A stretch of DNA of 64,000 nt from positions 434,001 through 498,000 of the forward strand of contig NZ_CP069513.1 in assembly GCF_016889425.1 (NCBI RefSeq), read 5' to 3'. Source of the stretch: Corynebacterium amycolatum. GTDB taxonomy: Bacteria > Actinomycetota > Actinomycetes > Mycobacteriales > Mycobacteriaceae. The notes under the pieces are model-generated. The model saw only the letters and a program-made list of their open reading frames with translations, was not told the origin of the DNA and did not search any database. The position numbers and the translations under genes were made by a program. Position 1 is the stretch's first letter, and each line of letters opens with the position of its first letter. Below, piece by piece: positions 1 to 64,000 of the stretch.

Positions 1-240
1 CACGCAATCTTCGGTGCCGACCTGGACGCGCTGTACGACTCCCTCTACGACATGGAGGAGCACCTCGTTCCCAGCCTCCGCGATGTCCCCCGCCCGAAGG
101 CTTTCGTCTTCGAGGAGTACAGCGCGGGCAAGTTCATTGACCCGGATGCAGTCGTCGGCGTTGCCGCTGAGGTCGACCATGGTCTGCCGCTGCCGGATGG
201 CATTGCCTCCAAAGGCGAAGACAAAGGAGCACGCTCATGA
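1..240 (+). CDS. mnhE: Na+/H+ antiporter subunit E, 3' end only
   Basis: The reading frame is open from the window edge to the TGA at 238-240, so only about the last 79 codons are present. What is visible is a hydrophilic, acidic C-terminal tail with no membrane segment. I identify it from position rather than sequence: it is followed with a 4-nt ATGA overlap by subunit F and then subunit G, and E-F-G is the usual order in Mrp/Mnh multisubunit cation/proton antiporters. The membrane part lies outside the window. An unrelated upstream partner is possible but less likely. Confidence 0.7.
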   Translation, partial: HAIFGADLDALYDSLYDMEEHLVPSLRDVPRPKAFVFEEYSAGKFIDPDAVVGVAAEVDHGLPLPDGIASKGEDKGARS

Positions 241-527
241 ATGACACATTGATCGATCCCACCGCAGTACAGGTAATCAGCGGCATTGGCATTGCTCTAT
301 GTTCAGTGGCGCTGCTTGTGGGCGTGGTGCTGATCTTCCGGGTCAAGGGCAATGTCTCACGCGCAGTGCTTTCCGACGCTGCCTTCTACCCCATGGTGGG
401 AGTGTTCCTCACAACTGCCATGCTGCGGACTACGGCCATCACTTTCGATATTGCAATGCTGGCGGGTCTGCTTGGCATTCTGTCGACCGTGGGCCTGGCC
501 CGAGTTATTTCCCGTGGCCGCCGCTAA
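237..527 (+). CDS. mnhF: Na+/H+ antiporter subunit F (MrpF/MnhF)
   Basis: This 96-residue protein has three hydrophobic segments at about residues 12-33, 44-62 and 67-88, and ends in a basic tail, which matches the length and topology of MrpF. In the family, MrpF is a small obligatory subunit of the heteromultimeric monovalent cation/proton antiporter in the cytoplasmic membrane, used in sodium and alkali tolerance. The start ATG overlaps the stop of the upstream gene as ATGA and has AAAGGAG in front of it, so translation is probably coupled. Subunit G follows 24 bases downstream. Confidence 0.88.
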   Translation: MNDTLIDPTAVQVISGIGIALCSVALLVGVVLIFRVKGNVSRAVLSDAAFYPMVGVFLTTAMLRTTAITFDIAMLAGLLGILSTVGLARVISRGRR

Positions 528-551
528 GACCGATTAAGGACGAATCGCAAT

Positions 552-893
552 ATGAGTATCGCTTCAATTCTTGTAACTATATTGTTTGCCGTGCTGGTCA
601 TTGGCGGATCTTTGTACCTGCTCCTGGCGGGCGTGGCCATGTGGCGCTCTAAAGATGCCTTGAGCCGGTTGAACCAGCTTTCAGCCGGAATCATGGTGGG
701 CATCCCCGCACTGGTGATTGCCAACTTGGTCCTAGAGGCCGACCAGGGCGATTTGACGTGGGGCAAAACCCTCACCGCCATTCTGGCCATTGTTGCTGTC
801 CTGGTCGTCGCCACTGTCGCATCCGAGGTACTTGGACGCGCGGTGCTGGGTGCCCGTGATGGCTCCGCTGAGGACTACGTGCCGGAGCGGTAG
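552..893 (+). CDS. mnhG: Na+/H+ antiporter subunit G (MrpG/MnhG)
   Basis: The 113-residue product has three predicted membrane segments (about residues 5-28, 43-62 and 70-95) and a hydrophilic C-terminus. The segment MWRSKDALSRLNQLS lies where MrpG proteins carry their conserved basic loop between helices one and two. AAGGA at about 536 precedes the ATG. It is the last gene of the Mrp operon: a hairpin follows at 967-1003. Its role is as a small subunit of the cation/proton antiporter complex. Confidence 0.88.
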   Translation: MSIASILVTILFAVLVIGGSLYLLLAGVAMWRSKDALSRLNQLSAGIMVGIPALVIANLVLEADQGDLTWGKTLTAILAIVAVLVVATVASEVLGRAVLGARDGSAEDYVPER

Positions 894-966
894 CTAGCGG
901 CACGGGAAGCGTCCCGCATACGCTGCTTCCGGCCGGTTTCAGAGCAGCCTCTCAGTGCTCTCCAAG

Positions 967-1003
967 ACCCCCTTTGGGCCACCCACCCTACCCAAAAGGG
1001 GGT
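967..1003 (+). terminator. Terminator-like hairpin after the mnh operon
   Basis: ACCCCCTTTGGG pairs with CCCAAAAGGGGGT across a short loop with one bulged base. It stands 74 bases after the mnhG stop. There is only a weak U-rich tail (ATGTTT). A weaker hairpin (GGAAGC/GCTTCC) lies at about 906-931. Confidence 0.55.
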
Positions 1004-1481
1004 ATGTTTCCCCACACTTTTGGCCTCCCACAATGTGATGTACCTCTCATAGGATATGGGTCGCTCGTTAACCTCGTTTATGCCCCTAAATTGAGTGGCA
1101 GTTTTTGCCGTTAACTAACCTTTGGTTTCCCTTAGTTAGGGAACCCTTGGTTATCATTTTTGATGAATTCGCCGTTTGCCTGCACCTTTGTGACACCAAG
1201 AACAAAACAATCAATGCAATCCCGGTAAAGATTAGGAAAACAACACTTTTGTCATCCGATATTCAGGCAGAGGCCGGGGTCGTCCCGACCGACTCATAAC
1301 CGCCCTCTTTCCAATATTTTTAGATGGATTTGAGCGAGCTTCAGGGGACACAACCAACTGGAGGCGGACCGAGCCACCTATTTTTTCATTGCAGCCCCTT
1401 GGCCCATCGGTTAACTTAATTTCTGTGAGATCGCCAAGAGCGACTCAAAATCTTTACCCCCGAGAACCTAAGGATTTTCTC
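1004..1481. other. Non-coding region before the first small acidic protein
   Basis: I see no supportable gene here. The 64-codon open frame at 1105-1299 lacks a ribosome site and has no protein-like character. An imperfect inverted repeat, GGTTTCCC then GGGAACC, lies at about 1122-1146. The downstream part presumably holds the promoter and 5' leader of the gene starting at 1482, but I cannot pick a convincing -35/-10 pair. Confidence 0.5.
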
Positions 1482-1781
1482 ATGTCCTGCTCTGCAGAAG
1501 ATATCGCAACCATCCTCGAAGCCCTTCCGGCCGTCACCGTCGAGAGCCCGCTGCCGGCTTTCGAGCAGCTGGCTGGCGGCGACATCAACTTCGCTAACGT
1601 TGGTGGCGACCTGAACCTGCCGTTCGGTAACGACTTCCTGGACATCACCTCCAACGATGACTACTCCACCACCGACTCCCACGACACCGAGGTTTCCGAC
1701 TTCCTGAACCCGGAGACCCACGTCGACCAGTCCAAGGACTTCGACTTCCTGAACCCGACCATTTCTGGCATCGGCAAGTAA
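1482..1781 (+). CDS. Small acidic protein, family with 1921-2277 (function unknown)
   Basis: I chose the ATG at 1482 because AAGGA lies 8-12 bases upstream; the frame is open further upstream but has no ribosome site. The 99-residue product is strongly acidic, has no signal peptide and no membrane helix. It begins with a short amphipathic stretch (AEDIATILEALPA) followed by a Pro-rich turn, then a Gly/Asn/Asp segment with PFGNDFLDI, and ends SGIGK. PFGxDFxDI and a C-terminal GIG occur again in the next gene, so the two are paralogues. A terminator separates them, suggesting independent transcripts. I do not recognise the family. Small leaderless acidic proteins such as corynebacterial PorA/PorH exist, but no homology to them is visible. 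Confidence 0.75.
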   Translation: MSCSAEDIATILEALPAVTVESPLPAFEQLAGGDINFANVGGDLNLPFGNDFLDITSNDDYSTTDSHDTEVSDFLNPETHVDQSKDFDFLNPTISGIGK

Positions 1782-1827
1782 GCTCCCGGGCTTCATGGCA
1801 GGACAATAACTCTGCCAATCCTTGACA

Positions 1828-1867
1828 CAATAAACCGCGAGTCTCTAAAAAAGACTGCGGTTTATTG
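1828..1867 (+). terminator. Terminator hairpin between the two small paralogues
   Basis: CAATAAACCGCGAGTCT pairs with AGACTGCGGTTTATTG, with one bulged base and a 7-base A-rich loop. It stands 46 bases after the first small gene and 53 before the second. TTGACA at 1822-1827 lies just before the stem and could be a -35 for the downstream gene, but this is uncertain. Confidence 0.7.
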
Positions 1868-1920
1868 TTCAGTTAAAACCGATATTTTTCATTTCGTTAC
1901 TGTCTAAAGGAACACCAAAA

Positions 1921-2277
1921 ATGGACGTCACTCCTATCGTTGAGGTTCTGGAAGCAATGCCTTCCGGCCCGACCGTCAACGTCACCTTCGAGATTAACCC
2001 GACCATCGATGGTGATCTGACCCTCCTGGAAACCGGCGACTGGAACGCTCCGTTCGGCCGCGACTTCATGGACATCAACATCACGAACGATCAGTCCACA
2101 CACAATGACAACTCCACCCACGTCAGTGGTGTTGAGGCTGATAGTGTCTCCGACGCTGCCGAACAGGGCCGAGAGGTGTCCGAGTCCGCCGAAGAGGCTG
2201 ACGAGGCTGACGAGGCCGCAGCTGCTCCGAAGTCGATTTTCAACGGCTCCCCGAGCATGCCGGGCATCGGTGCCTAA
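1921..2277 (+). CDS. Small acidic protein, paralogue of 1482-1781 (function unknown)
   Basis: AAAGGA stands about 9 bases before the ATG. The 118-residue product has no signal peptide. Its N-terminus (VTPIVEVLEAMPSGP) resembles that of the upstream paralogue; it then has PFGRDFMDI, an Asn/Asp/Thr/Ser segment, a very acidic Glu/Asp/Ala stretch (about residues 72-102) and the ending PSMPGIGA. The shared core motif and GIG terminus show common descent, while the acidic insert is unique to this copy. It ends about 100 bases before the shared terminator with katA. Function unknown; a structural or envelope-associated role is only a guess. Confidence 0.75.
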   Translation: MDVTPIVEVLEAMPSGPTVNVTFEINPTIDGDLTLLETGDWNAPFGRDFMDINITNDQSTHNDNSTHVSGVEADSVSDAAEQGREVSESAEEADEADEAAAAPKSIFNGSPSMPGIGA

Positions 2278-2380
2278 AACAGCTCACACTTAGGGTTGTT
2301 CCTTAGCCGCCCCAAACGGGTCGGCGTGCAGGCAACCACAAAGCCCGTGGCTGTCATGCACAGACAGAATTTTTAAATAA

Positions 2381-2425
2381 AGCGTTAGCCCTGCAGCTGG
2401 TCAAACCACCTGCAGGGCTAACGCT
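2381..2425. terminator. Bidirectional terminator between small protein and katA
   Basis: A perfect 16-bp stem (AGCGTTAGCCCTGCAG and its complement) with a 13-base loop lies between two converging genes. TTTT follows on the plus strand, and on the minus strand the stem is followed by a T/A-rich run, so it can serve both. Confidence 0.9.
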
Positions 2426-2433
2426 TTTCGTAC

Positions 2434-3963
2434 TTACTTCGTTGCCTTGAAGCGCTTTTCCACCTCAGCACCGAGCCAGGAATCAACGTTGGTCCAGTAC
2501 TGGTAGACACGCTGCTCCACCTCTGGGGAAACGCCCTGCATGGCACCGACGATGTTGTTTGCCAAGCGATCGCGCTCGGCATCGTCCATCACATTGCGGA
2601 CAAGATCGCCTGCCTGCGAGAAGTCATCATCCTCAGGGTGCTGCACGTAGGCGCCGGCGTAGAACTCTTCGCCCACGCTTTCCCACTGGCCAAAAGTGCC
2701 AGCGTCAACCTGCCCCGCGTGACCGGAGTGGACTGGGCAGCCAGCGGCCTTGGCCGCAGCCGCGGTATCGGCCTCCGGGCCGCGTCCGGCGGCGTTGGAG
2801 CCATGAACCGGCAGATTCGGGTCAGCGTAGTGGTAGGTGCCGTAGCCGTCCTGCGAGAAGGAATTCACTGGGCAGCGCGGCTGGTTCACCGGCAGCTGGT
2901 CATGGTTGACACCAAGACGGTAGCGGTGCGCATCAGCGTAGGAGAACACACGAGCCAGCAGCATCTTATCCGGGGAGAAGCCGACACCCGGCACGGTATT
3001 CGACGGCGCGAATGCGGCCTGCTCAATCTCGGCGAAGAAGTTGCCCGGATTGCGGTTCAGGGTGAAGTGACCGACCGGAATCAGCGGGTAGTCCTTCTGC
3101 GACCAGGTCTTGGTCAGGTCGAACGGGTTCACCTTGTAGCCGGCAGCCTCGTCGTAAGGCATAATCTGCACCTTGACGTCCCAGGTTGGGTAGTCGCCGC
3201 GCTCAATTGCCTCGAAGAGATCCTGGCGAGCGTGATCCGTGTTTTCGCCTACCAGCTCAGCGGCCTCATCATCCGTCAGGAAGTCCCAGCCCTGGCGAGT
3301 CTTAAAGTGGTACTTAACCCAGAAGCGCTCACCTTCAGCGTTAATCCACTGGTAGGTGTGGGAACCGAAGCCGTCCATATGACGGAAGTCCTTCGGAATA
3401 CCACGGTCACCCATCAAGTAGGTGACCTGGTGAGCGGACTCCGGAGAGGCAGTCCAGAAATCCCACTGCATATTGGCATCGCGCAGACCCGTATCCGGCA
3501 GGCGCTTCTGAGAGTGGATGAAGTCCGGGAACTTAATGCCATCGCGGATAAAGAACACCGGCGTGTTGTTGCCCACGATGTCGAGGTTGCCCTCTTCGGT
3601 GTAGAACTTCAGCGAAAAACCGCGCACGTCACGCCAGCCATCCGGGGAGCCCTGCTCACCAGCGACAGTGGAGAATCGCGCCAGCATCGGAGTGACAGTG
3701 TTCGGCTGGAAGACGGCAGCCTTGGTGTACTTGGAGACATCCTCGGTGATGGTCAGCTCACCGAAAGCACCTGCGCCCTTAGCGTGAACAACGCGCTCCG
3801 GGATGCGCTCACGGTTGAAGTGTGCGAGTTTTTCCAGCAAGTGGATGTCGTGGAGGTTGATACCTCCCTGCGGGCCGTTTGTTAGCGAATGCTGCTCTGT
3901 AGGAACCGGCGCGCCGTTAAGACGAGTGGTCGGACCATTGGAGCCTTCATAGAGATTCGACAT
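2434..3963 (-). CDS. katA: Catalase
   Basis: This is a 509-residue monofunctional haem catalase that converts hydrogen peroxide to water and oxygen in the cytoplasm. The active-site His is in [11 protein letters not shown] (about residue 59), the distal Asn in VGNNTPVFF, and the haem-ligand Tyr in [14 protein letters not shown], in the family's usual order and spacing. The length fits small-subunit catalases. AGGAGG stands 6-7 bases before the ATG. It is transcribed away from the efflux operon at 4323. katA beside sigC is also the arrangement I recall in C. glutamicum, supporting orthology. No OxyR-type site could be assigned. Confidence 0.96.
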
Positions 3964-4322
3964 GGGGTTTCCTCCTAAAGACGAGGGCTAGATGTCAGTC
4001 GCAACATGCCCTGACGTTTTCCACCCTACACGAAGTTTCATATTTTGCCTATCAGTCCTCCGGGATTGATATATGGACTTAATTATTAGTCCGATTAGGT
4101 TCGCTATATCGGCGACGAACACTCGACCCAAAAAAGGCAGATTTTTCTCGAAGAAAACCGCACACAATGACCGTCGAAAAGCACTTACTGCGCTTTCATG
4201 CAATACCTATCAGCACTGAATAAAAGGTATAGCCAGCACTACCGCTGCCCGCGCGGGTTACGGGTAGGATTTGTCGCGTACCACGCTGTCAATTTGGATT
4301 CTGATCGGATACTTCTGCAGAC
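3964..4322. promoter_or_regulatory. Divergent control region katA / efflux operon
   Basis: This 359-base region separates katA (minus) from the adaptor gene at 4323 (plus) and must hold both promoters. It is AT-rich at about 4040-4130. I found no gene in it. TATAGC-like -10 candidates exist on the plus strand near 4232, but I could not pair them with a good -35. Confidence 0.45.
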
Positions 4323-5426
4323 ATGAAAAAACAAGGGAGGGGCGCAAAAGCGCTCACAGTCTTCAAGTACACGCTGGCGTTGCTGGCGACCATTGCGCTT
4401 CTCAAGATCGCATTCTTCCCCGCTAACGACGAGGGCTATGCGCAAGCAACCGGTGATTTCTCCCAACCCACCACGGAGCTATCCCCTCAGCGGATCAATA
4501 ACACGCAGAAACTGTCTGCCACCATCGTCCCGGATGAGCCCACCGTGATCCGTGCCAACGCGTCTGGTGAAATCACTGACGCCTTTGTCAACAGCGGTGG
4601 CAACGCCGTAGAGGGCCAAAACCTGCTTCAGGTGAAGAAAACCTCGGTGTCCGAGAATGCCAGCACCTCCGGCAGCGCGGATTCCGATGATGAAAGCGCC
4701 GCAGCTGCCGCGCCCGAAACTACCGTGACCTGGGGAAACATCACCGCTAAGGCTTCTGGCACTGTGCAGTGGGATATCGTCATTGGCCAGACGGTCGAGA
4801 TTGGCCAGGAAATTGGCACCATTTCGCCGAATAGCTTCCACGCCGTAGCACCTATTAAGCCGAGCCAGCTGTACACGCTGGGAGACTCGATTAACAATGG
4901 CCGCCTCGCTATCACCGATGGCCCGGCACCATTTTTGTGTGATTCGGTGAAGACTGTCACGGGAAGTGGCACGGGCTCGCAGAACACCGGCGCCGGAGAG
5001 GGTGCTGGCATGGGTGCCGCCGCTGCGGGGAGTTCCTCGGGCGGCCCACAGCTGCGCTGCGATATTCCCGCAGATCAGACCGTCTACGAAGGTGTTCCCG
5101 CAACGCTGATTCTTGGCAGCGGCACGACCTCGGAGGTTCCAGCACTGCCAGTGACCGCCGTGGAGGGACGCTTCCGCGAAGGTGTTGTCTACGCTCCAGC
5201 TAAGGATGGCGGCAAGCCCACCAAGATCAAGGTCGAGCTGGGCGCCAACGATGGCACTTTCATTGAAATCAAGCGTGGCCTGAAGGAAGGCCAGCAGGTT
5301 TTGGAGTATGTGCCTTCCTACAGGAACGAGTTCGCTGGCGACGGCAGCGGCACTGGCACCGGCACTGGTGAAGGCAGTGACACTGGCTTCGACGAGTCCG
5401 GCGATGACGCTGGCTCTGAAAAGTAG
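4323..5426 (+). CDS. MacA/HlyD-like periplasmic adaptor of an ABC efflux system
   Basis: The 367-residue product has an N-terminal membrane anchor or signal (about residues 10-30), then a short biotinyl-lipoyl-like half (IRANASGEITDAFVNSGG), a Ser/Asp/Ala-rich linker (about 108-135), a second lipoyl half (TAKASGTVQWDIVIGQTVEIGQ) and a Gly-rich tail. The order lipoyl-linker-lipoyl is that of RND/ABC membrane-fusion adaptors. The next two genes encode a LolD/MacB-type ATPase and an FtsX/MacB-type permease, so the three form one exporter. The Gly/Ser/Thr low-complexity tail is typical of actinobacterial versions. The substrate is unknown; a peptide or antibiotic is a guess from family. Confidence 0.8.
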   Translation: MKKQGRGAKALTVFKYTLALLATIALLKIAFFPANDEGYAQATGDFSQPTTELSPQRINNTQKLSATIVPDEPTVIRANASGEITDAFVNSGGNAVEGQNLLQVKKTSVSENASTSGSADSDDESAAAAAPETTVTWGNITAKASGTVQWDIVIGQTVEIGQEIGTISPNSFHAVAPIKPSQLYTLGDSINNGRLAITDGPAPFLCDSVKTVTGSGTGSQNTGAGEGAGMGAAAAGSSSGGPQLRCDIPADQTVYEGVPATLILGSGTTSEVPALPVTAVEGRFREGVVYAPAKDGGKPTKIKVELGANDGTFIEIKRGLKEGQQVLEYVPSYRNEFAGDGSGTGTGTGEGSDTGFDESGDDAGSEK

Positions 5427-5435
5427 GCCCGCGCC

Positions 5436-6173
5436 ATGCTTAGTTTGACCGCAGTCACTCGAACAGTGACGCTCCCCAACGGCGAGGAGCTGCCTATTTT
5501 GAAAGGCATCGACCTCGAAGTGCCACGCGGTGAGCACCTCAGCATTGTCGGCCAGTCCGGTTCGGGTAAGTCAACGCTGCTGAACATCATTGGCATGCTC
5601 GATTTGCCGGATTCTGGCACGTACACGTTCGACGGCACTGATATTTCCACCTTGTCGGATAGGAAACGCGCTGCGCTCCGGGGCGATAATTTAGGATTTG
5701 TCTTCCAGCAGTTCAACCTCTTCCCCTCCCGCACCACTCTGGAAAACGTTGAGGTTCCGCTGATGTACGACCGAGGCGAGAAGTTCTGGAATCGCACCGA
5801 GCTCGCCGCCGCGATGCTGGAGCGCGTCGGTCTGGGAGACCGCCTAGAGGCCACGCCTTCGCAGCTTTCCGGTGGTGAACAGCAGCGTGTGGCAATTGCC
5901 CGTGCGCTCGTGCGCCAACCGCAGCTCATTCTTGCCGATGAGCCCACTGGTGCGCTCGATGTCGACACCGGCAAGATCGTCATGGATCTGCTCGAAGAAG
6001 TCGCCACGGAAAACAATGCTGCGCTGATTGTGATTACGCACGATTTAGAGGTCGCCGAGCGCGGCGATCGGGCACTTGAGCTTCGCGACGGTCAGTTGCA
6101 CGCCGACTCCGTCCTGCTATCTGCCGCCAACGCTATGCACGGCTTCGAGGAGGTTGCTGATGACGACGAATAA
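5436..6173 (+). CDS. MacB/LolD-type ABC transporter ATP-binding protein
   Basis: This 245-residue ATPase has Walker A GQSGSGKSTLL (about residues 38-48), Q-loop FVFQQFNLFPSRT, signature LSGGEQQRVAIARAL, Walker B LILADEPTGALD and the switch His in VITHD. The signature and the EPTGALD form are those of the LolD/MacB/FtsE subfamily, which energises efflux rather than import. It starts 9 bases after the adaptor stop and overlaps the permease gene by 14 bases, so the three are co-translated. Confidence 0.92.
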   Translation: MLSLTAVTRTVTLPNGEELPILKGIDLEVPRGEHLSIVGQSGSGKSTLLNIIGMLDLPDSGTYTFDGTDISTLSDRKRAALRGDNLGFVFQQFNLFPSRTTLENVEVPLMYDRGEKFWNRTELAAAMLERVGLGDRLEATPSQLSGGEQQRVAIARALVRQPQLILADEPTGALDVDTGKIVMDLLEEVATENNAALIVITHDLEVAERGDRALELRDGQLHADSVLLSAANAMHGFEEVADDDE

Positions 6174-7590
6174 AGAAACAGAATCGAAGTCACGGCCTTC
6201 CTTCCTCTATGCAGCAACGCCTTATCTCGGCGCTCTGCTGGAAGCGTGGCATGAGCTGCGCATTAACCGTGGCCGCATCATGCTGTCGCTGGTCAGTGTG
6301 GCCGCCGCAGTGTGGGCGATGACCACAGTCATTGCGCTTGGCAATATTCTCACCAGCTCTCAGGATGCGGTAACCGCGCAGAGCACGGGTGTCGCCGGCA
6401 CGGTCACGTTGACTGCCGGAGCGGGTAGTTCCGGTTCTGAGGATAGTGGAGACTTCGGCGATGGCGGCTTCGGTGACAGCAGCGCCGGCACAATGGCCGA
6501 TAGCTTCGGCAGCTTCGGCGGCGCGGGCGTCGGCGGAAACGGACCGGACGATTTGAGCGTCATCAATCCGGACGGGTCCATCAACGACGCTTTTTCCGCT
6601 GCCACGCATCGCCTGGTAGAGACCACCCATGCCAACTTGTGGTCGCGGGTTCGCATGCAGCCAGCCACACCTGAGCACAATATGGATGACTGCGCACCGG
6701 ATGATTACGAGTGCTTTTCGCCAGGTACTCCGGAGCTGATCGCCGCTGACCCGGGCTGGTTCGACATCTACGCCCGCACCATCGTGCAGGGACGCCGCTT
6801 GGAAGATGCCGATGGCCAGCGCTTGATGAACCCCGTGGTGGTCAACGACCAGTTCTACGAGAGCCTGGGAAACCCAGCGCTAGCCGACCACCCAACCTTC
6901 ACCTTGAAGGAAACCGGCAACACCACTTTCACCGTGGTGGGAGTGTATAAGTCCCTCGGATCGTGGGACGCCCCGAGCGTTGTCACGCACTACGATTCCT
7001 TCCTCAATGCCGGCTACGAGGGTCCGGTGGGTGAGCCGCAACTGCTCGTCGCAACGCCTGAGGAGTCCGCGAAGGAGAACCAGAAGGCGCTGCACAATAT
7101 TTTCCAGGCGGAGCTCGGCCCCAGCTGGAAGGTGAATACCTCCCTGTCGGAGAAGGACACGGAGATTTCCCAGGAGATGAATAACACCATCACTACGGCG
7201 CTGGGCATTATCGGTGGCATTGTGATCGCGCTTGGCGCGTTGGGCCTGCTCACGGTCTCGATTGTCACCATCGGCCACCGTGTCCGTGAGATTGGTATTC
7301 GTCGCGCAATGGGCGCGTCGGCAGGCCGGATTTTTATCTCTGTGTTCTTGGAGTCGATTGTCGCCACGACGGTGGCGGGCGTGGTTGGCGTGATTGCCTC
7401 GATCATCACGGTCAAGCAGCTGCCGCTGGATAAGATGTTGGCGTTGCCGCTGGAGACCGGTGCCGTGGCCTACCCCGTCACGGCCGCTGTAATCGGCGTG
7501 TTGGTCGCGACATTCGTGGGCGCGCTGGCGGGTATTATCCCGGCCACCATCGCAGTCCGCGTCAAGCCCATCGACGCCATCCGCTTCTAA
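6160..7590 (+). CDS. MacB/FtsX-type ABC transporter permease
   Basis: I chose the ATG at 6160 because GAGGAGG lies 7 bases before it and it overlaps the ATPase gene; the frame is open further upstream but has no ribosome site. The 476-residue product has a first membrane helix at about 38-60, a large extracytoplasmic domain beginning with a Gly/Ser/Asp-rich stretch, and three C-terminal helices. The conserved FtsX signature VREIGIRRAMGASAGRI lies after the second helix. This is the MacB topology of one helix, a periplasmic domain and three helices. A strong terminator follows. Confidence 0.9.
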   Translation: MTTNKETESKSRPSFLYAATPYLGALLEAWHELRINRGRIMLSLVSVAAAVWAMTTVIALGNILTSSQDAVTAQSTGVAGTVTLTAGAGSSGSEDSGDFGDGGFGDSSAGTMADSFGSFGGAGVGGNGPDDLSVINPDGSINDAFSAATHRLVETTHANLWSRVRMQPATPEHNMDDCAPDDYECFSPGTPELIAADPGWFDIYARTIVQGRRLEDADGQRLMNPVVVNDQFYESLGNPALADHPTFTLKETGNTTFTVVGVYKSLGSWDAPSVVTHYDSFLNAGYEGPVGEPQLLVATPEESAKENQKALHNIFQAELGPSWKVNTSLSEKDTEISQEMNNTITTALGIIGGIVIALGALGLLTVSIVTIGHRVREIGIRRAMGASAGRIFISVFLESIVATTVAGVVGVIASIITVKQLPLDKMLALPLETGAVAYPVTAAVIGVLVATFVGALAGIIPATIAVRVKPIDAIRF

Positions 7591-7605
7591 CACTTCAGCC
7601 CCTAG

Positions 7606-7664
7606 TTCGCCTGGCTGCGTCGCCGCCTGCTTTTTGCAGGTGAGACCACGTGCAGCCAGGCGAA
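7606..7664 (+). terminator. Terminator after the efflux operon
   Basis: TTCGCCTGGCTGC pairs perfectly with GCAGCCAGGCGAA over 13 bp, and a smaller hairpin (CCTGC/GCAGG) sits in the loop. ATCTTTAGGTTTT follows. It ends the operon and insulates sigC. Confidence 0.8.
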
Positions 7665-7698
7665 TTATCTTTAGGTTTTAAGTTGCTAAGCTATTGCC

Positions 7699-8277
7699 AT
7701 GACTCCTGCACGCCTCGTCTCTAATGACGAATACATCACGCAGCTGGCGCTGAAAGCCGGTCGCGGTGATCAGGCTGCGCTGACGGAGTTCGTGCGGCTG
7801 ACGCAGAAGGACGTGTGGCGTTTGGTCGCACATCTGGGCGGCGTTGATGCTGCGGATGATTTAACGCAGGAGACGTATCTGCGTGTCATGGGGGCACTTC
7901 CCCGTTTTGCGGCGCGTTCTTCTGCCCGCACCTGGCTGTTGTCGCTGGCCCGGCGCGTGTGGGTGGATTCGGTCCGCCATGATTCGGCGCGCCCGAAGAA
8001 GTCTGCGGTGGAAGTGGAAAACGCTGCCGAGCAGTTTACGACTGGCGAGTCGTGGTCAGAGCTCGCCGACGCCCGCGTGCTGCTGGAGCAGCTGCCGGAA
8101 GAACGCCGCGAGGCGCTCATTCTGACGCAGGTGCTGGGTTACTCCTACGCGGAGGCCGCGGAAATCGCAGGTTGTCGCGTGGGCACTATTCGCTCACGCG
8201 TCGCCCGTGCGCGCCGCGATTTGGTTGCCGCACTTGGCGACGGCGACAGTGTCAACGGCGACTCTACAGCTGTTTAG
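7699..8277 (+). CDS. sigC: ECF-type RNA polymerase sigma factor SigC
   Basis: The 192-residue product has an ECF sigma layout: region 2 at about 20-90 (DDLTQETYLRVMGALPRF and RTWLLSLARRVWVDSVRHD) and region 4 at about 122-180 with the helix-turn-helix LGYSYAEAAEIAGCRVGTIRSRVARAR. It directs RNA polymerase to a specific promoter set. Placement near lysC-asd and katA matches the position of sigC (cg0309) in C. glutamicum as I recall it. No anti-sigma factor gene is adjacent. The last 25 codons recur, decayed, at 11600-11682 on the far side of the Asp23 operon. Confidence 0.85.
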   Translation: MTPARLVSNDEYITQLALKAGRGDQAALTEFVRLTQKDVWRLVAHLGGVDAADDLTQETYLRVMGALPRFAARSSARTWLLSLARRVWVDSVRHDSARPKKSAVEVENAAEQFTTGESWSELADARVLLEQLPEERREALILTQVLGYSYAEAAEIAGCRVGTIRSRVARARRDLVAALGDGDSVNGDSTAV

Positions 8278-8336
8278 GCCCGTTCCAGCCAGAGGACGTA
8301 GCTAGCCGTTGTAGGTTGTCTCTCCCGCGAGGCTAA

Positions 8337-8888
8337 CTAACGGTCCAGTTCGATTTTGTAGGTCGAGGCGATATCCGCATGGCCGAGGGCATCACGCATT
8401 TCACGCTCCGCGTTTTTCAGGGCAGCTACAACGGCGGGGAGGCTCGCCTGCGGCGGCATCGCCACAGTCACTTCTAACGTCGGGATTCCATTATCCCGGT
8501 AGACCCGTGAATCCGCCTGGTTGATGTGGGCGTTGCGCTCTAGATCGGTGCACACCGCATCGGCAACATCGGCGACCGGCAGCGAAATCTCTCCTAACTT
8601 TTCCTGTGATTCGGATGCGGAAACCGTGCTGAACCGGTGTGATCGCAGATTAGCGACCACCAAGCTGCAGCCGACCACCGCTAGAATCGCTGTAATTACA
8701 CCGAGGACGGGAACATACCAGCTTTGCTCAGGTATTTTTCCCCAGGATTCCATCCGCCCGGTGTCATGAAGCCACTGTGCAGGAGCGACATCGAAGTAGC
8801 TAGCAATCGCCCATGTTGCTACCAGTAGTAACAGCGCTGAGAAGAGGAACAACACAATTCGGTCGAATACGCTTACTGATGTTTTCAC
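8337..8888 (-). CDS. AmaP-like membrane protein of the Asp23/Gls24 operon
   Basis: The 183-residue protein has two membrane helices (about 9-29 and 57-79) and a soluble C-terminal domain (about 95-183). Its pattern LPVADVADAVCTDLERN plus a beta-strand-rich end resembles the alkaline-shock membrane anchor AmaP, which holds Asp23 at the membrane in staphylococci. It is the last gene of a five-gene operon and overlaps its upstream neighbour as ATGA. A role as membrane anchor for the Asp23 proteins is inferred from this context. Confidence 0.65.
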   Translation of the reverse strand: MKTSVSVFDRIVLFLFSALLLLVATWAIASYFDVAPAQWLHDTGRMESWGKIPEQSWYVPVLGVITAILAVVGCSLVVANLRSHRFSTVSASESQEKLGEISLPVADVADAVCTDLERNAHINQADSRVYRDNGIPTLEVTVAMPPQASLPAVVAALKNAEREMRDALGHADIASTYKIELDR

Positions 8889-9340
8889 TTGTCATCACCT
8901 TCGTATCCACCGTGAGTTCCGGAAGCAAGTGCCGTGCCATTCTGGATTTCTTGGTAGTCAGACTCATGCATCCACACTGGCAGGTTGCCATCGTCATCGA
9001 CGCGTACATACCGGCGCGGGACGGGAAGAAACACCGCGATGAGCTGTCCCAGCCCATAGATTGCAGCGAGGATTCCGACGAGGAGCAACACCCATGACGC
9101 GGCTGAGCCCTGTGGGTTGCTGAACCAGTCGAATACCGGTTGTAACCATGAGGTGTCACCTGAGCTATTGGCACTGATGATTGCTTCTCTACCTGCAACT
9201 ACGGCCACTGCGATCATCAACAGACCGGCGAAAACTCCCAGCCCGCGGACCTTTGGTGATTGACGCGGGTCACGTCCATGGCGAGTTTCGACTGACTCGT
9301 CCGAGACCACCGCGGCCGATGACCTCTCAGTCGGCGTCAT
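8885..9340 (-). CDS. Two-helix membrane protein of the Asp23 operon (DUF6286-like)
   Basis: The 151-residue product has a basic N-terminal cytosolic part, membrane helices at about 34-50 and 79-100, and a C-terminal hydrophilic tail rich in Asp and Gly. This topology matches small membrane proteins found in actinobacterial Asp23/Gls24 operons (DUF6286-type); I cannot confirm the family from sequence alone. It overlaps the upstream Asp23 gene by 14 bases and the downstream AmaP-like gene by 4, so expression is coupled. Function unknown. Confidence 0.6.
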   Translation of the reverse strand: MTPTERSSAAVVSDESVETRHGRDPRQSPKVRGLGVFAGLLMIAVAVVAGREAIISANSSGDTSWLQPVFDWFSNPQGSAASWVLLLVGILAAIYGLGQLIAVFLPVPRRYVRVDDDGNLPVWMHESDYQEIQNGTALASGTHGGYEGDDK

Positions 9341-10415
9341 AGGGTGTCACCTCAATCTTTTTCAGTGGGCGCGGCTCTGGCGTGCTTACCACCACGGTAC
9401 GTGGTTGTGGCACGGATACCGGGCGCAGCTGCTCCTGTCGCGGTGCGCGAACTTGTTTCAACCGGGTTGGACGCGGCACTTTAACCGGCCGCAGTAGCGC
9501 TGGTCGTGGCACCTTAACACTAATTGTGCGTGGCGACGGCACTCGTACCGGACGCAGCTTTGGTTGCCGGGGGACACTCACCTGCACCAAGGACGTCGGC
9601 TTTGGTGCTGTGACCTTTCGCAGCTGTATTGGCCGTGGAGTTGGTGTGCGACGCACCTGTACCGGCTTCGGTGCCGAGGTGCGAGCCACCGGTAACGGCC
9701 GTGGCGCAACAACGCGACGGGCCGGTTGCGGCTTCGGCGCCTTAATAGCCACAGCTGGTTGCGGCTTCGGCGGCGTGATGAAGCGCACCGGTTGTGGAGT
9801 AGGTGCTGGGACACTGCGTACTCGTTCCGGACGCGGCGGAGTAATGCTGCGTACCGGCTGCGGTGTCACCGGCTGAATGCTACGCACTGACTGTGGCTGC
9901 GGTACTGAAATACTGCGCACTGGCTGCGGCGTCGGCACGGCGATGGACCGCACTTCTGGGACCCGCCGCACCTGCGGTGCGGTCACTACCTGCTGGTTCA
10001 CCCGGACAGGTGTCAACTGCGGGTGATCTGAAAAGTACGCTAAGTCCTGTCGGGTGACACGCACGTGCCCGGGTTCGACGCTGTCGATGTCAACATCGAC
10101 GGTGACATTTTCAAGGCCGGCCATATCAGCGAGCCAGGCGGCGACGCTTGAACGAATGCGCACCGCAATTTCCGCTGTCGGCGCCGGCCATGATGCAACG
10201 GCGCGAACTGCGACTCGAACTGCACTAACGGCATTGGTCGTGGCAGAACTAGGGGCAATCTCACTATCGATAGAGACAATTGGATAGTCGCGCCCTAGCA
10301 CACGGGATTGGTCGAGGGTGCCGGGAACCGCGCGCACGGCCATCTCTACGATGCGACGGATTGCCTTCTCGCTTACGACGGTGGTGCCACGCGTTGCTGG
10401 AACGTGGATAGTCAC
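9327..10415 (-). CDS. Asp23/Gls24 domain protein with a long 11-residue repeat tail
   Basis: Residues 1-125 form an Asp23/Gls24 domain (VSEKAIRRIVEMAVRAVPG, then a conserved beta-alpha pattern ending VTVDVDIDSV). The remaining roughly 215 residues are a tandem series of about 19 units of 11 residues, approximately [VL]-R-x-[VI]-x-x-P-[KRQT]-P-x-x (VRSISVPQPQS, VRSITPPRPER, LRPVKVPRPTR). The tail is very basic and Pro-rich, has no membrane helix, and suits an extended rod that could bind anionic partners such as teichoic-type polymers, nucleic acid or membrane lipid. That function is inference. Starts and stops overlap with both neighbours. Confidence 0.8.
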   Translation of the reverse strand: MTIHVPATRGTTVVSEKAIRRIVEMAVRAVPGTLDQSRVLGRDYPIVSIDSEIAPSSATTNAVSAVRVAVRAVASWPAPTAEIAVRIRSSVAAWLADMAGLENVTVDVDIDSVEPGHVRVTRQDLAYFSDHPQLTPVRVNQQVVTAPQVRRVPEVRSIAVPTPQPVRSISVPQPQSVRSIQPVTPQPVRSITPPRPERVRSVPAPTPQPVRFITPPKPQPAVAIKAPKPQPARRVVAPRPLPVARTSAPKPVQVRRTPTPRPIQLRKVTAPKPTSLVQVSVPRQPKLRPVRVPSPRTISVKVPRPALLRPVKVPRPTRLKQVRAPRQEQLRPVSVPQPRTVVVSTPEPRPLKKIEVTPYDAD

Positions 10416-10609
10416 CGTCGGCGGCCTCCTCGGTTGAACTTACGGTTGAGTTCGGGCGCATCGATTTTGCCATCGAGTACCGCACCGGCTGCACCGGCCA
10501 GACCTCCGAAGGCAATAACCGCAAGAAAACCCGTGAAACCACCAATCATTGCGGCGAAGCACAGGACAACGGCAATCGTCGCGAAGGTCTTTGTGTAATT
10601 ATCGAACAT
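10412..10609 (-). CDS. Small membrane protein of the Asp23 operon
   Basis: The 65-residue product has two tightly spaced hydrophobic segments (about 8-26 and 27-45) rich in Gly and Ala, and a basic C-terminus ending GGRRR. The start has AAAGGGGAA about 5 bases upstream. It overlaps the next gene as ATGA. Small two-helix proteins of this kind (DUF2273-like) commonly accompany Asp23 in Gram-positive operons. Probably an envelope partner of the Asp23 proteins. Confidence 0.65.
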   Translation of the reverse strand: MFDNYTKTFATIAVVLCFAAMIGGFTGFLAVIAFGGLAGAAGAVLDGKIDAPELNRKFNRGGRRR

Positions 10610-10674
10610 GAAATTCCCCTTTATACGGGCTTAACTGCCCATCTTGCCCGGCCTCGACGCGCAATAGTTGTTAA

Positions 10675-11202
10675 CTACTGAACGCGTGGCTGCTCCTTGG
10701 GCTCGTTAGCAGCCGCGATGGCCTTGCGCTGCTCTTCGCGCTGCTTAGCGGCCTCTTCTTCGCGCTCCTGCGGGGTCTGGTAGTCGGTGTGAACATCGGA
10801 AACATCAACATTGACTTCAGTGACCTCGAGGCCAGTCATACGCTCAACGGAGCTAATGACGTTCTGACGGATAGCCTCTGCCAGCTCATGGATGGCAACG
10901 CCGTACTCAGCAATGATGGTGACGTCCACTGCAGCCTGGCGCTCGCCGACCTCAACGGCAATTCCCTGGGACACGTTGGCGCTGCCGCCGGAGACAAACT
11001 CACGGACGGAACCAGCGAAGCGATCCATGCCACCACCAAGGTCATAGACACCGGAGACCTCGCGGGTAGCGATGCCTGCAATCTTGGAGACGACACTGTC
11101 GTCGATAGAAGTGTGGCCGTGGCCGGTTCCCTTATTCGCGGAGTCCGAGCCAGCCTGAGTCGCCTGGGTGCTCTTAGCAGTGTTCTTTGTGTTGTCAGCC
11201 AT
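10675..11202 (-). CDS. Asp23/Gls24 family envelope stress protein
   Basis: The 175-residue product has a hydrophilic N-terminal extension (about 1-32), an Asp23 domain at about 33-130 (IDDSVVSKIAGIATREVSG, and VAIHELAEAIRQNVISSVER) and a charged coiled tail rich in Glu, Arg and Gln. Asp23/Gls24 proteins form membrane-tethered assemblies linked to cell-wall stress in other Gram-positives. It is the first gene of a five-gene minus-strand operon whose next members encode a small membrane protein, a second Asp23 protein, a two-helix protein and an AmaP-like anchor. Confidence 0.88.
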   Translation of the reverse strand: MADNTKNTAKSTQATQAGSDSANKGTGHGHTSIDDSVVSKIAGIATREVSGVYDLGGGMDRFAGSVREFVSGGSANVSQGIAVEVGERQAAVDVTIIAEYGVAIHELAEAIRQNVISSVERMTGLEVTEVNVDVSDVHTDYQTPQEREEEAAKQREEQRKAIAAANEPKEQPRVQ

Positions 11203-12030
11203 GATGTGCCGTTCCTGTTCTCAGTGTTGTAGACGAAATGTCTGGACAATGCCGATGCTATAGCCGCCACAGGCAACCTGCAGCGTGGCTAGGAGTACAT
11301 GACTGCGAGAGAGCCCCTCCAGCAGGGATTTCGTTATGAAAGTCTCTTAGAAAAACTGGATTACAGACTTGATGTGCTTTTCTTCCCCGGCATCACGGAG
11401 AGCTCTGTAATTTCTAGATTATCCCTGCTTGACAGCAGGATATGACCTCTCATTTTCCCGTTCTGACATCACGAACGAACCCCACGTGCCAGCCGTTTGC
11501 TAACAAATTCGACAACTTTGTATAACGAGTGGCAACTTACAGCGAGATTCCACGTTTCAGCGGTGTGTTAATGCCGACTACGATCAGAACTCGCGTGAGC
11601 TGCGATCTCGTTGCCGCGCTTGACGACGGCGACAGTGCCAGCGGCAACTCTGCTGCTGGTTAGTGCAGCTGTTTAGCCATGCTCCCCCGATAGGCGTTGA
11701 CCTTTCTTCTACCCCATTTTTAGAACGCTATCGCGCATGATTGCTCAGTTCGGCGTAGGTTTTGCCTTAACTGATAGTTTTATACATTTCCTTATATTCG
11801 CGATACGAAACGGGTATATAAACTGCCCAGCACGCATAAGTTCCATCTTTTTCGACGAGATTAGCTTCGTTTTTACGCATCTTTAAGATGATTGGACGCT
11901 CACCATGCGCGTTCGTATTCGCCCTCTAGGAAACCCAACCAGAGGAAATGCTTTTCAATGTGCGGCCTGAAAACGCCACAACCAGTTTTTGGGCCGCCAC
12001 CGACCAACTCACTGAGGAGCAGATTTCCCC
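11203..12030. other. Long non-coding stretch between Asp23 operon and protease
   Basis: This 828-base stretch has no intact gene. It must hold the minus-strand promoter of the Asp23 operon (right of 11202) and the plus-strand promoter of the protease (left of 12031; ACGGGTATATAAACTG at about 11808-11823 contains a TATATA that could be a -10). It includes a decayed copy of the sigC 3' end at 11600-11682. The parts around 11340-11560 and 11740-11900 are AT-rich relative to the surroundings. Confidence 0.5.
11600..11682 (+). pseudogene. Decayed duplicate of the sigC 3' end
   Basis: From about 11600 the sequence follows sigC 8210-8262 closely. Both contain GACGGCGACAGTG and GTTGCCGC at matching spacing, with about 45 of 53 positions identical by eye. 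After a short insertion CAGCTGTTTAG recurs, which is the sigC stop region. No sigma region 2 or start codon precedes it, so this is only a tail remnant. It lies in the same orientation as sigC, on the other side of the Asp23 operon, so the operon is bracketed by direct copies of the sigC end. Confidence 0.75.
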
Positions 12031-12663
12031 ATGAATAGACCTTCATGGATTTTCACTGTCACTGCCATTATCACGGCTACAACCGGACTACCGGCCTACG
12101 CGGCCACCATCAACCAAGGCGATCCAGTTGTCATCATTCACGCTGATGGACCGCAAGCTAGTGTCTGTACAGCCGGCTATGTCGACAAGACCAACTCTCA
12201 GATCTACACAGCAGGTCATTGTGGGCAAGAAGGAGACACGGTGACGGATGGGACCTTTCAGAAAATTGGAGTATTCCAACCGTCTCCCACCTATGACCAT
12301 TCACTAGATACAGGGAACGACATTGGAGTTGTCTCGCTTGACGACCCCGCTACTGCCGGTGAGAATTCGTATTCGGGCGATTCGACTCTATCCCCCACAG
12401 ATGTTCAAACTGGCGAGACGGTCTGCATTTACGGAAACACTACGGGGAGAGTTTCCTGCGGTTTAGCCGCTGATCGAGAGGCATACCAAATCGAGGACAA
12501 CGCTCTACAGGTTCAGAACGTACACGCTCAACGCGGCGATTCCGGTGGCCCTGTATGGGTTCCGGAAAAAGGTGCTGTTGGCGTTGTATCGACTAATTGG
12601 AACATCATCGATGGGAACGGGCAGCAGCTTGGCTCCTATATCACCGCTAATTCACCCTGGTAA
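12031..12663 (+). CDS. Secreted trypsin-like serine protease (S1 family)
   Basis: The 210-residue product has a Sec signal peptide (about 1-25, cleavage near AYA-AT) and the chymotrypsin-fold triad: His in TAGHC (about residue 69), Asp in NDIGVV (about 101) and Ser in GDSGGP (about 172). Cysteines lie near the His and in the body. The protein is compact with no anchor, so it is probably released. It lies at the edge of the pilus region and faces the tip adhesin gene across a shared terminator. The substrate is unknown; processing of surface proteins is only a contextual possibility. Confidence 0.88.
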   Translation: MNRPSWIFTVTAIITATTGLPAYAATINQGDPVVIIHADGPQASVCTAGYVDKTNSQIYTAGHCGQEGDTVTDGTFQKIGVFQPSPTYDHSLDTGNDIGVVSLDDPATAGENSYSGDSTLSPTDVQTGETVCIYGNTTGRVSCGLAADREAYQIEDNALQVQNVHAQRGDSGGPVWVPEKGAVGVVSTNWNIIDGNGQQLGSYITANSPW

Positions 12664-12727
12664 GAGGGCTTTGTTTGCGTAGGGCTTCCTGATGGGTGGG
12701 ACGCGAGTCTTGTTCTTTGTGCTGCCC

Positions 12728-12763
12728 AATGGGTTCTGTGCAGGCGACTGCACAGAACCCATT
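12728..12763. terminator. Convergent terminator, protease / pilus operon
   Basis: A perfect 16-bp stem, AATGGGTTCTGTGCAG and its complement, with a GCGA tetraloop lies between the protease stop and the adhesin stop. T-rich sequence flanks it on the plus side (CTTGTTATT), and it likely serves both directions. Confidence 0.88.
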
Positions 12764-12770
12764 CTTGTTA

Positions 12771-15700
12771 TTAGGACTGCTGGCGACGAGTCCAGAACCA
12801 ACCGCAGCTTGCGATTACCGCACCAAACAGTGTCCAGAGAAGAACTCCGTTTCCGCCGGTCTTTGGCAGCTTACCGGTCTTGGTGTCGGTCACCTGCATG
12901 ATCATGAGTTCGCCGGAGCCTTCGGCCTTGATAAGCGGGCTGCTGCCACCTACCACTGAGACGGTGTACTCCTTGGTCTCCTGGTCAATTGAGATTTCAA
13001 AAGCTACTGGCTCTGGCAGCAGGCTAAGTCCTGCCGGTGCCATCGTTTCTACAAGGTAGAAAGTGCCAGTCTCAGTGATTTCAATCGACTTCTGATCAGG
13101 CGTGATGGTGTAGACCGGTCCTCCACTGTGGTCTGGCTGACCACCTGCCGAGGGGTAGATATCGAAGGTCGCACCACCAAGTCCCGGTAGAATCTTGACT
13201 CCCTCACCATCGACGTACTCTGCCTTTTCCAAGGTCAGCTTGCCCGGCTTGGTGTCCGGTGCTTCGTAGTTATCGACGACACAGGAAATGGAAGACAGGA
13301 CCTTATTGGATTCCGACATCTTTACGCGGAAACCGAACTCGCCCACATTCTCCACCTTGAGAGGTGAGGTTTTCCCGTCGCGGGTTTGAGTACATACGGC
13401 GTTGAAGTCACCGGTGGAATCCAAGGTGTCACCGCGGCGGAACAAAGTGAAGCCCTGCTTCTGTGTTTCAGCCAGAACCAGCGACTGCTCACGCTCGCTT
13501 TCAATGTTCCACGATGCAGTACCCTTATCGGATTCAGATCCGGAGGTTACCTTCATCGACTGATGAACCAACGGGCCATTACCAGAACTGATGACATTGT
13601 TCTTCGCAGAAAGAGTGAACTCCCAACCTGGGGCGCCGTCTTCGAGGACCTTGCCGTTTTCATCGACAATCCGCTTCTTTACCTTCACGACACCGTTGCA
13701 TCGTGTGATTACGTCTTGAGCGATTGTTTTCATCTGTTCGGCAAGCTTGCTGTAGTTAGACACCCGCACCGTGTCACCAGCGCCCGAGATATCCTCGCCC
13801 ATGGTCTTGACGTCACGCGTCCCGTAGGTCCACCTCGATTGATTGCGAGTGACCGTCTCTTGCCCCCCATTGGGCAGGCGCTCAAACACCTGCAGGGTCT
13901 GGCTGCCGGCCGCGTCGTACGCCATTTTCAAGTTCACCAAAGTATCGGTGCCGATGTAATTGGCGTGTCTAGCCTGCGGGTGGTCACTTCGAATTTTGTA
14001 GTACAAACCTGGATCTTGTCCCGGATCTGCTGTCCAGGCAATGCGCTTGGCGTCTTTGAGCACCAGATCATTCGTTACAACGGGGCGTTGGCTGCTTCGC
14101 CCGCCAAGAGTCAGGTCGACCATGAGCGGCACAACACGGGTACCGGCAGCTTTGAGTTCGTTGGCTGCTTTGATTGCGTCGTTGAGAGCACTAGCCTGAA
14201 CGAATTCACCACCGATGCCCTTGCTCTTGATTGTCGAGGAGGTCGTGGGCATACCATCAGTGATGAAGTACACCACGTCGTAGTCGTTATCCTTGACCTG
14301 CTTCAGGCCCGCTTCCCAGTTCGTAGCACTGTTATTTGCGTTATAGCTCCAGTTCTTAACTACGTCCTTTGCTCGCTGGACGCCCTGCTCCGACAGCATT
14401 GAAATATATGGTGGGTTCTGACCGTGTGTCGTTCCAGCCTGATTAGCCGGACCGCCACTTGCGAAGTTATAGATGCCGAGCTCGGCTGGGGTGCCCTGCA
14501 GGGAATCGATAAATGCATTCGCGGCCTTTTTAGATGCTTCGAAACCATCAGTATCTGCGTAACGGAGCGATGTCGAAAGGTCTGCTACTACAGCAATGCG
14601 CAGGCCACAACGCTGCGGCATCGGGGGGTTAGGGACTCGCCCCTGCACCCACTTAGCTCCATCTGGTGGGGAGATGACTTCGGGTGGTTTTGGTGTGTCC
14701 TTTTTCTCTCCGTAGACATCAAGAGTGACCTTCAAATTCTTGTTCTGCGAGAGATTATTGGTAAAGGTGAATACCGCATCCTTCGGCACAACGGCAGAAT
14801 CAACCGGCTTGCCATCCTTCACCGGAACAACGTCCATAGTGATGAAGCCGTTGCCAATATTGACGTTTCGTTTCTGCAAAGTCACACCAGGCTCGATCTG
14901 GTCCAGGGTGAGGTTGTACTTCTGTGGATCCAAGAAAGTCGCGTCAGTCTCGATACGCACCGTTGCGTACTTCATGTGAGATTCCTCAGTCACCTTAGCC
15001 GTAAAGGCGTTGGGCTTCTTCGGATCTACTGGGTCAGCTTTAACTGCAAACTCGTGGCCGATGGCATCAAAGTGGCGCCCTTCGACAGCCGGTGGCTTGG
15101 GGTCTTCAGAAGAATCTGAGCAGTCTTTTACCTCGCCGCTTAGGTTGAAGGTCCACTCGGTACGCGCGTTCGGGGCAAGCTTAAACCCTGGCTGCGCTAC
15201 TGCAGTGACCTTGACCGTACCCGGCTTGTTCTGCTCGTAGACATGGGGGCCAGCTGGTGCCTTTTTTGCGTTGAGGTAGTAATCAACACCCTTGGTGTCC
15301 GGGATATTGATGTAAGCCTTCTCCACGCACTCCGGCGCAGTAGCAGGGTCGACAAGAGTCGGTTCTGCTGGAGTTATCGTTCCCGGCTCCGGATCCTCCG
15401 GCTCGGTGGGCTCGGTGGGCTCAGTTGGCTCTGTCGGCTGGGTAGGCTCCGTCGGGTCAGTTGACGGGTCGGTTGGCTGACTTGGTTCGGTGGGCTCAGT
15501 CGAACCTGCGGTAGTGCCGCGAAGAGTCAGAGATACGCTGCCCGTTGCTACCCTATTATTGATCCATAACTCTAAGTTAATTTTATCGCCCGCTTTCACC
15601 GTTTGATTTAACCCACTGTGCACAACTTCCACTGGTGCCCGTCGCGCGTCACTAGTCGGTAGATTCTGGTCGAACTGGGCTGGAATCATCCTGCCATTAA

Positions 15701-16004
15701 TGCTCAATCGATAAGTTTGAATCGACTCTGAGCCACCGACATTGAGCTGAAGGCTGTCAATCGTCGCGTCAGTATCAATAGTGAACTCGAATTTTGCATC
15801 GCCCGGTTTCGGAGTCACCTTGATCTTCTTAAACTCATACTTTGGCGGAGACGTCGGAATGACCTCCGTCTGCGCCTGTGCCTGTGGCGCGTTGGGCGCA
15901 AAAGCCTGACCGCTGACAACGAGAGCTACCGCCAGCAAAGCGGCCAAGAACATGCGAAGCGCAGTTCGCATTGAATCCGGCAAGCGGAATGTTGTCGAAA
16001 ACAT
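12771..16004 (-). CDS. Pilus tip adhesin with VWA domain, LPKTG-anchored
   Basis: The 1077-residue surface protein has a signal peptide (cleavage near AQAQT, about residue 45), an N-terminal beta domain, a Thr-Glu-Pro/Gln-Pro repeat linker (about 168-208), a von Willebrand A domain (about 465-760) with the MIDAS start DLSTS, later Cna-B-like domains with an E-box-like ETMAPAGLSLL, and a C-terminal LPKTGG, hydrophobic helix and RRQQS tail. This is the architecture of SpaC/SpaF-type pilus tip adhesins. The ATG has GGGAAG upstream and its first base is the last base of the minor pilin stop. It is the last gene of the operon. Confidence 0.9.
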   Translation of the reverse strand: MFSTTFRLPDSMRTALRMFLAALLAVALVVSGQAFAPNAPQAQAQTEVIPTSPPKYEFKKIKVTPKPGDAKFEFTIDTDATIDSLQLNVGGSESIQTYRLSINGRMIPAQFDQNLPTSDARRAPVEVVHSGLNQTVKAGDKINLELWINNRVATGSVSLTLRGTTAGSTEPTEPSQPTDPSTDPTEPTQPTEPTEPTEPTEPEDPEPGTITPAEPTLVDPATAPECVEKAYINIPDTKGVDYYLNAKKAPAGPHVYEQNKPGTVKVTAVAQPGFKLAPNARTEWTFNLSGEVKDCSDSSEDPKPPAVEGRHFDAIGHEFAVKADPVDPKKPNAFTAKVTEESHMKYATVRIETDATFLDPQKYNLTLDQIEPGVTLQKRNVNIGNGFITMDVVPVKDGKPVDSAVVPKDAVFTFTNNLSQNKNLKVTLDVYGEKKDTPKPPEVISPPDGAKWVQGRVPNPPMPQRCGLRIAVVADLSTSLRYADTDGFEASKKAANAFIDSLQGTPAELGIYNFASGGPANQAGTTHGQNPPYISMLSEQGVQRAKDVVKNWSYNANNSATNWEAGLKQVKDNDYDVVYFITDGMPTTSSTIKSKGIGGEFVQASALNDAIKAANELKAAGTRVVPLMVDLTLGGRSSQRPVVTNDLVLKDAKRIAWTADPGQDPGLYYKIRSDHPQARHANYIGTDTLVNLKMAYDAAGSQTLQVFERLPNGGQETVTRNQSRWTYGTRDVKTMGEDISGAGDTVRVSNYSKLAEQMKTIAQDVITRCNGVVKVKKRIVDENGKVLEDGAPGWEFTLSAKNNVISSGNGPLVHQSMKVTSGSESDKGTASWNIESEREQSLVLAETQKQGFTLFRRGDTLDSTGDFNAVCTQTRDGKTSPLKVENVGEFGFRVKMSESNKVLSSISCVVDNYEAPDTKPGKLTLEKAEYVDGEGVKILPGLGGATFDIYPSAGGQPDHSGGPVYTITPDQKSIEITETGTFYLVETMAPAGLSLLPEPVAFEISIDQETKEYTVSVVGGSSPLIKAEGSGELMIMQVTDTKTGKLPKTGGNGVLLWTLFGAVIASCGWFWTRRQQS

Positions 16005-16915
16005 TAGTTCTTCCCACTTTCTGAGTTCTTCTTGCTAGCGGCGATAATGACGAATCCTCCACCGATTAGTGCTGCAGCGGCAGCTACCAGCCCTGCTACC
16101 TGCACACCGGTGAGCGCCAAGGAGCCGGATTCTCCGCTACTTCCCGAGCTTGAGGATGAACCCGAAGAGCCCGAAGGCGTCGAGGTACCAGGTTCATCAG
16201 GTGGCGTGGAGGTAGTCGAAGTGGTCGTCGAAGTTCCCGGTTCCCCCGGAGTGGTCGGCGGAGTCTTCGGCGGCGTCGATGTCCCCGGAGTTGTCGGCGG
16301 TGTTGCCGGCGGCGTCGTTGGCGGAGTCTTCGGCGGGGTTGTCGGAGGTGTCGACGGTGGTGGCGTCTCCCCCGGCTTATGCGACTTCGCCACAATGACT
16401 CCCTCTACCGGAGTGGAGTCATAATCCAGCCCATAGAACGGCACCGATACTAGGAAGGGATTAATTTCCCGGTAGCTGTCGTTCGGCGCAGTCGAGGTAA
16501 CGAGGTAGATACCCTGCGGCAGATCGCTGAACTTCACGGAGCCGTTTTCATCAGTGACCTGGCTAAAGTGAAGGTCTTTCGGCCACGCCGCAAGCTCAGC
16601 GGCAGTGGCCTTTTCAACCTTCTCGCGGTCCTGCGGACTAGACGGCGAGACTCCCTTGAGGCGCTCCAGATGGACGGTCACACCAGAAATAGAACCCGAA
16701 GCTGGCGAATTATCATCGTCCGGGTTTCCTGGGCTCAAGGTAATTCGCACAATGTCCGTGCCGCTCTTTGCTAAAACGCCCGGGGCATCCTGATGCCCAA
16801 CAATTCTGGCCGCGTTGGCGTCATTCGCGCCAACTGCACCCATTACTGAAACCAGAGCGCAGGCAGCTAAGAACGCAGCTATCCGGTTCCAGGGGGATGT
16901 CAAAGATTTATTCAT
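16004..16915 (-). CDS. Minor (base) pilin, SpaB/SpaE-like, LALTG sorting motif
   Basis: I chose the ATG at 16915, which overlaps the sortase stop by 8 bases, because a signal peptide follows directly (about residues 10-35). The protein has 303 residues: a Cna-B-type domain (about 35-185, with FSDLPQGIYLVTSTAP as E-box region), a long Pro/Thr repeat stalk (about 188-250), a Ser/Gly tract and a C-terminal LALTG, hydrophobic helix and basic tail. LALTG instead of LPxTG is known from corynebacterial minor pilins that end the pilus and hand it to the housekeeping sortase. Translation is coupled on both sides. Confidence 0.85.
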   Translation of the reverse strand: MNKSLTSPWNRIAAFLAACALVSVMGAVGANDANAARIVGHQDAPGVLAKSGTDIVRITLSPGNPDDDNSPASGSISGVTVHLERLKGVSPSSPQDREKVEKATAAELAAWPKDLHFSQVTDENGSVKFSDLPQGIYLVTSTAPNDSYREINPFLVSVPFYGLDYDSTPVEGVIVAKSHKPGETPPPSTPPTTPPKTPPTTPPATPPTTPGTSTPPKTPPTTPGEPGTSTTTSTTSTPPDEPGTSTPSGSSGSSSSSGSSGESGSLALTGVQVAGLVAAAAALIGGGFVIIAASKKNSESGKN

Positions 16916-17945
16916 TGTCGTTTTCCCACCACGAAGTGTTGTTATTATCCTCGGACGCTGATTCGCTGCCGTCAGCGAGTCCATCGCTGTCTGCGTCGCC
17001 ATCAGCAGTCTCGACGTCCGCGTTCTCGGCGTCGTCGTCAAGCTCTTCGTCGGCGTCGAGGCGCTGGCGCCAGAGCCACCACGCAAAGCCCGTACCAAGC
17101 ACAAGTACCGCTACAAGCAGGGCGTACATCCACCACTGCCATCCAGCTCCGTGCGTTTGGTCGAAGATTTTGCTTTCCGACGGATCCATCGGCACTTGGT
17201 GCCCACGCACTAGCAAACGATGCGTGTTAATTCCGTAAGGAGTGCAAGTGATGAGGGTGATGTAGTCCTGGCCTTCAACGGGACGAAGATCATCGGTCTC
17301 ATGCGGAAGTACAACCTTGATTTGATCAATCTCGTACTTCAGCTTGTGACCAGCGACCTGGATATAGAAGGCGTCTCCCTCTTTTGCTTTCCGCAGGTTA
17401 TCGAAGAGCGTTACGTTAGTAAGTCCGGTGTGACCGGTAATGATGGAGTGGGTTCCAACACCGCCGACTGGAAGATCGGACCCGTATAGGTGTCCGAGCC
17501 CCTTGGCGAGCACCTCATCGCTGGTGCCGTGGTAAATCGGCAGATCGGCCTGAATCTCTGGGAAGATCAAACGCGCCATCACATCCGTAGCGTTTAGCTG
17601 ATCGAGATAAGCGGCGTACTCGGGGTTGTGGTCATTAACTTCGTTAAGCCACGGGTCCAGAATCGGGCCGGTGGTCTGGCGCTCATTGTAAGAATGAGCG
17701 CGTTCCCACTGTTCATCTTTAACTTCTTGGGGTACGGACTTTTCCAACTTGGCGAACTCTTTAGCCGCCTTAGAGGTGCCGTAGTTGTTCAATGCCGTGG
17801 AGACAACCGGGTACAGCATCACAAGCAAACCCACAATCACCAGAATTGCGGGGAGAACCATACTGTTCTTCTTCGCCTGCTCAGGCTGATCAGGCTGGTC
17901 AGCTGATGCGTCCCGCGTCAGCGTCGACGCAGAGTGTTTACCCAC
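16908..17945 (-). CDS. Pilus-specific class C sortase
   Basis: The 345-residue enzyme has an N-terminal membrane helix (about 29-50), a lid segment with DPW (GPILDPWLNE), the catalytic His in ITGHTG, Cys in TLITCTPYGINTHRL with the Arg shortly after, and a second C-terminal helix followed by an acidic tail. The two-helix topology and lid define class C, which polymerises pilins through a pilin-motif Lys and the LPxTG Thr. The start is GTG with GGGAG 7 bases upstream. It lies between the major and minor pilin genes, as in spa operons. Confidence 0.93.
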   Translation of the reverse strand: MGKHSASTLTRDASADQPDQPEQAKKNSMVLPAILVIVGLLVMLYPVVSTALNNYGTSKAAKEFAKLEKSVPQEVKDEQWERAHSYNERQTTGPILDPWLNEVNDHNPEYAAYLDQLNATDVMARLIFPEIQADLPIYHGTSDEVLAKGLGHLYGSDLPVGGVGTHSIITGHTGLTNVTLFDNLRKAKEGDAFYIQVAGHKLKYEIDQIKVVLPHETDDLRPVEGQDYITLITCTPYGINTHRLLVRGHQVPMDPSESKIFDQTHGAGWQWWMYALLVAVLVLGTGFAWWLWRQRLDADEELDDDAENADVETADGDADSDGLADGSESASEDNNNTSWWENDNE

Positions 17946-18076
17946 GGAGGAACTCCCAAGAAGTCAATCAAAAAGGGATGTGGCCTTTCTCTTTCTCACC
18001 GGCATGGGGTTGCCTGCTGTTGAAAAAGAGCACATCGAAAGGCCGCAACAGTAATTTCAGTGATGCGCAAACTACA

Positions 18077-18158
18077 GGAATGGCGTGCGCTGTTGAACGC
18101 ACGCTATTCCCGCAACACTGGAGCTACAGCGCTCCAGTGACCGAGCCTTTACTCGGGT
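18077..18158 (-). promoter_or_regulatory. Stacked hairpins between major pilin and sortase genes
   Basis: On the minus strand, three hairpins follow the pilin stop: CCGAG/CTCGG (about 18140-18155), CTGGAGC/GCTCCAG (18118-18139) and GAAT-GCGTGCG/CGCACGC-ATTC (18077-18108). None has a clear U-run. In pilus operons a partial terminator or processing site here would keep pilin transcripts in excess over sortase; that role is inferred. Confidence 0.55.
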
Positions 18159-19775
18159 TTAGTTCTTGGAACCGCGGCGGGCGAACCATGCACCAGCTGC
18201 GACGATAGCTGCACCGATAGCAGCCAGGATGCCAACACCGGCGCCACCGGTCATCGGCAGGTTCGGGGTGGTGTCGTCGGAGTTAACAACCTCACCCTCG
18301 TTAGCGCCGACCTGGACGGAAGCCAGCTTGTAGACGCGCTCCGGGGAAGTCTCGGTAGCAACCAGCTTGAACTCGAGTGCCTCCGGCAGCAGCTCCTTGC
18401 CCTTCGGAGCCTTGGTCTCAATCAGGCAGTAGTGAGACTGCTTGTCGTTGTCAACCACGGCGTTGTCTTCGAAGTCATTGACGTGGAGACCGGTGATCTT
18501 GACGGTACCGTCCTGGTCGGAGACGAAGGTGGTCTTAACCTCGCCACCCTGCTGACCGTTTACCGGAGTCCAGGAGTCCTTCTTCTTGGTGTCAATCTCG
18601 GAGCACTGCTTGCCAGCCTCCTGACGGACAATCTGGAACTCAGCGCCTTCCAGACCCTTGCGGTCGCCATCGACCTTCTTGAACTGCAGGCCGCCCCAGT
18701 AGGTCTTGACCTCCGGAGTCTCCTTCGGAGTGTCGTTCTCGGTACCGTCTGGGTTGTTCTGGAAGACCAAACCGGTGTTCGGTGCGATGTCGGTAGCGTT
18801 CTCGAACTGCGGCTTCAGCTTGGTGGTGATGGTAACGACGACCTTGTCACCAGCATTGAGAGTCTTTGCAATTTCTGGTTTCAGGTCGACGTCGACCTTG
18901 TTGCCCTCGAAGAACTTCCCATCAACATCCTGCGTCGGCTGGATCTCCTGGCCAGCGACTGTCACCTTCACGTCGGTGATTTCCAGCTTCGGGTCAATCT
19001 GGTCAGTGATCTGGAACTGGGTGCGCTCCGTGTTCGGCTTCAGCTGGCGAGCAGTACCTGTGACGGTGTAGACCAGGTTTTCATCACCAGCGTTCTGGTC
19101 CTTGTCCTTGACGGTCTTGTCCGGCTCTTCGTCCTTGTAGTTCTTCGGGAATGCGTGAACGTCGTAGTTCCAGGTGGTGCCCTGAGTCTCTTCGCCAACC
19201 TTGCCATTGCTGGTCATCGGAACGAAAGCGATGAACGGAACAGCCGGGTCGTAGCCTTCCTTCGGGGAAGTCTCAACAACCAGGTAAGCACCGAGAGGCA
19301 AATCCGTGCCAACGTTCCACTTGCCGTCTGGGCCGGTCACACCGGATCCAACCTCCGACAGGACACCCGTAGGCAGGTCACCCTTAAGAGCTGCGCCCTG
19401 AGAGAAGTCAGATGCCTTCAGCTTCGAAGCAGCCAGCAGGCCCTCGTTAGTGGTGACATCGATGTCGGTAGTGCCATCCGCAGTCTTGTTGATCTTGTAA
19501 ACGGTGAAGCCGACACCTTCAAGCTTCTGGCCACCGTTTTTCTGAACATCCTCGACGTCAGCTTCGGTACCAGACGGCTGGCCTTCGCTGGTCGGGTTAC
19601 CGAACTTGTGGATGGTGAGCGAGCCCTTGGCGCCCTTATTCACCAGTGGGGAGTCGCCGGCAGCCTAGTTGACGGCAGTGTCCTGAGCGATTGCAGCCGG
19701 GGCGGAGACGCCCATCGACAGACCCACGATGGCAGCGAAGGTTACCGAACGAGCGGTACGAGAGAACTTATTCAC
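18159..19775 (-). pseudogene. Major pilin (SpaA-like) interrupted by an in-frame amber codon
   Basis: From the GTG at 19775 (AAAGGA upstream) the frame encodes a signal peptide ending APAAIA-QDTAVN. Codon 37 is TAG (19667-19665), and the frame then runs open to 18159. The rest is a complete major pilin: a pilin motif with Lys (WNYDVHAFPKN), Cna-B domains, the E-box LIETKAPKGKELL and LPMTGG, helix and basic tail. An internal GTG at 19643 could restart translation, but the product would have no signal peptide and could not be exported. One base change, such as CAG to TAG, explains it. Alternatives are a sequencing error, amber suppression or a phase-off strain. No other lesion is visible, so it is probably recent. 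Confidence 0.85.
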
Positions 19776-20447
19776 GAAAACAGGTCCTTTACAGAAGTCC
19801 AAAATGAAGCGACACGCTTCAATACGTCTCGCGATTCACTTCAGACGGCGACATCGATATTCCCCGACCGCACAAAACTGAGAGTTCCCTTAAAGGAAAG
19901 ACCAGTCCGCCTAACCTTCTAAGCTTAAGCATCATGAACTTTTATGTTTATATTTATAAACATTCCAGCTCAGGCCCATTGCTCGTTCGGTTAACAACGC
20001 TCAGTGAACCGCTTATAAATAACTTAACCTGTTCAGCGCTTAGCCAACACTCGACGCAAACACGCCGCCAAGCCGGAACGCACGGAAAACTTATACAAAA
20101 GTAAGAATTATCGAAGATTGGTATCGCTTTTATAGAGGTCACAACGACTTTTTCCAATCAGCCCAAAACATTCTCGAATCCCCACAGAATCCACCCACCC
20201 CCACAACCGGGGGCAGCCAAATGACCCATGTCGATTACCTCTATGGGAAACCGTCATCTCCCCAGTACATCCCAGGAAAATGGGGACTTATCAACCTTCT
20301 CGAATTTGTTGCCACGACAACGTCGTCAAGCGAAAGCAAAAGCCGTTTGCAGCAAACCGCCCCGCGACGCACCGCCCTGTGCTAGGACCTGTAAAAGCAC
20401 AAAGGAAGTGAGCGACACGGGGCGCCCTACCGCGTCACTTAAGACGT
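19776..20447. other. Non-coding region upstream of the pilin operon
   Basis: This region holds the pilus operon promoter. The part at 19925-20120 is AT-rich and includes an inverted repeat at 19945-19962. I found no supportable gene. A 44-codon open frame near 20280 is basic (KRKQK) but has no ribosome site. The part at 20200-20440 is richer in G+C and contains one copy of the repeated GTCGTCAAGC word. Confidence 0.5.
19945..19962. promoter_or_regulatory. Perfect inverted repeat in the pilin promoter region
   Basis: TGTTTATA-TT-TATAAACA is an 18-bp perfect dyad, 170 bases upstream of the pilin start, in an AT-rich stretch. Its symmetry and position suit a dimeric regulator's operator over a promoter. 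No regulator gene is adjacent, so the binder is unknown. Confidence 0.5.
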
Positions 20448-20807
20448 TTAGAGAACCGCCCAGTAATGAACATCGTTGTAGCCGTTGAGCTTGAGGACAT
20501 CACCGATCTGATCGACCTTCTTCTTGCCCTCGGGAGTCATACCATCCGGCATGATCTGCACGTCAGCGCTGTGATCACCCGTGAAGGTGATGTTGACGTA
20601 GTCCTTGCCATCGCGATGCTCAAGCTCGAAGACGTAGCGGTTGACGGCCAGCTTGCCCGAGTGGAGGAATCCGCCCTTGCCCGGAGCGACAACTGCAGTG
20701 TCAGCGGAGGTTGCAGGTGCAGCTACCGCCTGTGCGGCAGTAGCAACCGGAGCGGCAAGCACAAGCGCGCCCACACCCCAGACACCGATTTTCTTCAACA
20801 TGTTCAT
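20448..20807 (-). CDS. Small secreted protein between pilin and class F sortase (unknown)
   Basis: I chose the ATG at 20807 because TAAGGAAG lies 5 bases upstream and a Sec signal peptide follows at once (about residues 1-31, cleavage near AVA-AP). The mature part is about 88 residues, with VNRYVFELEHRDGKDYVNITFTGD suggesting paired beta strands, then a charged helix. There is no Cys, no membrane anchor and no sorting signal. I do not recognise the family. It is flanked by sortase-dependent surface genes, so an extracellular accessory role is likely but unproved. Confidence 0.75.
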   Translation of the reverse strand: MNMLKKIGVWGVGALVLAAPVATAAQAVAAPATSADTAVVAPGKGGFLHSGKLAVNRYVFELEHRDGKDYVNITFTGDHSADVQIMPDGMTPEGKKKVDQIGDVLKLNGYNDVHYWAVL

Positions 20808-20971
20808 AAGCACTTCCTTATCTTCAGTGTTTCTGCAGGATTTCTGCAGATTTGTTCTGTGGTTATCTGTGTTTTCTGTGGTTAGCGGCACCGCCGTTGT
20901 TCGACGGCGCCAAACAACCACAGCCAATGGAATTGGTCAATGAATTGAGAGCCGCGCCCTAGCGCACTAGA

Positions 20972-21739
20972 TTAGCGCACCGGGGTGGCCTCGACGATGA
21001 TGTTGTCTGCGTATCCCAACGTGCCGCCGACGAACTCGCCTCCGCAGGTAATGAGAACCAAGCGGTTCTCACCAACTGCATCGTTGACGGCCTCGGGCAT
21101 CCGAGCGCCCTTGACCACCTGAATCGGATCGTGGCTGACGGTGAAGTCGCGGCTTTCGCCATCCACCTTCACCGTGACAGTGTCTCCAGCCCTCAGGTCA
21201 GCGAAACGTGCAGCGTAGCCATCACCCTGGTCCACCTCATTGACGTGGCCGGTAATGACGGACGAACCAGCAGCACCTTCCTCACCGGGAATCGCGGAAG
21301 CTGAGTACCAGCCAAGGCGTGAAACATCCGTCGGCGGAATCAGAGATCCCTGATCAGTCAGCTGAACGAAATCAATCGGAGCCGACTTACCATCAATGAG
21401 CATCTCCATCTCGTGCACAGCTCCCCGAGAACCCTGTGCTGGAGTGGGCAGATTCTCCTGCGCACCTTCGAGCGCCGAATCATTGCGGTTCAGTTGGCCA
21501 ATAACCAGCAGAGCGATAACGCCGATTAATGCGATAGCGGCGATATACATCCTTGGCTGCTTCCACCACGGCACGTCCTGCAGGTCTTCGACATGGCCGT
21601 CGGCCTGGTCTTCGTCCTGGTCAAACGCATCAACGTGGTCGAGTGCGCCGGTATCGGTTTCCGGTTCGATGCCCGGTTCGTAACCTGGTGCGTTTCCAGG
21701 TTCCTGTCCGGCCTCGTCCGAGCCAAACTGATCAGTCAT
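20972..21739 (-). CDS. Class F sortase
   Basis: The 255-residue protein has an acidic cytosolic N-terminus (about 1-60), one membrane helix (about 66-84) and a sortase domain with catalytic His in SSVITGHVNEVDQG and Cys in LVLITCGGEF. ITCGG and one N-terminal helix fit class F. After the Cys, where I expect the catalytic Arg (often in a Y-R-D-N context), this sequence reads GYADN, and the only later Arg is the last residue, so transpeptidase competence is uncertain. The start ATG lies 9 bases after the adhesin stop, and that TAA forms part of the ribosome site (TAAGGAG). The likely substrate is the upstream adhesin. Confidence 0.85.
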   Translation of the reverse strand: MTDQFGSDEAGQEPGNAPGYEPGIEPETDTGALDHVDAFDQDEDQADGHVEDLQDVPWWKQPRMYIAAIALIGVIALLVIGQLNRNDSALEGAQENLPTPAQGSRGAVHEMEMLIDGKSAPIDFVQLTDQGSLIPPTDVSRLGWYSASAIPGEEGAAGSSVITGHVNEVDQGDGYAARFADLRAGDTVTVKVDGESRDFTVSHDPIQVVKGARMPEAVNDAVGENRLVLITCGGEFVGGTLGYADNIIVEATPVR

Positions 21740-21748
21740 GGAATCTCC

Positions 21749-24700
21749 TTAGTTCGTAGCTACCGTCGGCAGAGCGTGAGTAGCCAAACCGGTCGGGCCA
21801 GACGGAACCGAACTAATTGCACGTCGTTCCGAGTTCGGAGCCAACGGCTTTCCATGGTTCTTCTGCTTGTCCTGGCCAGTGCCACCAATGACAGTGACGT
21901 TGGTGTTGTACTGCTCCGAATGCTGATTAATCACAGTGTTCGGGGTGGCAGCATCGCTGGTGGGTGCGGAGGAATCGTCGTTAGGCGTATTCTGCTCGCC
22001 CTCACCCTTGGGCTGCTCAGCAGGCGTGTTCTCTGGGGTCTTGCCATTCGTGACAGTCTGCTCCGCAGAGTTGATGTCCTTGTGAACAGCAACTTCCTTG
22101 CCATTAGCATCGGTCAGAGTCTCGAATGCAACCTGAGAAGCGCAATCGGCGTCAGTGATGATGATCGGAACATCAACCGTGCCTGCGGATGCCGTCGGCA
22201 CAAAGTGCAGGCGGCTCCTAGCACCAGTGGACTTGCCCGTCTCCTTGCACATCAACTCACCGGTCAGGGTGTACTTCGTGCCCGGCTTCAGGCCAGTGAA
22301 GTGCACGGTGTCGATGACGACAGCACCCTTTTCAATCAGACCCTTGCCAGCAATACCGGCAGTAGTCGTGATAGCCGGGTTGTCCTCAGACTGCGCTGGG
22401 GTGCTCGGGTGGCTTGGCTTGGACGGCTTGCTCGGCTTCTCTGGCTGGGCAGGCTTGGACGGCTTGCTCGGCTTCTCTGGCTGGGCAGGCTTGGACGGCT
22501 TGCTCGGCTTCTCTGGCTGAGCAGGCTTAGTCGGCTTGCTTGGCTTTTCCGGCTGGGCAGGCTTCGTCGGCTTAGTCGGCTTGCTCGGCTTCTCCGGCTG
22601 GGCAGGCTTAGTCGGCTTGCTCGGCTTCTCCGGCTGGGCAGGCTTAGTCGGCTTGCTCGGCTTCTCCGGGTGAGCCGGCTTGGACGGCTTCTCGGACTCA
22701 GACTTAGACGGAGTTGTCGTCTCAGACGGCTCTTCCGGCTGTGTCGTCTCTGGCTGCTCGGAAGGCTCATCCTCGCTCGGAGTTACCGGAACGGTGGACG
22801 TGGTCGGCTCAGTCGAGCTGGTTTCCGGTGTGGTCGTTTCCTCGGACGGAGTTTCGCTTTCCTCAGTCGGGGTGTCTTCCGGCTTCTCCGGAACCTCGCC
22901 AGTCACGGTCTGGTTTGCGTCGTTGATATCTGCGTGGTCAGCGATCTCATTGACCTGACCAGCGCTTTCTTTACCAGTCGAGTCAACCTCATCAGAGGTC
23001 AGGTGCTCGAATACGACAGCCTCAGCAACAGGAGTCTTAACAGAGTCAGACACCTCGAGAGTGACAGTCACCGTACCGCTTGCGGAAGTCGGCTTGAACG
23101 TCGCCTCGCCATGACCAATCACAGAGCCATCAGCCTTGTTAACCAGTTCACCGGACAGGGTGTAATTCTTACCAGGCACCAGACCCTCGAAATGTACGGT
23201 GTCGATGACCTTGGCATTGGCCTCAATGCGGTTGCCCTGAAGCTCGGCTACCGTGCGCAGCTCCGGCTCCAGCGGTGTATCAGCGGGCTCGCTCGGCTTA
23301 GACGGTTCGGTGGCCTCAGTCGGCTCGGTCGGCTCCGTGGTCTGCGACTCAGTGCTGTCAGTCGGCTCGGTCGACTCCGTCGGGGCAGCCGGCTTCGTGG
23401 ACTCGGAGGCGTTAGGAGTAGTCGTCGAAGAGCTCGGCTGCTCTTCGCTTTCCGACGTCGTCGGAGCCTCAGATTCGCTGGTCTCAGAGGTAGCGGTCTC
23501 GCTGGACGACGGCTCCGTTGTCTCCTCGGTTGTCTCCTCGCTCGTCGGAGTCTCTTCGGAGGTCGACGGCTGCTCTGGCTTTTCGCCGTGAACGGTCTGA
23601 GCTGCGTCGTTAATGTCCTCGTGGGAAGCGATTTCTACCGGCTGACCATCAGTGTTGTCCTGGCCATCGGCGGTGACCTCTGTCGAAGTCAGCTTTTCAA
23701 ATGCAACAGCAGCGGAAACCGGCTCATCCACATCATCGGAGACGGTCATCATGACAGCCTGCTCACCCGAAGAGGTCTCCGGAGTGAACTCGACGCTGCC
23801 GGTGCCCAGAATGCGGTCAGCATTGGTCTTGTCCACCAGGGTGGCGTCCAGGCGGTAGTTCTTACCCGGCACCAGGTCGGTGAACCTCACGATGTCCTTA
23901 ACCACAGCGCCCGCAACGATCTTGTTGCCGTTCAGGCGAGCCTGAGTGGAAATCGACGGCTTTAGCGTGGTCGGCTTCTCCGGCTCAGACGGCTTGGTCG
24001 ACTCGGACGGAGTCGTGGTCTCAGCAGGCGTGGTCGGAGTAGTCGGCTTCTCTGGCTCGGTTGGCTTTTCTGGCTCAGATGGCTTCGTCGGCTCAGCTGG
24101 AACCTCACCGGAAGACGGAGTGACATTGTCAATCACAATGATGTCTTGCTTCTCACCATTGTTGAAAATGTAGCCAGTGCGGTTCGTACCGTCGACGGTG
24201 CCCTGACCGACGTTAGCCGGACCAGTCAGGTAGTCGTAGACAGCCTTCGTCGATGGGTTGTGAATGCCCTGGGAGAAGTCAATGTCATCGGAGAAGTGCC
24301 ACAGAGCGAACTGAGTTGCGTTATTGGCATCCAGCACATTCAGGCGTCCTTTAACTCCAGCTGCCTTCCCCAGTTCATCCAAACCAACAGCTGGCGAACC
24401 GTGGTGCGCAATCCAGTTGAGCTTCCGGTATCGGTCAAAGTCGTTCCGCAGCTTGTTATTGGTATCTGTACTGCGCGAAAACTGACTGAAGTTCTGCACA
24501 CGACCGGTGTCATAAAGATCACCGCCGACGCTGGCCTCAATGCAGTAACCCATTTTGTGGCTACCATATGGAGTTGCGGCCTCGTCAAATGCCGCGATGA
24601 GTGGCCCAAAATTACGGACATTTCCATTGGCTTCAACACCCGCAACGGTTCCAGGAACACTCAAAATCTTCTGAATCGTCAGGGTTTCGCCAGTGTCTTC

Positions 24701-24811
24701 TGCCTCCTGCGCATGCGCAATTATTGGAGATTTAGCGAAGAAAAGAGCGAGCACAGCCATGAAGCTAAAAAGCGCCAACCAGCGCTTCTCGTTTGTAAAA
24801 CGACCGAACAT
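21749..24811 (-). CDS. Thioester-domain adhesin with VaFE repeats, no sorting signal
   Basis: I chose the ATG at 24811 because GGAAGGGGGAGGG precedes it. The 1020-residue product has a signal peptide (cleavage near AHAQE, about residue 35), an N-terminal thioester-type domain with the candidate Cys in MGYCIEA (about residue 90), and three VaFE repeat domains (VAFEKLT, VVFEHLT, VAFETLT) separated by Ser/Thr/Glu/Pro linkers, one of them a tandem Pro-Lys array. Such proteins bind host surfaces covalently and normally end in LPxTG, helix and basic tail. This one ends hydrophilic (ALPTVATN) with no LPxTG and no helix, right against the class F sortase gene. How it is retained is unclear. Confidence 0.85.
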   Translation of the reverse strand: MFGRFTNEKRWLALFSFMAVLALFFAKSPIIAHAQEAEDTGETLTIQKILSVPGTVAGVEANGNVRNFGPLIAAFDEAATPYGSHKMGYCIEASVGGDLYDTGRVQNFSQFSRSTDTNNKLRNDFDRYRKLNWIAHHGSPAVGLDELGKAAGVKGRLNVLDANNATQFALWHFSDDIDFSQGIHNPSTKAVYDYLTGPANVGQGTVDGTNRTGYIFNNGEKQDIIVIDNVTPSSGEVPAEPTKPSEPEKPTEPEKPTTPTTPAETTTPSESTKPSEPEKPTTLKPSISTQARLNGNKIVAGAVVKDIVRFTDLVPGKNYRLDATLVDKTNADRILGTGSVEFTPETSSGEQAVMMTVSDDVDEPVSAAVAFEKLTSTEVTADGQDNTDGQPVEIASHEDINDAAQTVHGEKPEQPSTSEETPTSEETTEETTEPSSSETATSETSESEAPTTSESEEQPSSSTTTPNASESTKPAAPTESTEPTDSTESQTTEPTEPTEATEPSKPSEPADTPLEPELRTVAELQGNRIEANAKVIDTVHFEGLVPGKNYTLSGELVNKADGSVIGHGEATFKPTSASGTVTVTLEVSDSVKTPVAEAVVFEHLTSDEVDSTGKESAGQVNEIADHADINDANQTVTGEVPEKPEDTPTEESETPSEETTTPETSSTEPTTSTVPVTPSEDEPSEQPETTQPEEPSETTTPSKSESEKPSKPAHPEKPSKPTKPAQPEKPSKPTKPAQPEKPSKPTKPTKPAQPEKPSKPTKPAQPEKPSKPSKPAQPEKPSKPSKPAQPEKPSKPSKPSHPSTPAQSEDNPAITTTAGIAGKGLIEKGAVVIDTVHFTGLKPGTKYTLTGELMCKETGKSTGARSRLHFVPTASAGTVDVPIIITDADCASQVAFETLTDANGKEVAVHKDINSAEQTVTNGKTPENTPAEQPKGEGEQNTPNDDSSAPTSDAATPNTVINQHSEQYNTNVTVIGGTGQDKQKNHGKPLAPNSERRAISSVPSGPTGLATHALPTVATN
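22405..22690 (-). repeat. Tandem Pro-Lys coding repeats in the adhesin
   Basis: About seven near-identical units of 12 residues (PEKPSKPTKPAQ and PEKPSKPSKPAQ) are encoded in tandem 36-39 base repeats in the adhesin stalk. The DNA copies are nearly identical (GGCTTGCTCGGCTTCTC recurs), so copy number can change by slippage or recombination and alter stalk length between strains. Confidence 0.85.
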
Positions 24812-25517
24812 GAGCCCTCCCCCTTCCTTCGATTTCAGTGCGTTATACACCTTTCGCTACCTTTCCAGCCTTCAATTAACAATCAATGACCACGCATAAG
24901 CGTCTCCAGCCCCCATCACAGGTAGCCCAGTTGACATCGCCTTCTAATTCTCATTTATAGCGTTGGCCGTCCCCGAATATAACAAATACATTTTATGTTT
25001 GTTGAGTCATTTAATTGGCACCCTTATTATCTTTTATTTCAATGCCAATAATTGTTGTTTGCACATTTTTTCAGGGGTAGCCATTTGGATACTACACGCA
25101 TGCCGAAGTTCCACTTTCCTCCATGACACCTAGCCATTCAACCCATAAAATCACCATTAACCTGCGCATAGGAAGATTTTTCAATAATTCCCCACGCATT
25201 AATTCGGGTTAGAATGTCTCTCATGTCACGATTTTCATAATTGTGAGTTACGGCACAGCCAACACTCCACCCCCACCTAATGAAAATGCAAGCCAATAAA
25301 TCTCTAAGAGCAAAAATGACGTCTCAAGACTATTTGCAAAAGAATCCCCGGACATCATTTAATAAGCCACATAATTGTGCGCTAATTGCGGCTGCATAAA
25401 TAATCGCCTCTCGTCCCCAACCTCGCCATCCGCGGTTAACAGACAAAAGTGGGTCTGATTCAAGGCACTCCAACAGATCACGTTATGTAAAACGCGACTG
25501 AATAGGGGACTGCAAAT
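24812..25517. other. AT-rich non-coding stretch upstream of the adhesin
   Basis: About 700 bases without a supportable gene, clearly poorer in G+C than the neighbours, especially at 24940-25420. It carries the adhesin promoter on the minus strand. I saw no tRNA, CRISPR array or long inverted repeat. The composition suggests horizontally acquired or regulatory DNA, which fits the accessory nature of the surface cluster. Confidence 0.5.
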
Positions 25518-25592
25518 GTGAAACTGTAGGAGTTTATGGCACTTTCAGGCCATTTTTCGGGCCATTTTTGCCATAAACCTAGTCAGTAACTC
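25518..25592. repeat. 75-bp inverted-repeat element, copy A
   Basis: The left arm begins GTGAAACTG and ends GTTTATGGCA; the right arm reads TGCCATAAACC and ends CAGTAACTC. The arms are imperfect inverted repeats around a 27-base spacer. The flank CTGCAAAT before the left arm is shared with copy B. It lies between the adhesin and the Gly/Gln-repeat protein gene. Confidence 0.85.
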
Positions 25593-25623
25593 GCATTGGC
25601 CCGGGGTTGCCGAACATAAACGC

Positions 25624-25663
25624 AAAAAGCGCCTCCCCACTCCACAAGGAGTGAGAAGGCGCT
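25624..25663 (-). terminator. Terminator of the Gly/Gln-repeat protein gene
   Basis: On the minus strand AGCGCCTTCTCACTCC pairs with GGAGTGGGGAGGCGCT over a TTGT loop and is followed by TTTTTGCG, a good intrinsic terminator about 120 bases after the stop codon. Confidence 0.85.
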
Positions 25664-25785
25664 CGTACGCTTGCGTATTAACAACCGCAATAACCACAAA
25701 CCGCAAACCGCAGTAGTCGCGCTAACCGCGCAAGGCAGTTATCGAGCCAGCTTAGATGGCTTTAGTTAGACGGCCTTAGACGGTT

Positions 25786-26433
25786 TTAGATAGCCTTTGC
25801 GCCAGTCAGGTCCAGGTCAACTGGCAGGTTGTCACCCGCACCGTCCTCGGCCAGCAGACCACCCTGGTTGTTGCCGCCGGTCTGGGCACCCTGCTCCTGG
25901 CCACCAGTCTGGAGGCCGCCCTGGTTCTTACCACCGGTCTGGAGGCCCTGCTCCTGACCACCAGTCTGGAGACCGTTCTGGTTCTTACCACCAGTCTGCA
26001 GACCCTGCTCCTGACCACCGTTCTGGAGGCCCTGGTCGCCACCGACGTTCTGCAGGCTCTGGTCCTGGCCGCCGGTCTGGAAACCGGACTGACGCTCACC
26101 AATCTGGCCCTTGTCGTTAACCTGGTCGCCGCCGACCTTGTCGCCCTTGTCCAGCTTGTCGCCACCAATCTGGTCGCCACCGTTCAGCTGGTCGCCGCCA
26201 GCGTTCTGGAGACCCTGGTTGCCGCCGACATTCTGCAGAGCGTTGTCCTGATCGCCGCCGACATTCTGCAGACCCAGGTTGCCGCCCTCAGTCAGAGAGT
26301 GGAAATTCGGGAACAGAGAGTCGACCTGAACCAGCGGGCCCTCCGGGAAGTTCACGTTGAACTCAGGAGCCGGCAGCGGAGCCGGTGCTGGCAAGGAGGA
26401 AATCAGTTCGCAGATATTGCACAGGTTATCCAT
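25786..26433 (-). CDS. Gly/Gln-repeat protein, no signal peptide (unknown)
   Basis: AAAGGA precedes the ATG. The 215-residue product starts MDNLCNICELISSLPAPAP, with a CxxC, then a Pro-rich turn and NVNFPEGP. Residues about 52-200 are degenerate repeats of 6-8 residues: first LQNVGGDQ/NQ units, then KLDKGDKVGGDQ-type charged units, then LQTGGQEQG/LQTGGKNQG units. The N-terminal pattern of a short amphipathic helix followed by Pro and an FxVNF-like strand recalls the two small proteins at 1482 and 1921, and NVGGDLNLP in the first recalls its NVGGD repeats. It has its own terminator. Such repeats suggest a filamentous or matrix protein; the function is unknown. Confidence 0.75.
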   Translation of the reverse strand: MDNLCNICELISSLPAPAPLPAPEFNVNFPEGPLVQVDSLFPNFHSLTEGGNLGLQNVGGDQDNALQNVGGNQGLQNAGGDQLNGGDQIGGDKLDKGDKVGGDQVNDKGQIGERQSGFQTGGQDQSLQNVGGDQGLQNGGQEQGLQTGGKNQNGLQTGGQEQGLQTGGKNQGGLQTGGQEQGAQTGGNNQGGLLAEDGAGDNLPVDLDLTGAKAI

Positions 26434-26780
26434 GATGATCCTTTAGAAAAACGAAGTGTAGATAGATATGTGGCGCGATGCCCAGAGCTGAAGGTAAAGG
26501 GCTTCTCGCCTTCTCCTTTGCGGCCACTGCCGTGCTCACACGAAAACCGTACCGGTGTTAAAAAATGGTCACAATATAAAAATTCGATACACTTCAGCCA
26601 ACAAATTAAAAACAGAAAACCGGCAAATTTTAACCTGCACTTATGCCCAAACGGTGCATGTCACACACCACATTGTTAGCCTTTTGGTCACCCCAGACCA
26701 GGCTCGCCTTTTCCAGCAGAAAAGCCCCGGCACCTAAGTGCCGAGGCTTAACTTTTTGCGCTCTCAAATACCGCGGTTAA
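26434..26780. other. Intergenic region between asd and the repeat protein gene
   Basis: It holds the promoter of the minus-strand repeat protein (right of 26433; the stretch at 26560-26640 is AT-rich) and the asd terminator at 26722-26749. No gene is visible. Confidence 0.5.
26722..26749 (-). terminator. Terminator after lysC-asd
   Basis: On the minus strand AAGCCTCGGCAC pairs with GTGCCGGGGCTT over a TTAG loop and TTTT follows, 32 bases after the asd stop. The plus-strand side also has TTTTT, so it may act in both directions. Confidence 0.85.
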
Positions 26781-27830
<1,050 letters not shown>

Positions 27831-28349
27831 TTAACGTCCCGTACCAGCGTAAACAACAGCCTCAGTGTCGCCACCGAGATTGAAAGCGTCGTGCAGAGCC
27901 TTCACAGACTTATCGACATCCTGGTCATTAACCAGCACCGAGATACGAATCTCAGAAGTGGAAATCAGGTCGATATTCACACCCTCATCAGCGAGCGCCT
28001 CACAGAACGTCGCAGTCACACCCGGGTGGGACTTCATGCCAGCACCGACCAAGGAGACCTTGCCCACGTGATCGTCGTAAAGCACGTCATTCCAGTCATT
28101 GTCAGCCTGCAGCTTCTTCAGCAACGCCATCGCCTTCGGAGCGTCCTCGCGCGGGCAGGTGAAAGTAATGTCAGTGCGGTTATCCGCGATGGTAGAGACG
28201 TTCTGCAGCACCATATCGATGTTGATCTCCGCATCCGCAACAGCACGGAACATCTTCGCCGCCTGGCCCGGATCATCCGGAATGCCCAGCACGGTCACCT
28301 TCGCCTCGGAGCGGTCATGCGCCACACCGGTCAACACTGCTTCTTCCAT
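27831..28349 (-). CDS. Aspartokinase beta subunit from an internal in-frame start
   Basis: Inside lysC the sequence GGAGGATATCCCTATGG puts a strong ribosome site about 8 bases before an in-frame ATG (MEEAVLTGV). The product is 172 residues comprising the two ACT domains. In C. glutamicum aspartokinase is known to be an alpha2beta2 enzyme with the beta subunit made from such an overlapping start at this same motif. Its presence here indicates the same architecture. Confidence 0.85.
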
Positions 28350-29096
28350 AGGGATATCCTCCATCGATCCATCAACAAGGGTGCCAAGTTCATTGCTATA
28401 CGACGAACGCACACGCAACGGGACGTTAAACGCGCGGGCGTATTCGACACTTCGCAGCTGCAAAATCTTCGCGCCGACCGCGGCCATCTCCAGCATCTCC
28501 TCGAAGGAAATGTTGTCCAAACGCTGTGCATTCGGCACAATGCGCGGATCCGCTGTGTACACGCCATCCACATCGGAGTAAATCTCGCAGACGTCTGCCT
28601 CCAAAGCTGCCGCGAGAGCGACCGCAGTGGTATCCGAGCCACCACGACCCAGCGTAGTGACGTCCTTAGTCTCGCGGTTCACGCCCTGGAAACCGGCCAC
28701 CAGACAAATATGGCCCTCATCGAGAGCCTCACGGACACGCCCCGGAGTGACCTCGACAATGCGGGCGTTACCGTGGCGTTCCGTAGTGATCACGCCGGCC
28801 TGCGAACCGGTGAAAGACCGAGCCGAGGCACCGAAGCTTGCAATCGCCATAGCGACCAGCGCATTGGAAATACGCTCACCGGCGGTCAGGAGCATATCCA
28901 TCTCGCGTCCCGGCGGGACCGGATTGACCTGCTCAGCGAGGTCCAGAAGCTCATCGGTGGTGTCGCCCATTGCCGAGCAGACAACCACGACGTCATTGCC
29001 CTGCTTTTTGGTTTCCACAATTCGTTCTGCAACACGACGAATGCGTTCGGCGCTCTCCAGGGATGAACCACCGTACTTCTGCACAACCAGTGCCAT
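27831..29096 (-). CDS. lysC: Aspartokinase (alpha subunit)
   Basis: I chose the ATG at 29096 (GGAGG about 8 bases upstream), giving 421 residues, the same length as C. glutamicum LysC as I recall it. The enzyme phosphorylates aspartate, the first step of the aspartate family. The kinase part has [11 protein letters not shown] at the start and [16 protein letters not shown] for nucleotide/substrate binding; two ACT domains (about 265-410) carry lysine-plus-threonine feedback. An internal start at 28349 encodes the beta subunit. It is co-transcribed with asd. Confidence 0.96.
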
Positions 29097-29394
29097 GGTC
29101 GGCAACCTCCAAAAACTAGGCAACTATATGCACGTAACTATTATTGACTCAATTTACTTGAGTTGCATTCGTAAATACATAGTGGGTTACCAAAACGTAG
29201 CTTGTGGGGGTTGCGTGGGAGTTTTGGGGCGGGTTGCGCGGGGGTTTGTGGGGTGTTTGGGCGCGGGGTCGTGGTTGGGCGTGGGGTGAGCGCGGCTGCG
29301 CGTTGAGAGTGTGACGGCTGGGGTGTTTGGGGTGCTTGGGCTGTGGGTTGGGTGTGAATCGGGCGCGGCTGCGGGCTGCCAGCGGGCTGCAAAT
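29097..29394. other. G-rich non-coding region upstream of lysC
   Basis: The plus strand at 29195-29390 is dense in GGG/GGGG runs (TGTGGGGTGTTTGGGCGCGG, CTGGGGTGTTTGGGGTGC) with GCGCGGCTGCG occurring twice, giving quadruplex potential on the plus strand and a C-rich lysC leader if transcription begins there. No gene is seen. The lysC-asd promoter must lie here or just right of it. Confidence 0.55.
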
Positions 29395-29469
29395 GTGAAA
29401 CTGATTGAGTTTATGACAAAAATAGGCCCTGAAACTTGTCAAAACTGACATAAACTAGGTCAGTAACTC
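29395..29469. repeat. 75-bp inverted-repeat element, copy B
   Basis: It has the same orientation as copy A: GTGAAACTG at the left end, CAGTAACTC at the right end, arms containing GTTTATGACA and TGACATAAAC, and a 27-base spacer. The left flank CTGCAAAT is shared with copy A. It lies between the lysC upstream region and the DMT permease gene. Confidence 0.85.
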
Positions 29470-29636
29470 TCGGTACTGTGCCAGGAACTCCGGGCTCAGT
29501 CAGTGTCACTCCCGAACTCCCGGTATCCGCCAGCATCTTGGCCGGGCCAGCTAATCCGCCAGCGACTCCCCACGGCGCTGCGGGCACCAAACACTGCCCC
29601 GCCCAACCCCTGCGAAGTGGACATGACAAGTGTTGC

Positions 29637-30758
29637 ATGCCTAGCATTCCCTACGTGAACAATGACCTTCTCGCTGCGATACTGGCACTGCTGTCCGCGC
29701 TCAGCATCGCGTGGGGAACCGTCATCCGCCACAACCTCTCCGGAACACTGGAAGAGGGCACCAGCACACTTCGCGGAGTGGCGAAGACCCTGAAACTGCC
29801 GCGCTGGTGGTTGGGCTCGGGCCTGGCGATTGCCGGGTATGTATTTCAGGTCGCGGCGTTGGCATTTGGCACGTTGCTCCTGGTGCAGCCGTTGTTGGTC
29901 ATGAAGCTGATGCTCACGCTCCCGCTGGCGGCGAAGGTCAATGGTCGGCGGATTTCGCGGTCAGAGATGATTTGGTCCGTGGCGCTTACTTTTGCGGTGG
30001 CGACGCTGGTGTTGCTCGGCAAGCCGACTGCGGGCTCCACCGATGTCCCCACCTACCTGTGGGGATGGGCTCTTGCCGCCGGTGGCGTGGTCACCTGCGG
30101 ACTGTACGCCGCTGCAGTTCAGTGGCCCAATACCGACACAGGTAGCGGCTCCAACGCAGGTAGCGGCTCCAACACGAGTGACAGCCCAGCCATCGCAGAC
30201 CGCTCCAGCACCGACAACAGCACAGGTAGCACCTCAGACACGAAACAGCGCGGAGTGCTACGCCAGAACCCGAAGGCCCTGCTGCTCGGCACGGCAACCG
30301 GCTGGCTGTACGGCTTCGTCGCGCTGCTGTCTAAGTCGGTGGTCGATACCTATGTCAACGGCGGACTCGTCCAGCTCTTGCTCTCCTGGGAACTCTGGCT
30401 GCTGGTGGCACTGGCAGTTATTGGCGTCGGCCTGCAGCAGGCGGCTTTTAACGCGGGACCGTTGCAGGCTTCGCTGCCAGCTATGACCGTCGTGGAGCCG
30501 ATTGTTGCCTTCAGCTTGGGATACATCGTTCTTGGTGAACGCTTCCAGGCAGTTGGTGTGCAGTGGGTGGCGCTGTTTATCGCACTGGCGACCATGATTT
30601 CTGCCACTATTGCCCTGGCGGCTCGGCCGGCAGAAGCCACCGCCACAGCCTCCACAAGCGCCCCAAGCACCGCAAAAGCCGATGCAAACACCGCAAACGC
30701 CGACACCACAAGCTCCGCAAACACCACCACAGATTCCACCGATGCCGCAGCGCGGTAA
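29637..30758 (+). CDS. DMT-superfamily (NIPA/EamA-like) permease
   Basis: I chose the ATG at 29637, immediately before the first membrane helix; the upstream extension is non-protein-like. The 373-residue product has about nine hydrophobic segments, a Ser/Thr/Asn-rich cytosolic loop in the middle (about 165-205) and a Thr/Ala-rich C-terminal tail. The spacing of helices and the ending motif ALFIALATMISATIALA resemble DMT-type carriers such as EamA or NIPA proteins. The substrate is unknown. It is encoded in the lysC-leuA interval and reads toward the orphan sortase. Confidence 0.75.
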   Translation: MPSIPYVNNDLLAAILALLSALSIAWGTVIRHNLSGTLEEGTSTLRGVAKTLKLPRWWLGSGLAIAGYVFQVAALAFGTLLLVQPLLVMKLMLTLPLAAKVNGRRISRSEMIWSVALTFAVATLVLLGKPTAGSTDVPTYLWGWALAAGGVVTCGLYAAAVQWPNTDTGSGSNAGSGSNTSDSPAIADRSSTDNSTGSTSDTKQRGVLRQNPKALLLGTATGWLYGFVALLSKSVVDTYVNGGLVQLLLSWELWLLVALAVIGVGLQQAAFNAGPLQASLPAMTVVEPIVAFSLGYIVLGERFQAVGVQWVALFIALATMISATIALAARPAEATATASTSAPSTAKADANTANADTTSSANTTTDSTDAAAR

Positions 30759-30916
30759 GTAGAGTTCAACTCTCCCGGGCCACATCACCTACATTGGTAT
30801 TTGCACTTATTAAGTCGTTAGCGATTTGTCGGCCTGGCTATCCCCTGCCCGGGAACTGTCCCTGGTGAGAAAGACCCCGTGGCCGCTATGCACAAGGTCA
30901 CCAAAGGTAGGATTCG

Positions 30917-31948
30917 ATGGGGCGTCATTCCCATTCCAAGCGGGCATCTAAACCGACATCTAAGCGGAAGTCCGAACGCGCAAACGATACCAACGCCAGC
31001 GCCGCAACCAACACCAAAGCAAAGCCCCAAAAGGGCAAGAAGCTCAACTCGAACACCATCATCGCCCTACTGCTAATCATTGGTGGTTTGGGCGTGCTGC
31101 TGTACCCGGTTGTCGCAACGCAGTGGAATAACTTCCTGCAGGCCCGCGCCGCAGATGAGTACTCCAAGCTGGAGAAATCCGCTCCTCCTGAGGTCTTGGA
31201 CACCGCCTGGAACGAGGCCCACGAGTACAACGCCAGCCTCGGCGAGGTCAATCCGGGCGATGCCTGGACCACCTCCGATGACGAGTCTTCCCCGGAGTAC
31301 CAGCGCTATCGCCACTACCTCGACGTGCTTGGCGAGACCGACGCGCTCGGCCGCATCGTCATCCCGTCCATCAACTCTGACCTGCCCATTTTCCACGGCA
31401 CGTCGGAAAAATCGCTTTCGCGCGGGGTCGGTCACCTCTACGGCACCGACTTCCCGGTCGGCGGCGTGGGCGAGGGTGAAGGTCGTCACGCGTCGCTGTC
31501 GGCGCATACGGGTCTGCAGAATGCGACGCTGTGGGACAACCTCGACAAGGTCAAGAAGGGCGACGCGTTCTACATCGCAGTCGCGGGTCACAAGTTGAAG
31601 TATGAGGTCCACGACGTAGCCGTCGTAAAGCCGGATGAAACCGATGCTTTACGACGCGTCCCCGGAGAAGACCTAATCACCCTGATTACGTGCACGCCTT
31701 ACGGCATTAACACGCACCGCCTGCTGGTGACGGGGCACCAGGTGCCGATGGATCCTGATGAGGAATCCGTGTTCGACGGCAGCGGTTCGCAGTGGCAGTG
31801 GTGGATGTGGGCCATCCTGGCAGCAGCGGCGGTGATTATTGCGCTGCTGATTTGGTGGCTGCGGAAGCTCTCGCGCGATGGCAAGGGCGAACCGGAGGCC
31901 GAGCGCGAGAGCGACGAGGCGGGCGCAGTGCCGGAGGCGGAGGATTAG
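30917..31948 (+). CDS. Orphan class C sortase
   Basis: The 343-residue protein resembles the pilus sortase at 16908: N-terminal helix (about 47-68), catalytic His in LSAHTGLQNATLWDNL, Cys and Arg in TLITCTPYGINTHRL, and a second C-terminal helix. The lid segment reads GDAW in place of the usual DPx aromatic lid, so substrate gating may differ. No pilin gene adjoins it: a DMT permease lies upstream and YhgE genes downstream on the other strand. It may serve the pilus cluster 12 kb away or be a leftover of a lost operon. AAAGGTAGGA precedes the ATG. Confidence 0.88.
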   Translation: MGRHSHSKRASKPTSKRKSERANDTNASAATNTKAKPQKGKKLNSNTIIALLLIIGGLGVLLYPVVATQWNNFLQARAADEYSKLEKSAPPEVLDTAWNEAHEYNASLGEVNPGDAWTTSDDESSPEYQRYRHYLDVLGETDALGRIVIPSINSDLPIFHGTSEKSLSRGVGHLYGTDFPVGGVGEGEGRHASLSAHTGLQNATLWDNLDKVKKGDAFYIAVAGHKLKYEVHDVAVVKPDETDALRRVPGEDLITLITCTPYGINTHRLLVTGHQVPMDPDEESVFDGSGSQWQWWMWAILAAAAVIIALLIWWLRKLSRDGKGEPEAERESDEAGAVPEAED

Positions 31949-31953
31949 GCCAC

Positions 31954-34296
31954 TTACGAGGTGGCCATCACCTTCGTCTCCTCGATTGCGTCCTTGATGC
32001 CGTTGATTCCCTTTTCAAAGATGCGCTGGAGGCCCAGCGCCAGGATCAGCGACGGGATGATGAACAGCGCCAACATGAACATCAGCTTCCAGTAGTCGGC
32101 CTCGTAAATACCGGCGATGGAGCTGCGGAACATATCAATCGCGTAGGTACCCGGCAGCCACGGGCTAATGTTCTGGACCCACTGCGGCACCAGAGGCAGC
32201 GGATACGCGCCACCTGCGGCCGAGACCTGCATCACCAGCAACAGCACGCAGATGGCCTTGCCGGCGTTGTCGAAGGTGAAGACGAACGAGAAGACGATCA
32301 TCATGAACACCAGCGAGATCATCCAGCCGGCCAGCAGCATCAGGAATCGGTGTGCGGGATCGACGTCCACGTACACCTGGAGTCCCAACACCATCAGCGT
32401 GGCCTGAACCAAGCCAACGGTGGCGAAGGTGGCGAACCGGCCGAAGTACTTCTCGACGCGGGTGTAGTCATCGGTCTGGGCAGCGTTGATTTGCTGGTCG
32501 CTGGGCTCGACGGCCTCGGCGTCAGCATCATCGCCGACCTCAGCGGCTGCATCGCTCTGCGCATCATCGAGCGCTTCATCGCTCTGCGCCTCATCGACCG
32601 CGGCCTCGACCTCATCAGCACCGACCTCATCGCCGACCTTCTGAGCGCCGCGGCTACGCACCGTGGTGCGAATCAGCACCGACGACAGCAGCGCACCGAT
32701 CCACAGTGCGAGTGTCGCATAGAACGGCGCCATGCCCGCACCGAAGCTCTTGACTGGGAAGACGGGGTCTTCCTCGACCTGCACCGGCGCGGCCAACTGC
32801 GCTGCCAGGGCACTGGGGTCGTCACCGATGGCCGCGGCAATGCGCGAGAGATCACCGGTGTCCTTCGCCTCTTCCAGCGCGTTGTGGATCTCGTCGAAAC
32901 GAGCGGCCAGATCATCGAAGCGGTTGCTCAAGCCCATCGTGGCAGCGCTGGTCTTACGCAGCGTATCCACCGGCGAGCCGGAAATCGTACCGCGAATGCC
33001 GCGAATGTCCTCGCCAATGACCTCGATGTCATTGCTCAGTCGCGACACCGGTTCCGACAGTGCGTCGATCTGCGGGCGCAGGTTCTGCTCGTAGGAGTTC
33101 TTGGCATTTTCCACAGCGGCAATCGCAGCCGTGAAAGCGTCCTTCGCCTGGCTTATCGACGATCCCGTATCCCGACCACCACGCAAATCCGCTGCCACGG
33201 CAGAGAAACTCTCCTGCAGCCCACGGGTGCGAGCAATCGAGGTGTTCAAGTCGGAGATTGCATGGTCATAGCCCGGCTTCGCGATACCCGGAACCACTGC
33301 CCCAACAGTGTCTTCCAGGCGGTCGCGCATCGCAGTCAGACCATCGGCCTGCTGGCCGAACTTGGCCGCCATCGCATCAAAGGTATCCGCGGTCGCGCCG
33401 CTGGTGGCCTGGGTGCCGTCGACAAGCTCGTTGACCCGGTCGCGCACGCCTTCGTAGCTCGCCTGCGTTGCGTCGAGCGCCGTGCTAACCGAGCCGCGGA
33501 CATTGCCGACCGCGGCCTCCAGATCGCCGGCGACGTTGCCGTCACCCGAACCATTGCGCAGAATATCCATCCGCGCACCAGCGTTTTCCAAGATGGAATC
33601 CGCAGTCTCCACCAGTGGCACGGTGGTCTCCACCAGCGTGGACAGCGAACGAGCAGTCTGCGCGCCAGAACGCAGTCGCGCGGCGGTGTCATCAACGCGG
33701 TTTTGCACGCGCGTCAGCGCCTGCTTGGAGTCGGAGGTGTCCAGGTACTCATCCAGCGAGGTGATTGCGCCCAAACCAACGCTGGCGACGACCTGCGTGA
33801 AGTTCTTATCGATCTCCTGAATAACGCCACTTGCGCCCTTGCCCGTAATGATCGACGACAGCGCGTTCTTCTTCTCATTCGTATAGAGCGTCAGCTTCGG
33901 CGCCTTGGTACCGCGGACGTAGAAGGTCATCAGTTCGGTACTGAAGTTCTCCGGAAGCACGATTGCCGCGTAGTAGTCACCGGACTTGGTGCCATCGATG
34001 GCGTCATTGGAATCCGTAATCCGCCAGTCAATGTCGTGATTACGGCTCAGCTTCGACAGCACCTCATTGCCCAAGTTGAGGTCAATCGCACCGATATCCG
34101 TGCGATGACCACGGTCATTACTGGCGACCGCAATCTTCAGCTTTTCGGTGTTCTCAAACGGCTCCCAGCTGGCCAGCACGTTAAAGCAGGTGAACAGCAG
34201 CGGAATCAGCACCAGACCGAAAACCATGATGCCGGTCATCGTGTTCTGGCGGATCACCCGAAAGTCGTTCCGCACAATTTCAAGAACGTTTCTCAT
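31954..34296 (-). CDS. YhgE/Pip-family membrane protein (second of pair)
   Basis: The 780-residue product has one N-terminal helix (about 20-42), a large extracytoplasmic region (about 45-520) rich in coiled coil and containing the YhgE/Pip pattern (DYYAAIVLPENFS), a Glu/Asp/Ala-rich insert (about 560-615) between helices, and five or six C-terminal membrane segments of ABC-2 type. Relatives include the lactococcal phage infection protein Pip and, more broadly, EsaA-like proteins. Its start overlaps the stop of the upstream paralogue (TAATG). The acidic low-complexity insert is unusual. Function unknown; a role in transport or secretion is inferred from the fold. Confidence 0.85.
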   Translation of the reverse strand: MRNVLEIVRNDFRVIRQNTMTGIMVFGLVLIPLLFTCFNVLASWEPFENTEKLKIAVASNDRGHRTDIGAIDLNLGNEVLSKLSRNHDIDWRITDSNDAIDGTKSGDYYAAIVLPENFSTELMTFYVRGTKAPKLTLYTNEKKNALSSIITGKGASGVIQEIDKNFTQVVASVGLGAITSLDEYLDTSDSKQALTRVQNRVDDTAARLRSGAQTARSLSTLVETTVPLVETADSILENAGARMDILRNGSGDGNVAGDLEAAVGNVRGSVSTALDATQASYEGVRDRVNELVDGTQATSGATADTFDAMAAKFGQQADGLTAMRDRLEDTVGAVVPGIAKPGYDHAISDLNTSIARTRGLQESFSAVAADLRGGRDTGSSISQAKDAFTAAIAAVENAKNSYEQNLRPQIDALSEPVSRLSNDIEVIGEDIRGIRGTISGSPVDTLRKTSAATMGLSNRFDDLAARFDEIHNALEEAKDTGDLSRIAAAIGDDPSALAAQLAAPVQVEEDPVFPVKSFGAGMAPFYATLALWIGALLSSVLIRTTVRSRGAQKVGDEVGADEVEAAVDEAQSDEALDDAQSDAAAEVGDDADAEAVEPSDQQINAAQTDDYTRVEKYFGRFATFATVGLVQATLMVLGLQVYVDVDPAHRFLMLLAGWMISLVFMMIVFSFVFTFDNAGKAICVLLLVMQVSAAGGAYPLPLVPQWVQNISPWLPGTYAIDMFRSSIAGIYEADYWKLMFMLALFIIPSLILALGLQRIFEKGINGIKDAIEETKVMATS

Positions 34297-36929
34297 TAGG
34301 CTTCACCTTCTGGGGAAGTCTTCACGCTTGCCGACGACACCTTCGTCTGTGGCTCAAACGTATCGCCAGCATTTTCCAACGAGTACGCATGCGGATGGGA
34401 AGTCTGGTGCTCCATGTAGGCGCGCAGCTCTTCCTCCGACAGCTCGCTGAGCTCCTGGGCGTGAATCACAGACTGCTTGACGTACTCGCGCACCGCGATG
34501 TAAGCGAGGCAGAGCAGTACGAACAGGCAGGCTAGACCGAAGAACAGGGCCTTCTGATCCGGGTAGTTGCGGGCCAGAATACCCAGTATCACCAGGGCGA
34601 CCACTGCGACACCAATGGCAATGCGCATGAACAGCGTGTAGCTGCCACGCAGGTTCTCCATCCGCTCATCGACTCGCGTCTGGTACTCCTCGCGGTTGCG
34701 CAGCGCGAAGACCAGGTCACTGAGCTTGTACCCACTACCGACCAGATGGACTTCTTCGTTGTTGACCAGACCGCCCTCTTCAAGCTGGTGGTTAACCAAG
34801 ACGTTGACCGAGGACAAGCTGCGGCGCAGCCAGTAGCCGACCACGTAGGCGATCACTGCCATGACCATTAGGGTGAGCATGTTCTTCAGGTAGTAATTGG
34901 AGTAGAAACCACCAATTGTCTCGCGGAGAGCATCAATACCGTAGGTCAACGGCAAGAACGGATTCAGTGCCTGGAAGAAGTCCGGTGTCATCTCAATTGG
35001 ATAGAGACCGGCGGCACCAGGGATTTGAATAAACGCGAGCACCACGGCGATACCGCGTCCCACGTGCCCAAATGCCGCCACCATACTGTAAATAATGGCG
35101 AGATAACACAACTCCACCACGACACAGGTGAGGACGAACGCAACCGCGCTGACATTCTGCACACCAATGACAATGTCACCGATGGAGACAATCAGCGCCT
35201 GGAAAATAGCGATGATGCCCAGCAGCAAGGTACGGCCCATGTACGCCTGGCCGACCGTGATTTCCTTGAAACCTTCCGCATCAACTTCCACGCGGAAAAT
35301 CACAATCAGGATGAACGCGCCAATCCACAACGACAGGTTGGTAAACAGCGCCGCCATACCCGAGCCGTAGTGATCCACCGGGAACACGGCCTCAGTCTGG
35401 ATCTCGGCCGGATCGCTCAGGAACTGCGAAATTCCCTCGGGGTCGAGGTCATTGACCATTTCCATAGCTTCGCGCTCTTCGGTGGTGCCCAGGGTAAGAA
35501 CATCGAGACGCGCGGTTTCCAGGCCATCGCGTACGCCATCAAGGTCAGCCTTGAAACTCTCGAGGACCTGATTCGCGGCGGAAAGCTGCCCACTCGTAGC
35601 GTCGAGAAGCGCGGACGTTTCCCGGACGGTGTCCTTTTGCGCGCCGAGCGCCGCCGCGTACGAGCCCACGCGCGCGTTGAGCTGATTAAGCGCCCTGCTC
35701 AACTGCGGGAGCGCGTCCTGGGACGCCTCGCGGATCTGATCCGAGGCGGCCTTGCCGTCCTTGGTGGCCTGCGCCAATGCCTCGCTGGTGGCGTTGAGGG
35801 AGTCGAGAGTTCCCTGCGCCGAGCCGGAGACGTTCTTCAGGCCCTCCACCAGCTCTTTATTGGTGGCGTTGCTCTCGTCGAGCGCATCGATGGTGCGCTG
35901 GATTGCCTGCTTATCCGGGCCGTTGAGCGGGCTGGCATCCAACAGGGAATTCAGCCCACCAATGACCTGATCCGCCTGCTTGACGATGTCCTCCGCCGCA
36001 GCCGTCGCGGAATCCGAACGGGAAATTGCGCCCTGCAGATTGCCAGTCATCGCGCCGATCGCGGCGTTGGCATTGCCGGTGCCCTCTACCAGGGCGGTAC
36101 TGCCCTGCAGGTAGGCATCGTTGAGATCCGCGGAGAAATTCAGGACCTCGTTGTTGAGCTCACCAGTAATCGCCTGCACCTGCGTCAACGCATCCTGGGC
36201 ATCGTCGAGGGCCGTATCTACGCTGCCAAGAGTCTTCTTAATCTGCGCAATCGTCGGCTGCAGATCGCCAATCTGCTCCTGGATAGCGCCGACTTCATCG
36301 CGGCTATTGGCAACCGCATCAGCGACATCCTGGAAAGCGTCGGCGGAATTGAGACGGGCAGCGTCGAACCGGCCTTGCATCAGACCGCCAGCTTCCTTGA
36401 CCTGCTCGGTGACCGCCTTCGCGATCTCCTTATTAAAGGAAGCGGAGATCTGACCATCAATGCCGGACGCGCCCTGCGCCGTGATGTGCGGCGAGATTGC
36501 GTTGATCTTCTGGTTAGCGCGGTAGGTCAGTTTTGCTGGATGCCCCTTGCCTTGGATCAGATCAACCATTTCCTGGGAGAAATTCGACGGAATGGTGATT
36601 GAGGCATAGACCTTACCGCGCTTTAGATCTCGGTCTGCCTTCTCGGCATCGGGGAACTGCCAGCCCAGTTCATGATTTTGTTTTAGTTGTTTGACCACCT
36701 GGTTACCGATATTGAGGCTTCCAGTAACCGTGGAACTCGCGCCTTTGTCCTCATTCACAATTGCCACACCGATGTTCTCGGTGTGCTCGTACGGATCCCA
36801 GAAGCCTGGGATGTTGAACCAGGAGTACAAGGCAGGGGTAATCATCACACCGATGATGATTACCCACACTCTTGGGCTATTGCGGAGACGGCGCAAGTCT
36901 CGCTTAAGAATAGACCAGCTAGTTTGCAC
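34296..36929 (-). CDS. YhgE/Pip-family membrane protein (first of pair)
   Basis: The 877-residue product has an N-terminal helix (about 22-42) with YSWFNIPGFWDPY, a long coiled extracytoplasmic domain (about 45-520), six C-terminal membrane segments ending at about 770 and a cytosolic tail. KVYASITIPSNFSQEM is the conserved YhgE/Pip segment. The start is taken as the GTG at 36929, which has no good ribosome site, so the true start is uncertain. It and the downstream paralogue form a two-gene operon. An inverted repeat at 36973-36986 lies upstream. Confidence 0.82.
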   Translation of the reverse strand: MQTSWSILKRDLRRLRNSPRVWVIIIGVMITPALYSWFNIPGFWDPYEHTENIGVAIVNEDKGASSTVTGSLNIGNQVVKQLKQNHELGWQFPDAEKADRDLKRGKVYASITIPSNFSQEMVDLIQGKGHPAKLTYRANQKINAISPHITAQGASGIDGQISASFNKEIAKAVTEQVKEAGGLMQGRFDAARLNSADAFQDVADAVANSRDEVGAIQEQIGDLQPTIAQIKKTLGSVDTALDDAQDALTQVQAITGELNNEVLNFSADLNDAYLQGSTALVEGTGNANAAIGAMTGNLQGAISRSDSATAAAEDIVKQADQVIGGLNSLLDASPLNGPDKQAIQRTIDALDESNATNKELVEGLKNVSGSAQGTLDSLNATSEALAQATKDGKAASDQIREASQDALPQLSRALNQLNARVGSYAAALGAQKDTVRETSALLDATSGQLSAANQVLESFKADLDGVRDGLETARLDVLTLGTTEEREAMEMVNDLDPEGISQFLSDPAEIQTEAVFPVDHYGSGMAALFTNLSLWIGAFILIVIFRVEVDAEGFKEITVGQAYMGRTLLLGIIAIFQALIVSIGDIVIGVQNVSAVAFVLTCVVVELCYLAIIYSMVAAFGHVGRGIAVVLAFIQIPGAAGLYPIEMTPDFFQALNPFLPLTYGIDALRETIGGFYSNYYLKNMLTLMVMAVIAYVVGYWLRRSLSSVNVLVNHQLEEGGLVNNEEVHLVGSGYKLSDLVFALRNREEYQTRVDERMENLRGSYTLFMRIAIGVAVVALVILGILARNYPDQKALFFGLACLFVLLCLAYIAVREYVKQSVIHAQELSELSEEELRAYMEHQTSHPHAYSLENAGDTFEPQTKVSSASVKTSPEGEA

Positions 36930-36972
36930 CTTAAGGAGGCTATCATCTTTACTTCACTAAATACATTGGTAC

Positions 36973-36986
36973 TAGTTTTAGAACTA
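36973..36986. promoter_or_regulatory. Inverted repeat between the YhgE operon and leuA
   Basis: TAGTT-TTAG-AACTA is a perfect dyad 44 bases upstream of the YhgE GTG, in the YhgE/leuA divergent region, so it could be an operator for the YhgE pair. No regulator gene is nearby. Confidence 0.4.
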
Positions 36987-37139
36987 TCGGCGGGCGGGGT
37001 GGTTGACTGGGAGCCGTCGACAACGCCGTTCACCCCTTATGGCACGTAACTCTTACGGCACGGAAAACCCGAGCACATTTCCCCCACCAAAACCCCCGAA
37101 TGATGAAATTCATATAACCATCGGGGTAAGGTACATCAC

Positions 37140-37165
37140 ATGCAACGCGGACTACTGCTTCTATG

Positions 37166-37187
<22 letters not shown>
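37140..37187 (+). CDS. Leucine leader peptide of the leuA attenuator
   Basis: ATG at 37140 opens a 15-codon frame, MQRGLLLLCRGGAWV, with four consecutive Leu codons (CTA CTG CTT CTA), and stops at TAA 37185-37187, 70 bases before leuA. GGGGTAAGG precedes it at about 37122, and TATAAC at about 37113 could be a -10. The Leu run followed by pairing segments is the hallmark of transcription attenuation by leucyl-tRNA supply, reported for leuA of actinobacteria. Rare CTA codons at both ends of the run would sharpen the response. Confidence 0.88.
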
Positions 37188-39075
<1,888 letters not shown>

Positions 39076-39138
39076 GGCCTGTCGCGCTGGAAGCTGGCTG
39101 TGGAGTTGGGGCTCAGCTCTACAACCTTCCGCTCCACA

Positions 39139-39213
39139 GAGTTACTGACCAAGTTTATTGCGCTTCCGGCCCGAATTTGAGGCCGAATCTGCTATAAACC
39201 TGGTCAGTTTCTT
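39139..39213. repeat. 75-bp inverted-repeat element, copy C
   Basis: The left arm begins GAGTTACTGACC and ends GTTTATTGCG; the right arm reads TGCTATAAACCTGGTCAGTT. This copy is inverted relative to A and B. The spacer contains GGCCCGAATTTGAGGCC, itself a small dyad. It lies in the leuA 3' intergenic region. Confidence 0.85.
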
Positions 39214-39277
39214 TTTGGGGCAAACTATCCAGCGGCCCAGCTATCCAACTATCTAACGGCCTGACCCAACACCCCAA

Positions 39278-40321
39278 CTACCCAATCAACGGACCGGCAT
39301 TGCGCACATCCGCACGGAAGGTGACCCCACCTGCGGCTATGACGCGTTCGCGCTCGATGAGGATTGAACGGAGCGTCGATAAGCGAACTGCATGCGACGA
39401 TTCCACCTCGTTCCACACCACCCGCGCGACATCAAGCCCCGTTGCGCGCAGCGAACGCTCACGATAGGTCTCCCGCGTGAGCAGCTCGGACTGGGCCGCG
39501 GGCGTCGGTGCGACCTCGCTCGCCGAATACTTGATGTGGCCGTCGAACTCCACCACAAGCAGCAGGTCGGGGACGTAAAAATCCACTCGGGCAAGAAAAT
39601 GCGGCGCCGTGTGGCTGGTTCCGCGGGTCCAAATCTCGGCTTGTTCGTGGAATTTCAGGCCGAGCTCGAGAAGCGCCGCTTTGGTCAGAGCCTCACCGGG
39701 CGTTTCGCAGCGACCATGACAGACCGCAGACGCACGGTGAAACAGCTCCTGACCCCGCAAGCTAGGATAATGCGCTGGCATCTCCGCGAGCTGATCACGC
39801 GTGACGCCATGCCGCAGCGCACCTTCGACGGCCAACACCGCCGCCCGCCACGACACGGATTCCTGCCCCTTCTGTCTGAGTCGGACCCGACACTCATCGA
39901 AAGCCGCACGCGCGAGCACCGCCACCCGCCGGTCCGCGAGCCCCTGCGTGTGATCCAGATGGATCTCCGACCGCAGGCGCATACAATAGTCGATGCCGTG
40001 GAACTTCTGGCTCCCACCCACGACCACGATCTTCGCGTCGCGCACCAGCACCCACGAGCCATGCAAGGCCAGCGCTGCAGCTCCCGAAATAACGCCTGAC
40101 GACGTCTCGGAGACCACCGCCAACGCAGTAATAGCCAGGCGTTTTTCGCGGTGGAGTCCCTCCCACGAGTGTGCGACTACATAGTGGCCTCGGCAAAGCC
40201 GCTCCAGATAACCGGCCCGCGCTTGCCTTGCGACCTCGCGGTACCCGTCCCCCGGCTGGTTCTCCGGCCTAATGATTCCATACTGGTCCGCCACCAGTTG
40301 CTTGCGTTTCTTATTGCTCAC
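39278..40321 (-). CDS. AbiEi-antitoxin-like / DUF559 nuclease-fold protein
   Basis: The 347-residue product has an N-terminal winged-helix-like region (about 1-85: YGIIRPENQ, YREVARQARAGYLERLCRGHYVVA), as in AbiEi-type proteins, and a C-terminal segment with FLARVDFYVPDLLLVVEFDGHIKY (about 245-268). That D...EFDGxxKY arrangement is the core of a DUF559/Vsr-like PD-(D/E)xK endonuclease fold. This two-part arrangement is common in actinobacteria and often called an AbiEi-family protein, but no toxin gene (AbiEii) is adjacent. It is flanked by two copies of the 75-bp repeat. DNA binding or cleavage is inferred only. Confidence 0.7.
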   Translation of the reverse strand: MSNKKRKQLVADQYGIIRPENQPGDGYREVARQARAGYLERLCRGHYVVAHSWEGLHREKRLAITALAVVSETSSGVISGAAALALHGSWVLVRDAKIVVVGGSQKFHGIDYCMRLRSEIHLDHTQGLADRRVAVLARAAFDECRVRLRQKGQESVSWRAAVLAVEGALRHGVTRDQLAEMPAHYPSLRGQELFHRASAVCHGRCETPGEALTKAALLELGLKFHEQAEIWTRGTSHTAPHFLARVDFYVPDLLLVVEFDGHIKYSASEVAPTPAAQSELLTRETYRERSLRATGLDVARVVWNEVESSHAVRLSTLRSILIERERVIAAGGVTFRADVRNAGPLIG

Positions 40322-40498
40322 TTCTCCCCGCCCCGTGGTTAATGTGCTCCTTATTTAATAAGGCGCGAAAAGCACCCTCCCGGTTCCATCCCTTTCCGCT
40401 GGGCACCCTACCGGGGGAGAAACTTTGGGAAGTGTGTGGTTTACGTGGTTTATGGGACCCATGTGACCGTGCCCAACGACCCTTCCGATTGGGCACCC

Positions 40499-40573
40499 AA
40501 GTTACTGACCAGGTTTATAGCAGTATCGTCGCAAAGTTTTTGCTTAAAGTGCCATAAACCTGGTCACTTTCTC
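40499..40573. repeat. 75-bp inverted-repeat element, copy D
   Basis: The arms are AAGTTACTGACCAGGTTTAT at the left and GCCATAAACCTGGTCACTTT at the right, in the orientation of copy C. The arm ends are the best matched of the four copies (TGACCAGGTTTAT versus ATAAACCTGGTCA). The spacer, rich in AAAGTTTTTGC, is unrelated to that of C. It lies just upstream of the dnaQ-like gene. Confidence 0.85.
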
Positions 40574-40604
40574 CGTGGGTGAGCGCACCCGCTAGTCTTG
40601 AGGC

Positions 40605-41837
40605 ATGACTGAATCGGCGCGCGAGGAGCGCAATGCGACTGGGACCTCTTCTCATACGAAGAGGAGGCGGCGGAATCGTCGTCGTTCTCAACGCGCGTCG
40701 GGAGCTGGACAGCGCCAGGGCCAGCACAATCCGCAGCACCGAACCGACCCGGCTGCAACCGCCGCAACCACACCGGCCACAGCCGAGACCGCCGCAACAA
40801 AGGCCGCTGACGAGCACAAACAGTTCTCGTCGGCGGAGGACGCTCCCTACGCAATCGTGTCCATCCAGGCCACGGGCATCCATCCCAAGACGTCTCGGCT
40901 GGTCAGCCTGGGAGTGTCCACCGCCGACAGCAGCGGCAACATCGTGGACACCTGGCATGTCGTCATCAATCCCACCGAAGATCCCGGCCCGACACACCTC
41001 CACGGCCTCGAGCCCGCGGACTTCGAGGGGGCGCCGAAGTTCGGGGTGATCCAGGCCAAGCTCGCGCACGCGCTCGATGGGCGCACGTTGGTTGCTCATA
41101 ATGCACCGCTGGTCTGGGGTTTTATAGTCGCCGAGGCCAAGAGGGCCCGTCGTCAAGCGAATCGTGAGCGGTCCGCACGGAACAAGCGGGGGCGTCGTCG
41201 TACGCGTACTCGCGTCGCGCGGATTCCGGCGCCCGCGCGGATTGCCGATACGTTGGAAACGGCGCGTCGCCAGGGCAAACGGCTTGACGACGCTCGCCTG
41301 CGCGCCGTCGCGCGCGCCTACGGCCTCGATGTGCCTTCACCCGAGGCATCGATTGCCGGCATCTCGGTGCCAGAGCGGGTGCGGACGTTGGATGATGTCA
41401 CCACTACGCTTGCGCTGTTCCGCGCACAGGGTGGATTGGACGAGGGCGCAACCCTGAACATGTACACGCCCGACCAGCTGCGCGAGGACATTGTGGGCCT
41501 GCAGCGCTCGGCAGTGCGTGTCGACGCGATGGAGGCGCCGCGCCCCGTGGAGAACCCCGGCCGCTATACACCAGGGCGGAAGCTCGCTGCGGGCATGGAG
41601 TTCGTCGTGGCACCAGAGGTGTCGCTGGACCCGGATGATTTGATTGCGGCGGGCGTGCGGGCTGGGCTGGCGTACTCGGAGAAGGTCACGCGAGAGTCGT
41701 CGGTGCTGGTGTGTAACCGGCCTGCGGATGTGACGCCGGATCAACTGACTGGCAAGGCCATGCATGCCCACCGGAAGGACATTCCGATTGTTTCCGATGA
41801 GGCATTTTTGCGGCTGGTCGGAGAGATGGAGAAGTAG
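40605..41837 (+). CDS. DnaQ-like exonuclease-fold protein with BRCT-like end, catalytic acids missing
   Basis: The 410-residue product has a basic, Ala/Thr-rich N-terminus (about 1-75), a DnaQ-type domain (about 80-280) and a C-terminal BRCT-like segment (about 325-408, ending ALVCN-type strand and DEAFLRLVGEM). DEDDh exonucleases need DxE in motif I; here the position reads VSIQATGIHP, so both acids are absent. Motif II (normally HNAxFD) reads HNAPLVWGF, lacking the Asp. It is therefore probably not an active proofreading nuclease. A syntenic dnaQ-like gene exists in C. glutamicum. It sits before murT on the same strand. Confidence 0.8.
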   Translation: MTESAREERNATGTSSHTKRRRRNRRRSQRASGAGQRQGQHNPQHRTDPAATAATTPATAETAATKAADEHKQFSSAEDAPYAIVSIQATGIHPKTSRLVSLGVSTADSSGNIVDTWHVVINPTEDPGPTHLHGLEPADFEGAPKFGVIQAKLAHALDGRTLVAHNAPLVWGFIVAEAKRARRQANRERSARNKRGRRRTRTRVARIPAPARIADTLETARRQGKRLDDARLRAVARAYGLDVPSPEASIAGISVPERVRTLDDVTTTLALFRAQGGLDEGATLNMYTPDQLREDIVGLQRSAVRVDAMEAPRPVENPGRYTPGRKLAAGMEFVVAPEVSLDPDDLIAAGVRAGLAYSEKVTRESSVLVCNRPADVTPDQLTGKAMHAHRKDIPIVSDEAFLRLVGEMEK

Positions 41838-41897
41838 GGCTAGGGCTTGTCGCCAGCGCATTCGTTCTACGAATTATTCACAGTAAAATACACAGTT

Positions 41898-43247
41898 ATG
41901 AAAGAAGGCACTTCACATAACGGCGTAAGTGACCACCGTCGCGATCGCGCAAGCTCCCCGAGCCTGCGTGCTCGGTTTGCGACTGCCGCCGCCCACGCCG
42001 CCACCTGGGCCTCCCGGAAGTCCGGCCGCGGCGCGGGTGGGATGATTGGTGGCCTGATTGCGCAGAAGATTGACCCGCGCATTCTGGCTTCCCTCGGCAA
42101 GGGACGCCCGGCCGCGATCATCACTGGCACCAACGGCAAGTCCACCACCACCCGCATGTTCGCGGCCGCCATGCGCGCCGCTGGCCACAACGTGGCCACC
42201 AACGAGGGCGGCGACAACATGGACGCGGGTATTATCTCCGCGCTGCTCGCCACTCCCGATGCGGACAGCCTGGTCCTGGAGGTCGATGAGCTGCACGTCC
42301 CGCACATCGCAGAGGATCTGAAACCACAGGTCCTGGTGCTGCTGAACCTGTCCCGCGACCAGCTCGACCGCGTCGGCGAGATTAACAAGATTGAGGCCAC
42401 ACTCCGCGCTGCGGTGGACGCTAACCCGCAGGCGACGGTCATCGCCAACTGCGACGACCCACTCATCGCGTCGGCTGCATGGGATGCCAAGAAGGTTATT
42501 TGGGTCTCCGCGGGCGGTGGCTGGACCAACGATGCCACCTCTTCCCCGCGCACCGGCGGCCCCATCATCCAGGACGGGCACAACTGGTATGCCGTGAAGC
42601 CACTCCCGGATGGCTCGGAGTTCAAACGCCCAGAGCCGGACTACCGCATCACAGCCGAGGGCGTCATCACGCCTGCTGGCGACACCCTTCCCATGAACCT
42701 CACGCTGCCGGGTAACGCCAACCGTGGCAACGCCACCTTGGCGATCGCGGGCGCTGTCGATATGGGTGCGGACCTGGAGAAATCCCTCCGCGCCACCGAA
42801 ACCGTCGACAACGTCGCGGGCCGCTACTCCACCATGATTGTGCGAGATGACAAGGGCGCCGAGAAGCACGTGCGCATGCTGCTGGCCAAGAACCCGGCCG
42901 GCTGGCAAGAGGCGCTGTCCATGGTCGACCGCACTGCGGATGCAGTGGTCATCGCGGTCAACGGTCACGTCGCTGACGGCGAGGACCTGTCCTGGCTGTG
43001 GGATGTCCGCTTCGAGGACTTCGACGGCATGGATGTGTTATCCGCGGGCGAACGCGGAACTGACCTCGCGGTGCGGTTGCTGTATGCGGGCATTGATGCG
43101 AGGTTGGTCGCAAATCCGCTGCAGGCGATCCGGTCGTGTGAGGCGCGGGGGTCGTCGTCAAGCGTCACCCGAGTTGAGGTGCTGGCGAACTACACCGCCT
43201 TCCGCGATCTGAAGCGCGACATCGAACGAGCACAGGAGGAAAAGTAA
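41898..43247 (+). CDS. murT: Lipid II isoglutaminyl synthase subunit MurT
   Basis: I chose the ATG at 41898; upstream ATGs have no ribosome site and this one is also weak. The 449-residue Mur-ligase-type protein has the ATP loop ITGTNGKSTTTRMFAAAMRAAG (about 75-95), LNLSRDQLDRVGE, and a C-terminal MurT domain (DUF1727, about 315-445). With GatD it amidates D-Glu of lipid II to D-isoglutamine using glutamine. The zinc-binding Cys pairs seen in some MurT insertions are not visible here. The gatD ATG directly follows the stop. Confidence 0.93.
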   Translation: MKEGTSHNGVSDHRRDRASSPSLRARFATAAAHAATWASRKSGRGAGGMIGGLIAQKIDPRILASLGKGRPAAIITGTNGKSTTTRMFAAAMRAAGHNVATNEGGDNMDAGIISALLATPDADSLVLEVDELHVPHIAEDLKPQVLVLLNLSRDQLDRVGEINKIEATLRAAVDANPQATVIANCDDPLIASAAWDAKKVIWVSAGGGWTNDATSSPRTGGPIIQDGHNWYAVKPLPDGSEFKRPEPDYRITAEGVITPAGDTLPMNLTLPGNANRGNATLAIAGAVDMGADLEKSLRATETVDNVAGRYSTMIVRDDKGAEKHVRMLLAKNPAGWQEALSMVDRTADAVVIAVNGHVADGEDLSWLWDVRFEDFDGMDVLSAGERGTDLAVRLLYAGIDARLVANPLQAIRSCEARGSSSSVTRVEVLANYTAFRDLKRDIERAQEEK

Positions 43248-44060
43248 ATGAGCGAGCTATCTATCGGTCTGATCCTCCCGGACGTGCTGGGCACCTACGG
43301 CGATGATGGAAATGCGCTGGTGCTGCGGCAACGCGCGCGGATGCGTGGGATTGACGCCGAGATCGTCCCGATTAAGCTGGGCGATTCCGTACCCACCAAC
43401 CTGGACATTTACACCGTCGGTGGCGGCGAGGACGTCGCGCAGACCATCGCGGTGGAGCACCTGATTAACGACGGCGGCATCAAGAAGGCAGCCGATGCCG
43501 GCAAGCAGATCCTCGCAATTTGCGCAGGCTTCCAGATCTTCGGCAATTCTTTCCGCGCGGGCGGACGCGACGTCGCAGGTCTCGGTCTTGTCGACTGCAC
43601 CACCGATTCGCTGCCCACGCGCGCAATCGGCGAAATCTGCACGCTCGTCGATCCCACGAACGGTTTGCTTGACGACGTCGACGCCAGCCCGCTGACTGGC
43701 TTCGAAAACCACATGGGTCGCACGACCCTGGGAGCCGATGCGAAGCCGCTTGGTCGGGTTGTCCGTGGCGTGGGCAACTCCGGCCCTGAGGTAGAGCAGG
43801 CGGACTCCGGGATTGCTCCGGGAGTAGACGTTGCTGCACTTAACCCCGCCGGTGGCGTCGAGGGCGCGGTGCAGGGCTCGATTATCTGTACCTACCTGCA
43901 CGGACCTGTGTTGGCCCGCAATCCGCAGCTGGCCGACCTGATGCTGGCCCGCGCGACCGACCAGGACCTGTCGAGCCTGGCTCCTCTGGACCTTGAGGTC
44001 GTGGATAAGCTGCGCGAAGAGCGCATCCTGTCCAAGCCGCGTCCGAAGAGCGAGCGCTAG
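43248..44060 (+). CDS. gatD: Lipid II isoglutaminyl synthase glutaminase subunit GatD
   Basis: The 270-residue class I glutamine amidotransferase releases ammonia for MurT. The nucleophile Cys is in ILAICAGFQIFG (about residue 88) and the catalytic His in CTYLHGPVLARNP (about 224). CobB/CobQ-like folds of this type are often misnamed cobyric acid synthases; the adjacent MurT fixes the role. It starts one base after the murT stop, so the two are co-translated. A strong hairpin follows. Confidence 0.94.
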   Translation: MSELSIGLILPDVLGTYGDDGNALVLRQRARMRGIDAEIVPIKLGDSVPTNLDIYTVGGGEDVAQTIAVEHLINDGGIKKAADAGKQILAICAGFQIFGNSFRAGGRDVAGLGLVDCTTDSLPTRAIGEICTLVDPTNGLLDDVDASPLTGFENHMGRTTLGADAKPLGRVVRGVGNSGPEVEQADSGIAPGVDVAALNPAGGVEGAVQGSIICTYLHGPVLARNPQLADLMLARATDQDLSSLAPLDLEVVDKLREERILSKPRPKSER

Positions 44061-44078
44061 TTTTTGTGGTTTCGCGCG

Positions 44079-44108
44079 ACCGGCCGAGCTGACTGGTCAG
44101 CGGCCGGT
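44079..44108. terminator. Convergent terminator, gatD / recR
   Basis: ACCGGCC-GA-GCTGAC pairs with GTCAGC-GGCCGGT over a TG turn, giving a long GC-rich stem between the converging genes. TTTTTG lies 18 bases before the stem on the plus strand and serves as the U-rich tail in the minus direction only weakly. Confidence 0.75.
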
Positions 44109-44116
44109 TGGCGGGC

Positions 44117-44743
44117 CTAGACCTTCAGCCGGCCCGTCAGCGCGCGGGACAAGGTGAGTTCATCGACGAACTCCAAGTCACCGCCGAGCGGCATGCCGGA
44201 GGCCAACCGAGTGACCTCGAGATCCGGGAAGTCCCGGAGCAGCCGGGCCAAATAGGTCGCGGTTGCTTCGCCCTCGGTGTTGGGGTCAGTCGCGATGATG
44301 ACCTCGTGGATTTCGGGGGGCTCGGTCTCGTCGACGTCGTCAAGCACGCCGGCGATACGTTGCAGCAGCGTGCGGATATTGAGCTCGTTCGGACCGATGC
44401 CGCCGAGCGGATCGAGCGCCCCGCCGAGCACGTGGTAGCGACCGTTGTACTCCCCCGTGCGCTCGATGGCCTGGATATCGCGCGCCTCTTCAACGACGCA
44501 CACCAGACCACGGTCGCGGCGTGTGTCCGAGCAGTACTGGCACACGTCGCTTTCCGAGATGTTGCCGCAGACCCGGCAGAATTGCACACCCTCGCGCACC
44601 CGCCCCAGCGCGGATTGGAGTCGCCCGATGTCCTCCGGCTCCGCCTTCATCAAGTAGAAAGCGATACGCTGAGCTGACTTCGGGCCGATGCCCGGCAGGC
44701 GCGAGAACTCATCAATGAGATCTTGGAGTGGTCCCTCGAACAA
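44117..44743 (-). CDS. recR: Recombination mediator RecR
   Basis: The 208-residue protein has the helix-hairpin-helix start [20 protein letters not shown], the C4 zinc finger ([16 protein letters not shown], about 57-72), a Toprim domain ([27 protein letters not shown]) and the Walker-like end. It works with RecF/RecO in RecFOR gap repair. It is the third gene of the minus-strand dnaX-ybaB-recR block, standard in bacteria. Confidence 0.97.
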
Positions 44744-44780
44744 TGATAATTACCTACAATTACTGGTCTGAAAAGCTAAT

Positions 44781-45104
44781 TTAGAAACCGAGGCCACCGA
44801 GACCGTCGAAGCCCTGGGACAGCGGGCCCATCTTCTGCTCTGCCAGCGACTGCACCTTAGCGGTAGCGTCCTGGAAAGCTGCGAGGACCAGGTCCTGCAG
44901 CCCGTCGACATCCTCCGGGTCTACGACCTTCGGATCAATGGCGATGTCCGTGACCTCGCCCGAGCCCTGCATAGTCACCTTGACCAGACCGCCACCGGCC
45001 TCACCGACGATGGTGGAGGCGACGATCTCCTGCTGTGCTGCCTGCAGCTGCGCCTGCATCTGCTGTGCCTGCTGCAGAATTGCGTTCATATCTGGCTGAG
45101 TCAT
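44781..45104 (-). CDS. ybaB: YbaB/EbfC nucleoid-associated protein
   Basis: The 107-residue protein has the Gln/Ala-rich N-terminal coiled helix (MNAILQQAQQMQAQLQAAQQ) and the GSGEVTDIAIDPKVVDPEDVDGLQDLVLAAF core typical of EbfC. It forms dimers that bind DNA. It lies between dnaX and recR in the usual order. The tail is Gly-rich. Confidence 0.95.
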   Translation of the reverse strand: MTQPDMNAILQQAQQMQAQLQAAQQEIVASTIVGEAGGGLVKVTMQGSGEVTDIAIDPKVVDPEDVDGLQDLVLAAFQDATAKVQSLAEQKMGPLSQGFDGLGGLGF

Positions 45105-45217
45105 AACTAACTTTCCTAACTATTGTGCTTTTTACGTGCTGATTTATAGTTACGCGCACGCTTAAAGGCTCATCGCCCTTGCTTTACGACGCGCATCGCC
45201 GCCCCATTCTAACGGCT

Positions 45218-48202
45218 CTAACGGTCATTGAGCGGTTTGGCTCCCAGCTCCTTTTCCAGCATCTCCATGACCACGTCCTTTAACGAACGGTGATCGAGCG
45301 ACCCGACCTCGTTCGCGGCCTCGAAATACTCGGAGGTGTCCTCTTCGTAGTTGTTGTCCTGCGGGTTTTGGGAAACCGGGTTGTAGGTGGTGTTGGCGTT
45401 GGACGGGGTGTGCAAGCCGTAGCCCCCTGCGCCCTCTGCGCCCTCTGGTGGAGCGAACTCCTCCATCGGTTCTGGCGGCAGCGGGACGCCGCCGAAGCCC
45501 GAATCCTGATTGGCCTGAGCTTGGGCATTTGCCTGGGCGTTGGCCTGCGCCGCGCGCAGGAACGACTGCGGCTGCGGCTGGTTTGGCTGCTGTTGCGGCT
45601 GTTGATGGACCGAGTTCGGGTTCGGCTGAGTCGGTTGGCTTGGCTGAGCTGGTTGATTTGGCTGGCTTTGCTGATGTGGCTGCGCTGGCTGGTCGTGACC
45701 TGCCTGGTGCCCCATCGCAGCACGCTTGGCAGCCTCGATTTTTGCGCGGCGCTCAGCAACAGACGCGTAGGCCGACGATCGCTGCGGGCGCGGTGCTGGC
45801 TCTGACTGCGTCTGCTGTTCCCGCTGCTCAGATGTCTCTGGTTGCGCTGGCGCTGCTGGTGTCGGTGCAGGGGCGGTGTCGTTCGGCGAGGACGAACCTC
45901 TTGACGACGAATCATCCTCCCCAGCAACACCACTCGTAGCTGTTGACCGCGGTGCGCGCGGGCGCGTACCGACGACACAGTGCACCTGACCATTGAAGCC
46001 CGTCACCTGCTTCACGGCAGCGGACAGTGCCTGTGCGTAATCCGGTGTGTTTAGCCTGGTAGCGAGCGCTCCTGTGCTGTGCCCGATGATGAGCCTGTCA
46101 TTTTCGACATCGAGTGGCACTGCCTGTTCAGCTAGCACGCGAATGGGGAACGCGTGCGGGCCGTCAACAGCTGCAAGGATGTCCTGCCAGCGCTCGCGGA
46201 TTTGCTCGATACGAGCGGGTGCAGGTTCGGGCTCCGGCTGCGATTCTGGTTCCGGCTTGTGAACTGGCTGTTCAGGCTGCTCGGGCTGGGCGGCCTGAGT
46301 TGGCCGTGCCGACTCGGCTGATTGCTCGGGCTGGGTTGGCTGTTCAGACTGTGCGGCCTGAGTCGGCTGGGTTGGCTGTTCAGAGTGCGTTGGCGAGGAA
46401 GAGACAACTGGCTCCTCCTCGACAATCGACATCGAGCCGCCTTCACCCTCACGCTCACGAGTCTGCTGCTCACGCTCCTGTGCAAGCTGCGCCCGAGTCT
46501 GCTGCTCGCTAATCCGGGCATGCTCCGCCATCTTCCGACGGAACTCACGAATCTTCTCTGCCTGAGCCTCTTCCTCGGACAACGGCTGCTCAGCCGATTC
46601 CGGCTGCTGCAGTTGTTCGGTCTGCTGTGACTGCTCAACTGATTCGGCCGGCGTAGCCTGCGTAGGCTGCTCAGGCTGCTCAGCGGGCGCAGTAGGTGCT
46701 TCTGGTGCAGGCTTCGGCTCAGTTACCGACTCCTGCGACACCGCTGCCGCTGGCGCCGATTGCTGCTCAACGGGTTCCGACTGAACCTTAGGCTGCGGTT
46801 CCGGCTGGGGTTCTGGCTGTGCCTGGGACGGCACATGCGCTGCTTGCTCAGTACGTCCGCGCTGAGTGACCGAAACCGACTGCGCACCCTTCTTCCGCTG
46901 GGCATTCCGCTGACGCCATGCCTCCCGAGCCGACTGGCCAGACTGCATCGGCGACGCTTCAGCCGCACCCGCATCGGAAGACACCGGTGCCGCTGCGGGC
47001 GTTGCAGCCCCCGAACCGTCGGCAAGCGCGGGCCTGCCGTGCTCCAATGCTTCTACGCGCTGCAGCAGCGACTCCACGGAGTCTTCGGTGGCGGGCAGGA
47101 GCATGCGCGCACAGAGAACCTCGAGCAGCAAACGCGGCGACGTCACGCCGCGGAAGTGCCGCAGACCATCAGAGAGCACCTGCGTGAAGCGCGTCAGGGT
47201 AGCCGGAGGAATCTTTCCGGCCTGCTCCAGCACACCGTCGATTTGGCTCTCCGGAATCTCCACAAGACCCTGCTCCAGCGCATTCGGCACCGCCGAGAGC
47301 ACCAGCAAATCACGCACCCGTCCAAGGAGATCCGAGGCAAACCGCGCCGGATCCTGACCCGACATAATCACACGCCCGACCACACTAAACATGGCCGCGC
47401 GATCACCAGCTGCCAGCGCCTCGATCGCATCCGTGATAATCACGCTGTCAGTGACACCGAGAATGGCCGCAGAAGTTTCATAATCCACGCCATCGGTGCC
47501 AGAGCCAGCGATCAACTGATCCATAATCGACAGCGAATCACGCGGCGAACCACCACCGGCCTGGATGACCAGCGGATACACGTCCGGGTCCACCTGCACG
47601 CCCTCGGCCGTCACCACACGTTCAAGCAACCCGCGCATATCCGGCGGAGTCAGCAACCGGAACGGGTAGTGATGCGTACGGGAGCGAATCGTCGGCAGCA
47701 CACGCTCCGGCTCCGTGGTCGCAAAAATGAAGATGAGGTGCTCCGGCGGCTCCTCCACAATCTTCAACAGCGCATTGAAACCCGAGGCGGTAATCATATG
47801 CGCCTCATCAATAATGAAGATGCGGTAGCGCGACTCCGCCGGCTGGAAGATAGCCTTTTCCCGCAGCTCACGCATATCTTCCACACCATTGTGCGAAGCC
47901 GCGTCCAGCTCAATAACGTCCAAATTGCCCGGGCCACCCGGCGCCAACGCACGACACGACGCACACTGACCACACGGTGTGGCCGTCGGCCCCTCCGCAC
48001 AGTTCAAACTGCGCGCCATAATGCGCGCCGACGAGGTCTTGCCACAGCCACGCGGCCCGGAAAACAAATACGCATGGTTAATGCGGTTGGGACGCCCCTG
48101 CGCATCCCGAGATTCCAACGCCGCCGACAGCGGGTCAGTTACGTGCCGCTGCCCCACCACTTCGGCGAACGATGCCGGACGATACTTCCTATACAGAGCC
48201 AC
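45218..48202 (-). CDS. dnaX: DNA polymerase III gamma/tau subunit with long repeat-rich C-terminus
   Basis: The 994-residue clamp-loader subunit has Walker A GPRGCGKTSS (about 44-53), the Cys4 zinc module (CAEGPTATPCGQCASC), Walker B-like IIDEAHM and the SRC-type sensor region. The clamp-loader core occupies about 1-370. The remaining 600 residues are dominated by Pro/Glu/Gln repeats (EQPTQPEQ, SQPNQPAQ), interrupted by a globular segment (about 660-760). This long tail is about twice the usual gamma/tau length and nearly structureless. I saw no slippery sequence for a programmed frameshift. Confidence 0.95.
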   Translation of the reverse strand: MALYRKYRPASFAEVVGQRHVTDPLSAALESRDAQGRPNRINHAYLFSGPRGCGKTSSARIMARSLNCAEGPTATPCGQCASCRALAPGGPGNLDVIELDAASHNGVEDMRELREKAIFQPAESRYRIFIIDEAHMITASGFNALLKIVEEPPEHLIFIFATTEPERVLPTIRSRTHHYPFRLLTPPDMRGLLERVVTAEGVQVDPDVYPLVIQAGGGSPRDSLSIMDQLIAGSGTDGVDYETSAAILGVTDSVIITDAIEALAAGDRAAMFSVVGRVIMSGQDPARFASDLLGRVRDLLVLSAVPNALEQGLVEIPESQIDGVLEQAGKIPPATLTRFTQVLSDGLRHFRGVTSPRLLLEVLCARMLLPATEDSVESLLQRVEALEHGRPALADGSGAATPAAAPVSSDAGAAEASPMQSGQSAREAWRQRNAQRKKGAQSVSVTQRGRTEQAAHVPSQAQPEPQPEPQPKVQSEPVEQQSAPAAAVSQESVTEPKPAPEAPTAPAEQPEQPTQATPAESVEQSQQTEQLQQPESAEQPLSEEEAQAEKIREFRRKMAEHARISEQQTRAQLAQEREQQTREREGEGGSMSIVEEEPVVSSSPTHSEQPTQPTQAAQSEQPTQPEQSAESARPTQAAQPEQPEQPVHKPEPESQPEPEPAPARIEQIRERWQDILAAVDGPHAFPIRVLAEQAVPLDVENDRLIIGHSTGALATRLNTPDYAQALSAAVKQVTGFNGQVHCVVGTRPRAPRSTATSGVAGEDDSSSRGSSSPNDTAPAPTPAAPAQPETSEQREQQTQSEPAPRPQRSSAYASVAERRAKIEAAKRAAMGHQAGHDQPAQPHQQSQPNQPAQPSQPTQPNPNSVHQQPQQQPNQPQPQSFLRAAQANAQANAQAQANQDSGFGGVPLPPEPMEEFAPPEGAEGAGGYGLHTPSNANTTYNPVSQNPQDNNYEEDTSEYFEAANEVGSLDHRSLKDVVMEMLEKELGAKPLNDR

Positions 48203-48232
48203 GTGCTCAGCCTACCTTCCACCCCGGATCGG

Positions 48233-48958
48233 CTAGTTCGAACCCTCCTGGGAAACAACCGACTCACGGCACCAATCCCGCAGGTCAGCATCCACTTCGG
48301 CCAACTTCTGCATCAGCGCCTGCGGACCCTGCTGCTCATAAAACTCCAGCTCCGCATCCGTGATCGGCACCAGCTGCGTCATCGTGGTCATGCGCCCCTG
48401 CGGGGACTCCACATCGCCCTCATGCAGGCTGATTTTGCCCGGCATCTCGGACACATTCGGCACCCCGTCGCTCCACACGTACGGTACCGTGCACAGCACG
48501 TGCACCACGGTAAAGGCAGTGCTTGACGACGACTCCCCTACCTCGGCAACCCGATCGGACACCAGCCGCACCGCATTCGGGATGACACGGCCCGGAATTG
48601 GCGAGAGAAACTCCGGCTCTTCCTCCACCAGCGCTCCCGCGGCCGCGACCATGGTGGCCACGGGAAAGTCCGCGTAGGCGACGGCGAAAAGTTCCACACG
48701 GATATCGGTCTCCGCTGCGCCGGTCAGGCCACAGTAGTTGCGACCCAACTCCACCGTGGCGGCTGCCGTTTCCGGACGACGCTCGTTCGCTTGGCACTCC
48801 GGCTCGTCGTAAAGCGAGAACTCAGCGACCCGAAGCGGTGCCGAATCGTGTTCCTGCCCGTGCCGACCACTGGCCGGCAGCTCCGTCACATACTCGCCGA
48901 CCTGGGGGTCTCCGGGGAAAAGCCCGGAGACCCAAAACTTCGTCTCTTCGAAGTTCAT
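48233..48958 (-). CDS. Suppressor-of-fused (SUFU)-domain-like protein
   Basis: The 241-residue acidic cytosolic protein ends with LVPITDAELEFYEQQGPQALMQKLAEVD, a C-terminal helix pattern like that of bacterial SUFU-domain proteins, and includes EFLSPIPGRVIPNAV in the middle. SUFU-like bacterial proteins are often immunity proteins, but a polymorphic-toxin gene is not nearby. It lies between aspT and dnaX, where a hypothetical gene also lies in C. glutamicum. Low sequence recognition, so the call is tentative. Confidence 0.5.
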   Translation of the reverse strand: MNFEETKFWVSGLFPGDPQVGEYVTELPASGRHGQEHDSAPLRVAEFSLYDEPECQANERRPETAAATVELGRNYCGLTGAAETDIRVELFAVAYADFPVATMVAAAGALVEEEPEFLSPIPGRVIPNAVRLVSDRVAEVGESSSSTAFTVVHVLCTVPYVWSDGVPNVSEMPGKISLHEGDVESPQGRMTTMTQLVPITDAELEFYEQQGPQALMQKLAEVDADLRDWCRESVVSQEGSN

Positions 48959-48992
48959 ACAGTCCTATCCCGACCTACCTGGCTTGCTTGGC

Positions 48993-50264
48993 CTAGGCAG
49001 TCGCCTTCTCGGCGGCGGCGAGCAGCACACAGGTAGCGACGCCGTTCATAGCGACCTCGAGCTCCTCCATCGGAGGCAGCGACGGTGCCAGACGGATGTT
49101 GCGGTCATTCGGATCCTGCTTCAGCGGGAAGGAAGAACCAGAACCGGTTAGCGCAATACCGGCCTCCTTAGCCAGCTCCACCACGCGACGAGCGGTGCCA
49201 TCAACCACGTCGAGGTTGATGAAGTAACCGCCGGTCGGCTTCGACCACTCTGCCACGCCGTACTCCGTCAGGCGCTCATCCAGAATCTGCAGAACCTTCT
49301 CAAACTTCGGAGCCAGCGACCCGGCATGACGGCGCATCTGCTCGCGCACACCCTCCGCGTCACCGAAGAACTTGGCGTGAGCCAGCTGGTTGACCTTGTT
49401 CGGGCCAATGCCGCGGATACCAGCGTGCTTGAGGTAATCCTCCAAGTTGGCATCCGAAGAAGCGTAGAAAGCAACGCCGGCACCAGCGAAGGTGATCTTC
49501 GAGGTCGAGCCGAATGCCCACACGCGGTTCGGATTGCCCGCCTCTTCCGCCCACTTAATGACGTTGTGAATCTCCGGGAACTCATCCGTCAGCGTGTGAA
49601 CCATGTAGGCGTTATCCCACATCAGACGGAAATCCGGAGCAGCGGTTTCCATTTCAACCAGACGACGGCAGACCTCAGCGCTGTAGGTCACGCCCGTCGG
49701 GTTCGAGAACATCGGGACATTCCACATGCCCTTAATCTGCGGGTCAGAGGCAACCAGCTTCTCCACGACATCCATATCCGGACCGTCTTCGTTCAGCGGC
49801 ACCTGGATCATCTCAATGCCGAAGTGCTGCGTAATGGAAAAGTGACGGTCATACCCCGGAACCGGGCACAGCCACTTAAGCACCGGCTCCTCGTTCCACG
49901 GGCGTTCCGAGTCGACGTTGCCGAACTGCATGGCCCACGAAATCAGGTCAAACTCGATGTTCAGGCTGGAAGCATCCTGTGCCAGGACGTTTTCCACCGG
50001 CAGATCCATCAGTTCCGCCCAGATAGCGCGGATATCAGTAATACCCTTGGCGTTGCCGTAATTGCGGACGTCCTCCCCAGAAACCGAAATGTAATCCGGC
50101 GCCGGGAGACCCAGCAGGGCATTCGCGAAATCAAGCTGCTCCGACGACGGCTTACCGCGAGTCAAATTCAGTGCGAGGTTACGGGACTTCAGTTCCTCAT
50201 ATGCCTTCGCAAACTCATCCTTGTGTGCCGCCAACTGCTGAACATCAAAGGAATCCACGGCCAT
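48993..50264 (-). CDS. aspT: Aspartate aminotransferase
   Basis: I chose the ATG at 50264 because GGGAGGG lies about 10 bases before it; the ATG ten codons upstream has no ribosome site. The 423-residue PLP enzyme has WDNAYMVHTLTDEFPE and the PLP-Lys in TSKITFAGAGVAF, and matches the C. glutamicum AspT sequence type closely (NLTRGKPSSEQLDFA, RGIGPNKVNQLAHA). It interconverts aspartate/2-oxoglutarate and oxaloacetate/glutamate, feeding the aspartate family. Confidence 0.95.
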   Translation of the reverse strand: MAVDSFDVQQLAAHKDEFAKAYEELKSRNLALNLTRGKPSSEQLDFANALLGLPAPDYISVSGEDVRNYGNAKGITDIRAIWAELMDLPVENVLAQDASSLNIEFDLISWAMQFGNVDSERPWNEEPVLKWLCPVPGYDRHFSITQHFGIEMIQVPLNEDGPDMDVVEKLVASDPQIKGMWNVPMFSNPTGVTYSAEVCRRLVEMETAAPDFRLMWDNAYMVHTLTDEFPEIHNVIKWAEEAGNPNRVWAFGSTSKITFAGAGVAFYASSDANLEDYLKHAGIRGIGPNKVNQLAHAKFFGDAEGVREQMRRHAGSLAPKFEKVLQILDERLTEYGVAEWSKPTGGYFINLDVVDGTARRVVELAKEAGIALTGSGSSFPLKQDPNDRNIRLAPSLPPMEELEVAMNGVATCVLLAAAEKATA

Positions 50265-50389
50265 GGTGTACGCACCCTCCCAGGTATCGGACATAAGTTA
50301 AAACCTGACAAACCTGGCACGGAAAACCTTTTCCCCGCGCCGCATCTGGCTTTGCAACTAAGTGTAAGGCATACTCCGGATTGGGATTT

Positions 50390-51961
50390 CTACAACTTCC
50401 CCGACAGAGCATCCAGACGCTGCTTACTCGGCCCCTCCAAGCCGATAATTTCCACCTCTTTGCCCCGGTCAGCAAACTTGACCCGCACCGAATCCAATGC
50501 CGCCACCGTGGAAGCATCCCAAATTTCGGCCTCCGACATGTCGATCACAATGCGCTGCGCAGGGTCGGTGTAGTCGAACTGGTACACCAGGTCGTTACTG
50601 GAGGCGAAGAACAGCTGACCCCGCACCTTGTACGTCCGGGAGTGGGCGCTGGGGTCGTCGTCAAGCACTTCGATCCTGACCAGGTGAGCGACACGGCGCG
50701 CGAACATCAGCGACGCCACGACCACACCCGAAACTACGCCGATGGCGAGGTTATCCGTCGCCAGCGTGGCGATGACCGTCACCAGCATCACCACCGTCTC
50801 CGAACGCGGCATCAGGCGCAATGTCCGCGGGGAAATCGAGCGCCAATCGACCGTGTCCACCGACACCACGACCATCACCGCAACCAGCGCCGCCATCGGA
50901 ATCGCACCGACTGCGGAACTGAGCAGAAGGACCAGAATGAGCAGGAAGACGCCGGAAAAGAGCGTCGTCAAGCGAGTGCGTCCCGACGATTCCTTCACAC
51001 CCACCATCGTCTGACCAATCATCGCGCAGCCAGCGATACCGCCGAAGAAACCGCCCGCGATATTCGCGACACCGAGTCCCCACGTCTCACGGGTCTTGTC
51101 CGAATGCGTGTCGGTGATGTCGTCCACGAGCTTCGCCGTCATCAGCGATTCCATGATGCCGACAATCGCCACGCCCACCGCATACGGCGCAATCAGCTGC
51201 AGAGTCTCCCAGGTCAGGGGCACATTCGGAATCAGCAGCTGCGGGAGAGATTCCGGGAGCTCACCCATATCGCTCACGTTCGGCACGCGCCAATCCGCCA
51301 ACACCGCAACAAGCGTGACGACGAGCACAGTTACCAGCGGAGCCGGAATCGCGGTGAACACGCGGGGCAGGAACACCATAATTGCAATACCCAGAGCGAC
51401 CAGCGGATACACCAGCCACGGCACATCGATGAGATGCTCCAGCTGCGCGGTGAAAATGAGGATGCCCAGCGCGTTGACAAAGCCAATCATGACCGCACGC
51501 GGAATGAAACGCTGCAGCTTAGCGATCCCCAACGCCGCAAAAGCAATCTGCAACACGCCCGCGAGCAACACCGTCGGGATGAGGTAATCCATCCCGTACG
51601 TCCGCGACAACGGCGCGACGACGAGCGCAACCGAACCAGCGGCAGCGGTAATCATGGCCGGGCGACCACCCGTGAAGGCAATCACGATGGCCATAATCAC
51701 CGAGCTAAACAGCCCCACCGCCGGGTCCACGCCCGCCAAGATGGAAAACGAAATGACCTCGGGGATCAGCGCGAACGACACCGCTGCGCCAGCCAGCAGC
51801 TCGGTGCGCAGGCGCTTCGGTGAAGAAACTGCGAACCGGAAGGAATCCCACACGCCCATTGGCGCTGGGACTTCTCGGGCCTGTGGCTGTTGTGGTTCTG
51901 GAGTTTCTAGCGGTTCTCGTGTTGCCTGCGGTGGCACTCGCATGTCGTTGGCATCGCTCAT
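50390..51961 (-). CDS. SulP-family anion transporter with STAS domain
   Basis: I chose the ATG at 51961 (GGAAG upstream). The 523-residue product has 11-12 membrane segments after a hydrophilic Pro-rich N-terminus (about 1-35), the SulP signature region SFSILAGVDPAVGLFSSVIMAIV, and a C-terminal STAS domain (about 435-515) with VIDMSEAEIWDASTVAAL. SulP proteins carry sulfate, bicarbonate or similar anions; the substrate cannot be decided. It lies alone with ffs upstream. Confidence 0.9.
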   Translation of the reverse strand: MSDANDMRVPPQATREPLETPEPQQPQAREVPAPMGVWDSFRFAVSSPKRLRTELLAGAAVSFALIPEVISFSILAGVDPAVGLFSSVIMAIVIAFTGGRPAMITAAAGSVALVVAPLSRTYGMDYLIPTVLLAGVLQIAFAALGIAKLQRFIPRAVMIGFVNALGILIFTAQLEHLIDVPWLVYPLVALGIAIMVFLPRVFTAIPAPLVTVLVVTLVAVLADWRVPNVSDMGELPESLPQLLIPNVPLTWETLQLIAPYAVGVAIVGIMESLMTAKLVDDITDTHSDKTRETWGLGVANIAGGFFGGIAGCAMIGQTMVGVKESSGRTRLTTLFSGVFLLILVLLLSSAVGAIPMAALVAVMVVVSVDTVDWRSISPRTLRLMPRSETVVMLVTVIATLATDNLAIGVVSGVVVASLMFARRVAHLVRIEVLDDDPSAHSRTYKVRGQLFFASSNDLVYQFDYTDPAQRIVIDMSEAEIWDASTVAALDSVRVKFADRGKEVEIIGLEGPSKQRLDALSGKL

Positions 51962-52017
51962 ACACAGTATTCTTCCAGACCAGCGAACGCGAAACGCGAC
52001 CACTTGTGGCCAAGGTA

Positions 52018-52160
52018 TTCACCTATCGATGCGCTGCAGCGTGGCCATAAGTGAATAGCTCATCGATAGGTGAAATGGCCTGGCCAATATCGCGGGGATA
52101 AGTGCCGAAAAACATCGATAGGTCACAGGAAACCGTCGACAAGTGCCCGAAACCTTGCCA
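52018..52160. repeat. Dyad and degenerate tandem repeats between sulP and ffs
   Basis: TTCACCTATCGATG (52018-52031) and CATCGATAGGTGAA (52061-52074) form a perfect 14-bp inverted repeat, and CATCGATAGGT recurs at 52113-52123. Between and after them are GATAAGTGCCGAAA, GACAAGTGCCCGAAA and CACAAGTGCCAGAAG, so a unit like GAYARGTGCCxGAAA repeats about five times. The array lies between the sulP start and the SRP RNA gene's 3' side. Possibly regulator sites; binder unknown. Confidence 0.6.
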
Positions 52161-52185
52161 CAAGTGCCAGAAGAACGCCGGGGAT

Positions 52186-52285
52186 AAAAAAAGGGGACCC
52201 CACGCACCCGTCAGAGCTCGCTGACCCTTGCTGCATTCCTGCCCTGGGGGAGTTCACGAGATGGACGCCACATGGGATCCGTGAA
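52186..52285 (-). ncRNA. ffs: Signal recognition particle RNA (small, 4.5S type)
   Basis: On the minus strand the sequence AGGGCAGGAATGCAGCAAGG contains the domain IV tetraloop stem of SRP RNA (GGxA-type loop with the conserved AGCA internal bulge), inside GTGAACTCCCCCAGGG and GGGTCAGCGAG. The outer ends GGATCCCA and GTGGGGTCC pair. A T-run follows at 52192-52185. The RNA works with Ffh in co-translational targeting. Ends are accurate to a few bases. Confidence 0.93.
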
Positions 52286-52339
52286 GACAGCCTACTACAG
52301 CTACGTACAAAAAGTCACACCACTGCCAGGCCAACAGTT

Positions 52340-53497
52340 TTAGTCTTGGTTCTTAGCCTTCAACGCCAAGTTCTCACCTGACTCAGAATCAAAGACATTC
52401 AACTTGTCCGTGTTGATGGCCAACGTAATCTTCTGACCTCGACGCACATTCGACTCCGCATCGACTCGAGCCACCAACATGGCATGCGGGTTATCCGCCA
52501 GGCCAGCCTCCTCAGCTGCGGCATGACCCTTCAAATCAATTTCCGGGAGTGGGAAGTGGATGAACTGCTCGGAGCCCATCGCCTCCAGGACGGACACCTC
52601 GACCTCGACCGTTGGTGCATCGCAATTGTCGTCGGTCAGGGCGGCGTCTTCGAAAGCCTCTGGTCGTAAGCCGACGATAGCCTTCCGGCCCGGGGCAAAT
52701 TTTTCCGGGAGTGGCAGGTGGCCCAGGGCGGTGTCGACGCTGTGGCCGTCGTCAAGCACAGTGGCAGGCAGGAAGTTCATGGCGGGCGAGCCGATGAAGC
52801 CGGCGACGAAGACGTTGACCGGTCGGTGGTAGAGCTCTTGCGGAGCGCCAATTTGCTGGATAACGCCCTTTTTCAGCACGACGACGCGGTCGCCCAACGT
52901 CATGGCCTCAGTTTGATCGTGGGTGACGTAGACAGTGGTGGTGCTGAGGCGTTCCTGCAGCTGGGCAATTTCGGTGCGCATCTGGACGCGGAGCTTGGCG
53001 TCCAGGTTTGAGAGCGGCTCGTCCATGAGGAAGACCTTCGGTCGGCGGACGATGGCGCGGCCCATCGCCACGCGCTGACGCTGACCACCCGAGAGATGCG
53101 CGGGCTTGCGGTCGAGGAACTCCGTCAGATCGAGAATTTCGGCGGCCTCGTTGACCTTCTTCTCGATCTCCTTCTTCGGCAGTTTTGCCAGCTTGAGCGG
53201 GAAAGCGATGTTCTCGCGGACGTTCATGTGCGGGTACAGCGCGTAGGACTGAAACACCATGGCGATATCACGGTCCTTCGGAGCGACATCGTTCATGCGC
53301 TCGCCGTCGATGAGCAGGTCACCTTCGGAGATGTCCTCCAGCCCTGCAATCATGTTCAGCATCGTCGACTTACCGCAACCGGAGGGGCCGACGAGGATGA
53401 TGAACTCGCCGTCGTCGATTTTGAGATTCGCGTCTTCCACACCGATGTGACCATCAGGAAAGCGCTTGTACACGTGCTTTAGTTCAATTTCAGCCAT
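52340..53497 (-). CDS. Sugar ABC importer ATP-binding protein (UgpC/SugC/MsmK type)
   Basis: The 385-residue ATPase has Walker A GPSGCGKSTML (about 37-47), Q-loop VFQSYALYPHMNVRENIAFPL, signature LSGGQRQRVAMGRAI, Walker B VFLMDEPLSNLDAKLR, switch His and a C-terminal TOBE/OB regulatory part (about 240-380). The long C-terminal part marks the MalK/UgpC/SugC subfamily of carbohydrate importers. It is the last gene of the four-gene operon, 18 bases after the second permease. Confidence 0.93.
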   Translation of the reverse strand: MAEIELKHVYKRFPDGHIGVEDANLKIDDGEFIILVGPSGCGKSTMLNMIAGLEDISEGDLLIDGERMNDVAPKDRDIAMVFQSYALYPHMNVRENIAFPLKLAKLPKKEIEKKVNEAAEILDLTEFLDRKPAHLSGGQRQRVAMGRAIVRRPKVFLMDEPLSNLDAKLRVQMRTEIAQLQERLSTTTVYVTHDQTEAMTLGDRVVVLKKGVIQQIGAPQELYHRPVNVFVAGFIGSPAMNFLPATVLDDGHSVDTALGHLPLPEKFAPGRKAIVGLRPEAFEDAALTDDNCDAPTVEVEVSVLEAMGSEQFIHFPLPEIDLKGHAAAEEAGLADNPHAMLVARVDAESNVRRGQKITLAINTDKLNVFDSESGENLALKAKNQD

Positions 53498-53515
53498 TTT
53501 TAGCTCTAACCTTCT

Positions 53516-54355
53516 TTAGCCCTTGACTGCGCCGGAGGTAAGACCAGCGACAATTCGACGTTGGAAAATAACCACAAAGATGACAATCGGAATGGTGATG
53601 ACAATCGCGGCCGCCGCGATGGAACCGGTCGGCTCCTCGAACTGCGACGAGCCGGTGAAGTTCGCCATCGCCGCCGGTGCCGTACGTGCCGCCTCCGTCG
53701 AGGTCAACGACACCGCCAACAGGAAGTCATTCCACGCGAAGATGAACACCAGAATTGCAGCGGTGACAATTCCCGGAATCGCCAGCGGCGCCACCACCAG
53801 GCGGAATGCCTGGAAAGGGGTCGCGCCGTCCATTTGCGCCGCCTTCTCCAGCTCCCAGGGAATCTCCCGGAAGAAGGAGGACAGAATAAAGATCGCCATC
53901 GGAAGTGCGAAAGTGATGTACGGCAGAATCAGGCCCGGCCAGGTGTCGAACAGACCGAGCTTGCGCTCGATGTCGAACAGTGGGCTGACCAGGGAGACCT
54001 GCGGGAACATGGCGATTAGCAGCGAGACTCCCAAAATCACCGACTTGCCTGGAAACTCCAGGCGAGCGATTGCGTAGGCCGCCATCGTGCCGACAATTAC
54101 CGCCAGCAGCGTTGTGATCAGCCCAATACCAATCGAGTTGATCAGCGCGCGGGTAAATTCACTGGTCTGGAAGATGCCGCGGTAGTTATCCAACGTCCAA
54201 TTGCGCGGGATGAAGTGGCCATCGTGCAGATCGGTTGTCGGCTTGAACGACAAGCTGGCAATCCACAGCACCGGCACCAGCGCGTAAATGACCACCAAAG
54301 CGATGCCGATTGTCCATGCGACGCGTTGCTTCGGTGTCTTATCCGTGTTGTGCAC
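53516..54355 (-). CDS. Sugar ABC importer permease (MalG/SugB type)
   Basis: The 279-residue product has six membrane segments and the EAA-loop region [28 protein letters not shown] (about 180-205), which docks on the ATPase. It pairs with the permease upstream, 12 bases away. The MalG-type loop and size fit carbohydrate uptake systems such as the trehalose importer SugAB or Tus permeases. Confidence 0.92.
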
Positions 54356-54367
54356 TGCAATCGCCTC

Positions 54368-55285
54368 CTAATTATTCTTGCCCGTGGCCGCGCCTGGCGA
54401 CGAGGCCCCGAAGCCCTTGACGAACACAATTGCAATCAGCGCCACGCACACGAAGATCAACACCGAAATTGCTGAACCAATACCCAGGTTGAACGCCTTA
54501 AACAGGTTGTTGTAACCCAGAATCGACACCGAACCAGTGCCATTATTGCCCTTGGTCAGAATGTAGATGTTGTCGAACACTCGGAAAGCATCCAGAGTGC
54601 GGAACAGCAGAGCCACCACAATCGATGGCTTCATCAGCGGCAACGTGATCCTGAAAAAGCGCTGCCAGAAACCCGCACCATCCAACTCGGCCGCCTTCAG
54701 CGCGTCGTCAGGCACCAGCGCCAGACCCGCAAGAAGCAGCAGCGCCATGAATGGAGTCGTCTTCCAAATTTCAGCGCCGATAATGATAAATATCGACGGC
54801 CATTGCTCCGTCAGCGGCGCGGTGCCGTCGGGAAGCAAATTAGCGAGATACCCCGTCCCCGGCGTCCACGCGTAATTCCACGAGTACGCCGCCGCCACCG
54901 TGACGATGCCGTACGGAATCAACACCACCGTGCGGATCAGGCCGCGGCCGAAAATCGCGCGGTACATCACCATCGCGATAGCCATGCCAAGCACCAGTTC
55001 AACCGCCACCGAAACCAGCGTGATAAACGCCGTCACGCCCAGCGCTTCCCACCAATAACTGCTGGTCAACACGGATGCGTAGTTCTGCAGGCCGATAAAC
55101 TCGCGGTCATCGGGGAAACGCAGGTCATAGCGCTGCAGCGACAGCCAAATCGCGTACCCAATGGGGTACGCCGTCACCGCCAGCATCAAAATCAGCGCAG
55201 GAGCCACCAACAGCAGACCGAGGCGACGCTCGGCGCGGCGCCCGTCGGAAAGCGCAGACTTAGTTTTCGTAGATTTATCAGACAT
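54368..55285 (-). CDS. Sugar ABC importer permease (MalF/SugA type)
   Basis: The 305-residue product has a basic N-terminus, six membrane segments and the EAA loop (LKAAELDGAGFWQRFFRITLPLMKPS, about 213-238). It starts one base after the binding-protein stop, so translation is coupled. Together with the second permease it forms the membrane channel of the importer. SugA/MalF-like order is binding protein, F, G, ATPase, as here. Confidence 0.92.
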   Translation of the reverse strand: MSDKSTKTKSALSDGRRAERRLGLLLVAPALILMLAVTAYPIGYAIWLSLQRYDLRFPDDREFIGLQNYASVLTSSYWWEALGVTAFITLVSVAVELVLGMAIAMVMYRAIFGRGLIRTVVLIPYGIVTVAAAYSWNYAWTPGTGYLANLLPDGTAPLTEQWPSIFIIIGAEIWKTTPFMALLLLAGLALVPDDALKAAELDGAGFWQRFFRITLPLMKPSIVVALLFRTLDAFRVFDNIYILTKGNNGTGSVSILGYNNLFKAFNLGIGSAISVLIFVCVALIAIVFVKGFGASSPGAATGKNN

Positions 55286-56731
55286 TTACGGCACCAGGCC
55301 TTCCGAGTTCACGGCCGCCTGAAGTTCCTCATCAAGCGTGCCGACCAGCGACTTCGCATCAACATCCTCCGGTGGACTAATGCGCGACGCCATCAAAATC
55401 GACAACGACTGGTACGCAGGGGACTTCGGGCGCGTCACCACACCGGCCGTGCGTGGCGACGGTAACAGCGCCCGCTCCTCCTGCGACAGCTCAGCCGAAT
55501 CGGCTTCCTCCAACGTGTTCAACTGCTCGTAGATCTCGCGGTAGAACGGGTATTCCTCCTTGAATTCATCCGTGGCCTGCGTGTAAAGCTTCGCCAACGT
55601 CGGCGGCAGACCACCCTTCAACGCGTTGTTGAGCTGGTTTTGCTCATTGCGCAGGCAGTCGATGGCCTCGAAAGCGAGCTCCGGGTGCTTCGACGTCGAC
55701 GGCACCGCAAGGTTAAGGCCACCAATCGTGACCTGCGCCGGTGTGCCCTCATCCATCGCCGGGTAGGTGGTCCAGGCCATGTCTTCGAAGACCTCCTTGG
55801 CCACCTGATTTCCCGACTCCGCCTTCTCCTTCGCACCGGCATAAACAAATGGGTAATTCACCTGCGCAAATGCATCGCCGCGGTCGAATGCCAGACGAGC
55901 CTGGTTCTCATCCGACTGCGAAATCGACGGGTCATGCCCCTTCGCCGTGGCCACGCGATGCATGGTGCTCAAGGCGCGCTCCGCGGCATCGTTATCCGCA
56001 ATTGTGACCGACTGCCCATCCGGCGCGACTAGCTGACCGCCCGCCGACGCTGTCATCGAATTGAGCCACACCACCGAGCCCTCAAACTGGGCAGCCTGGA
56101 CGCCAATCATCGACGGCTTGCCCTCATCGGCGAGCCTCTCCCCCGTCGCGATTAAGTCATCCCACGTCTTCGGCGGGCCATCTACCAGCGACTTTCGATA
56201 CCACAGGAGCTGCGTATTCGTATTCAACGGAGCACCATAGAGCTGATCCTGCCACGTCGCCGTATCCAACGGACCCGACAGGGTACCCTCCGTAACGCGC
56301 TCGGCCATATCTTCCGGGAGTGGGAGCGCCCAGCCCGCCTCCGCAAACTCCGGAGTCCACGTCACATCAAGGCCCATTATGTCGAACGAGGAATCTCCGC
56401 CCACAATGCGACGAGCCAACTGAAGACGCTGATCATCCGTCTGCTTCGCCGAAATGTCATACTCCAGGCGATACTTCCCGCCCGACGCATCCGAGCACTT
56501 CTGCGCCGCCTGCGTATACTGATCCGAACCATCCGCCGGACCCATAATCCGCAGTACCGGCGCCGAATCCTGCTGAGCCTCCGAACCACAACCCGCCGCC
56601 AGCGTGGCGAGCGATACAGCCGACACCGCCGCGATGGCAGCTCGTAATTTCCGGCCAGAACCTAAAGAGCCGAAAGGAGCACCTGTACGGTCTCGACCGG
56701 CTCTTCGGATTCTCGGGCGCTTATTAAACAT
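55286..56731 (-). CDS. Sugar-binding lipoprotein (LpqY/TusE-like)
   Basis: I chose the ATG at 56731 (GGAG about 8 bases upstream). The 481-residue product begins with a basic signal peptide and a lipobox LAAGC (Cys at about 47), followed by a substrate-binding family 1 fold with TWDDLIATGERLADEG and conserved AQFEGSVVWLNSM. LpqY of mycobacteria and TusE of C. glutamicum, both trehalose-binding lipoproteins, have this AQxEGxVVWxN pattern, so trehalose is the first guess. The lipidated protein delivers the sugar to the permeases encoded downstream. Confidence 0.85.
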   Translation of the reverse strand: MFNKRPRIRRAGRDRTGAPFGSLGSGRKLRAAIAAVSAVSLATLAAGCGSEAQQDSAPVLRIMGPADGSDQYTQAAQKCSDASGGKYRLEYDISAKQTDDQRLQLARRIVGGDSSFDIMGLDVTWTPEFAEAGWALPLPEDMAERVTEGTLSGPLDTATWQDQLYGAPLNTNTQLLWYRKSLVDGPPKTWDDLIATGERLADEGKPSMIGVQAAQFEGSVVWLNSMTASAGGQLVAPDGQSVTIADNDAAERALSTMHRVATAKGHDPSISQSDENQARLAFDRGDAFAQVNYPFVYAGAKEKAESGNQVAKEVFEDMAWTTYPAMDEGTPAQVTIGGLNLAVPSTSKHPELAFEAIDCLRNEQNQLNNALKGGLPPTLAKLYTQATDEFKEEYPFYREIYEQLNTLEEADSAELSQEERALLPSPRTAGVVTRPKSPAYQSLSILMASRISPPEDVDAKSLVGTLDEELQAAVNSEGLVP

Positions 56732-56804
56732 AATGACCACTCCGTGCTTCGACGTACAAAACTAACTGTACTCCGGAGTGGCGTATATGGCTGAAAACAT
56801 AAGA

Positions 56805-56832
56805 AAACCCCCGGCGATAACCGGGGGTTTTC
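56805..56832. terminator. Hairpin at the left element boundary (former tRNA terminator)
   Basis: AAAACCCCCGG pairs with CCGGGGGTTTT over CGATAA. It stands 5 bases left of the 19-bp att core, the same place relative to the core as the hairpin next to the intact tRNA (62616-62645). It is therefore probably the original tRNA-Ser terminator, moved away from the tRNA by integration. It may also end transcription of other units. Confidence 0.8.
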
Positions 56833-56837
56833 AATCT

Positions 56838-56856
56838 GCGGAGGATGTGGGATTTC
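56838..56856. other. Left attachment site (copy of tRNA-Ser 3' end)
   Basis: TGCGGAGGATGTGGGATTT is identical to 62652-62670, the 3' end of tRNA-Ser(GGA). Beyond it the match stops, so these 19 bases are the attachment core. Confidence 0.9.
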
Positions 56857-56912
56857 GCCACTTTTTCGCTCCTCCGCTGGTGAGGGGCACTTATTCACCC
56901 GCTTACCATGTC

Positions 56913-56950
56913 GCGTGACAGCTTTTCGTGACAGTCTCAGTCCGTGACAG
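56913..56950. repeat. Left arm-type sites (GTGACAG repeats)
   Basis: The 23 bases at 56913-56935, containing CGTGACAG twice around CTTTT, are identical to 62517-62539 near the other end of the element, and a third CGTGACAG follows at 56943-56950. Matched direct repeats just inside both att sites are what integrase arm-type binding sites look like. The function is inferred. Confidence 0.7.
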
Positions 56951-56978
56951 CCTAAAGCCAAAGGAAACCAACCCAACT

Positions 56979-57203
56979 ATGGACACTCAGCCAACACTCA
57001 CAGAACGGATCTATGAGGGGCTATCCAGCCTTCTCATGGCCGCAATGTTCCCAGGCGTACCAAGTCCCGGTGAGGGCGAACCAATCACCGATACTCACCT
57101 AGAGATCATCACAGACCAGATACTCAGCATTGACCGAAACGCGGGCGCCGATATTGCCGACGTATTCAATCGAGCCATGCGGGAACACATGGACGCTGAG
57201 TAA
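56979..57203 (+). CDS. Small acidic element protein (unknown)
   Basis: I chose the ATG at 56979 with AAAGGA about 10 bases upstream. The 74-residue acidic product (MDTQPTLTERIYEG...) has two predicted helices and no membrane segment or Cys. It is the only plus-strand gene of the element and lies next to the left att site, where accessory or cargo genes usually lie. The family is not recognised. Confidence 0.6.
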   Translation: MDTQPTLTERIYEGLSSLLMAAMFPGVPSPGEGEPITDTHLEIITDQILSIDRNAGADIADVFNRAMREHMDAE

Positions 57204-57691
57204 CCCACTAGACCCGCCCGGCGCGCCGGGCTGATACCGGGGCGTAGGGGAAATTGTCGCGCGGTGCACCTATACCCCGCCCCTGCCGTGGTTTAGCCCG
57301 GTGCGCGTAGGCTCTAGCGTCTCGCTAGGCGATAGACGGTGTGCCCCGCCCAAAACTCTGCAAAACCCCTGTTCACAAATCACTTCTAAAGCGTTGAACG
57401 ATAAGCGCACATACCTAAGTAGCCCCCAAGCGCTTAAAACGAGCCACAGCGCTCTTTTGTTTCTGGACTATATACCGCGCGCGCGTGCGCCCGGGAACGA
57501 GTTGGGCACGTGACAGTTTCATCAATGTTGGACGGGTTAGGACTTATCCCCGGCTGGTGTTGTCGTGTTTTTCAGTGGAGAATTTTGCAAAACACTGAGA
57601 TTGGAAGATAAGCCCCTAGATACCGTCTCTGAACTGCAATAATGCAGCGTATTCAGTGGTTGAGATTCGCTAAGATTGCTGAGATAAACCC
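57204..57691. other. Non-coding region left of the primase gene
   Basis: About 490 bases without a supportable gene. The left part is GC-rich with a run of CCGGCGCGCCGGGC dyad character at about 57218-57231, and TATACC at about 57271 and TATATACC at about 57470 are possible promoters. The right part holds iteron-like repeats (57595-57695). It may contain the element's origin. Confidence 0.5.
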
Positions 57692-57695
57692 CTAA
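57595..57695. repeat. Iteron-like repeats left of the primase gene
   Basis: CTGAGATTGG (57595-57604), TTGAGATTCG (57660-57669) and GCTGAGATAAACCCC (from 57678) repeat a TGAGAT core. Each is followed by a GATAAGCCCCT or GATAAACCCCT-like sequence, and TTCAGTGG precedes two of them. The inverse form CCAATCTCAG recurs on the right side of the primase gene. Iterons beside a P4-type primase suggest a replication origin. Confidence 0.7.
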
Positions 57696-59221
57696 TTCAG
57701 CTGTAGCTGTGCGGGGTGACCGGCTTTTTCGTCTCGTGGTTGCATGTTGGGTTTGTCGCCCCTGCGCGCCTGTGCGTTTCGAGCACGCTCCGCGTTGTCG
57801 CTGTGGGTCGTGCGATAGGTGGCGAACTGTGCTGTGAACTTCACGCCCGAGACACAGCGCCAACTCTTTCCGTCATCGTCTTTAGGTTTGGAGACTTCAT
57901 AGTCCAATTGGGCACAGCGCCCTTCGATGCCGTTGAGAGTCTTTTCCTCCCGTGGAACCTTAGTGATTCCCTGCCTTGTGAGGTATGCGTCGAGTGCGGT
58001 TCTAATGTCTTGCACACTCAGCACATGCTCAATGCCAGCAGCTTCCAGCGCTTCGCTGTAGAACTCTGAAACGGCTGACCCTGCAATCCGCAGTTGGTCC
58101 ATGACGTAGCCATGTTGTTCCGGTTCAGTGAATGTTCCTTGCTTTTCGAGGTCTGCCAGCCCATCGAGGGCGCGGTTAAAAATGCCGGGCATTTCCGCCG
58201 CGATACGCCGCCCCAGGTCGCTATCTTCTTTGCCCCTAAATGAGATAGGCAGGTACACGCCAATGAACCTGTTTTGGGCAACCCCGGCAATATCGTAAAT
58301 AGGGATTGCAGTATTGGAGCAGACCATCACCCGCGAATGGAGCCGAACGGTGCGTTCATCTTTGCCTTTACCCTCCACGGTCACCCGATCATTGCCAATA
58401 ACCTGCAACAGGATCTCAGCGAGCTTGCGGGGGTCGTTGACGCTGCGGACATCGGAAAACGCCACCAGGCTTTTACCCTCCCACTGCTTTGTAGAGAACT
58501 GCCCCACGTCTCCGCGTGGTGCCGCCGTGTTAGATTCCCCAACCAATGCCGCGCATACATCTGCGAACGTTGACTTACCCGAGCGGGTTGCACCCATCAA
58601 GTACACACCCTTTTGCAGGTCCGTCCGCCCGGATACGAGATAGCCGAGCCACTGCAGTAGGAACCTCTTCGTTTGTGGCAGGCCCTCCGTTATCGAGTCC
58701 AGGTAGCTATCGAACGTTGGGCACGTAGCTTCGGGTTGGTAGTCGAACGGAAGTCGCCACTCATTACCAAACCGAGGAGACCAGTCCAGCAGTTCCCCCG
58801 TGTCCACGTCGTACATGCCATTAGCCATACCAATATAGCGCTGCGAGGTTTCCAGATCCTGCTCTTCATACGGGTGGAGCTGCCCCATGCCGTCAACGAG
58901 TGCGACTACCTTAGACGCCGACCACTCTAGGGACTGCTGCTCTTCCCGCTCCTGCGGATCATCGAGCGCCGACCCTGCGCCCCCGCCCGTCAAGGGTGGC
59001 CGAATCGCGCGGACACGGGCATTAACAAGCCGGTTGGCTAGTACTGATTCCGCGCGACTGCGACGACAGTCAGCCCAAACCCCATCAGACCACAAGTAAT
59101 AATCCCCGCACTCCTTGCGGAACAGAGTGGCGTACCCATCAACCTTAAAAACCTGCCGGTAGAGTACATCGGCATTATCGAGACTGGTAGACGAGCTGAA
59201 CACATACAGTTTTTCTTGCAT
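57692..59221 (-). CDS. P4-family primase / superfamily 3 helicase (D5-like)
   Basis: The 509-residue product has a D5_N-like region (about 120-200, with a start in SQRYIGMANGMYDVDTGELLDW) and an SF3 helicase (about 200-360) with Walker A GATRSGKSTF, a motif B LVAFSDVRS and motif C VMVCSNTAIP. A Toprim primase domain is not visible, so the N-terminal 120 residues may hold a diverged primase or none. Such proteins start replication of phage satellites and integrative plasmids. Iterons lie on both sides of the gene. Confidence 0.88.
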   Translation of the reverse strand: MQEKLYVFSSSTSLDNADVLYRQVFKVDGYATLFRKECGDYYLWSDGVWADCRRSRAESVLANRLVNARVRAIRPPLTGGGAGSALDDPQEREEQQSLEWSASKVVALVDGMGQLHPYEEQDLETSQRYIGMANGMYDVDTGELLDWSPRFGNEWRLPFDYQPEATCPTFDSYLDSITEGLPQTKRFLLQWLGYLVSGRTDLQKGVYLMGATRSGKSTFADVCAALVGESNTAAPRGDVGQFSTKQWEGKSLVAFSDVRSVNDPRKLAEILLQVIGNDRVTVEGKGKDERTVRLHSRVMVCSNTAIPIYDIAGVAQNRFIGVYLPISFRGKEDSDLGRRIAAEMPGIFNRALDGLADLEKQGTFTEPEQHGYVMDQLRIAGSAVSEFYSEALEAAGIEHVLSVQDIRTALDAYLTRQGITKVPREEKTLNGIEGRCAQLDYEVSKPKDDDGKSWRCVSGVKFTAQFATYRTTHSDNAERARNAQARRGDKPNMQPRDEKAGHPAQLQLN

Positions 59222-59228
59222 TTCAACC

Positions 59229-59316
59229 CCCCAATCTCAGCCAATCTCAATACGGAATTGAGACATATTAAAGCAGGTCAAAGCGTATAAATAACCCCAA
59301 TCTCTAATCTCAGTGA
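59229..59316. repeat. Iteron-like repeats right of the primase gene
   Basis: CCAATCTCAG and CCAATCTCAA stand in tandem (59231-59250), followed by AATTGAGAC and by CCCAATCTCTAATCTCAG (59296-59313). These are the reverse complement of the CTGAGATTGG unit on the left side of the primase gene. They lie in the primase 5' region and could bind the primase and repress it or open the origin. Confidence 0.72.
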
Positions 59317-59343
59317 CATGTAGATATTTTTCAAAAGGGCTTA

Positions 59344-59931
59344 TCATACTGCCACCTCTTTCCAGTCTTTGAGCGTCTCTGCGAGCCGGTTCCCGGCCAA
59401 CATCGCGTATTTAAGATCTCCGGTGTTCAAGTAGTCGGTAAGGTATTCCCGAACGTTGTTAATCGACTGGAATTTGTGTTGCTGCTTCAACTCCTTTACG
59501 GCGCGGTCGATTAGCGCTGTTTCCGCCATTCCATACGGCACGGCTGGGGAAAACAGTTGATTGCCGGTGATACGTCGCCACACCTGCGTTCCGGCGCGTT
59601 CCTGCTGTTCCTGTAGCCATTGACCGACCTCCACCATGTCCACACGGTCTAACGGTTTACCGCTCTTTACGAGGGCATGGGCGCGCTTGGAAATGTCTAG
59701 GTATGCCAGCTTGTAGAGCGCGGGAAAATGCTGCGCGTTAAGTTTGTGCTGATTGATTACGTACACGGTCATTTCAGCAGTGCAGGACGCTAGTAGCGCT
59801 AAGGCTTCTTCCGCTAACGTTTCCCAAACCATAGGCTTTACCGGCGGGGATACGCTATAATTGCTACGCGCACCTTTTAGCTCTTTATTTAGCCCCCGGG
59901 TTTCCCAACCGGGGGTTTTTGCTGTGGTCAC
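59344..59931 (-). CDS. DnaB N-terminal-domain-like protein of the element
   Basis: The 195-residue product starts at the GTG 59931, which overlaps the upstream stop (TAGTGA) and has GGGGAG 8 bases before it. Residues 36-112 (EEALALLASCTAEM..., FPALYKLAYLDISKRAHALVKSGKPLDRVDMVEVGQWL) follow the helical pattern of the N-terminal domain of replicative helicase DnaB. The helicase domain itself is absent. It may contact the host replisome. A GC hairpin with a T-run on the plus strand lies in its 5' coding part (59892-59918). Confidence 0.55.
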   Translation of the reverse strand: MTTAKTPGWETRGLNKELKGARSNYSVSPPVKPMVWETLAEEALALLASCTAEMTVYVINQHKLNAQHFPALYKLAYLDISKRAHALVKSGKPLDRVDMVEVGQWLQEQQERAGTQVWRRITGNQLFSPAVPYGMAETALIDRAVKELKQQHKFQSINNVREYLTDYLNTGDLKYAMLAGNRLAETLKDWKEVAV

Positions 59932-60632
59932 TAGCTAATCTCCCCCTCGCCCTGGTCTGCCAGAATCTCCGTGATAACCTCAGCGAGCCAGTACAGATCT
60001 TCCCCGTCTAAGGGGACTGCTACGCCCTCCTTTTCCTGTGTCGTGGTCTGTACGTACACCACGGCCGGGGTGTCGCTACGCTGCCAGAAATTCACGGCGT
60101 TACCGGTGTCGTGCGTGGTCACGGCGCCTAGCAGTTCGCTTGTGACAGGCTCTACGAACCCGAAACGTTCGAGCTGGTCGCGTGGTGTCCATGAGTCGTA
60201 AAACCCGCCCGGCTGAGTGTTGCCCTGGCTGCGTCGCTTTTCTTCGCGGCATTGGCGCCGGGCTAGGTATTCGTCGGCGCCGAATAGTTCCCAATCGCGG
60301 ACTTTCGGGACGTTAGGGAGCTGCCGGCGGTGGCGGCGGCTTAGTAGCAGTTCGGTGGTGTTGCCGTAGGTTCCGGTGTCTAGGCCGATTTGCCATGCGA
60401 TGCCATTACGAACTGGTGAGCCTGGTTTGTGGCTGCATGTGTGGCACCACTGATAGGCGGTTAGGTGCTGCTCGATCAGTTCGTCAGCGGGCTATTCGCC
60501 GGTTAGATCCTCGTATGCGCGTAGATCGTCGCTGAGGGCTTGCAGGTTGATTGTGTCCGGTTCTGCTTTGAGATCGGTGCCGGTAGTTGTGTTGTATCCG
60601 GCGCTGGTTGCGATTTTCTTGATATTGATCAC
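59931..60632 (-). pseudogene. Element gene split by an in-frame amber codon (unknown)
   Basis: From the GTG at 60632 (CGGAGA about 7 bases upstream) the frame reads 46 codons (INIKKIATSAG ... AYEDLTGE), meets TAG at 60494-60492, and then stays open without a stop or usable start for about 187 codons to 59931. The second part has a CxxC (WCHTC), a basic stretch and the end ILADQGEGEIS. No ribosome site and no ATG is available just after the TAG, so this looks like one 233-codon gene interrupted by an amber codon rather than two genes. Function unknown; CxxC hints at metal or nucleic acid binding. Confidence 0.75.
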
Positions 60633-60666
60633 GATGGTTCTCCGTATCTGTGTGGTTGCGGTTGTC

Positions 60667-60846
60667 TTATGCGGCGTTTGCTTTGACGTGCGCTTGCATA
60701 GAGTCGCGGTTGATGCGGAGCTGTCGTTTCGTGATGTAGCTAGCTTCGATTTTTCCGTCACGAACGAGGTTGTAGACGGTTGTTTTAGTTAGGCCGTATT
60801 CGTTCGCAATTTCGGAAACTTTAACCCATTTAGATGATGTTTCCAC
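60667..60846 (-). CDS. Excisionase-like helix-turn-helix protein
   Basis: GTG at 60846 opens a 59-codon frame that fits the helix-turn-helix class: WVKVSEIANEYGLTKTTVYN (helix-turn-helix), LVRDGKIEASYITKRQLRIN. This is the DNA-binding-domain, excisionase-family layout found beside integrases of small elements, such as AlpA in P4. A weak purine-rich ribosome site (AAGAAAGAGAG) precedes it. It likely controls the integrase or excision. Confidence 0.75.
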   Translation of the reverse strand: METSSKWVKVSEIANEYGLTKTTVYNLVRDGKIEASYITKRQLRINRDSMQAHVKANAA

Positions 60847-61160
60847 TTAGATTTTCTCTCTTTCTTAACTACTCGTTCTCACTCTTCCTTGTATTGCTTT
60901 GGTGGCTGTAGCTGGCTCTAAGTGGGGTGATCATCCAAACGGGTCGCTACCCCCTTACGTGGTGGGCACGCACTGAATCGAAGTGATGTGTCGAAGGTAA
61001 TGACTTGTTTGGATACGACATATATTATCTTGTTTGGCCTGGTTGTGCTGGTGTCAGGTTCTCTTGACTCGCTTTATCATTAGCTGTCTCGTTTTTGCAA
61101 CACGTAATATATTGCAACATATCGCATATTATGCGTTTTTCTTGCGTTTCATCTTATGGC

Positions 61161-61200
61161 ACACAGTGGCCTACAGTGACCTACAGGGGTCTACAGGGAC
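61161..61200. repeat. Four tandem 10-bp repeats upstream of the regulator
   Basis: ACACAGTGGC, CTACAGTGAC, CTACAGGGGT and CTACAGGGAC stand in perfect 10-bp register. One helical turn spacing suits a cooperatively binding protein, such as an integrase accessory factor or a replication initiator. Confidence 0.7.
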
Positions 61201-61288
61201 TAGTTTTCACTCACCAAACAACTAAGGGAACGTGTGTTTTATTCATGGCCAGACTCGCATGCGCTTGCGAACCAGTGGGTAAGAAAAA

Positions 61289-61318
61289 CCCCGTTGTGTG
61301 ATAGACATCACAACGGGG
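61289..61318 (-). terminator. Integrase gene terminator
   Basis: CCCCGTTGTG pairs with CACAACGGGG; on the minus strand TTTTTCTTACC follows. It stands 22 bases after the integrase stop. Confidence 0.85.
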
Positions 61319-61340
61319 GGTGGGCCTTTTACTTCTCGTC

Positions 61341-62480
61341 TTACGCTACGTCTGGCACCGCAACCAACGGCATAACCATGCGGTTAGCGACCTCAACATC
61401 GCGCACCTCGGCCGCGTGCTGATAACGCAAAGCCGCTGACGTAGTTGTGTGCCCCAACCTCGCCATAGTCTCAGCCATTGTGCCGCCCGCCATAGCGAAT
61501 TGAGTACCGCCATAGTGCCGAAGAATGTGGCTATGGATATTGTCATGTCCCAGCGCTTCGTGACATGCGGCCTTGAGCATTCGATTAAAGCGGCGACGGT
61601 CTACCCAGTCCCCTTCTTTGTTCGGGAACAGTAAACCGTCACGCCCCGCCCCTGCATAGGTGCCAATGTGCTGTTCAAGTGCAGGAACGATTGCGGCGGG
61701 TACTGTGACCCAACGATCCTGTTTGGTCTTCGTAAACGGCACCACAACCTTTCCGCTTTTCCCTTTAGCTTCACGGACTTGTCGGCATACGTGGACTTTC
61801 ATAACCCCTGTAGCCGAGTCCCTACGCACGTCTTTTCGGCGAAGTTCCGCCCATTCGCCAATGCGTAGCGCGCACACGGCTGCGACCATTGTGGGGACTC
61901 GATACCGTTCGGGGACTGCGGCAACTAGCTTGGCGAACTCCTGTGCCGTGGGGATCTCCTGCTCTTTTTTGGCAGACGGTCGCGTAGACGCTCCTGGGAT
62001 GTTCACGGGGCTGACTTGGACAAGTTCATCTTCAACCGCTTGGGAGAAGATCGTTTTAAGCAGGCTATAAACGTCCCTATTCCGCTTTTTACGGTCTTTA
62101 TTGGCCTTGACCATGCTGTCATACCATTTGCGTACTTCGGCGCGTGTAATCGCCGCTAGGTGCATTTCTCCGAAAGTCGGCGCAATGTCGTTGGTGAACA
62201 TTGACCTGTAACCGCGTTCTGTGGTCGGTTCCCAATTCCGTTTCGTTGGCAGGGTCTCGAAATACTCAGCGACCGTTAGCCCGGTGCGCTTCTTTCTACC
62301 TTCTCTTTCGGCCGGCGGAGTCCAAACATCATCGTGGATTAATGTTAGCTCTTTGCTTCGCCAGGCTCTCGCCTGCTCCATGTTAGGAAAAGTCTTGTAG
62401 TAAGTCCGGCCTTTGTGTTGGTAGCGTGCCCGGACGTTTCCAGACGGCAGGGGGGTAAGCCCCTTTGTTCTGCGTGCCAT
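61341..62480 (-). CDS. Tyrosine-type site-specific integrase
   Basis: I chose the ATG at 62480 (MARRTKGLTPL), AAAGG upstream. The 379-residue product has an N-terminal arm-binding part (about 1-60), a SAM-like core-binding domain (about 70-165) and a catalytic domain with the first Arg in CALRIGEWAEL, His-x-x-Arg in HSHILRHYGGT, His in LGHTTT and the nucleophile Tyr in ALRYQHAAE. All key residues are present, so it is probably functional. It lies at the tRNA end of the element and inserts into the tRNA-Ser 3' end. Confidence 0.93.
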   Translation of the reverse strand: MARRTKGLTPLPSGNVRARYQHKGRTYYKTFPNMEQARAWRSKELTLIHDDVWTPPAEREGRKKRTGLTVAEYFETLPTKRNWEPTTERGYRSMFTNDIAPTFGEMHLAAITRAEVRKWYDSMVKANKDRKKRNRDVYSLLKTIFSQAVEDELVQVSPVNIPGASTRPSAKKEQEIPTAQEFAKLVAAVPERYRVPTMVAAVCALRIGEWAELRRKDVRRDSATGVMKVHVCRQVREAKGKSGKVVVPFTKTKQDRWVTVPAAIVPALEQHIGTYAGAGRDGLLFPNKEGDWVDRRRFNRMLKAACHEALGHDNIHSHILRHYGGTQFAMAGGTMAETMARLGHTTTSAALRYQHAAEVRDVEVANRMVMPLVAVPDVA

Positions 62481-62516
62481 TAAAGGTGAAAACCTTTCGC
62501 GTGCGTGCCCACCGCC

Positions 62517-62539
62517 GCGTGACAGCTTTTCGTGACAGT
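62517..62539. repeat. Right arm-type site (GTGACAG repeats)
   Basis: These 23 bases are identical to 56913-56935 at the left end. They include GTGACAG twice and lie just upstream of the integrase start. Confidence 0.7.
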
Positions 62540-62615
62540 TCAAACGATATCAGTTGAGACGAGTCAATACTTATTGTGTATGCTTTATGGTGCCTTACCA
62601 GCATGGATACGGGAA

Positions 62616-62645
62616 AACCCCCAGGTAGTTTTCTACCTGAGGGTT
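62616..62645 (-). terminator. Element-borne terminator after tRNA-Ser
   Basis: AACCCTCAGGTAG (minus) pairs with CTACCTGGGGGTT over AAAA and TTTT follows. It replaces the original tRNA terminator left at 56805-56832, so the element keeps the tRNA transcript terminated. Confidence 0.85.
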
Positions 62646-62651
62646 CCCATT

Positions 62652-62670
62652 TGCGGAGGATGTGGGATTT
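62652..62670. other. Right attachment site core, inside tRNA-Ser
   Basis: TGCGGAGGATGTGGGATTT is the same 19-bp core as at 56838-56856, covering the tRNA acceptor 3' strand and part of the T-arm. Confidence 0.9.
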
Positions 62671-62739
62671 GAACCCACGAGGGATGTGACTCCCGCACGC
62701 GTTCCAGGCGTGTGACATAGGCCGCTAGTCGAATCCTCC
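62654..62739 (-). tRNA. tRNA-Ser(GGA)
   Basis: The gene folds with acceptor GGAGGAT/ATCCTCC, a discriminator G, an anticodon stem CACGC/GCGTG with loop CTGGAAC (anticodon GGA), a long variable arm typical of tRNA-Ser, and a T-stem GTGGG/CCCAC. CCA is not encoded. It reads UCC and UCU codons and hosts the satellite element, whose insertion preserves the tRNA. Confidence 0.95.
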
Positions 62740-62937
62740 AACGTCGTTAAAGACTACCCAACAAATCCGATTTTCCCAAAACACGCCGACGAACAGGGGA
62801 AACGTAGAATTCAAGTGGCACTATCGACACCACCAGTGCAACCAACAACCGAAAGCAAAAGACGGCACCCGACCACCGACCGCTGACCGCCGTTTCGCTT
62901 CACGACGGCCACCCCACTCCCGGAATTTTTCCGGGAG
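62740..62937. other. tRNA-Ser / csoR intergenic region
   Basis: About 200 bases without a gene. It holds the tRNA-Ser promoter (minus strand) and a hairpin at 62916-62938. Nothing else is visible. Confidence 0.5.
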
Positions 62938-62938
62938 T
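62916..62938 (-). terminator. Hairpin just after csoR
   Basis: ACTCCCGGAA-TTT-TTCCGGGAGT is a perfect 10-bp stem touching the csoR stop codon. It has no U-run, so termination is uncertain. Its arms are inverted copies of the word CCACTCCCGGAA, repeated elsewhere in the window. Confidence 0.55.
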
Positions 62939-63285
62939 TACTTAGCCAGCCGAGCGATTGCCGCCGAGGCCTCCTCCAGCTTGGCATCCAACTCCTCCTG
63001 GCCACCCTCAGCCGCATGCACCACACAGTGATGAAGATGAGCATCCAGAAGAGTCAACGCCAACGACTTCAACGCCGAATTCACCGCCGAAATCTGGGTC
63101 AAAACATCGATACAGTACTCTTCGTTCTCAATCATCCGACCAATGCCACGAACCTGCCCCTCAATGCGACGAATACGGGACTCATAACGCCGCTTCTCCG
63201 AAAGATAACCGGGATCAGTGGTGTCATGGCAGCAAGAACCGTCGTCAAGCGAATGCGATTGAGACGAACAACAAGACTCACTCAT
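62938..63285 (-). CDS. csoR: CsoR-family metal-responsive repressor
   Basis: The 115-residue protein has a His/Cys-rich start (SESCCSSQSH...SCCHD), then the CsoR/RcnR core RRIEGQVRGIGRMIENEEYCIDVLTQI and HLHHCV, giving the Cys-His-Cys ligand set of copper sensors. It binds its operator without Cu(I) and releases it when copper is bound. It starts 3 bases after the stop of the upstream copper ATPase gene and is part of its operon. The extra Cys at the N-terminus is unusual for the family. Confidence 0.9.
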   Translation of the reverse strand: MSESCCSSQSHSLDDGSCCHDTTDPGYLSEKRRYESRIRRIEGQVRGIGRMIENEEYCIDVLTQISAVNSALKSLALTLLDAHLHHCVVHAAEGGQEELDAKLEEASAAIARLAK

Positions 63286-63288
63286 GAA

Positions 63289-64000
63289 TTACTCCTTTTT
63301 AACTTTCTGTTTGACTCGGAGAAAACCGCGCAGACGCAGACTGTTGCCGACCACAAAAACCGACGAAAACGCCATTGCAGCGCCAGCCAACATCGGATTC
63401 AACAACCCCAGTGCGGCGACAGGAATTGCCAAAACGTTGTAGAAAAACGCCCAAAAAAGATTTGACCGAATCGTGCGGAGCGTCCGGCGAGACAACCGCA
63501 GCGCATCCGCAGCCGCCAACAAATCACCACGCACCAGCGTGATATCCGCGGCCTCCATCGCCACATCGGTGCCCGTGCCCATCGCCATGCCCAAATCCGC
63601 CTGCGCAAGAGCCGCAGCATCATTAATGCCATCGCCGACCATCGCCACGGACGCGCCGCTGGCCTGCAACTTCTCAATCGTCGCGACCTTATCCTCCGGC
63701 ATCACTCCCGAAATCACGTCCTCGCGAGCAATACCGACCTTATCCGCAACGCGAAACGCAGGGCCGGCGGCGTCGCCGGTCAGCAGAATCGGCCGCACTC
63801 CCCACTCCCGGAATTTCGCGACCGCAGCCGCCGACGTCGGCTTCACCGAATCCGACACCTCCAACGTGCCCAGGAGCTCGCCGTCGCGGCGCACCGCAAC
63901 CACCGTCCCCCCACTCCCGGAATTTTCCCCGGAGCGGCCGACCTCGATGCGGTGGCCGTCTACGGTGCCCTCAACCCCCACTCCCGGAATATCCCGGAAA
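63289..64000 (-). CDS. copA: Copper-exporting P-type ATPase, C-terminal part
   Basis: The frame is open to the right window edge, so only the last 237 codons are present. It contains the P1B-type VMPEDKVATIEKLQ, the hinge VGDGINDAAALAQADLGMAMGTGTDVAMEAAD and two final membrane segments with NxLAIPVAALG. The gene exports Cu(I), and csoR follows it directly. The 5' part, including the Cys-x-Cys membrane motif, lies beyond the window. The ATP-binding linker region contains three copies of CCCACTCCCGGAAT. Confidence 0.9.
   Translation of the reverse strand, partial: FRDIPGVGVEGTVDGHRIEVGRSGENSGSGGTVVAVRRDGELLGTLEVSDSVKPTSAAAVAKFREWGVRPILLTGDAAGPAFRVADKVGIAREDVISGVMPEDKVATIEKLQASGASVAMVGDGINDAAALAQADLGMAMGTGTDVAMEAADITLVRGDLLAAADALRLSRRTLRTIRSNLFWAFFYNVLAIPVAALGLLNPMLAGAAMAFSSVFVVGNSLRLRGFLRVKQKVKKE

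What the first reader, a model, noticed from the sequence alone, without database searches (positions are those of the whole stretch)
11618..63250. Strongly over-represented 11-mer CGTCGTCAAGC
I count 14 exact GTCGTCAAGC sites (both strands): 11618, 12336, 17034, 20322, 41149, 41282, 43154, 43667, 44336, 48521, 50657, 50964, 52749 and 63241. Thirteen are preceded by C in motif direction. About 0.1-0.2 would be expected for the 10-mer. Coding copies use several reading frames (Leu-Asp-Asp, Ser-Ser-Ser-Ser, Leu-Thr-Thr) and two lie outside intact genes, so the DNA word rather than the protein is conserved. Nine of 14 lie at 41-53 kb. It may be an uptake, recombination, segregation or methylation signal, or a dispersed repeat.
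Basis: seen in the sequence. Interest (0 to 1): 0.7.

Follow-up and report, generated by a model that had tools for sequence, protein, structure and literature searches.

The report
DNA self-recognition tag in Corynebacterium
A short DNA word repeated about 1,500 times in this bacterium, and in most of its sister species (sometimes in a changed "dialect"), looks like the tags that a few other bacteria use to recognise DNA of their own kind when they take it up from outside.

Summary
The window lies in a 2.47 Mb Corynebacterium genome. CGTCGTCAAGC occurs 306 times there, against 4 for the reversed control. The true motif is degenerate, CGTCG-NN-AAGC: 1,539 copies, one per 1.6 kb, control 68; 34 in the window. 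It is enriched in 109 of 161 Corynebacterium genomes, strands equal, and in none of 149 others of the order. Eleven more (two weakly) carry a dialect, CATCGNNAAGC, instead. Orthologous sites are kept (30 of 34 against 23% for control words); synonymous shuffling abolishes them; unshared, plasmid and phage DNA holds few (small samples). ComEC and DprA match in 161 of 161 genomes, T2SSE/TadA in 158, prepilin peptidase in 159. Best explanation: a DNA uptake sequence read by a Tad-pilus transformation machine; such sequences are stated to be known only in Neisseriaceae and Pasteurellaceae (PMC12616744, passages). The word is shown; uptake is inferred. No receptor was found, and 41 of 161 genomes lack both words though nearly all have the machinery.

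The parts
368..378 (-). motif site CGTCGGAAAGC
4172..4182 (+). motif site CGTCGAAAAGC (intergenic by crude gene calls)
6080..6090 (-). motif site CGTCGCGAAGC
11618..11628 (-). motif site CGTCGTCAAGC (intergenic by crude gene calls)
17033..17043 (+). motif site CGTCGTCAAGC
17172..17182 (-). motif site CGTCGGAAAGC
20321..20331 (+). motif site CGTCGTCAAGC (intergenic by crude gene calls)
23447..23457 (-). motif site CGTCGGAAAGC
27386..27396 (+). motif site CGTCGTGAAGC in asd
28073..28083 (+). motif site CGTCGTAAAGC
31621..31631 (+). motif site CGTCGTAAAGC (pair with 31646, inside class C sortase gene)
31646..31656 (-). motif site CGTCGTAAAGC
33151..33161 (-). motif site CGTCGATAAGC
33417..33427 (+). 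motif site CGTCGACAAGC
34326..34336 (-). motif site CGTCGGCAAGC
35600..35610 (+). motif site CGTCGAGAAGC
38448..38458 (-). motif site CGTCGGAAAGC
39374..39384 (+). motif site CGTCGATAAGC
41148..41158 (+). motif site CGTCGTCAAGC
41282..41292 (-). motif site CGTCGTCAAGC
43153..43163 (+). motif site CGTCGTCAAGC in murT-like gene
43667..43677 (-). motif site CGTCGTCAAGC
44335..44345 (+). motif site CGTCGTCAAGC
45181..45191 (-). motif site CGTCGTAAAGC (intergenic by crude gene calls, beside dnaX)
47017..47027 (+). motif site CGTCGGCAAGC in dnaX
48521..48531 (-). motif site CGTCGTCAAGC
48805..48815 (+). motif site CGTCGTAAAGC
50656..50666 (+). motif site CGTCGTCAAGC in sulfate-permease-family gene
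50963..50973 (+). motif site CGTCGTCAAGC
52747..52757 (+). motif site CGTCGTCAAGC in ABC-transporter ATPase gene
54826..54836 (+). motif site CGTCGGGAAGC
55243..55253 (+). motif site CGTCGGAAAGC
62897..62907 (-). motif site CGTCGTGAAGC (intergenic by crude gene calls)
63240..63250 (+). motif site CGTCGTCAAGC (intergenic by crude gene calls)
12336..12345 (-).
57438..62633 (.). segment without counterpart in the part of G093 that was read, with a D5_N/DUF5906 primase-helicase gene; no motif site (about 3 expected at the genome's rate)

Best explanation
CGTCGNNAAGC (and the dialect CATCGNNAAGC) is a DNA uptake sequence of Corynebacterium: a genome-wide mark of self-DNA. Inferred mechanism: a surface receptor, most likely a minor pilin of the Tad/Flp pilus or ComEA, binds DNA carrying the word; the pilus pulls it through the envelope, ComEA/ComEC carry one strand into the cell, and DprA/RecA recombine it. 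Because word-bearing fragments enter preferentially, the word accumulates by biased recombination at harmless places in shared genes and stays rare in alien DNA; a change of receptor specificity rewrites the word across a lineage as a dialect. Shown here: the word, its density, strand balance, conservation, dialects, limits of occurrence, and the near genus-wide presence of the machinery's genes. Inferred: recognition, uptake and receptor.
For: Density 1,539 per 2.47 Mb on both strands about equally (802/737), 68 for the reversed control. Of twelve spacers only 2 is enriched: 293 against 5-21 for the other eleven. Enriched in 109 of 161 Corynebacterium genomes (280-1,891 copies; strand sums 58,504 and 58,593) and in none of 149 other genomes of the order (highest ratio to control about 1.6). 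Dialect CATCGNNAAGC at 625-1,337 copies in 10 genomes, 9 of them with CGTCG near background and one (G166) with both; two weaker cases (G097 213, G108 159). In a 21-taxon tree the 8 sampled dialect genomes and one wordless genome form one group. Conserved at orthologous sites: 50/52, 43/44, 38/39 and 30/34, against 61, 63, 65 and 23% for words of the same composition. 250 sites in 361 genes against 14.8 after synonymous shuffling, maximum 27 in 100 shuffles. Fewer in unshared DNA: 2 sites in 13.3 kb against 45 in 70.7 kb (P 0.01); 0 in 29 kb of a C. aurimucosum plasmid where about 11 would be expected. ComEC and DprA 161/161, T2SSE (TadA) family 158/161 (155 over the cut-off), prepilin peptidase 159/161 (151 over the cut-off). 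In the actinobacterium Micrococcus luteus Flp pili made by tad genes are part of the transformation apparatus and loss of comEC abolishes transformation (PMC4322843, start of abstract, passages).
Against: No uptake was measured, and no report of natural transformation in Corynebacterium appeared in the rows listed by my paper searches. 41 of 161 genomes carry neither word; all 41 have ComEC and DprA matches and 40 a T2SSE match. Conversely, word-bearing G136 and G142 (drafts, 95 and 53% complete) have no T2SSE match, three more (G021, G099, G116) only a weak one, and word-bearing G082 and dialect genome G161 (99% complete) no prepilin-peptidase match. No gene was found whose presence follows the word, and the few pilin or ComEA columns that separate the dialects cannot be told from shared ancestry. 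Sites are not enriched between genes (53 of 318, with about 19.5% of sequence called intergenic) and close pairs are not in excess (6 spacings under 50 bp against 9.6 expected), unlike the terminator pairs described for Haemophilus (PMC5217627, passages). Genes of unusual codon use are not depleted in sites. One-mismatch versions outside positions 6, 7 and 9 number 0-3 each in 464 kb, sharper than I would expect of uptake drive alone.
Confidence: 0.6

Rival explanations
1. A recombination hot-spot signal (Chi-like) read by a corynebacterial end-resection enzyme such as AdnAB.
For: High density, wide spread and rarity in phage and plasmid DNA would also fit; Chi words also differ between lineages (recalled).
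Against: The RecC family is absent: 0 of 161 genomes, with E. coli ringing as control; AdnAB and AddAB were not searched. No leading-strand polarity, 182 against 204. Nine fixed bases in eleven are longer than known Chi words of 5-8 bases (recalled).
Confidence: 0.13
2. A chromosome-organising or nucleoid-protein site spread over the whole chromosome.
For: Presence over both replichores and equal strands in the stretches read; strong conservation of places.
Against: Dispensable: near background in 41 of 161 genomes of the same genus; rewritten as a whole to a dialect in one group; few in unshared segments.
Confidence: 0.12
3. Recognition site of a DNA methylase or defence system that marks self-DNA.
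For: A self-mark found on both strands and rare in unshared, plasmid and phage DNA.
Against: Nine fixed bases are longer than known methylase sites (recalled), and I know of no such system that makes its site some 20-fold over-represented (recalled). Methylation data were not available.
Confidence: 0.06
4. A by-product of codon or protein usage (Leu-X-Asp read in one frame).
For: 158 of 264 coding sites sit antisense in one frame, xxG CTT NNC GAC Gxx.
Against: Synonymous shuffling removes them, 250 to 14.8; 53 of 318 sites are intergenic and 106 of 264 coding ones use another frame or the sense strand.
Confidence: 0.02

Closest known systems
DNA uptake sequence (DUS) of Neisseriaceae with its dialects and ComP receptor
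   Same: Short non-palindromic word in many copies, dialects that can differ by a single base, one genome with two dialects at once (S. muelleri there, G166 here) (PMC3630211, passages); pilus and ComEC machinery (PMC12616744, passages).
   Different: Sequence unrelated; internal NN; Actinomycetota with a Tad/Flp pilus; a ComP homologue was not sought; no excess of close pairs; uptake not shown.
Uptake signal sequence (USS) of Pasteurellaceae (AAGTGCGGT)
   Same: Similar length and density (about 1,300 copies in H. influenzae, PMC5217627, passages).
   Different: Sequence unrelated; USS pairs often serve as terminators there (same passages), no excess of close pairs here.
Tad/Flp pilus-dependent transformation of Micrococcus luteus
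   Same: Same phylum and the same kind of machinery, tad genes plus comEA/comEC (PMC4322843, passages).
   Different: The phrase 'uptake sequence' does not occur in the main text of that paper; no DNA specificity was reported in the passages seen.
Chi sites
   Same: Dispersed over-represented words with lineage variants (recalled).
   Different: No RecC match in 161 genomes and no strand polarity.

Membership tests
DNA uptake sequence (DUS/USS) | short (about 9-12 nt) non-palindromic word highly enriched genome-wide, about one per 1-2 kb | tested here: met
   1,539 in 2.47 Mb, control 68; sharp footprint
DNA uptake sequence (DUS/USS) | no strand preference | tested here: met
   58,504 and 58,593 summed over 109 genomes; 182/204 leading/lagging in 583 kb
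DNA uptake sequence (DUS/USS) | dialects that follow phylogeny | tested here: met
   tree of only 21 genomes from four proteins (three of them of the tad and com loci), one apparent switch
DNA uptake sequence (DUS/USS) | type IV filament plus ComEA/ComEC and DprA | tested here: met
   equally present in wordless genomes, and a few word-bearing genomes lack a T2SSE or prepilin-peptidase match
DNA uptake sequence (DUS/USS) | rare in recently acquired mobile DNA | tested here: met
   2 in 13.3 kb unshared against 45 in 70.7 kb shared; plasmid 0 in 29 kb, two phages 1 each in 50 and 42.9 kb; small samples, and no depletion in genes of unusual codon use
DNA uptake sequence (DUS/USS) | frequent close inverted pairs at gene ends (typical, not defining) | tested here: not met
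   6 spacings under 50 bp of any orientation, 9.6 expected
DNA uptake sequence (DUS/USS) | surface receptor that binds the word | not testable with these tools
   no receptor identified; alignments of Flp, TadE, TadF and ComEA give no clear determinant
DNA uptake sequence (DUS/USS) | raises uptake and transformation by bearing DNA | not testable with these tools
   needs an uptake assay
Chi site | RecBCD-type enzyme in the genome | tested here: not met
   PF04257 in 0 of 161 genomes; AdnAB and AddAB not searched
Chi site / KOPS | polarity relative to replication | tested here: not met
   182 leading, 204 lagging, P 0.29, origin placed by GC skew
Restriction-modification site | methylated by a cognate enzyme | not testable with these tools
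   no methylation data

The most novel reading that the evidence does not exclude
Corynebacterium has evolved, independently of Neisseriaceae and Pasteurellaceae, a third DNA uptake-sequence system, the first outside Proteobacteria, run by a Tad/Flp pilus in cells with a mycolate envelope (recalled), with dialects that act as a barrier to genetic exchange between groups of species.
Probability: 0.55. Interest if true: 0.93.

Novelty: new variant of a known kind. Interest (0 to 1): 0.86.

Why it matters
If true, self-specific DNA uptake arose a third time, in a phylum where I found no report of it, and about three quarters of the sampled Corynebacterium genomes (120 of 161 with one word or the other) would belong to species that take up DNA with an in-built preference for relatives. 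That makes testable how uptake sequences arise, spread and switch dialect, gives a receptor hunt in a Tad pilus, bears on gene exchange in the genus, and offers a handle for genetics in species that are hard to transform. Even if the function differs, a genus-wide, dialect-bearing 11-base word at some 1,500 copies needs an explanation.

Tried and rejected
Longer dispersed repeat or mobile element: flanks show only weak, mostly codon-periodic signal. Confinement to the window: refuted. Terminus gap: the 160-kb gap in forward-strand 11-mers holds reverse-strand copies and sites of the full motif, and it is not the terminus by GC skew. Replichore polarity was first counted with the origin at the contig start (154/164); GC skew then put the origin between 0.62 and 0.74 Mb and the terminus at 1.7-1.9 Mb, so I recounted (182/204). 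Presence or absence of ComEC, T2SSE, DprA or prepilin peptidase as the cause of the word: none discriminates. Dialect-specific residues: two columns in TadE and five in ComEA, not separable from ancestry. Depletion in genes of unusual codon use: not seen (0.79, 0.62, 0.67, 0.55 sites per kb from lowest to highest codon score), a result against the simplest alien-gene expectation. The reverse comparison G093 against G000 (37 sites in 65 kb called unshared) is not usable because much of the matching part of G000 was not then held. Other words in wordless genomes: 15 of the 41 were scanned on 20-120 kb each, no word of this architecture stood out; G156 and G063 have palindromic words of another kind. 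Searches of phages and plasmids with the window's primase showed no Corynebacterium record among the 30 rows listed of 554 and of 62.
Full report
WHAT WAS CHECKED. The 14 GTCGTCAAGC sites are in the window (0.30 expected, at most 2 in 100 shuffles); one coordinate is off by one and 13 of 14 are preceded by C. The window is G000:C1:434001-498000 of a 2,474,943-base single-contig genome.

THE REAL MOTIF. CGTCGTCAAGC occurs 306 times in the genome (167+/139-; reversed control 2+2). In a 464-kb sample it is found 57 times against 0.91 expected from a 4th-order Markov model. Replacing each base of it in turn shows positions 1-5, 8, 10 and 11 fixed (0-3 copies of any change), position 9 tolerating C weakly (14), and positions 6-7 largely free. 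CGTCG-N2-AAGC has 293 copies in that sample; the same halves at eleven other spacers (0, 1, 3-11) have 5-21. Genome-wide there are 1,539 (802/737) against 68 for the reversed pattern, one per 1.6 kb. The window holds 34. Lineages add their own flank preference, for example T before the word in G113 (0.89) and GG before it in G077 (0.94 and 0.88).

WHERE THE SITES LIE. In 504 kb of the genome with crude gene calls, 264 of 318 sites are coding, 53 intergenic, 1 on an edge, with 19.5% of sequence called intergenic, so there is no intergenic preference. Coding sites favour one frame, antisense, xxG CTT NNC GAC Gxx (158 of 264), in which the free bases fall into one codon. Shuffling synonymous codons over 361 genes leaves 14.8 sites on average and at most 27 in 100 shuffles, against 250 observed. 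Spacing is near random (CV 1.08) and close pairs are not in excess (6 under 50 bp, 9.6 expected). GC skew of the stretches held puts the origin between 0.62 and 0.74 Mb and the terminus at 1.7-1.9 Mb; with that, 182 sites are on the leading and 204 on the lagging strand in 583 kb (P 0.29). My earlier count used a wrong origin.

CONSERVATION. On BLASTN-aligned DNA the sites of G000 are kept in G093 50 of 52, in G034 43 of 44, in G125 38 of 39 and in G177 30 of 34, while other words of the same base make-up are kept in 61, 63, 65 and 23% (binomial P 5e-9, 4e-8, 1e-6 and 2e-15). In G177, the most diverged, divergence is low over about 12 bases, the two free positions included, and higher on both sides.

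SPREAD AND DIALECTS. Of 161 Corynebacterium genomes (drawn evenly from a larger group) 109 have at least 150 copies and three times the control (range 280-1,891, median 1,091; forward sum 58,504, reverse 58,593). A spaced-word scan of 80-84 kb each put CGTCGnnAAGC or its register neighbour at the top in 6 of 6 enriched genomes sampled. In G077, which lacks it, the scan found GGCATCGGCAAGC instead. CATCGNNAAGC was then counted in the same 161 genomes: 625-1,337 copies in 10 (G006, G077, G118, G128, G134, G161, G166, G167, G174, G176), weaker in G097 (213) and G108 (159), and 12-159 in the other 149. Nine of the ten have the CGTCG form near background (26-97 copies); G166 has both (1,337 and 352). 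Seven of the eight dialect genomes sampled for words gave the dialect or its close register as top word; in G161 only 20 kb was read and it did not top the list. In a tree of 21 genomes from four proteins (tad, com and a neighbouring helicase; ComEC lacking for three) the eight sampled dialect genomes group with wordless G014 (support 1.0 for the split), so one switch suffices. Forty-one genomes carry neither; six of these keep a weak CGTCG excess of 1.8-4.3 times the control (G065, G086, G143, G152, G155, G183). Outside the genus 149 of 149 genomes of the order stay at or below about 1.6 times the control; for the exact 11-mer the 24 out-group genomes have 1-25 copies, mostly at or below control, the highest being G044 with 25 against 8. 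Of 21 named Corynebacterium genomes 11 are enriched, among them C. silvaticum (1,122), C. aurimucosum strain DE0410 (1,179), C. hylobatis (865), C. lemuris (858) and more weakly C. ulceribovis (343 against 108), and 10 are not, among them C. jeikeium (40) and C. kalidii (50).

ALIEN DNA. In 84 kb of G000 compared with the syntenic part of G093, shared DNA has 45 sites in 70.7 kb and unshared DNA 2 in 13.3 kb (P 0.01). The C. aurimucosum ATCC 700975 plasmid pET44827 has 0 in 29 kb where the rate of the C. aurimucosum genome predicts about 11; phages P1201 (host C. glutamicum) and BFK20 (host Brevibacterium flavum) have 1 each in 50 and 42.9 kb, weak evidence because the word's status in their hosts was not determined. 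Against this, genes with unusual codon use are not depleted.

MACHINERY. ComEC is matched in 161 of 161 genomes, DprA in 161, the T2SSE family (TadA) in 158, 155 of them over the cut-off, prepilin peptidase in 159, 151 over the cut-off. The tad locus was read in 21 genomes, with Flp and two small pilin-like genes in each, and the comEA-comEC region in 19. RecC is in 0 of 161. In Micrococcus luteus Flp pili are part of the transformation apparatus, and tad genes with ComEA/ComEC are said to occur together frequently in Actinobacteria (PMC4322843, passages). Wordless genomes have the same genes (40 of 41 a T2SSE match), while word-bearing G136 and G142 (draft assemblies) lack a T2SSE match and G082 and G161 a prepilin-peptidase match; so the machinery would allow uptake but does not explain which genomes have the word, and the specificity factor is not identified.

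INTERPRETATION. A word of nine fixed bases at one per 1.6 kb, strand-neutral, coding and non-coding alike, fitted into tolerant codons, conserved in place, sparse in unshared DNA, rewritten as a dialect in one group and absent in others, in a genus with a near-universal transformation gene set, is the profile of DNA uptake sequences. [quoted passage not shown] PMC3630211 (passages) describes Neisseriaceae dialects and a genome with two dialects at once. I put 0.6 on uptake. A Chi-like signal for AdnAB, a nucleoid site and a methylation mark remain, in that order.

PRIOR ART. GTCGTCAAGC appears in 31 papers, 20 listed, none on Corynebacterium by title. A spaced-motif study that included C. aurimucosum, C. 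jeikeium and C. urealyticum reports, in the passages seen, CRISPR-derived pairs for them (PMC5217627). Preprints and most subscription journals were not searchable, so absence in print is not established.

Noticed in passing
window 42600-63988 and on to G000:C1:503801 (L259): A second, locus-bound word, (T)TCCGGGAGTGG: 9 copies in the window and 6 of its 10-base core in the next 20 kb (15 in 27 kb, both strands, genes included), none in the 440 kb of other own stretches nor in L260-L262; also clustered in the syntenic region of G034 (L206, 13), G093 (L198 and L199, 11), G125 (L210, 6) and G177 (L213, 5). Single copies in a few unrelated loci. A local nucleoprotein or regulatory cluster some 120-260 kb from the skew origin; unexplained.
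   Followed up: partly
window 12771-24850 and 30917-31948: A pilus island with LPXTG major-pilin-like and VaFE-repeat surface proteins; a class C sortase gene further on.
   Followed up: no
window 22425-22660: Six copies of CCGAGCAAGCC (minus strand) at short spacing inside the 1,033-aa VaFE-repeat surface protein.
   Followed up: no
L219 (G156:C1) 2034-4183: Palindrome ATGCACGTGCAT 8 times in 2.2 kb in a wordless species, plus CGTCGACG 114 against 16 expected in 80 kb.
   Followed up: no
L146-L149, L197 (G033): A spaced word CTAGTCnnnnnCCAGC (parts of it about 9 times in 100 kb) in another wordless species.
   Followed up: no
L216 (phage P1201): TTGCTGTCTT repeated 15 times in 50 kb.
   Followed up: no
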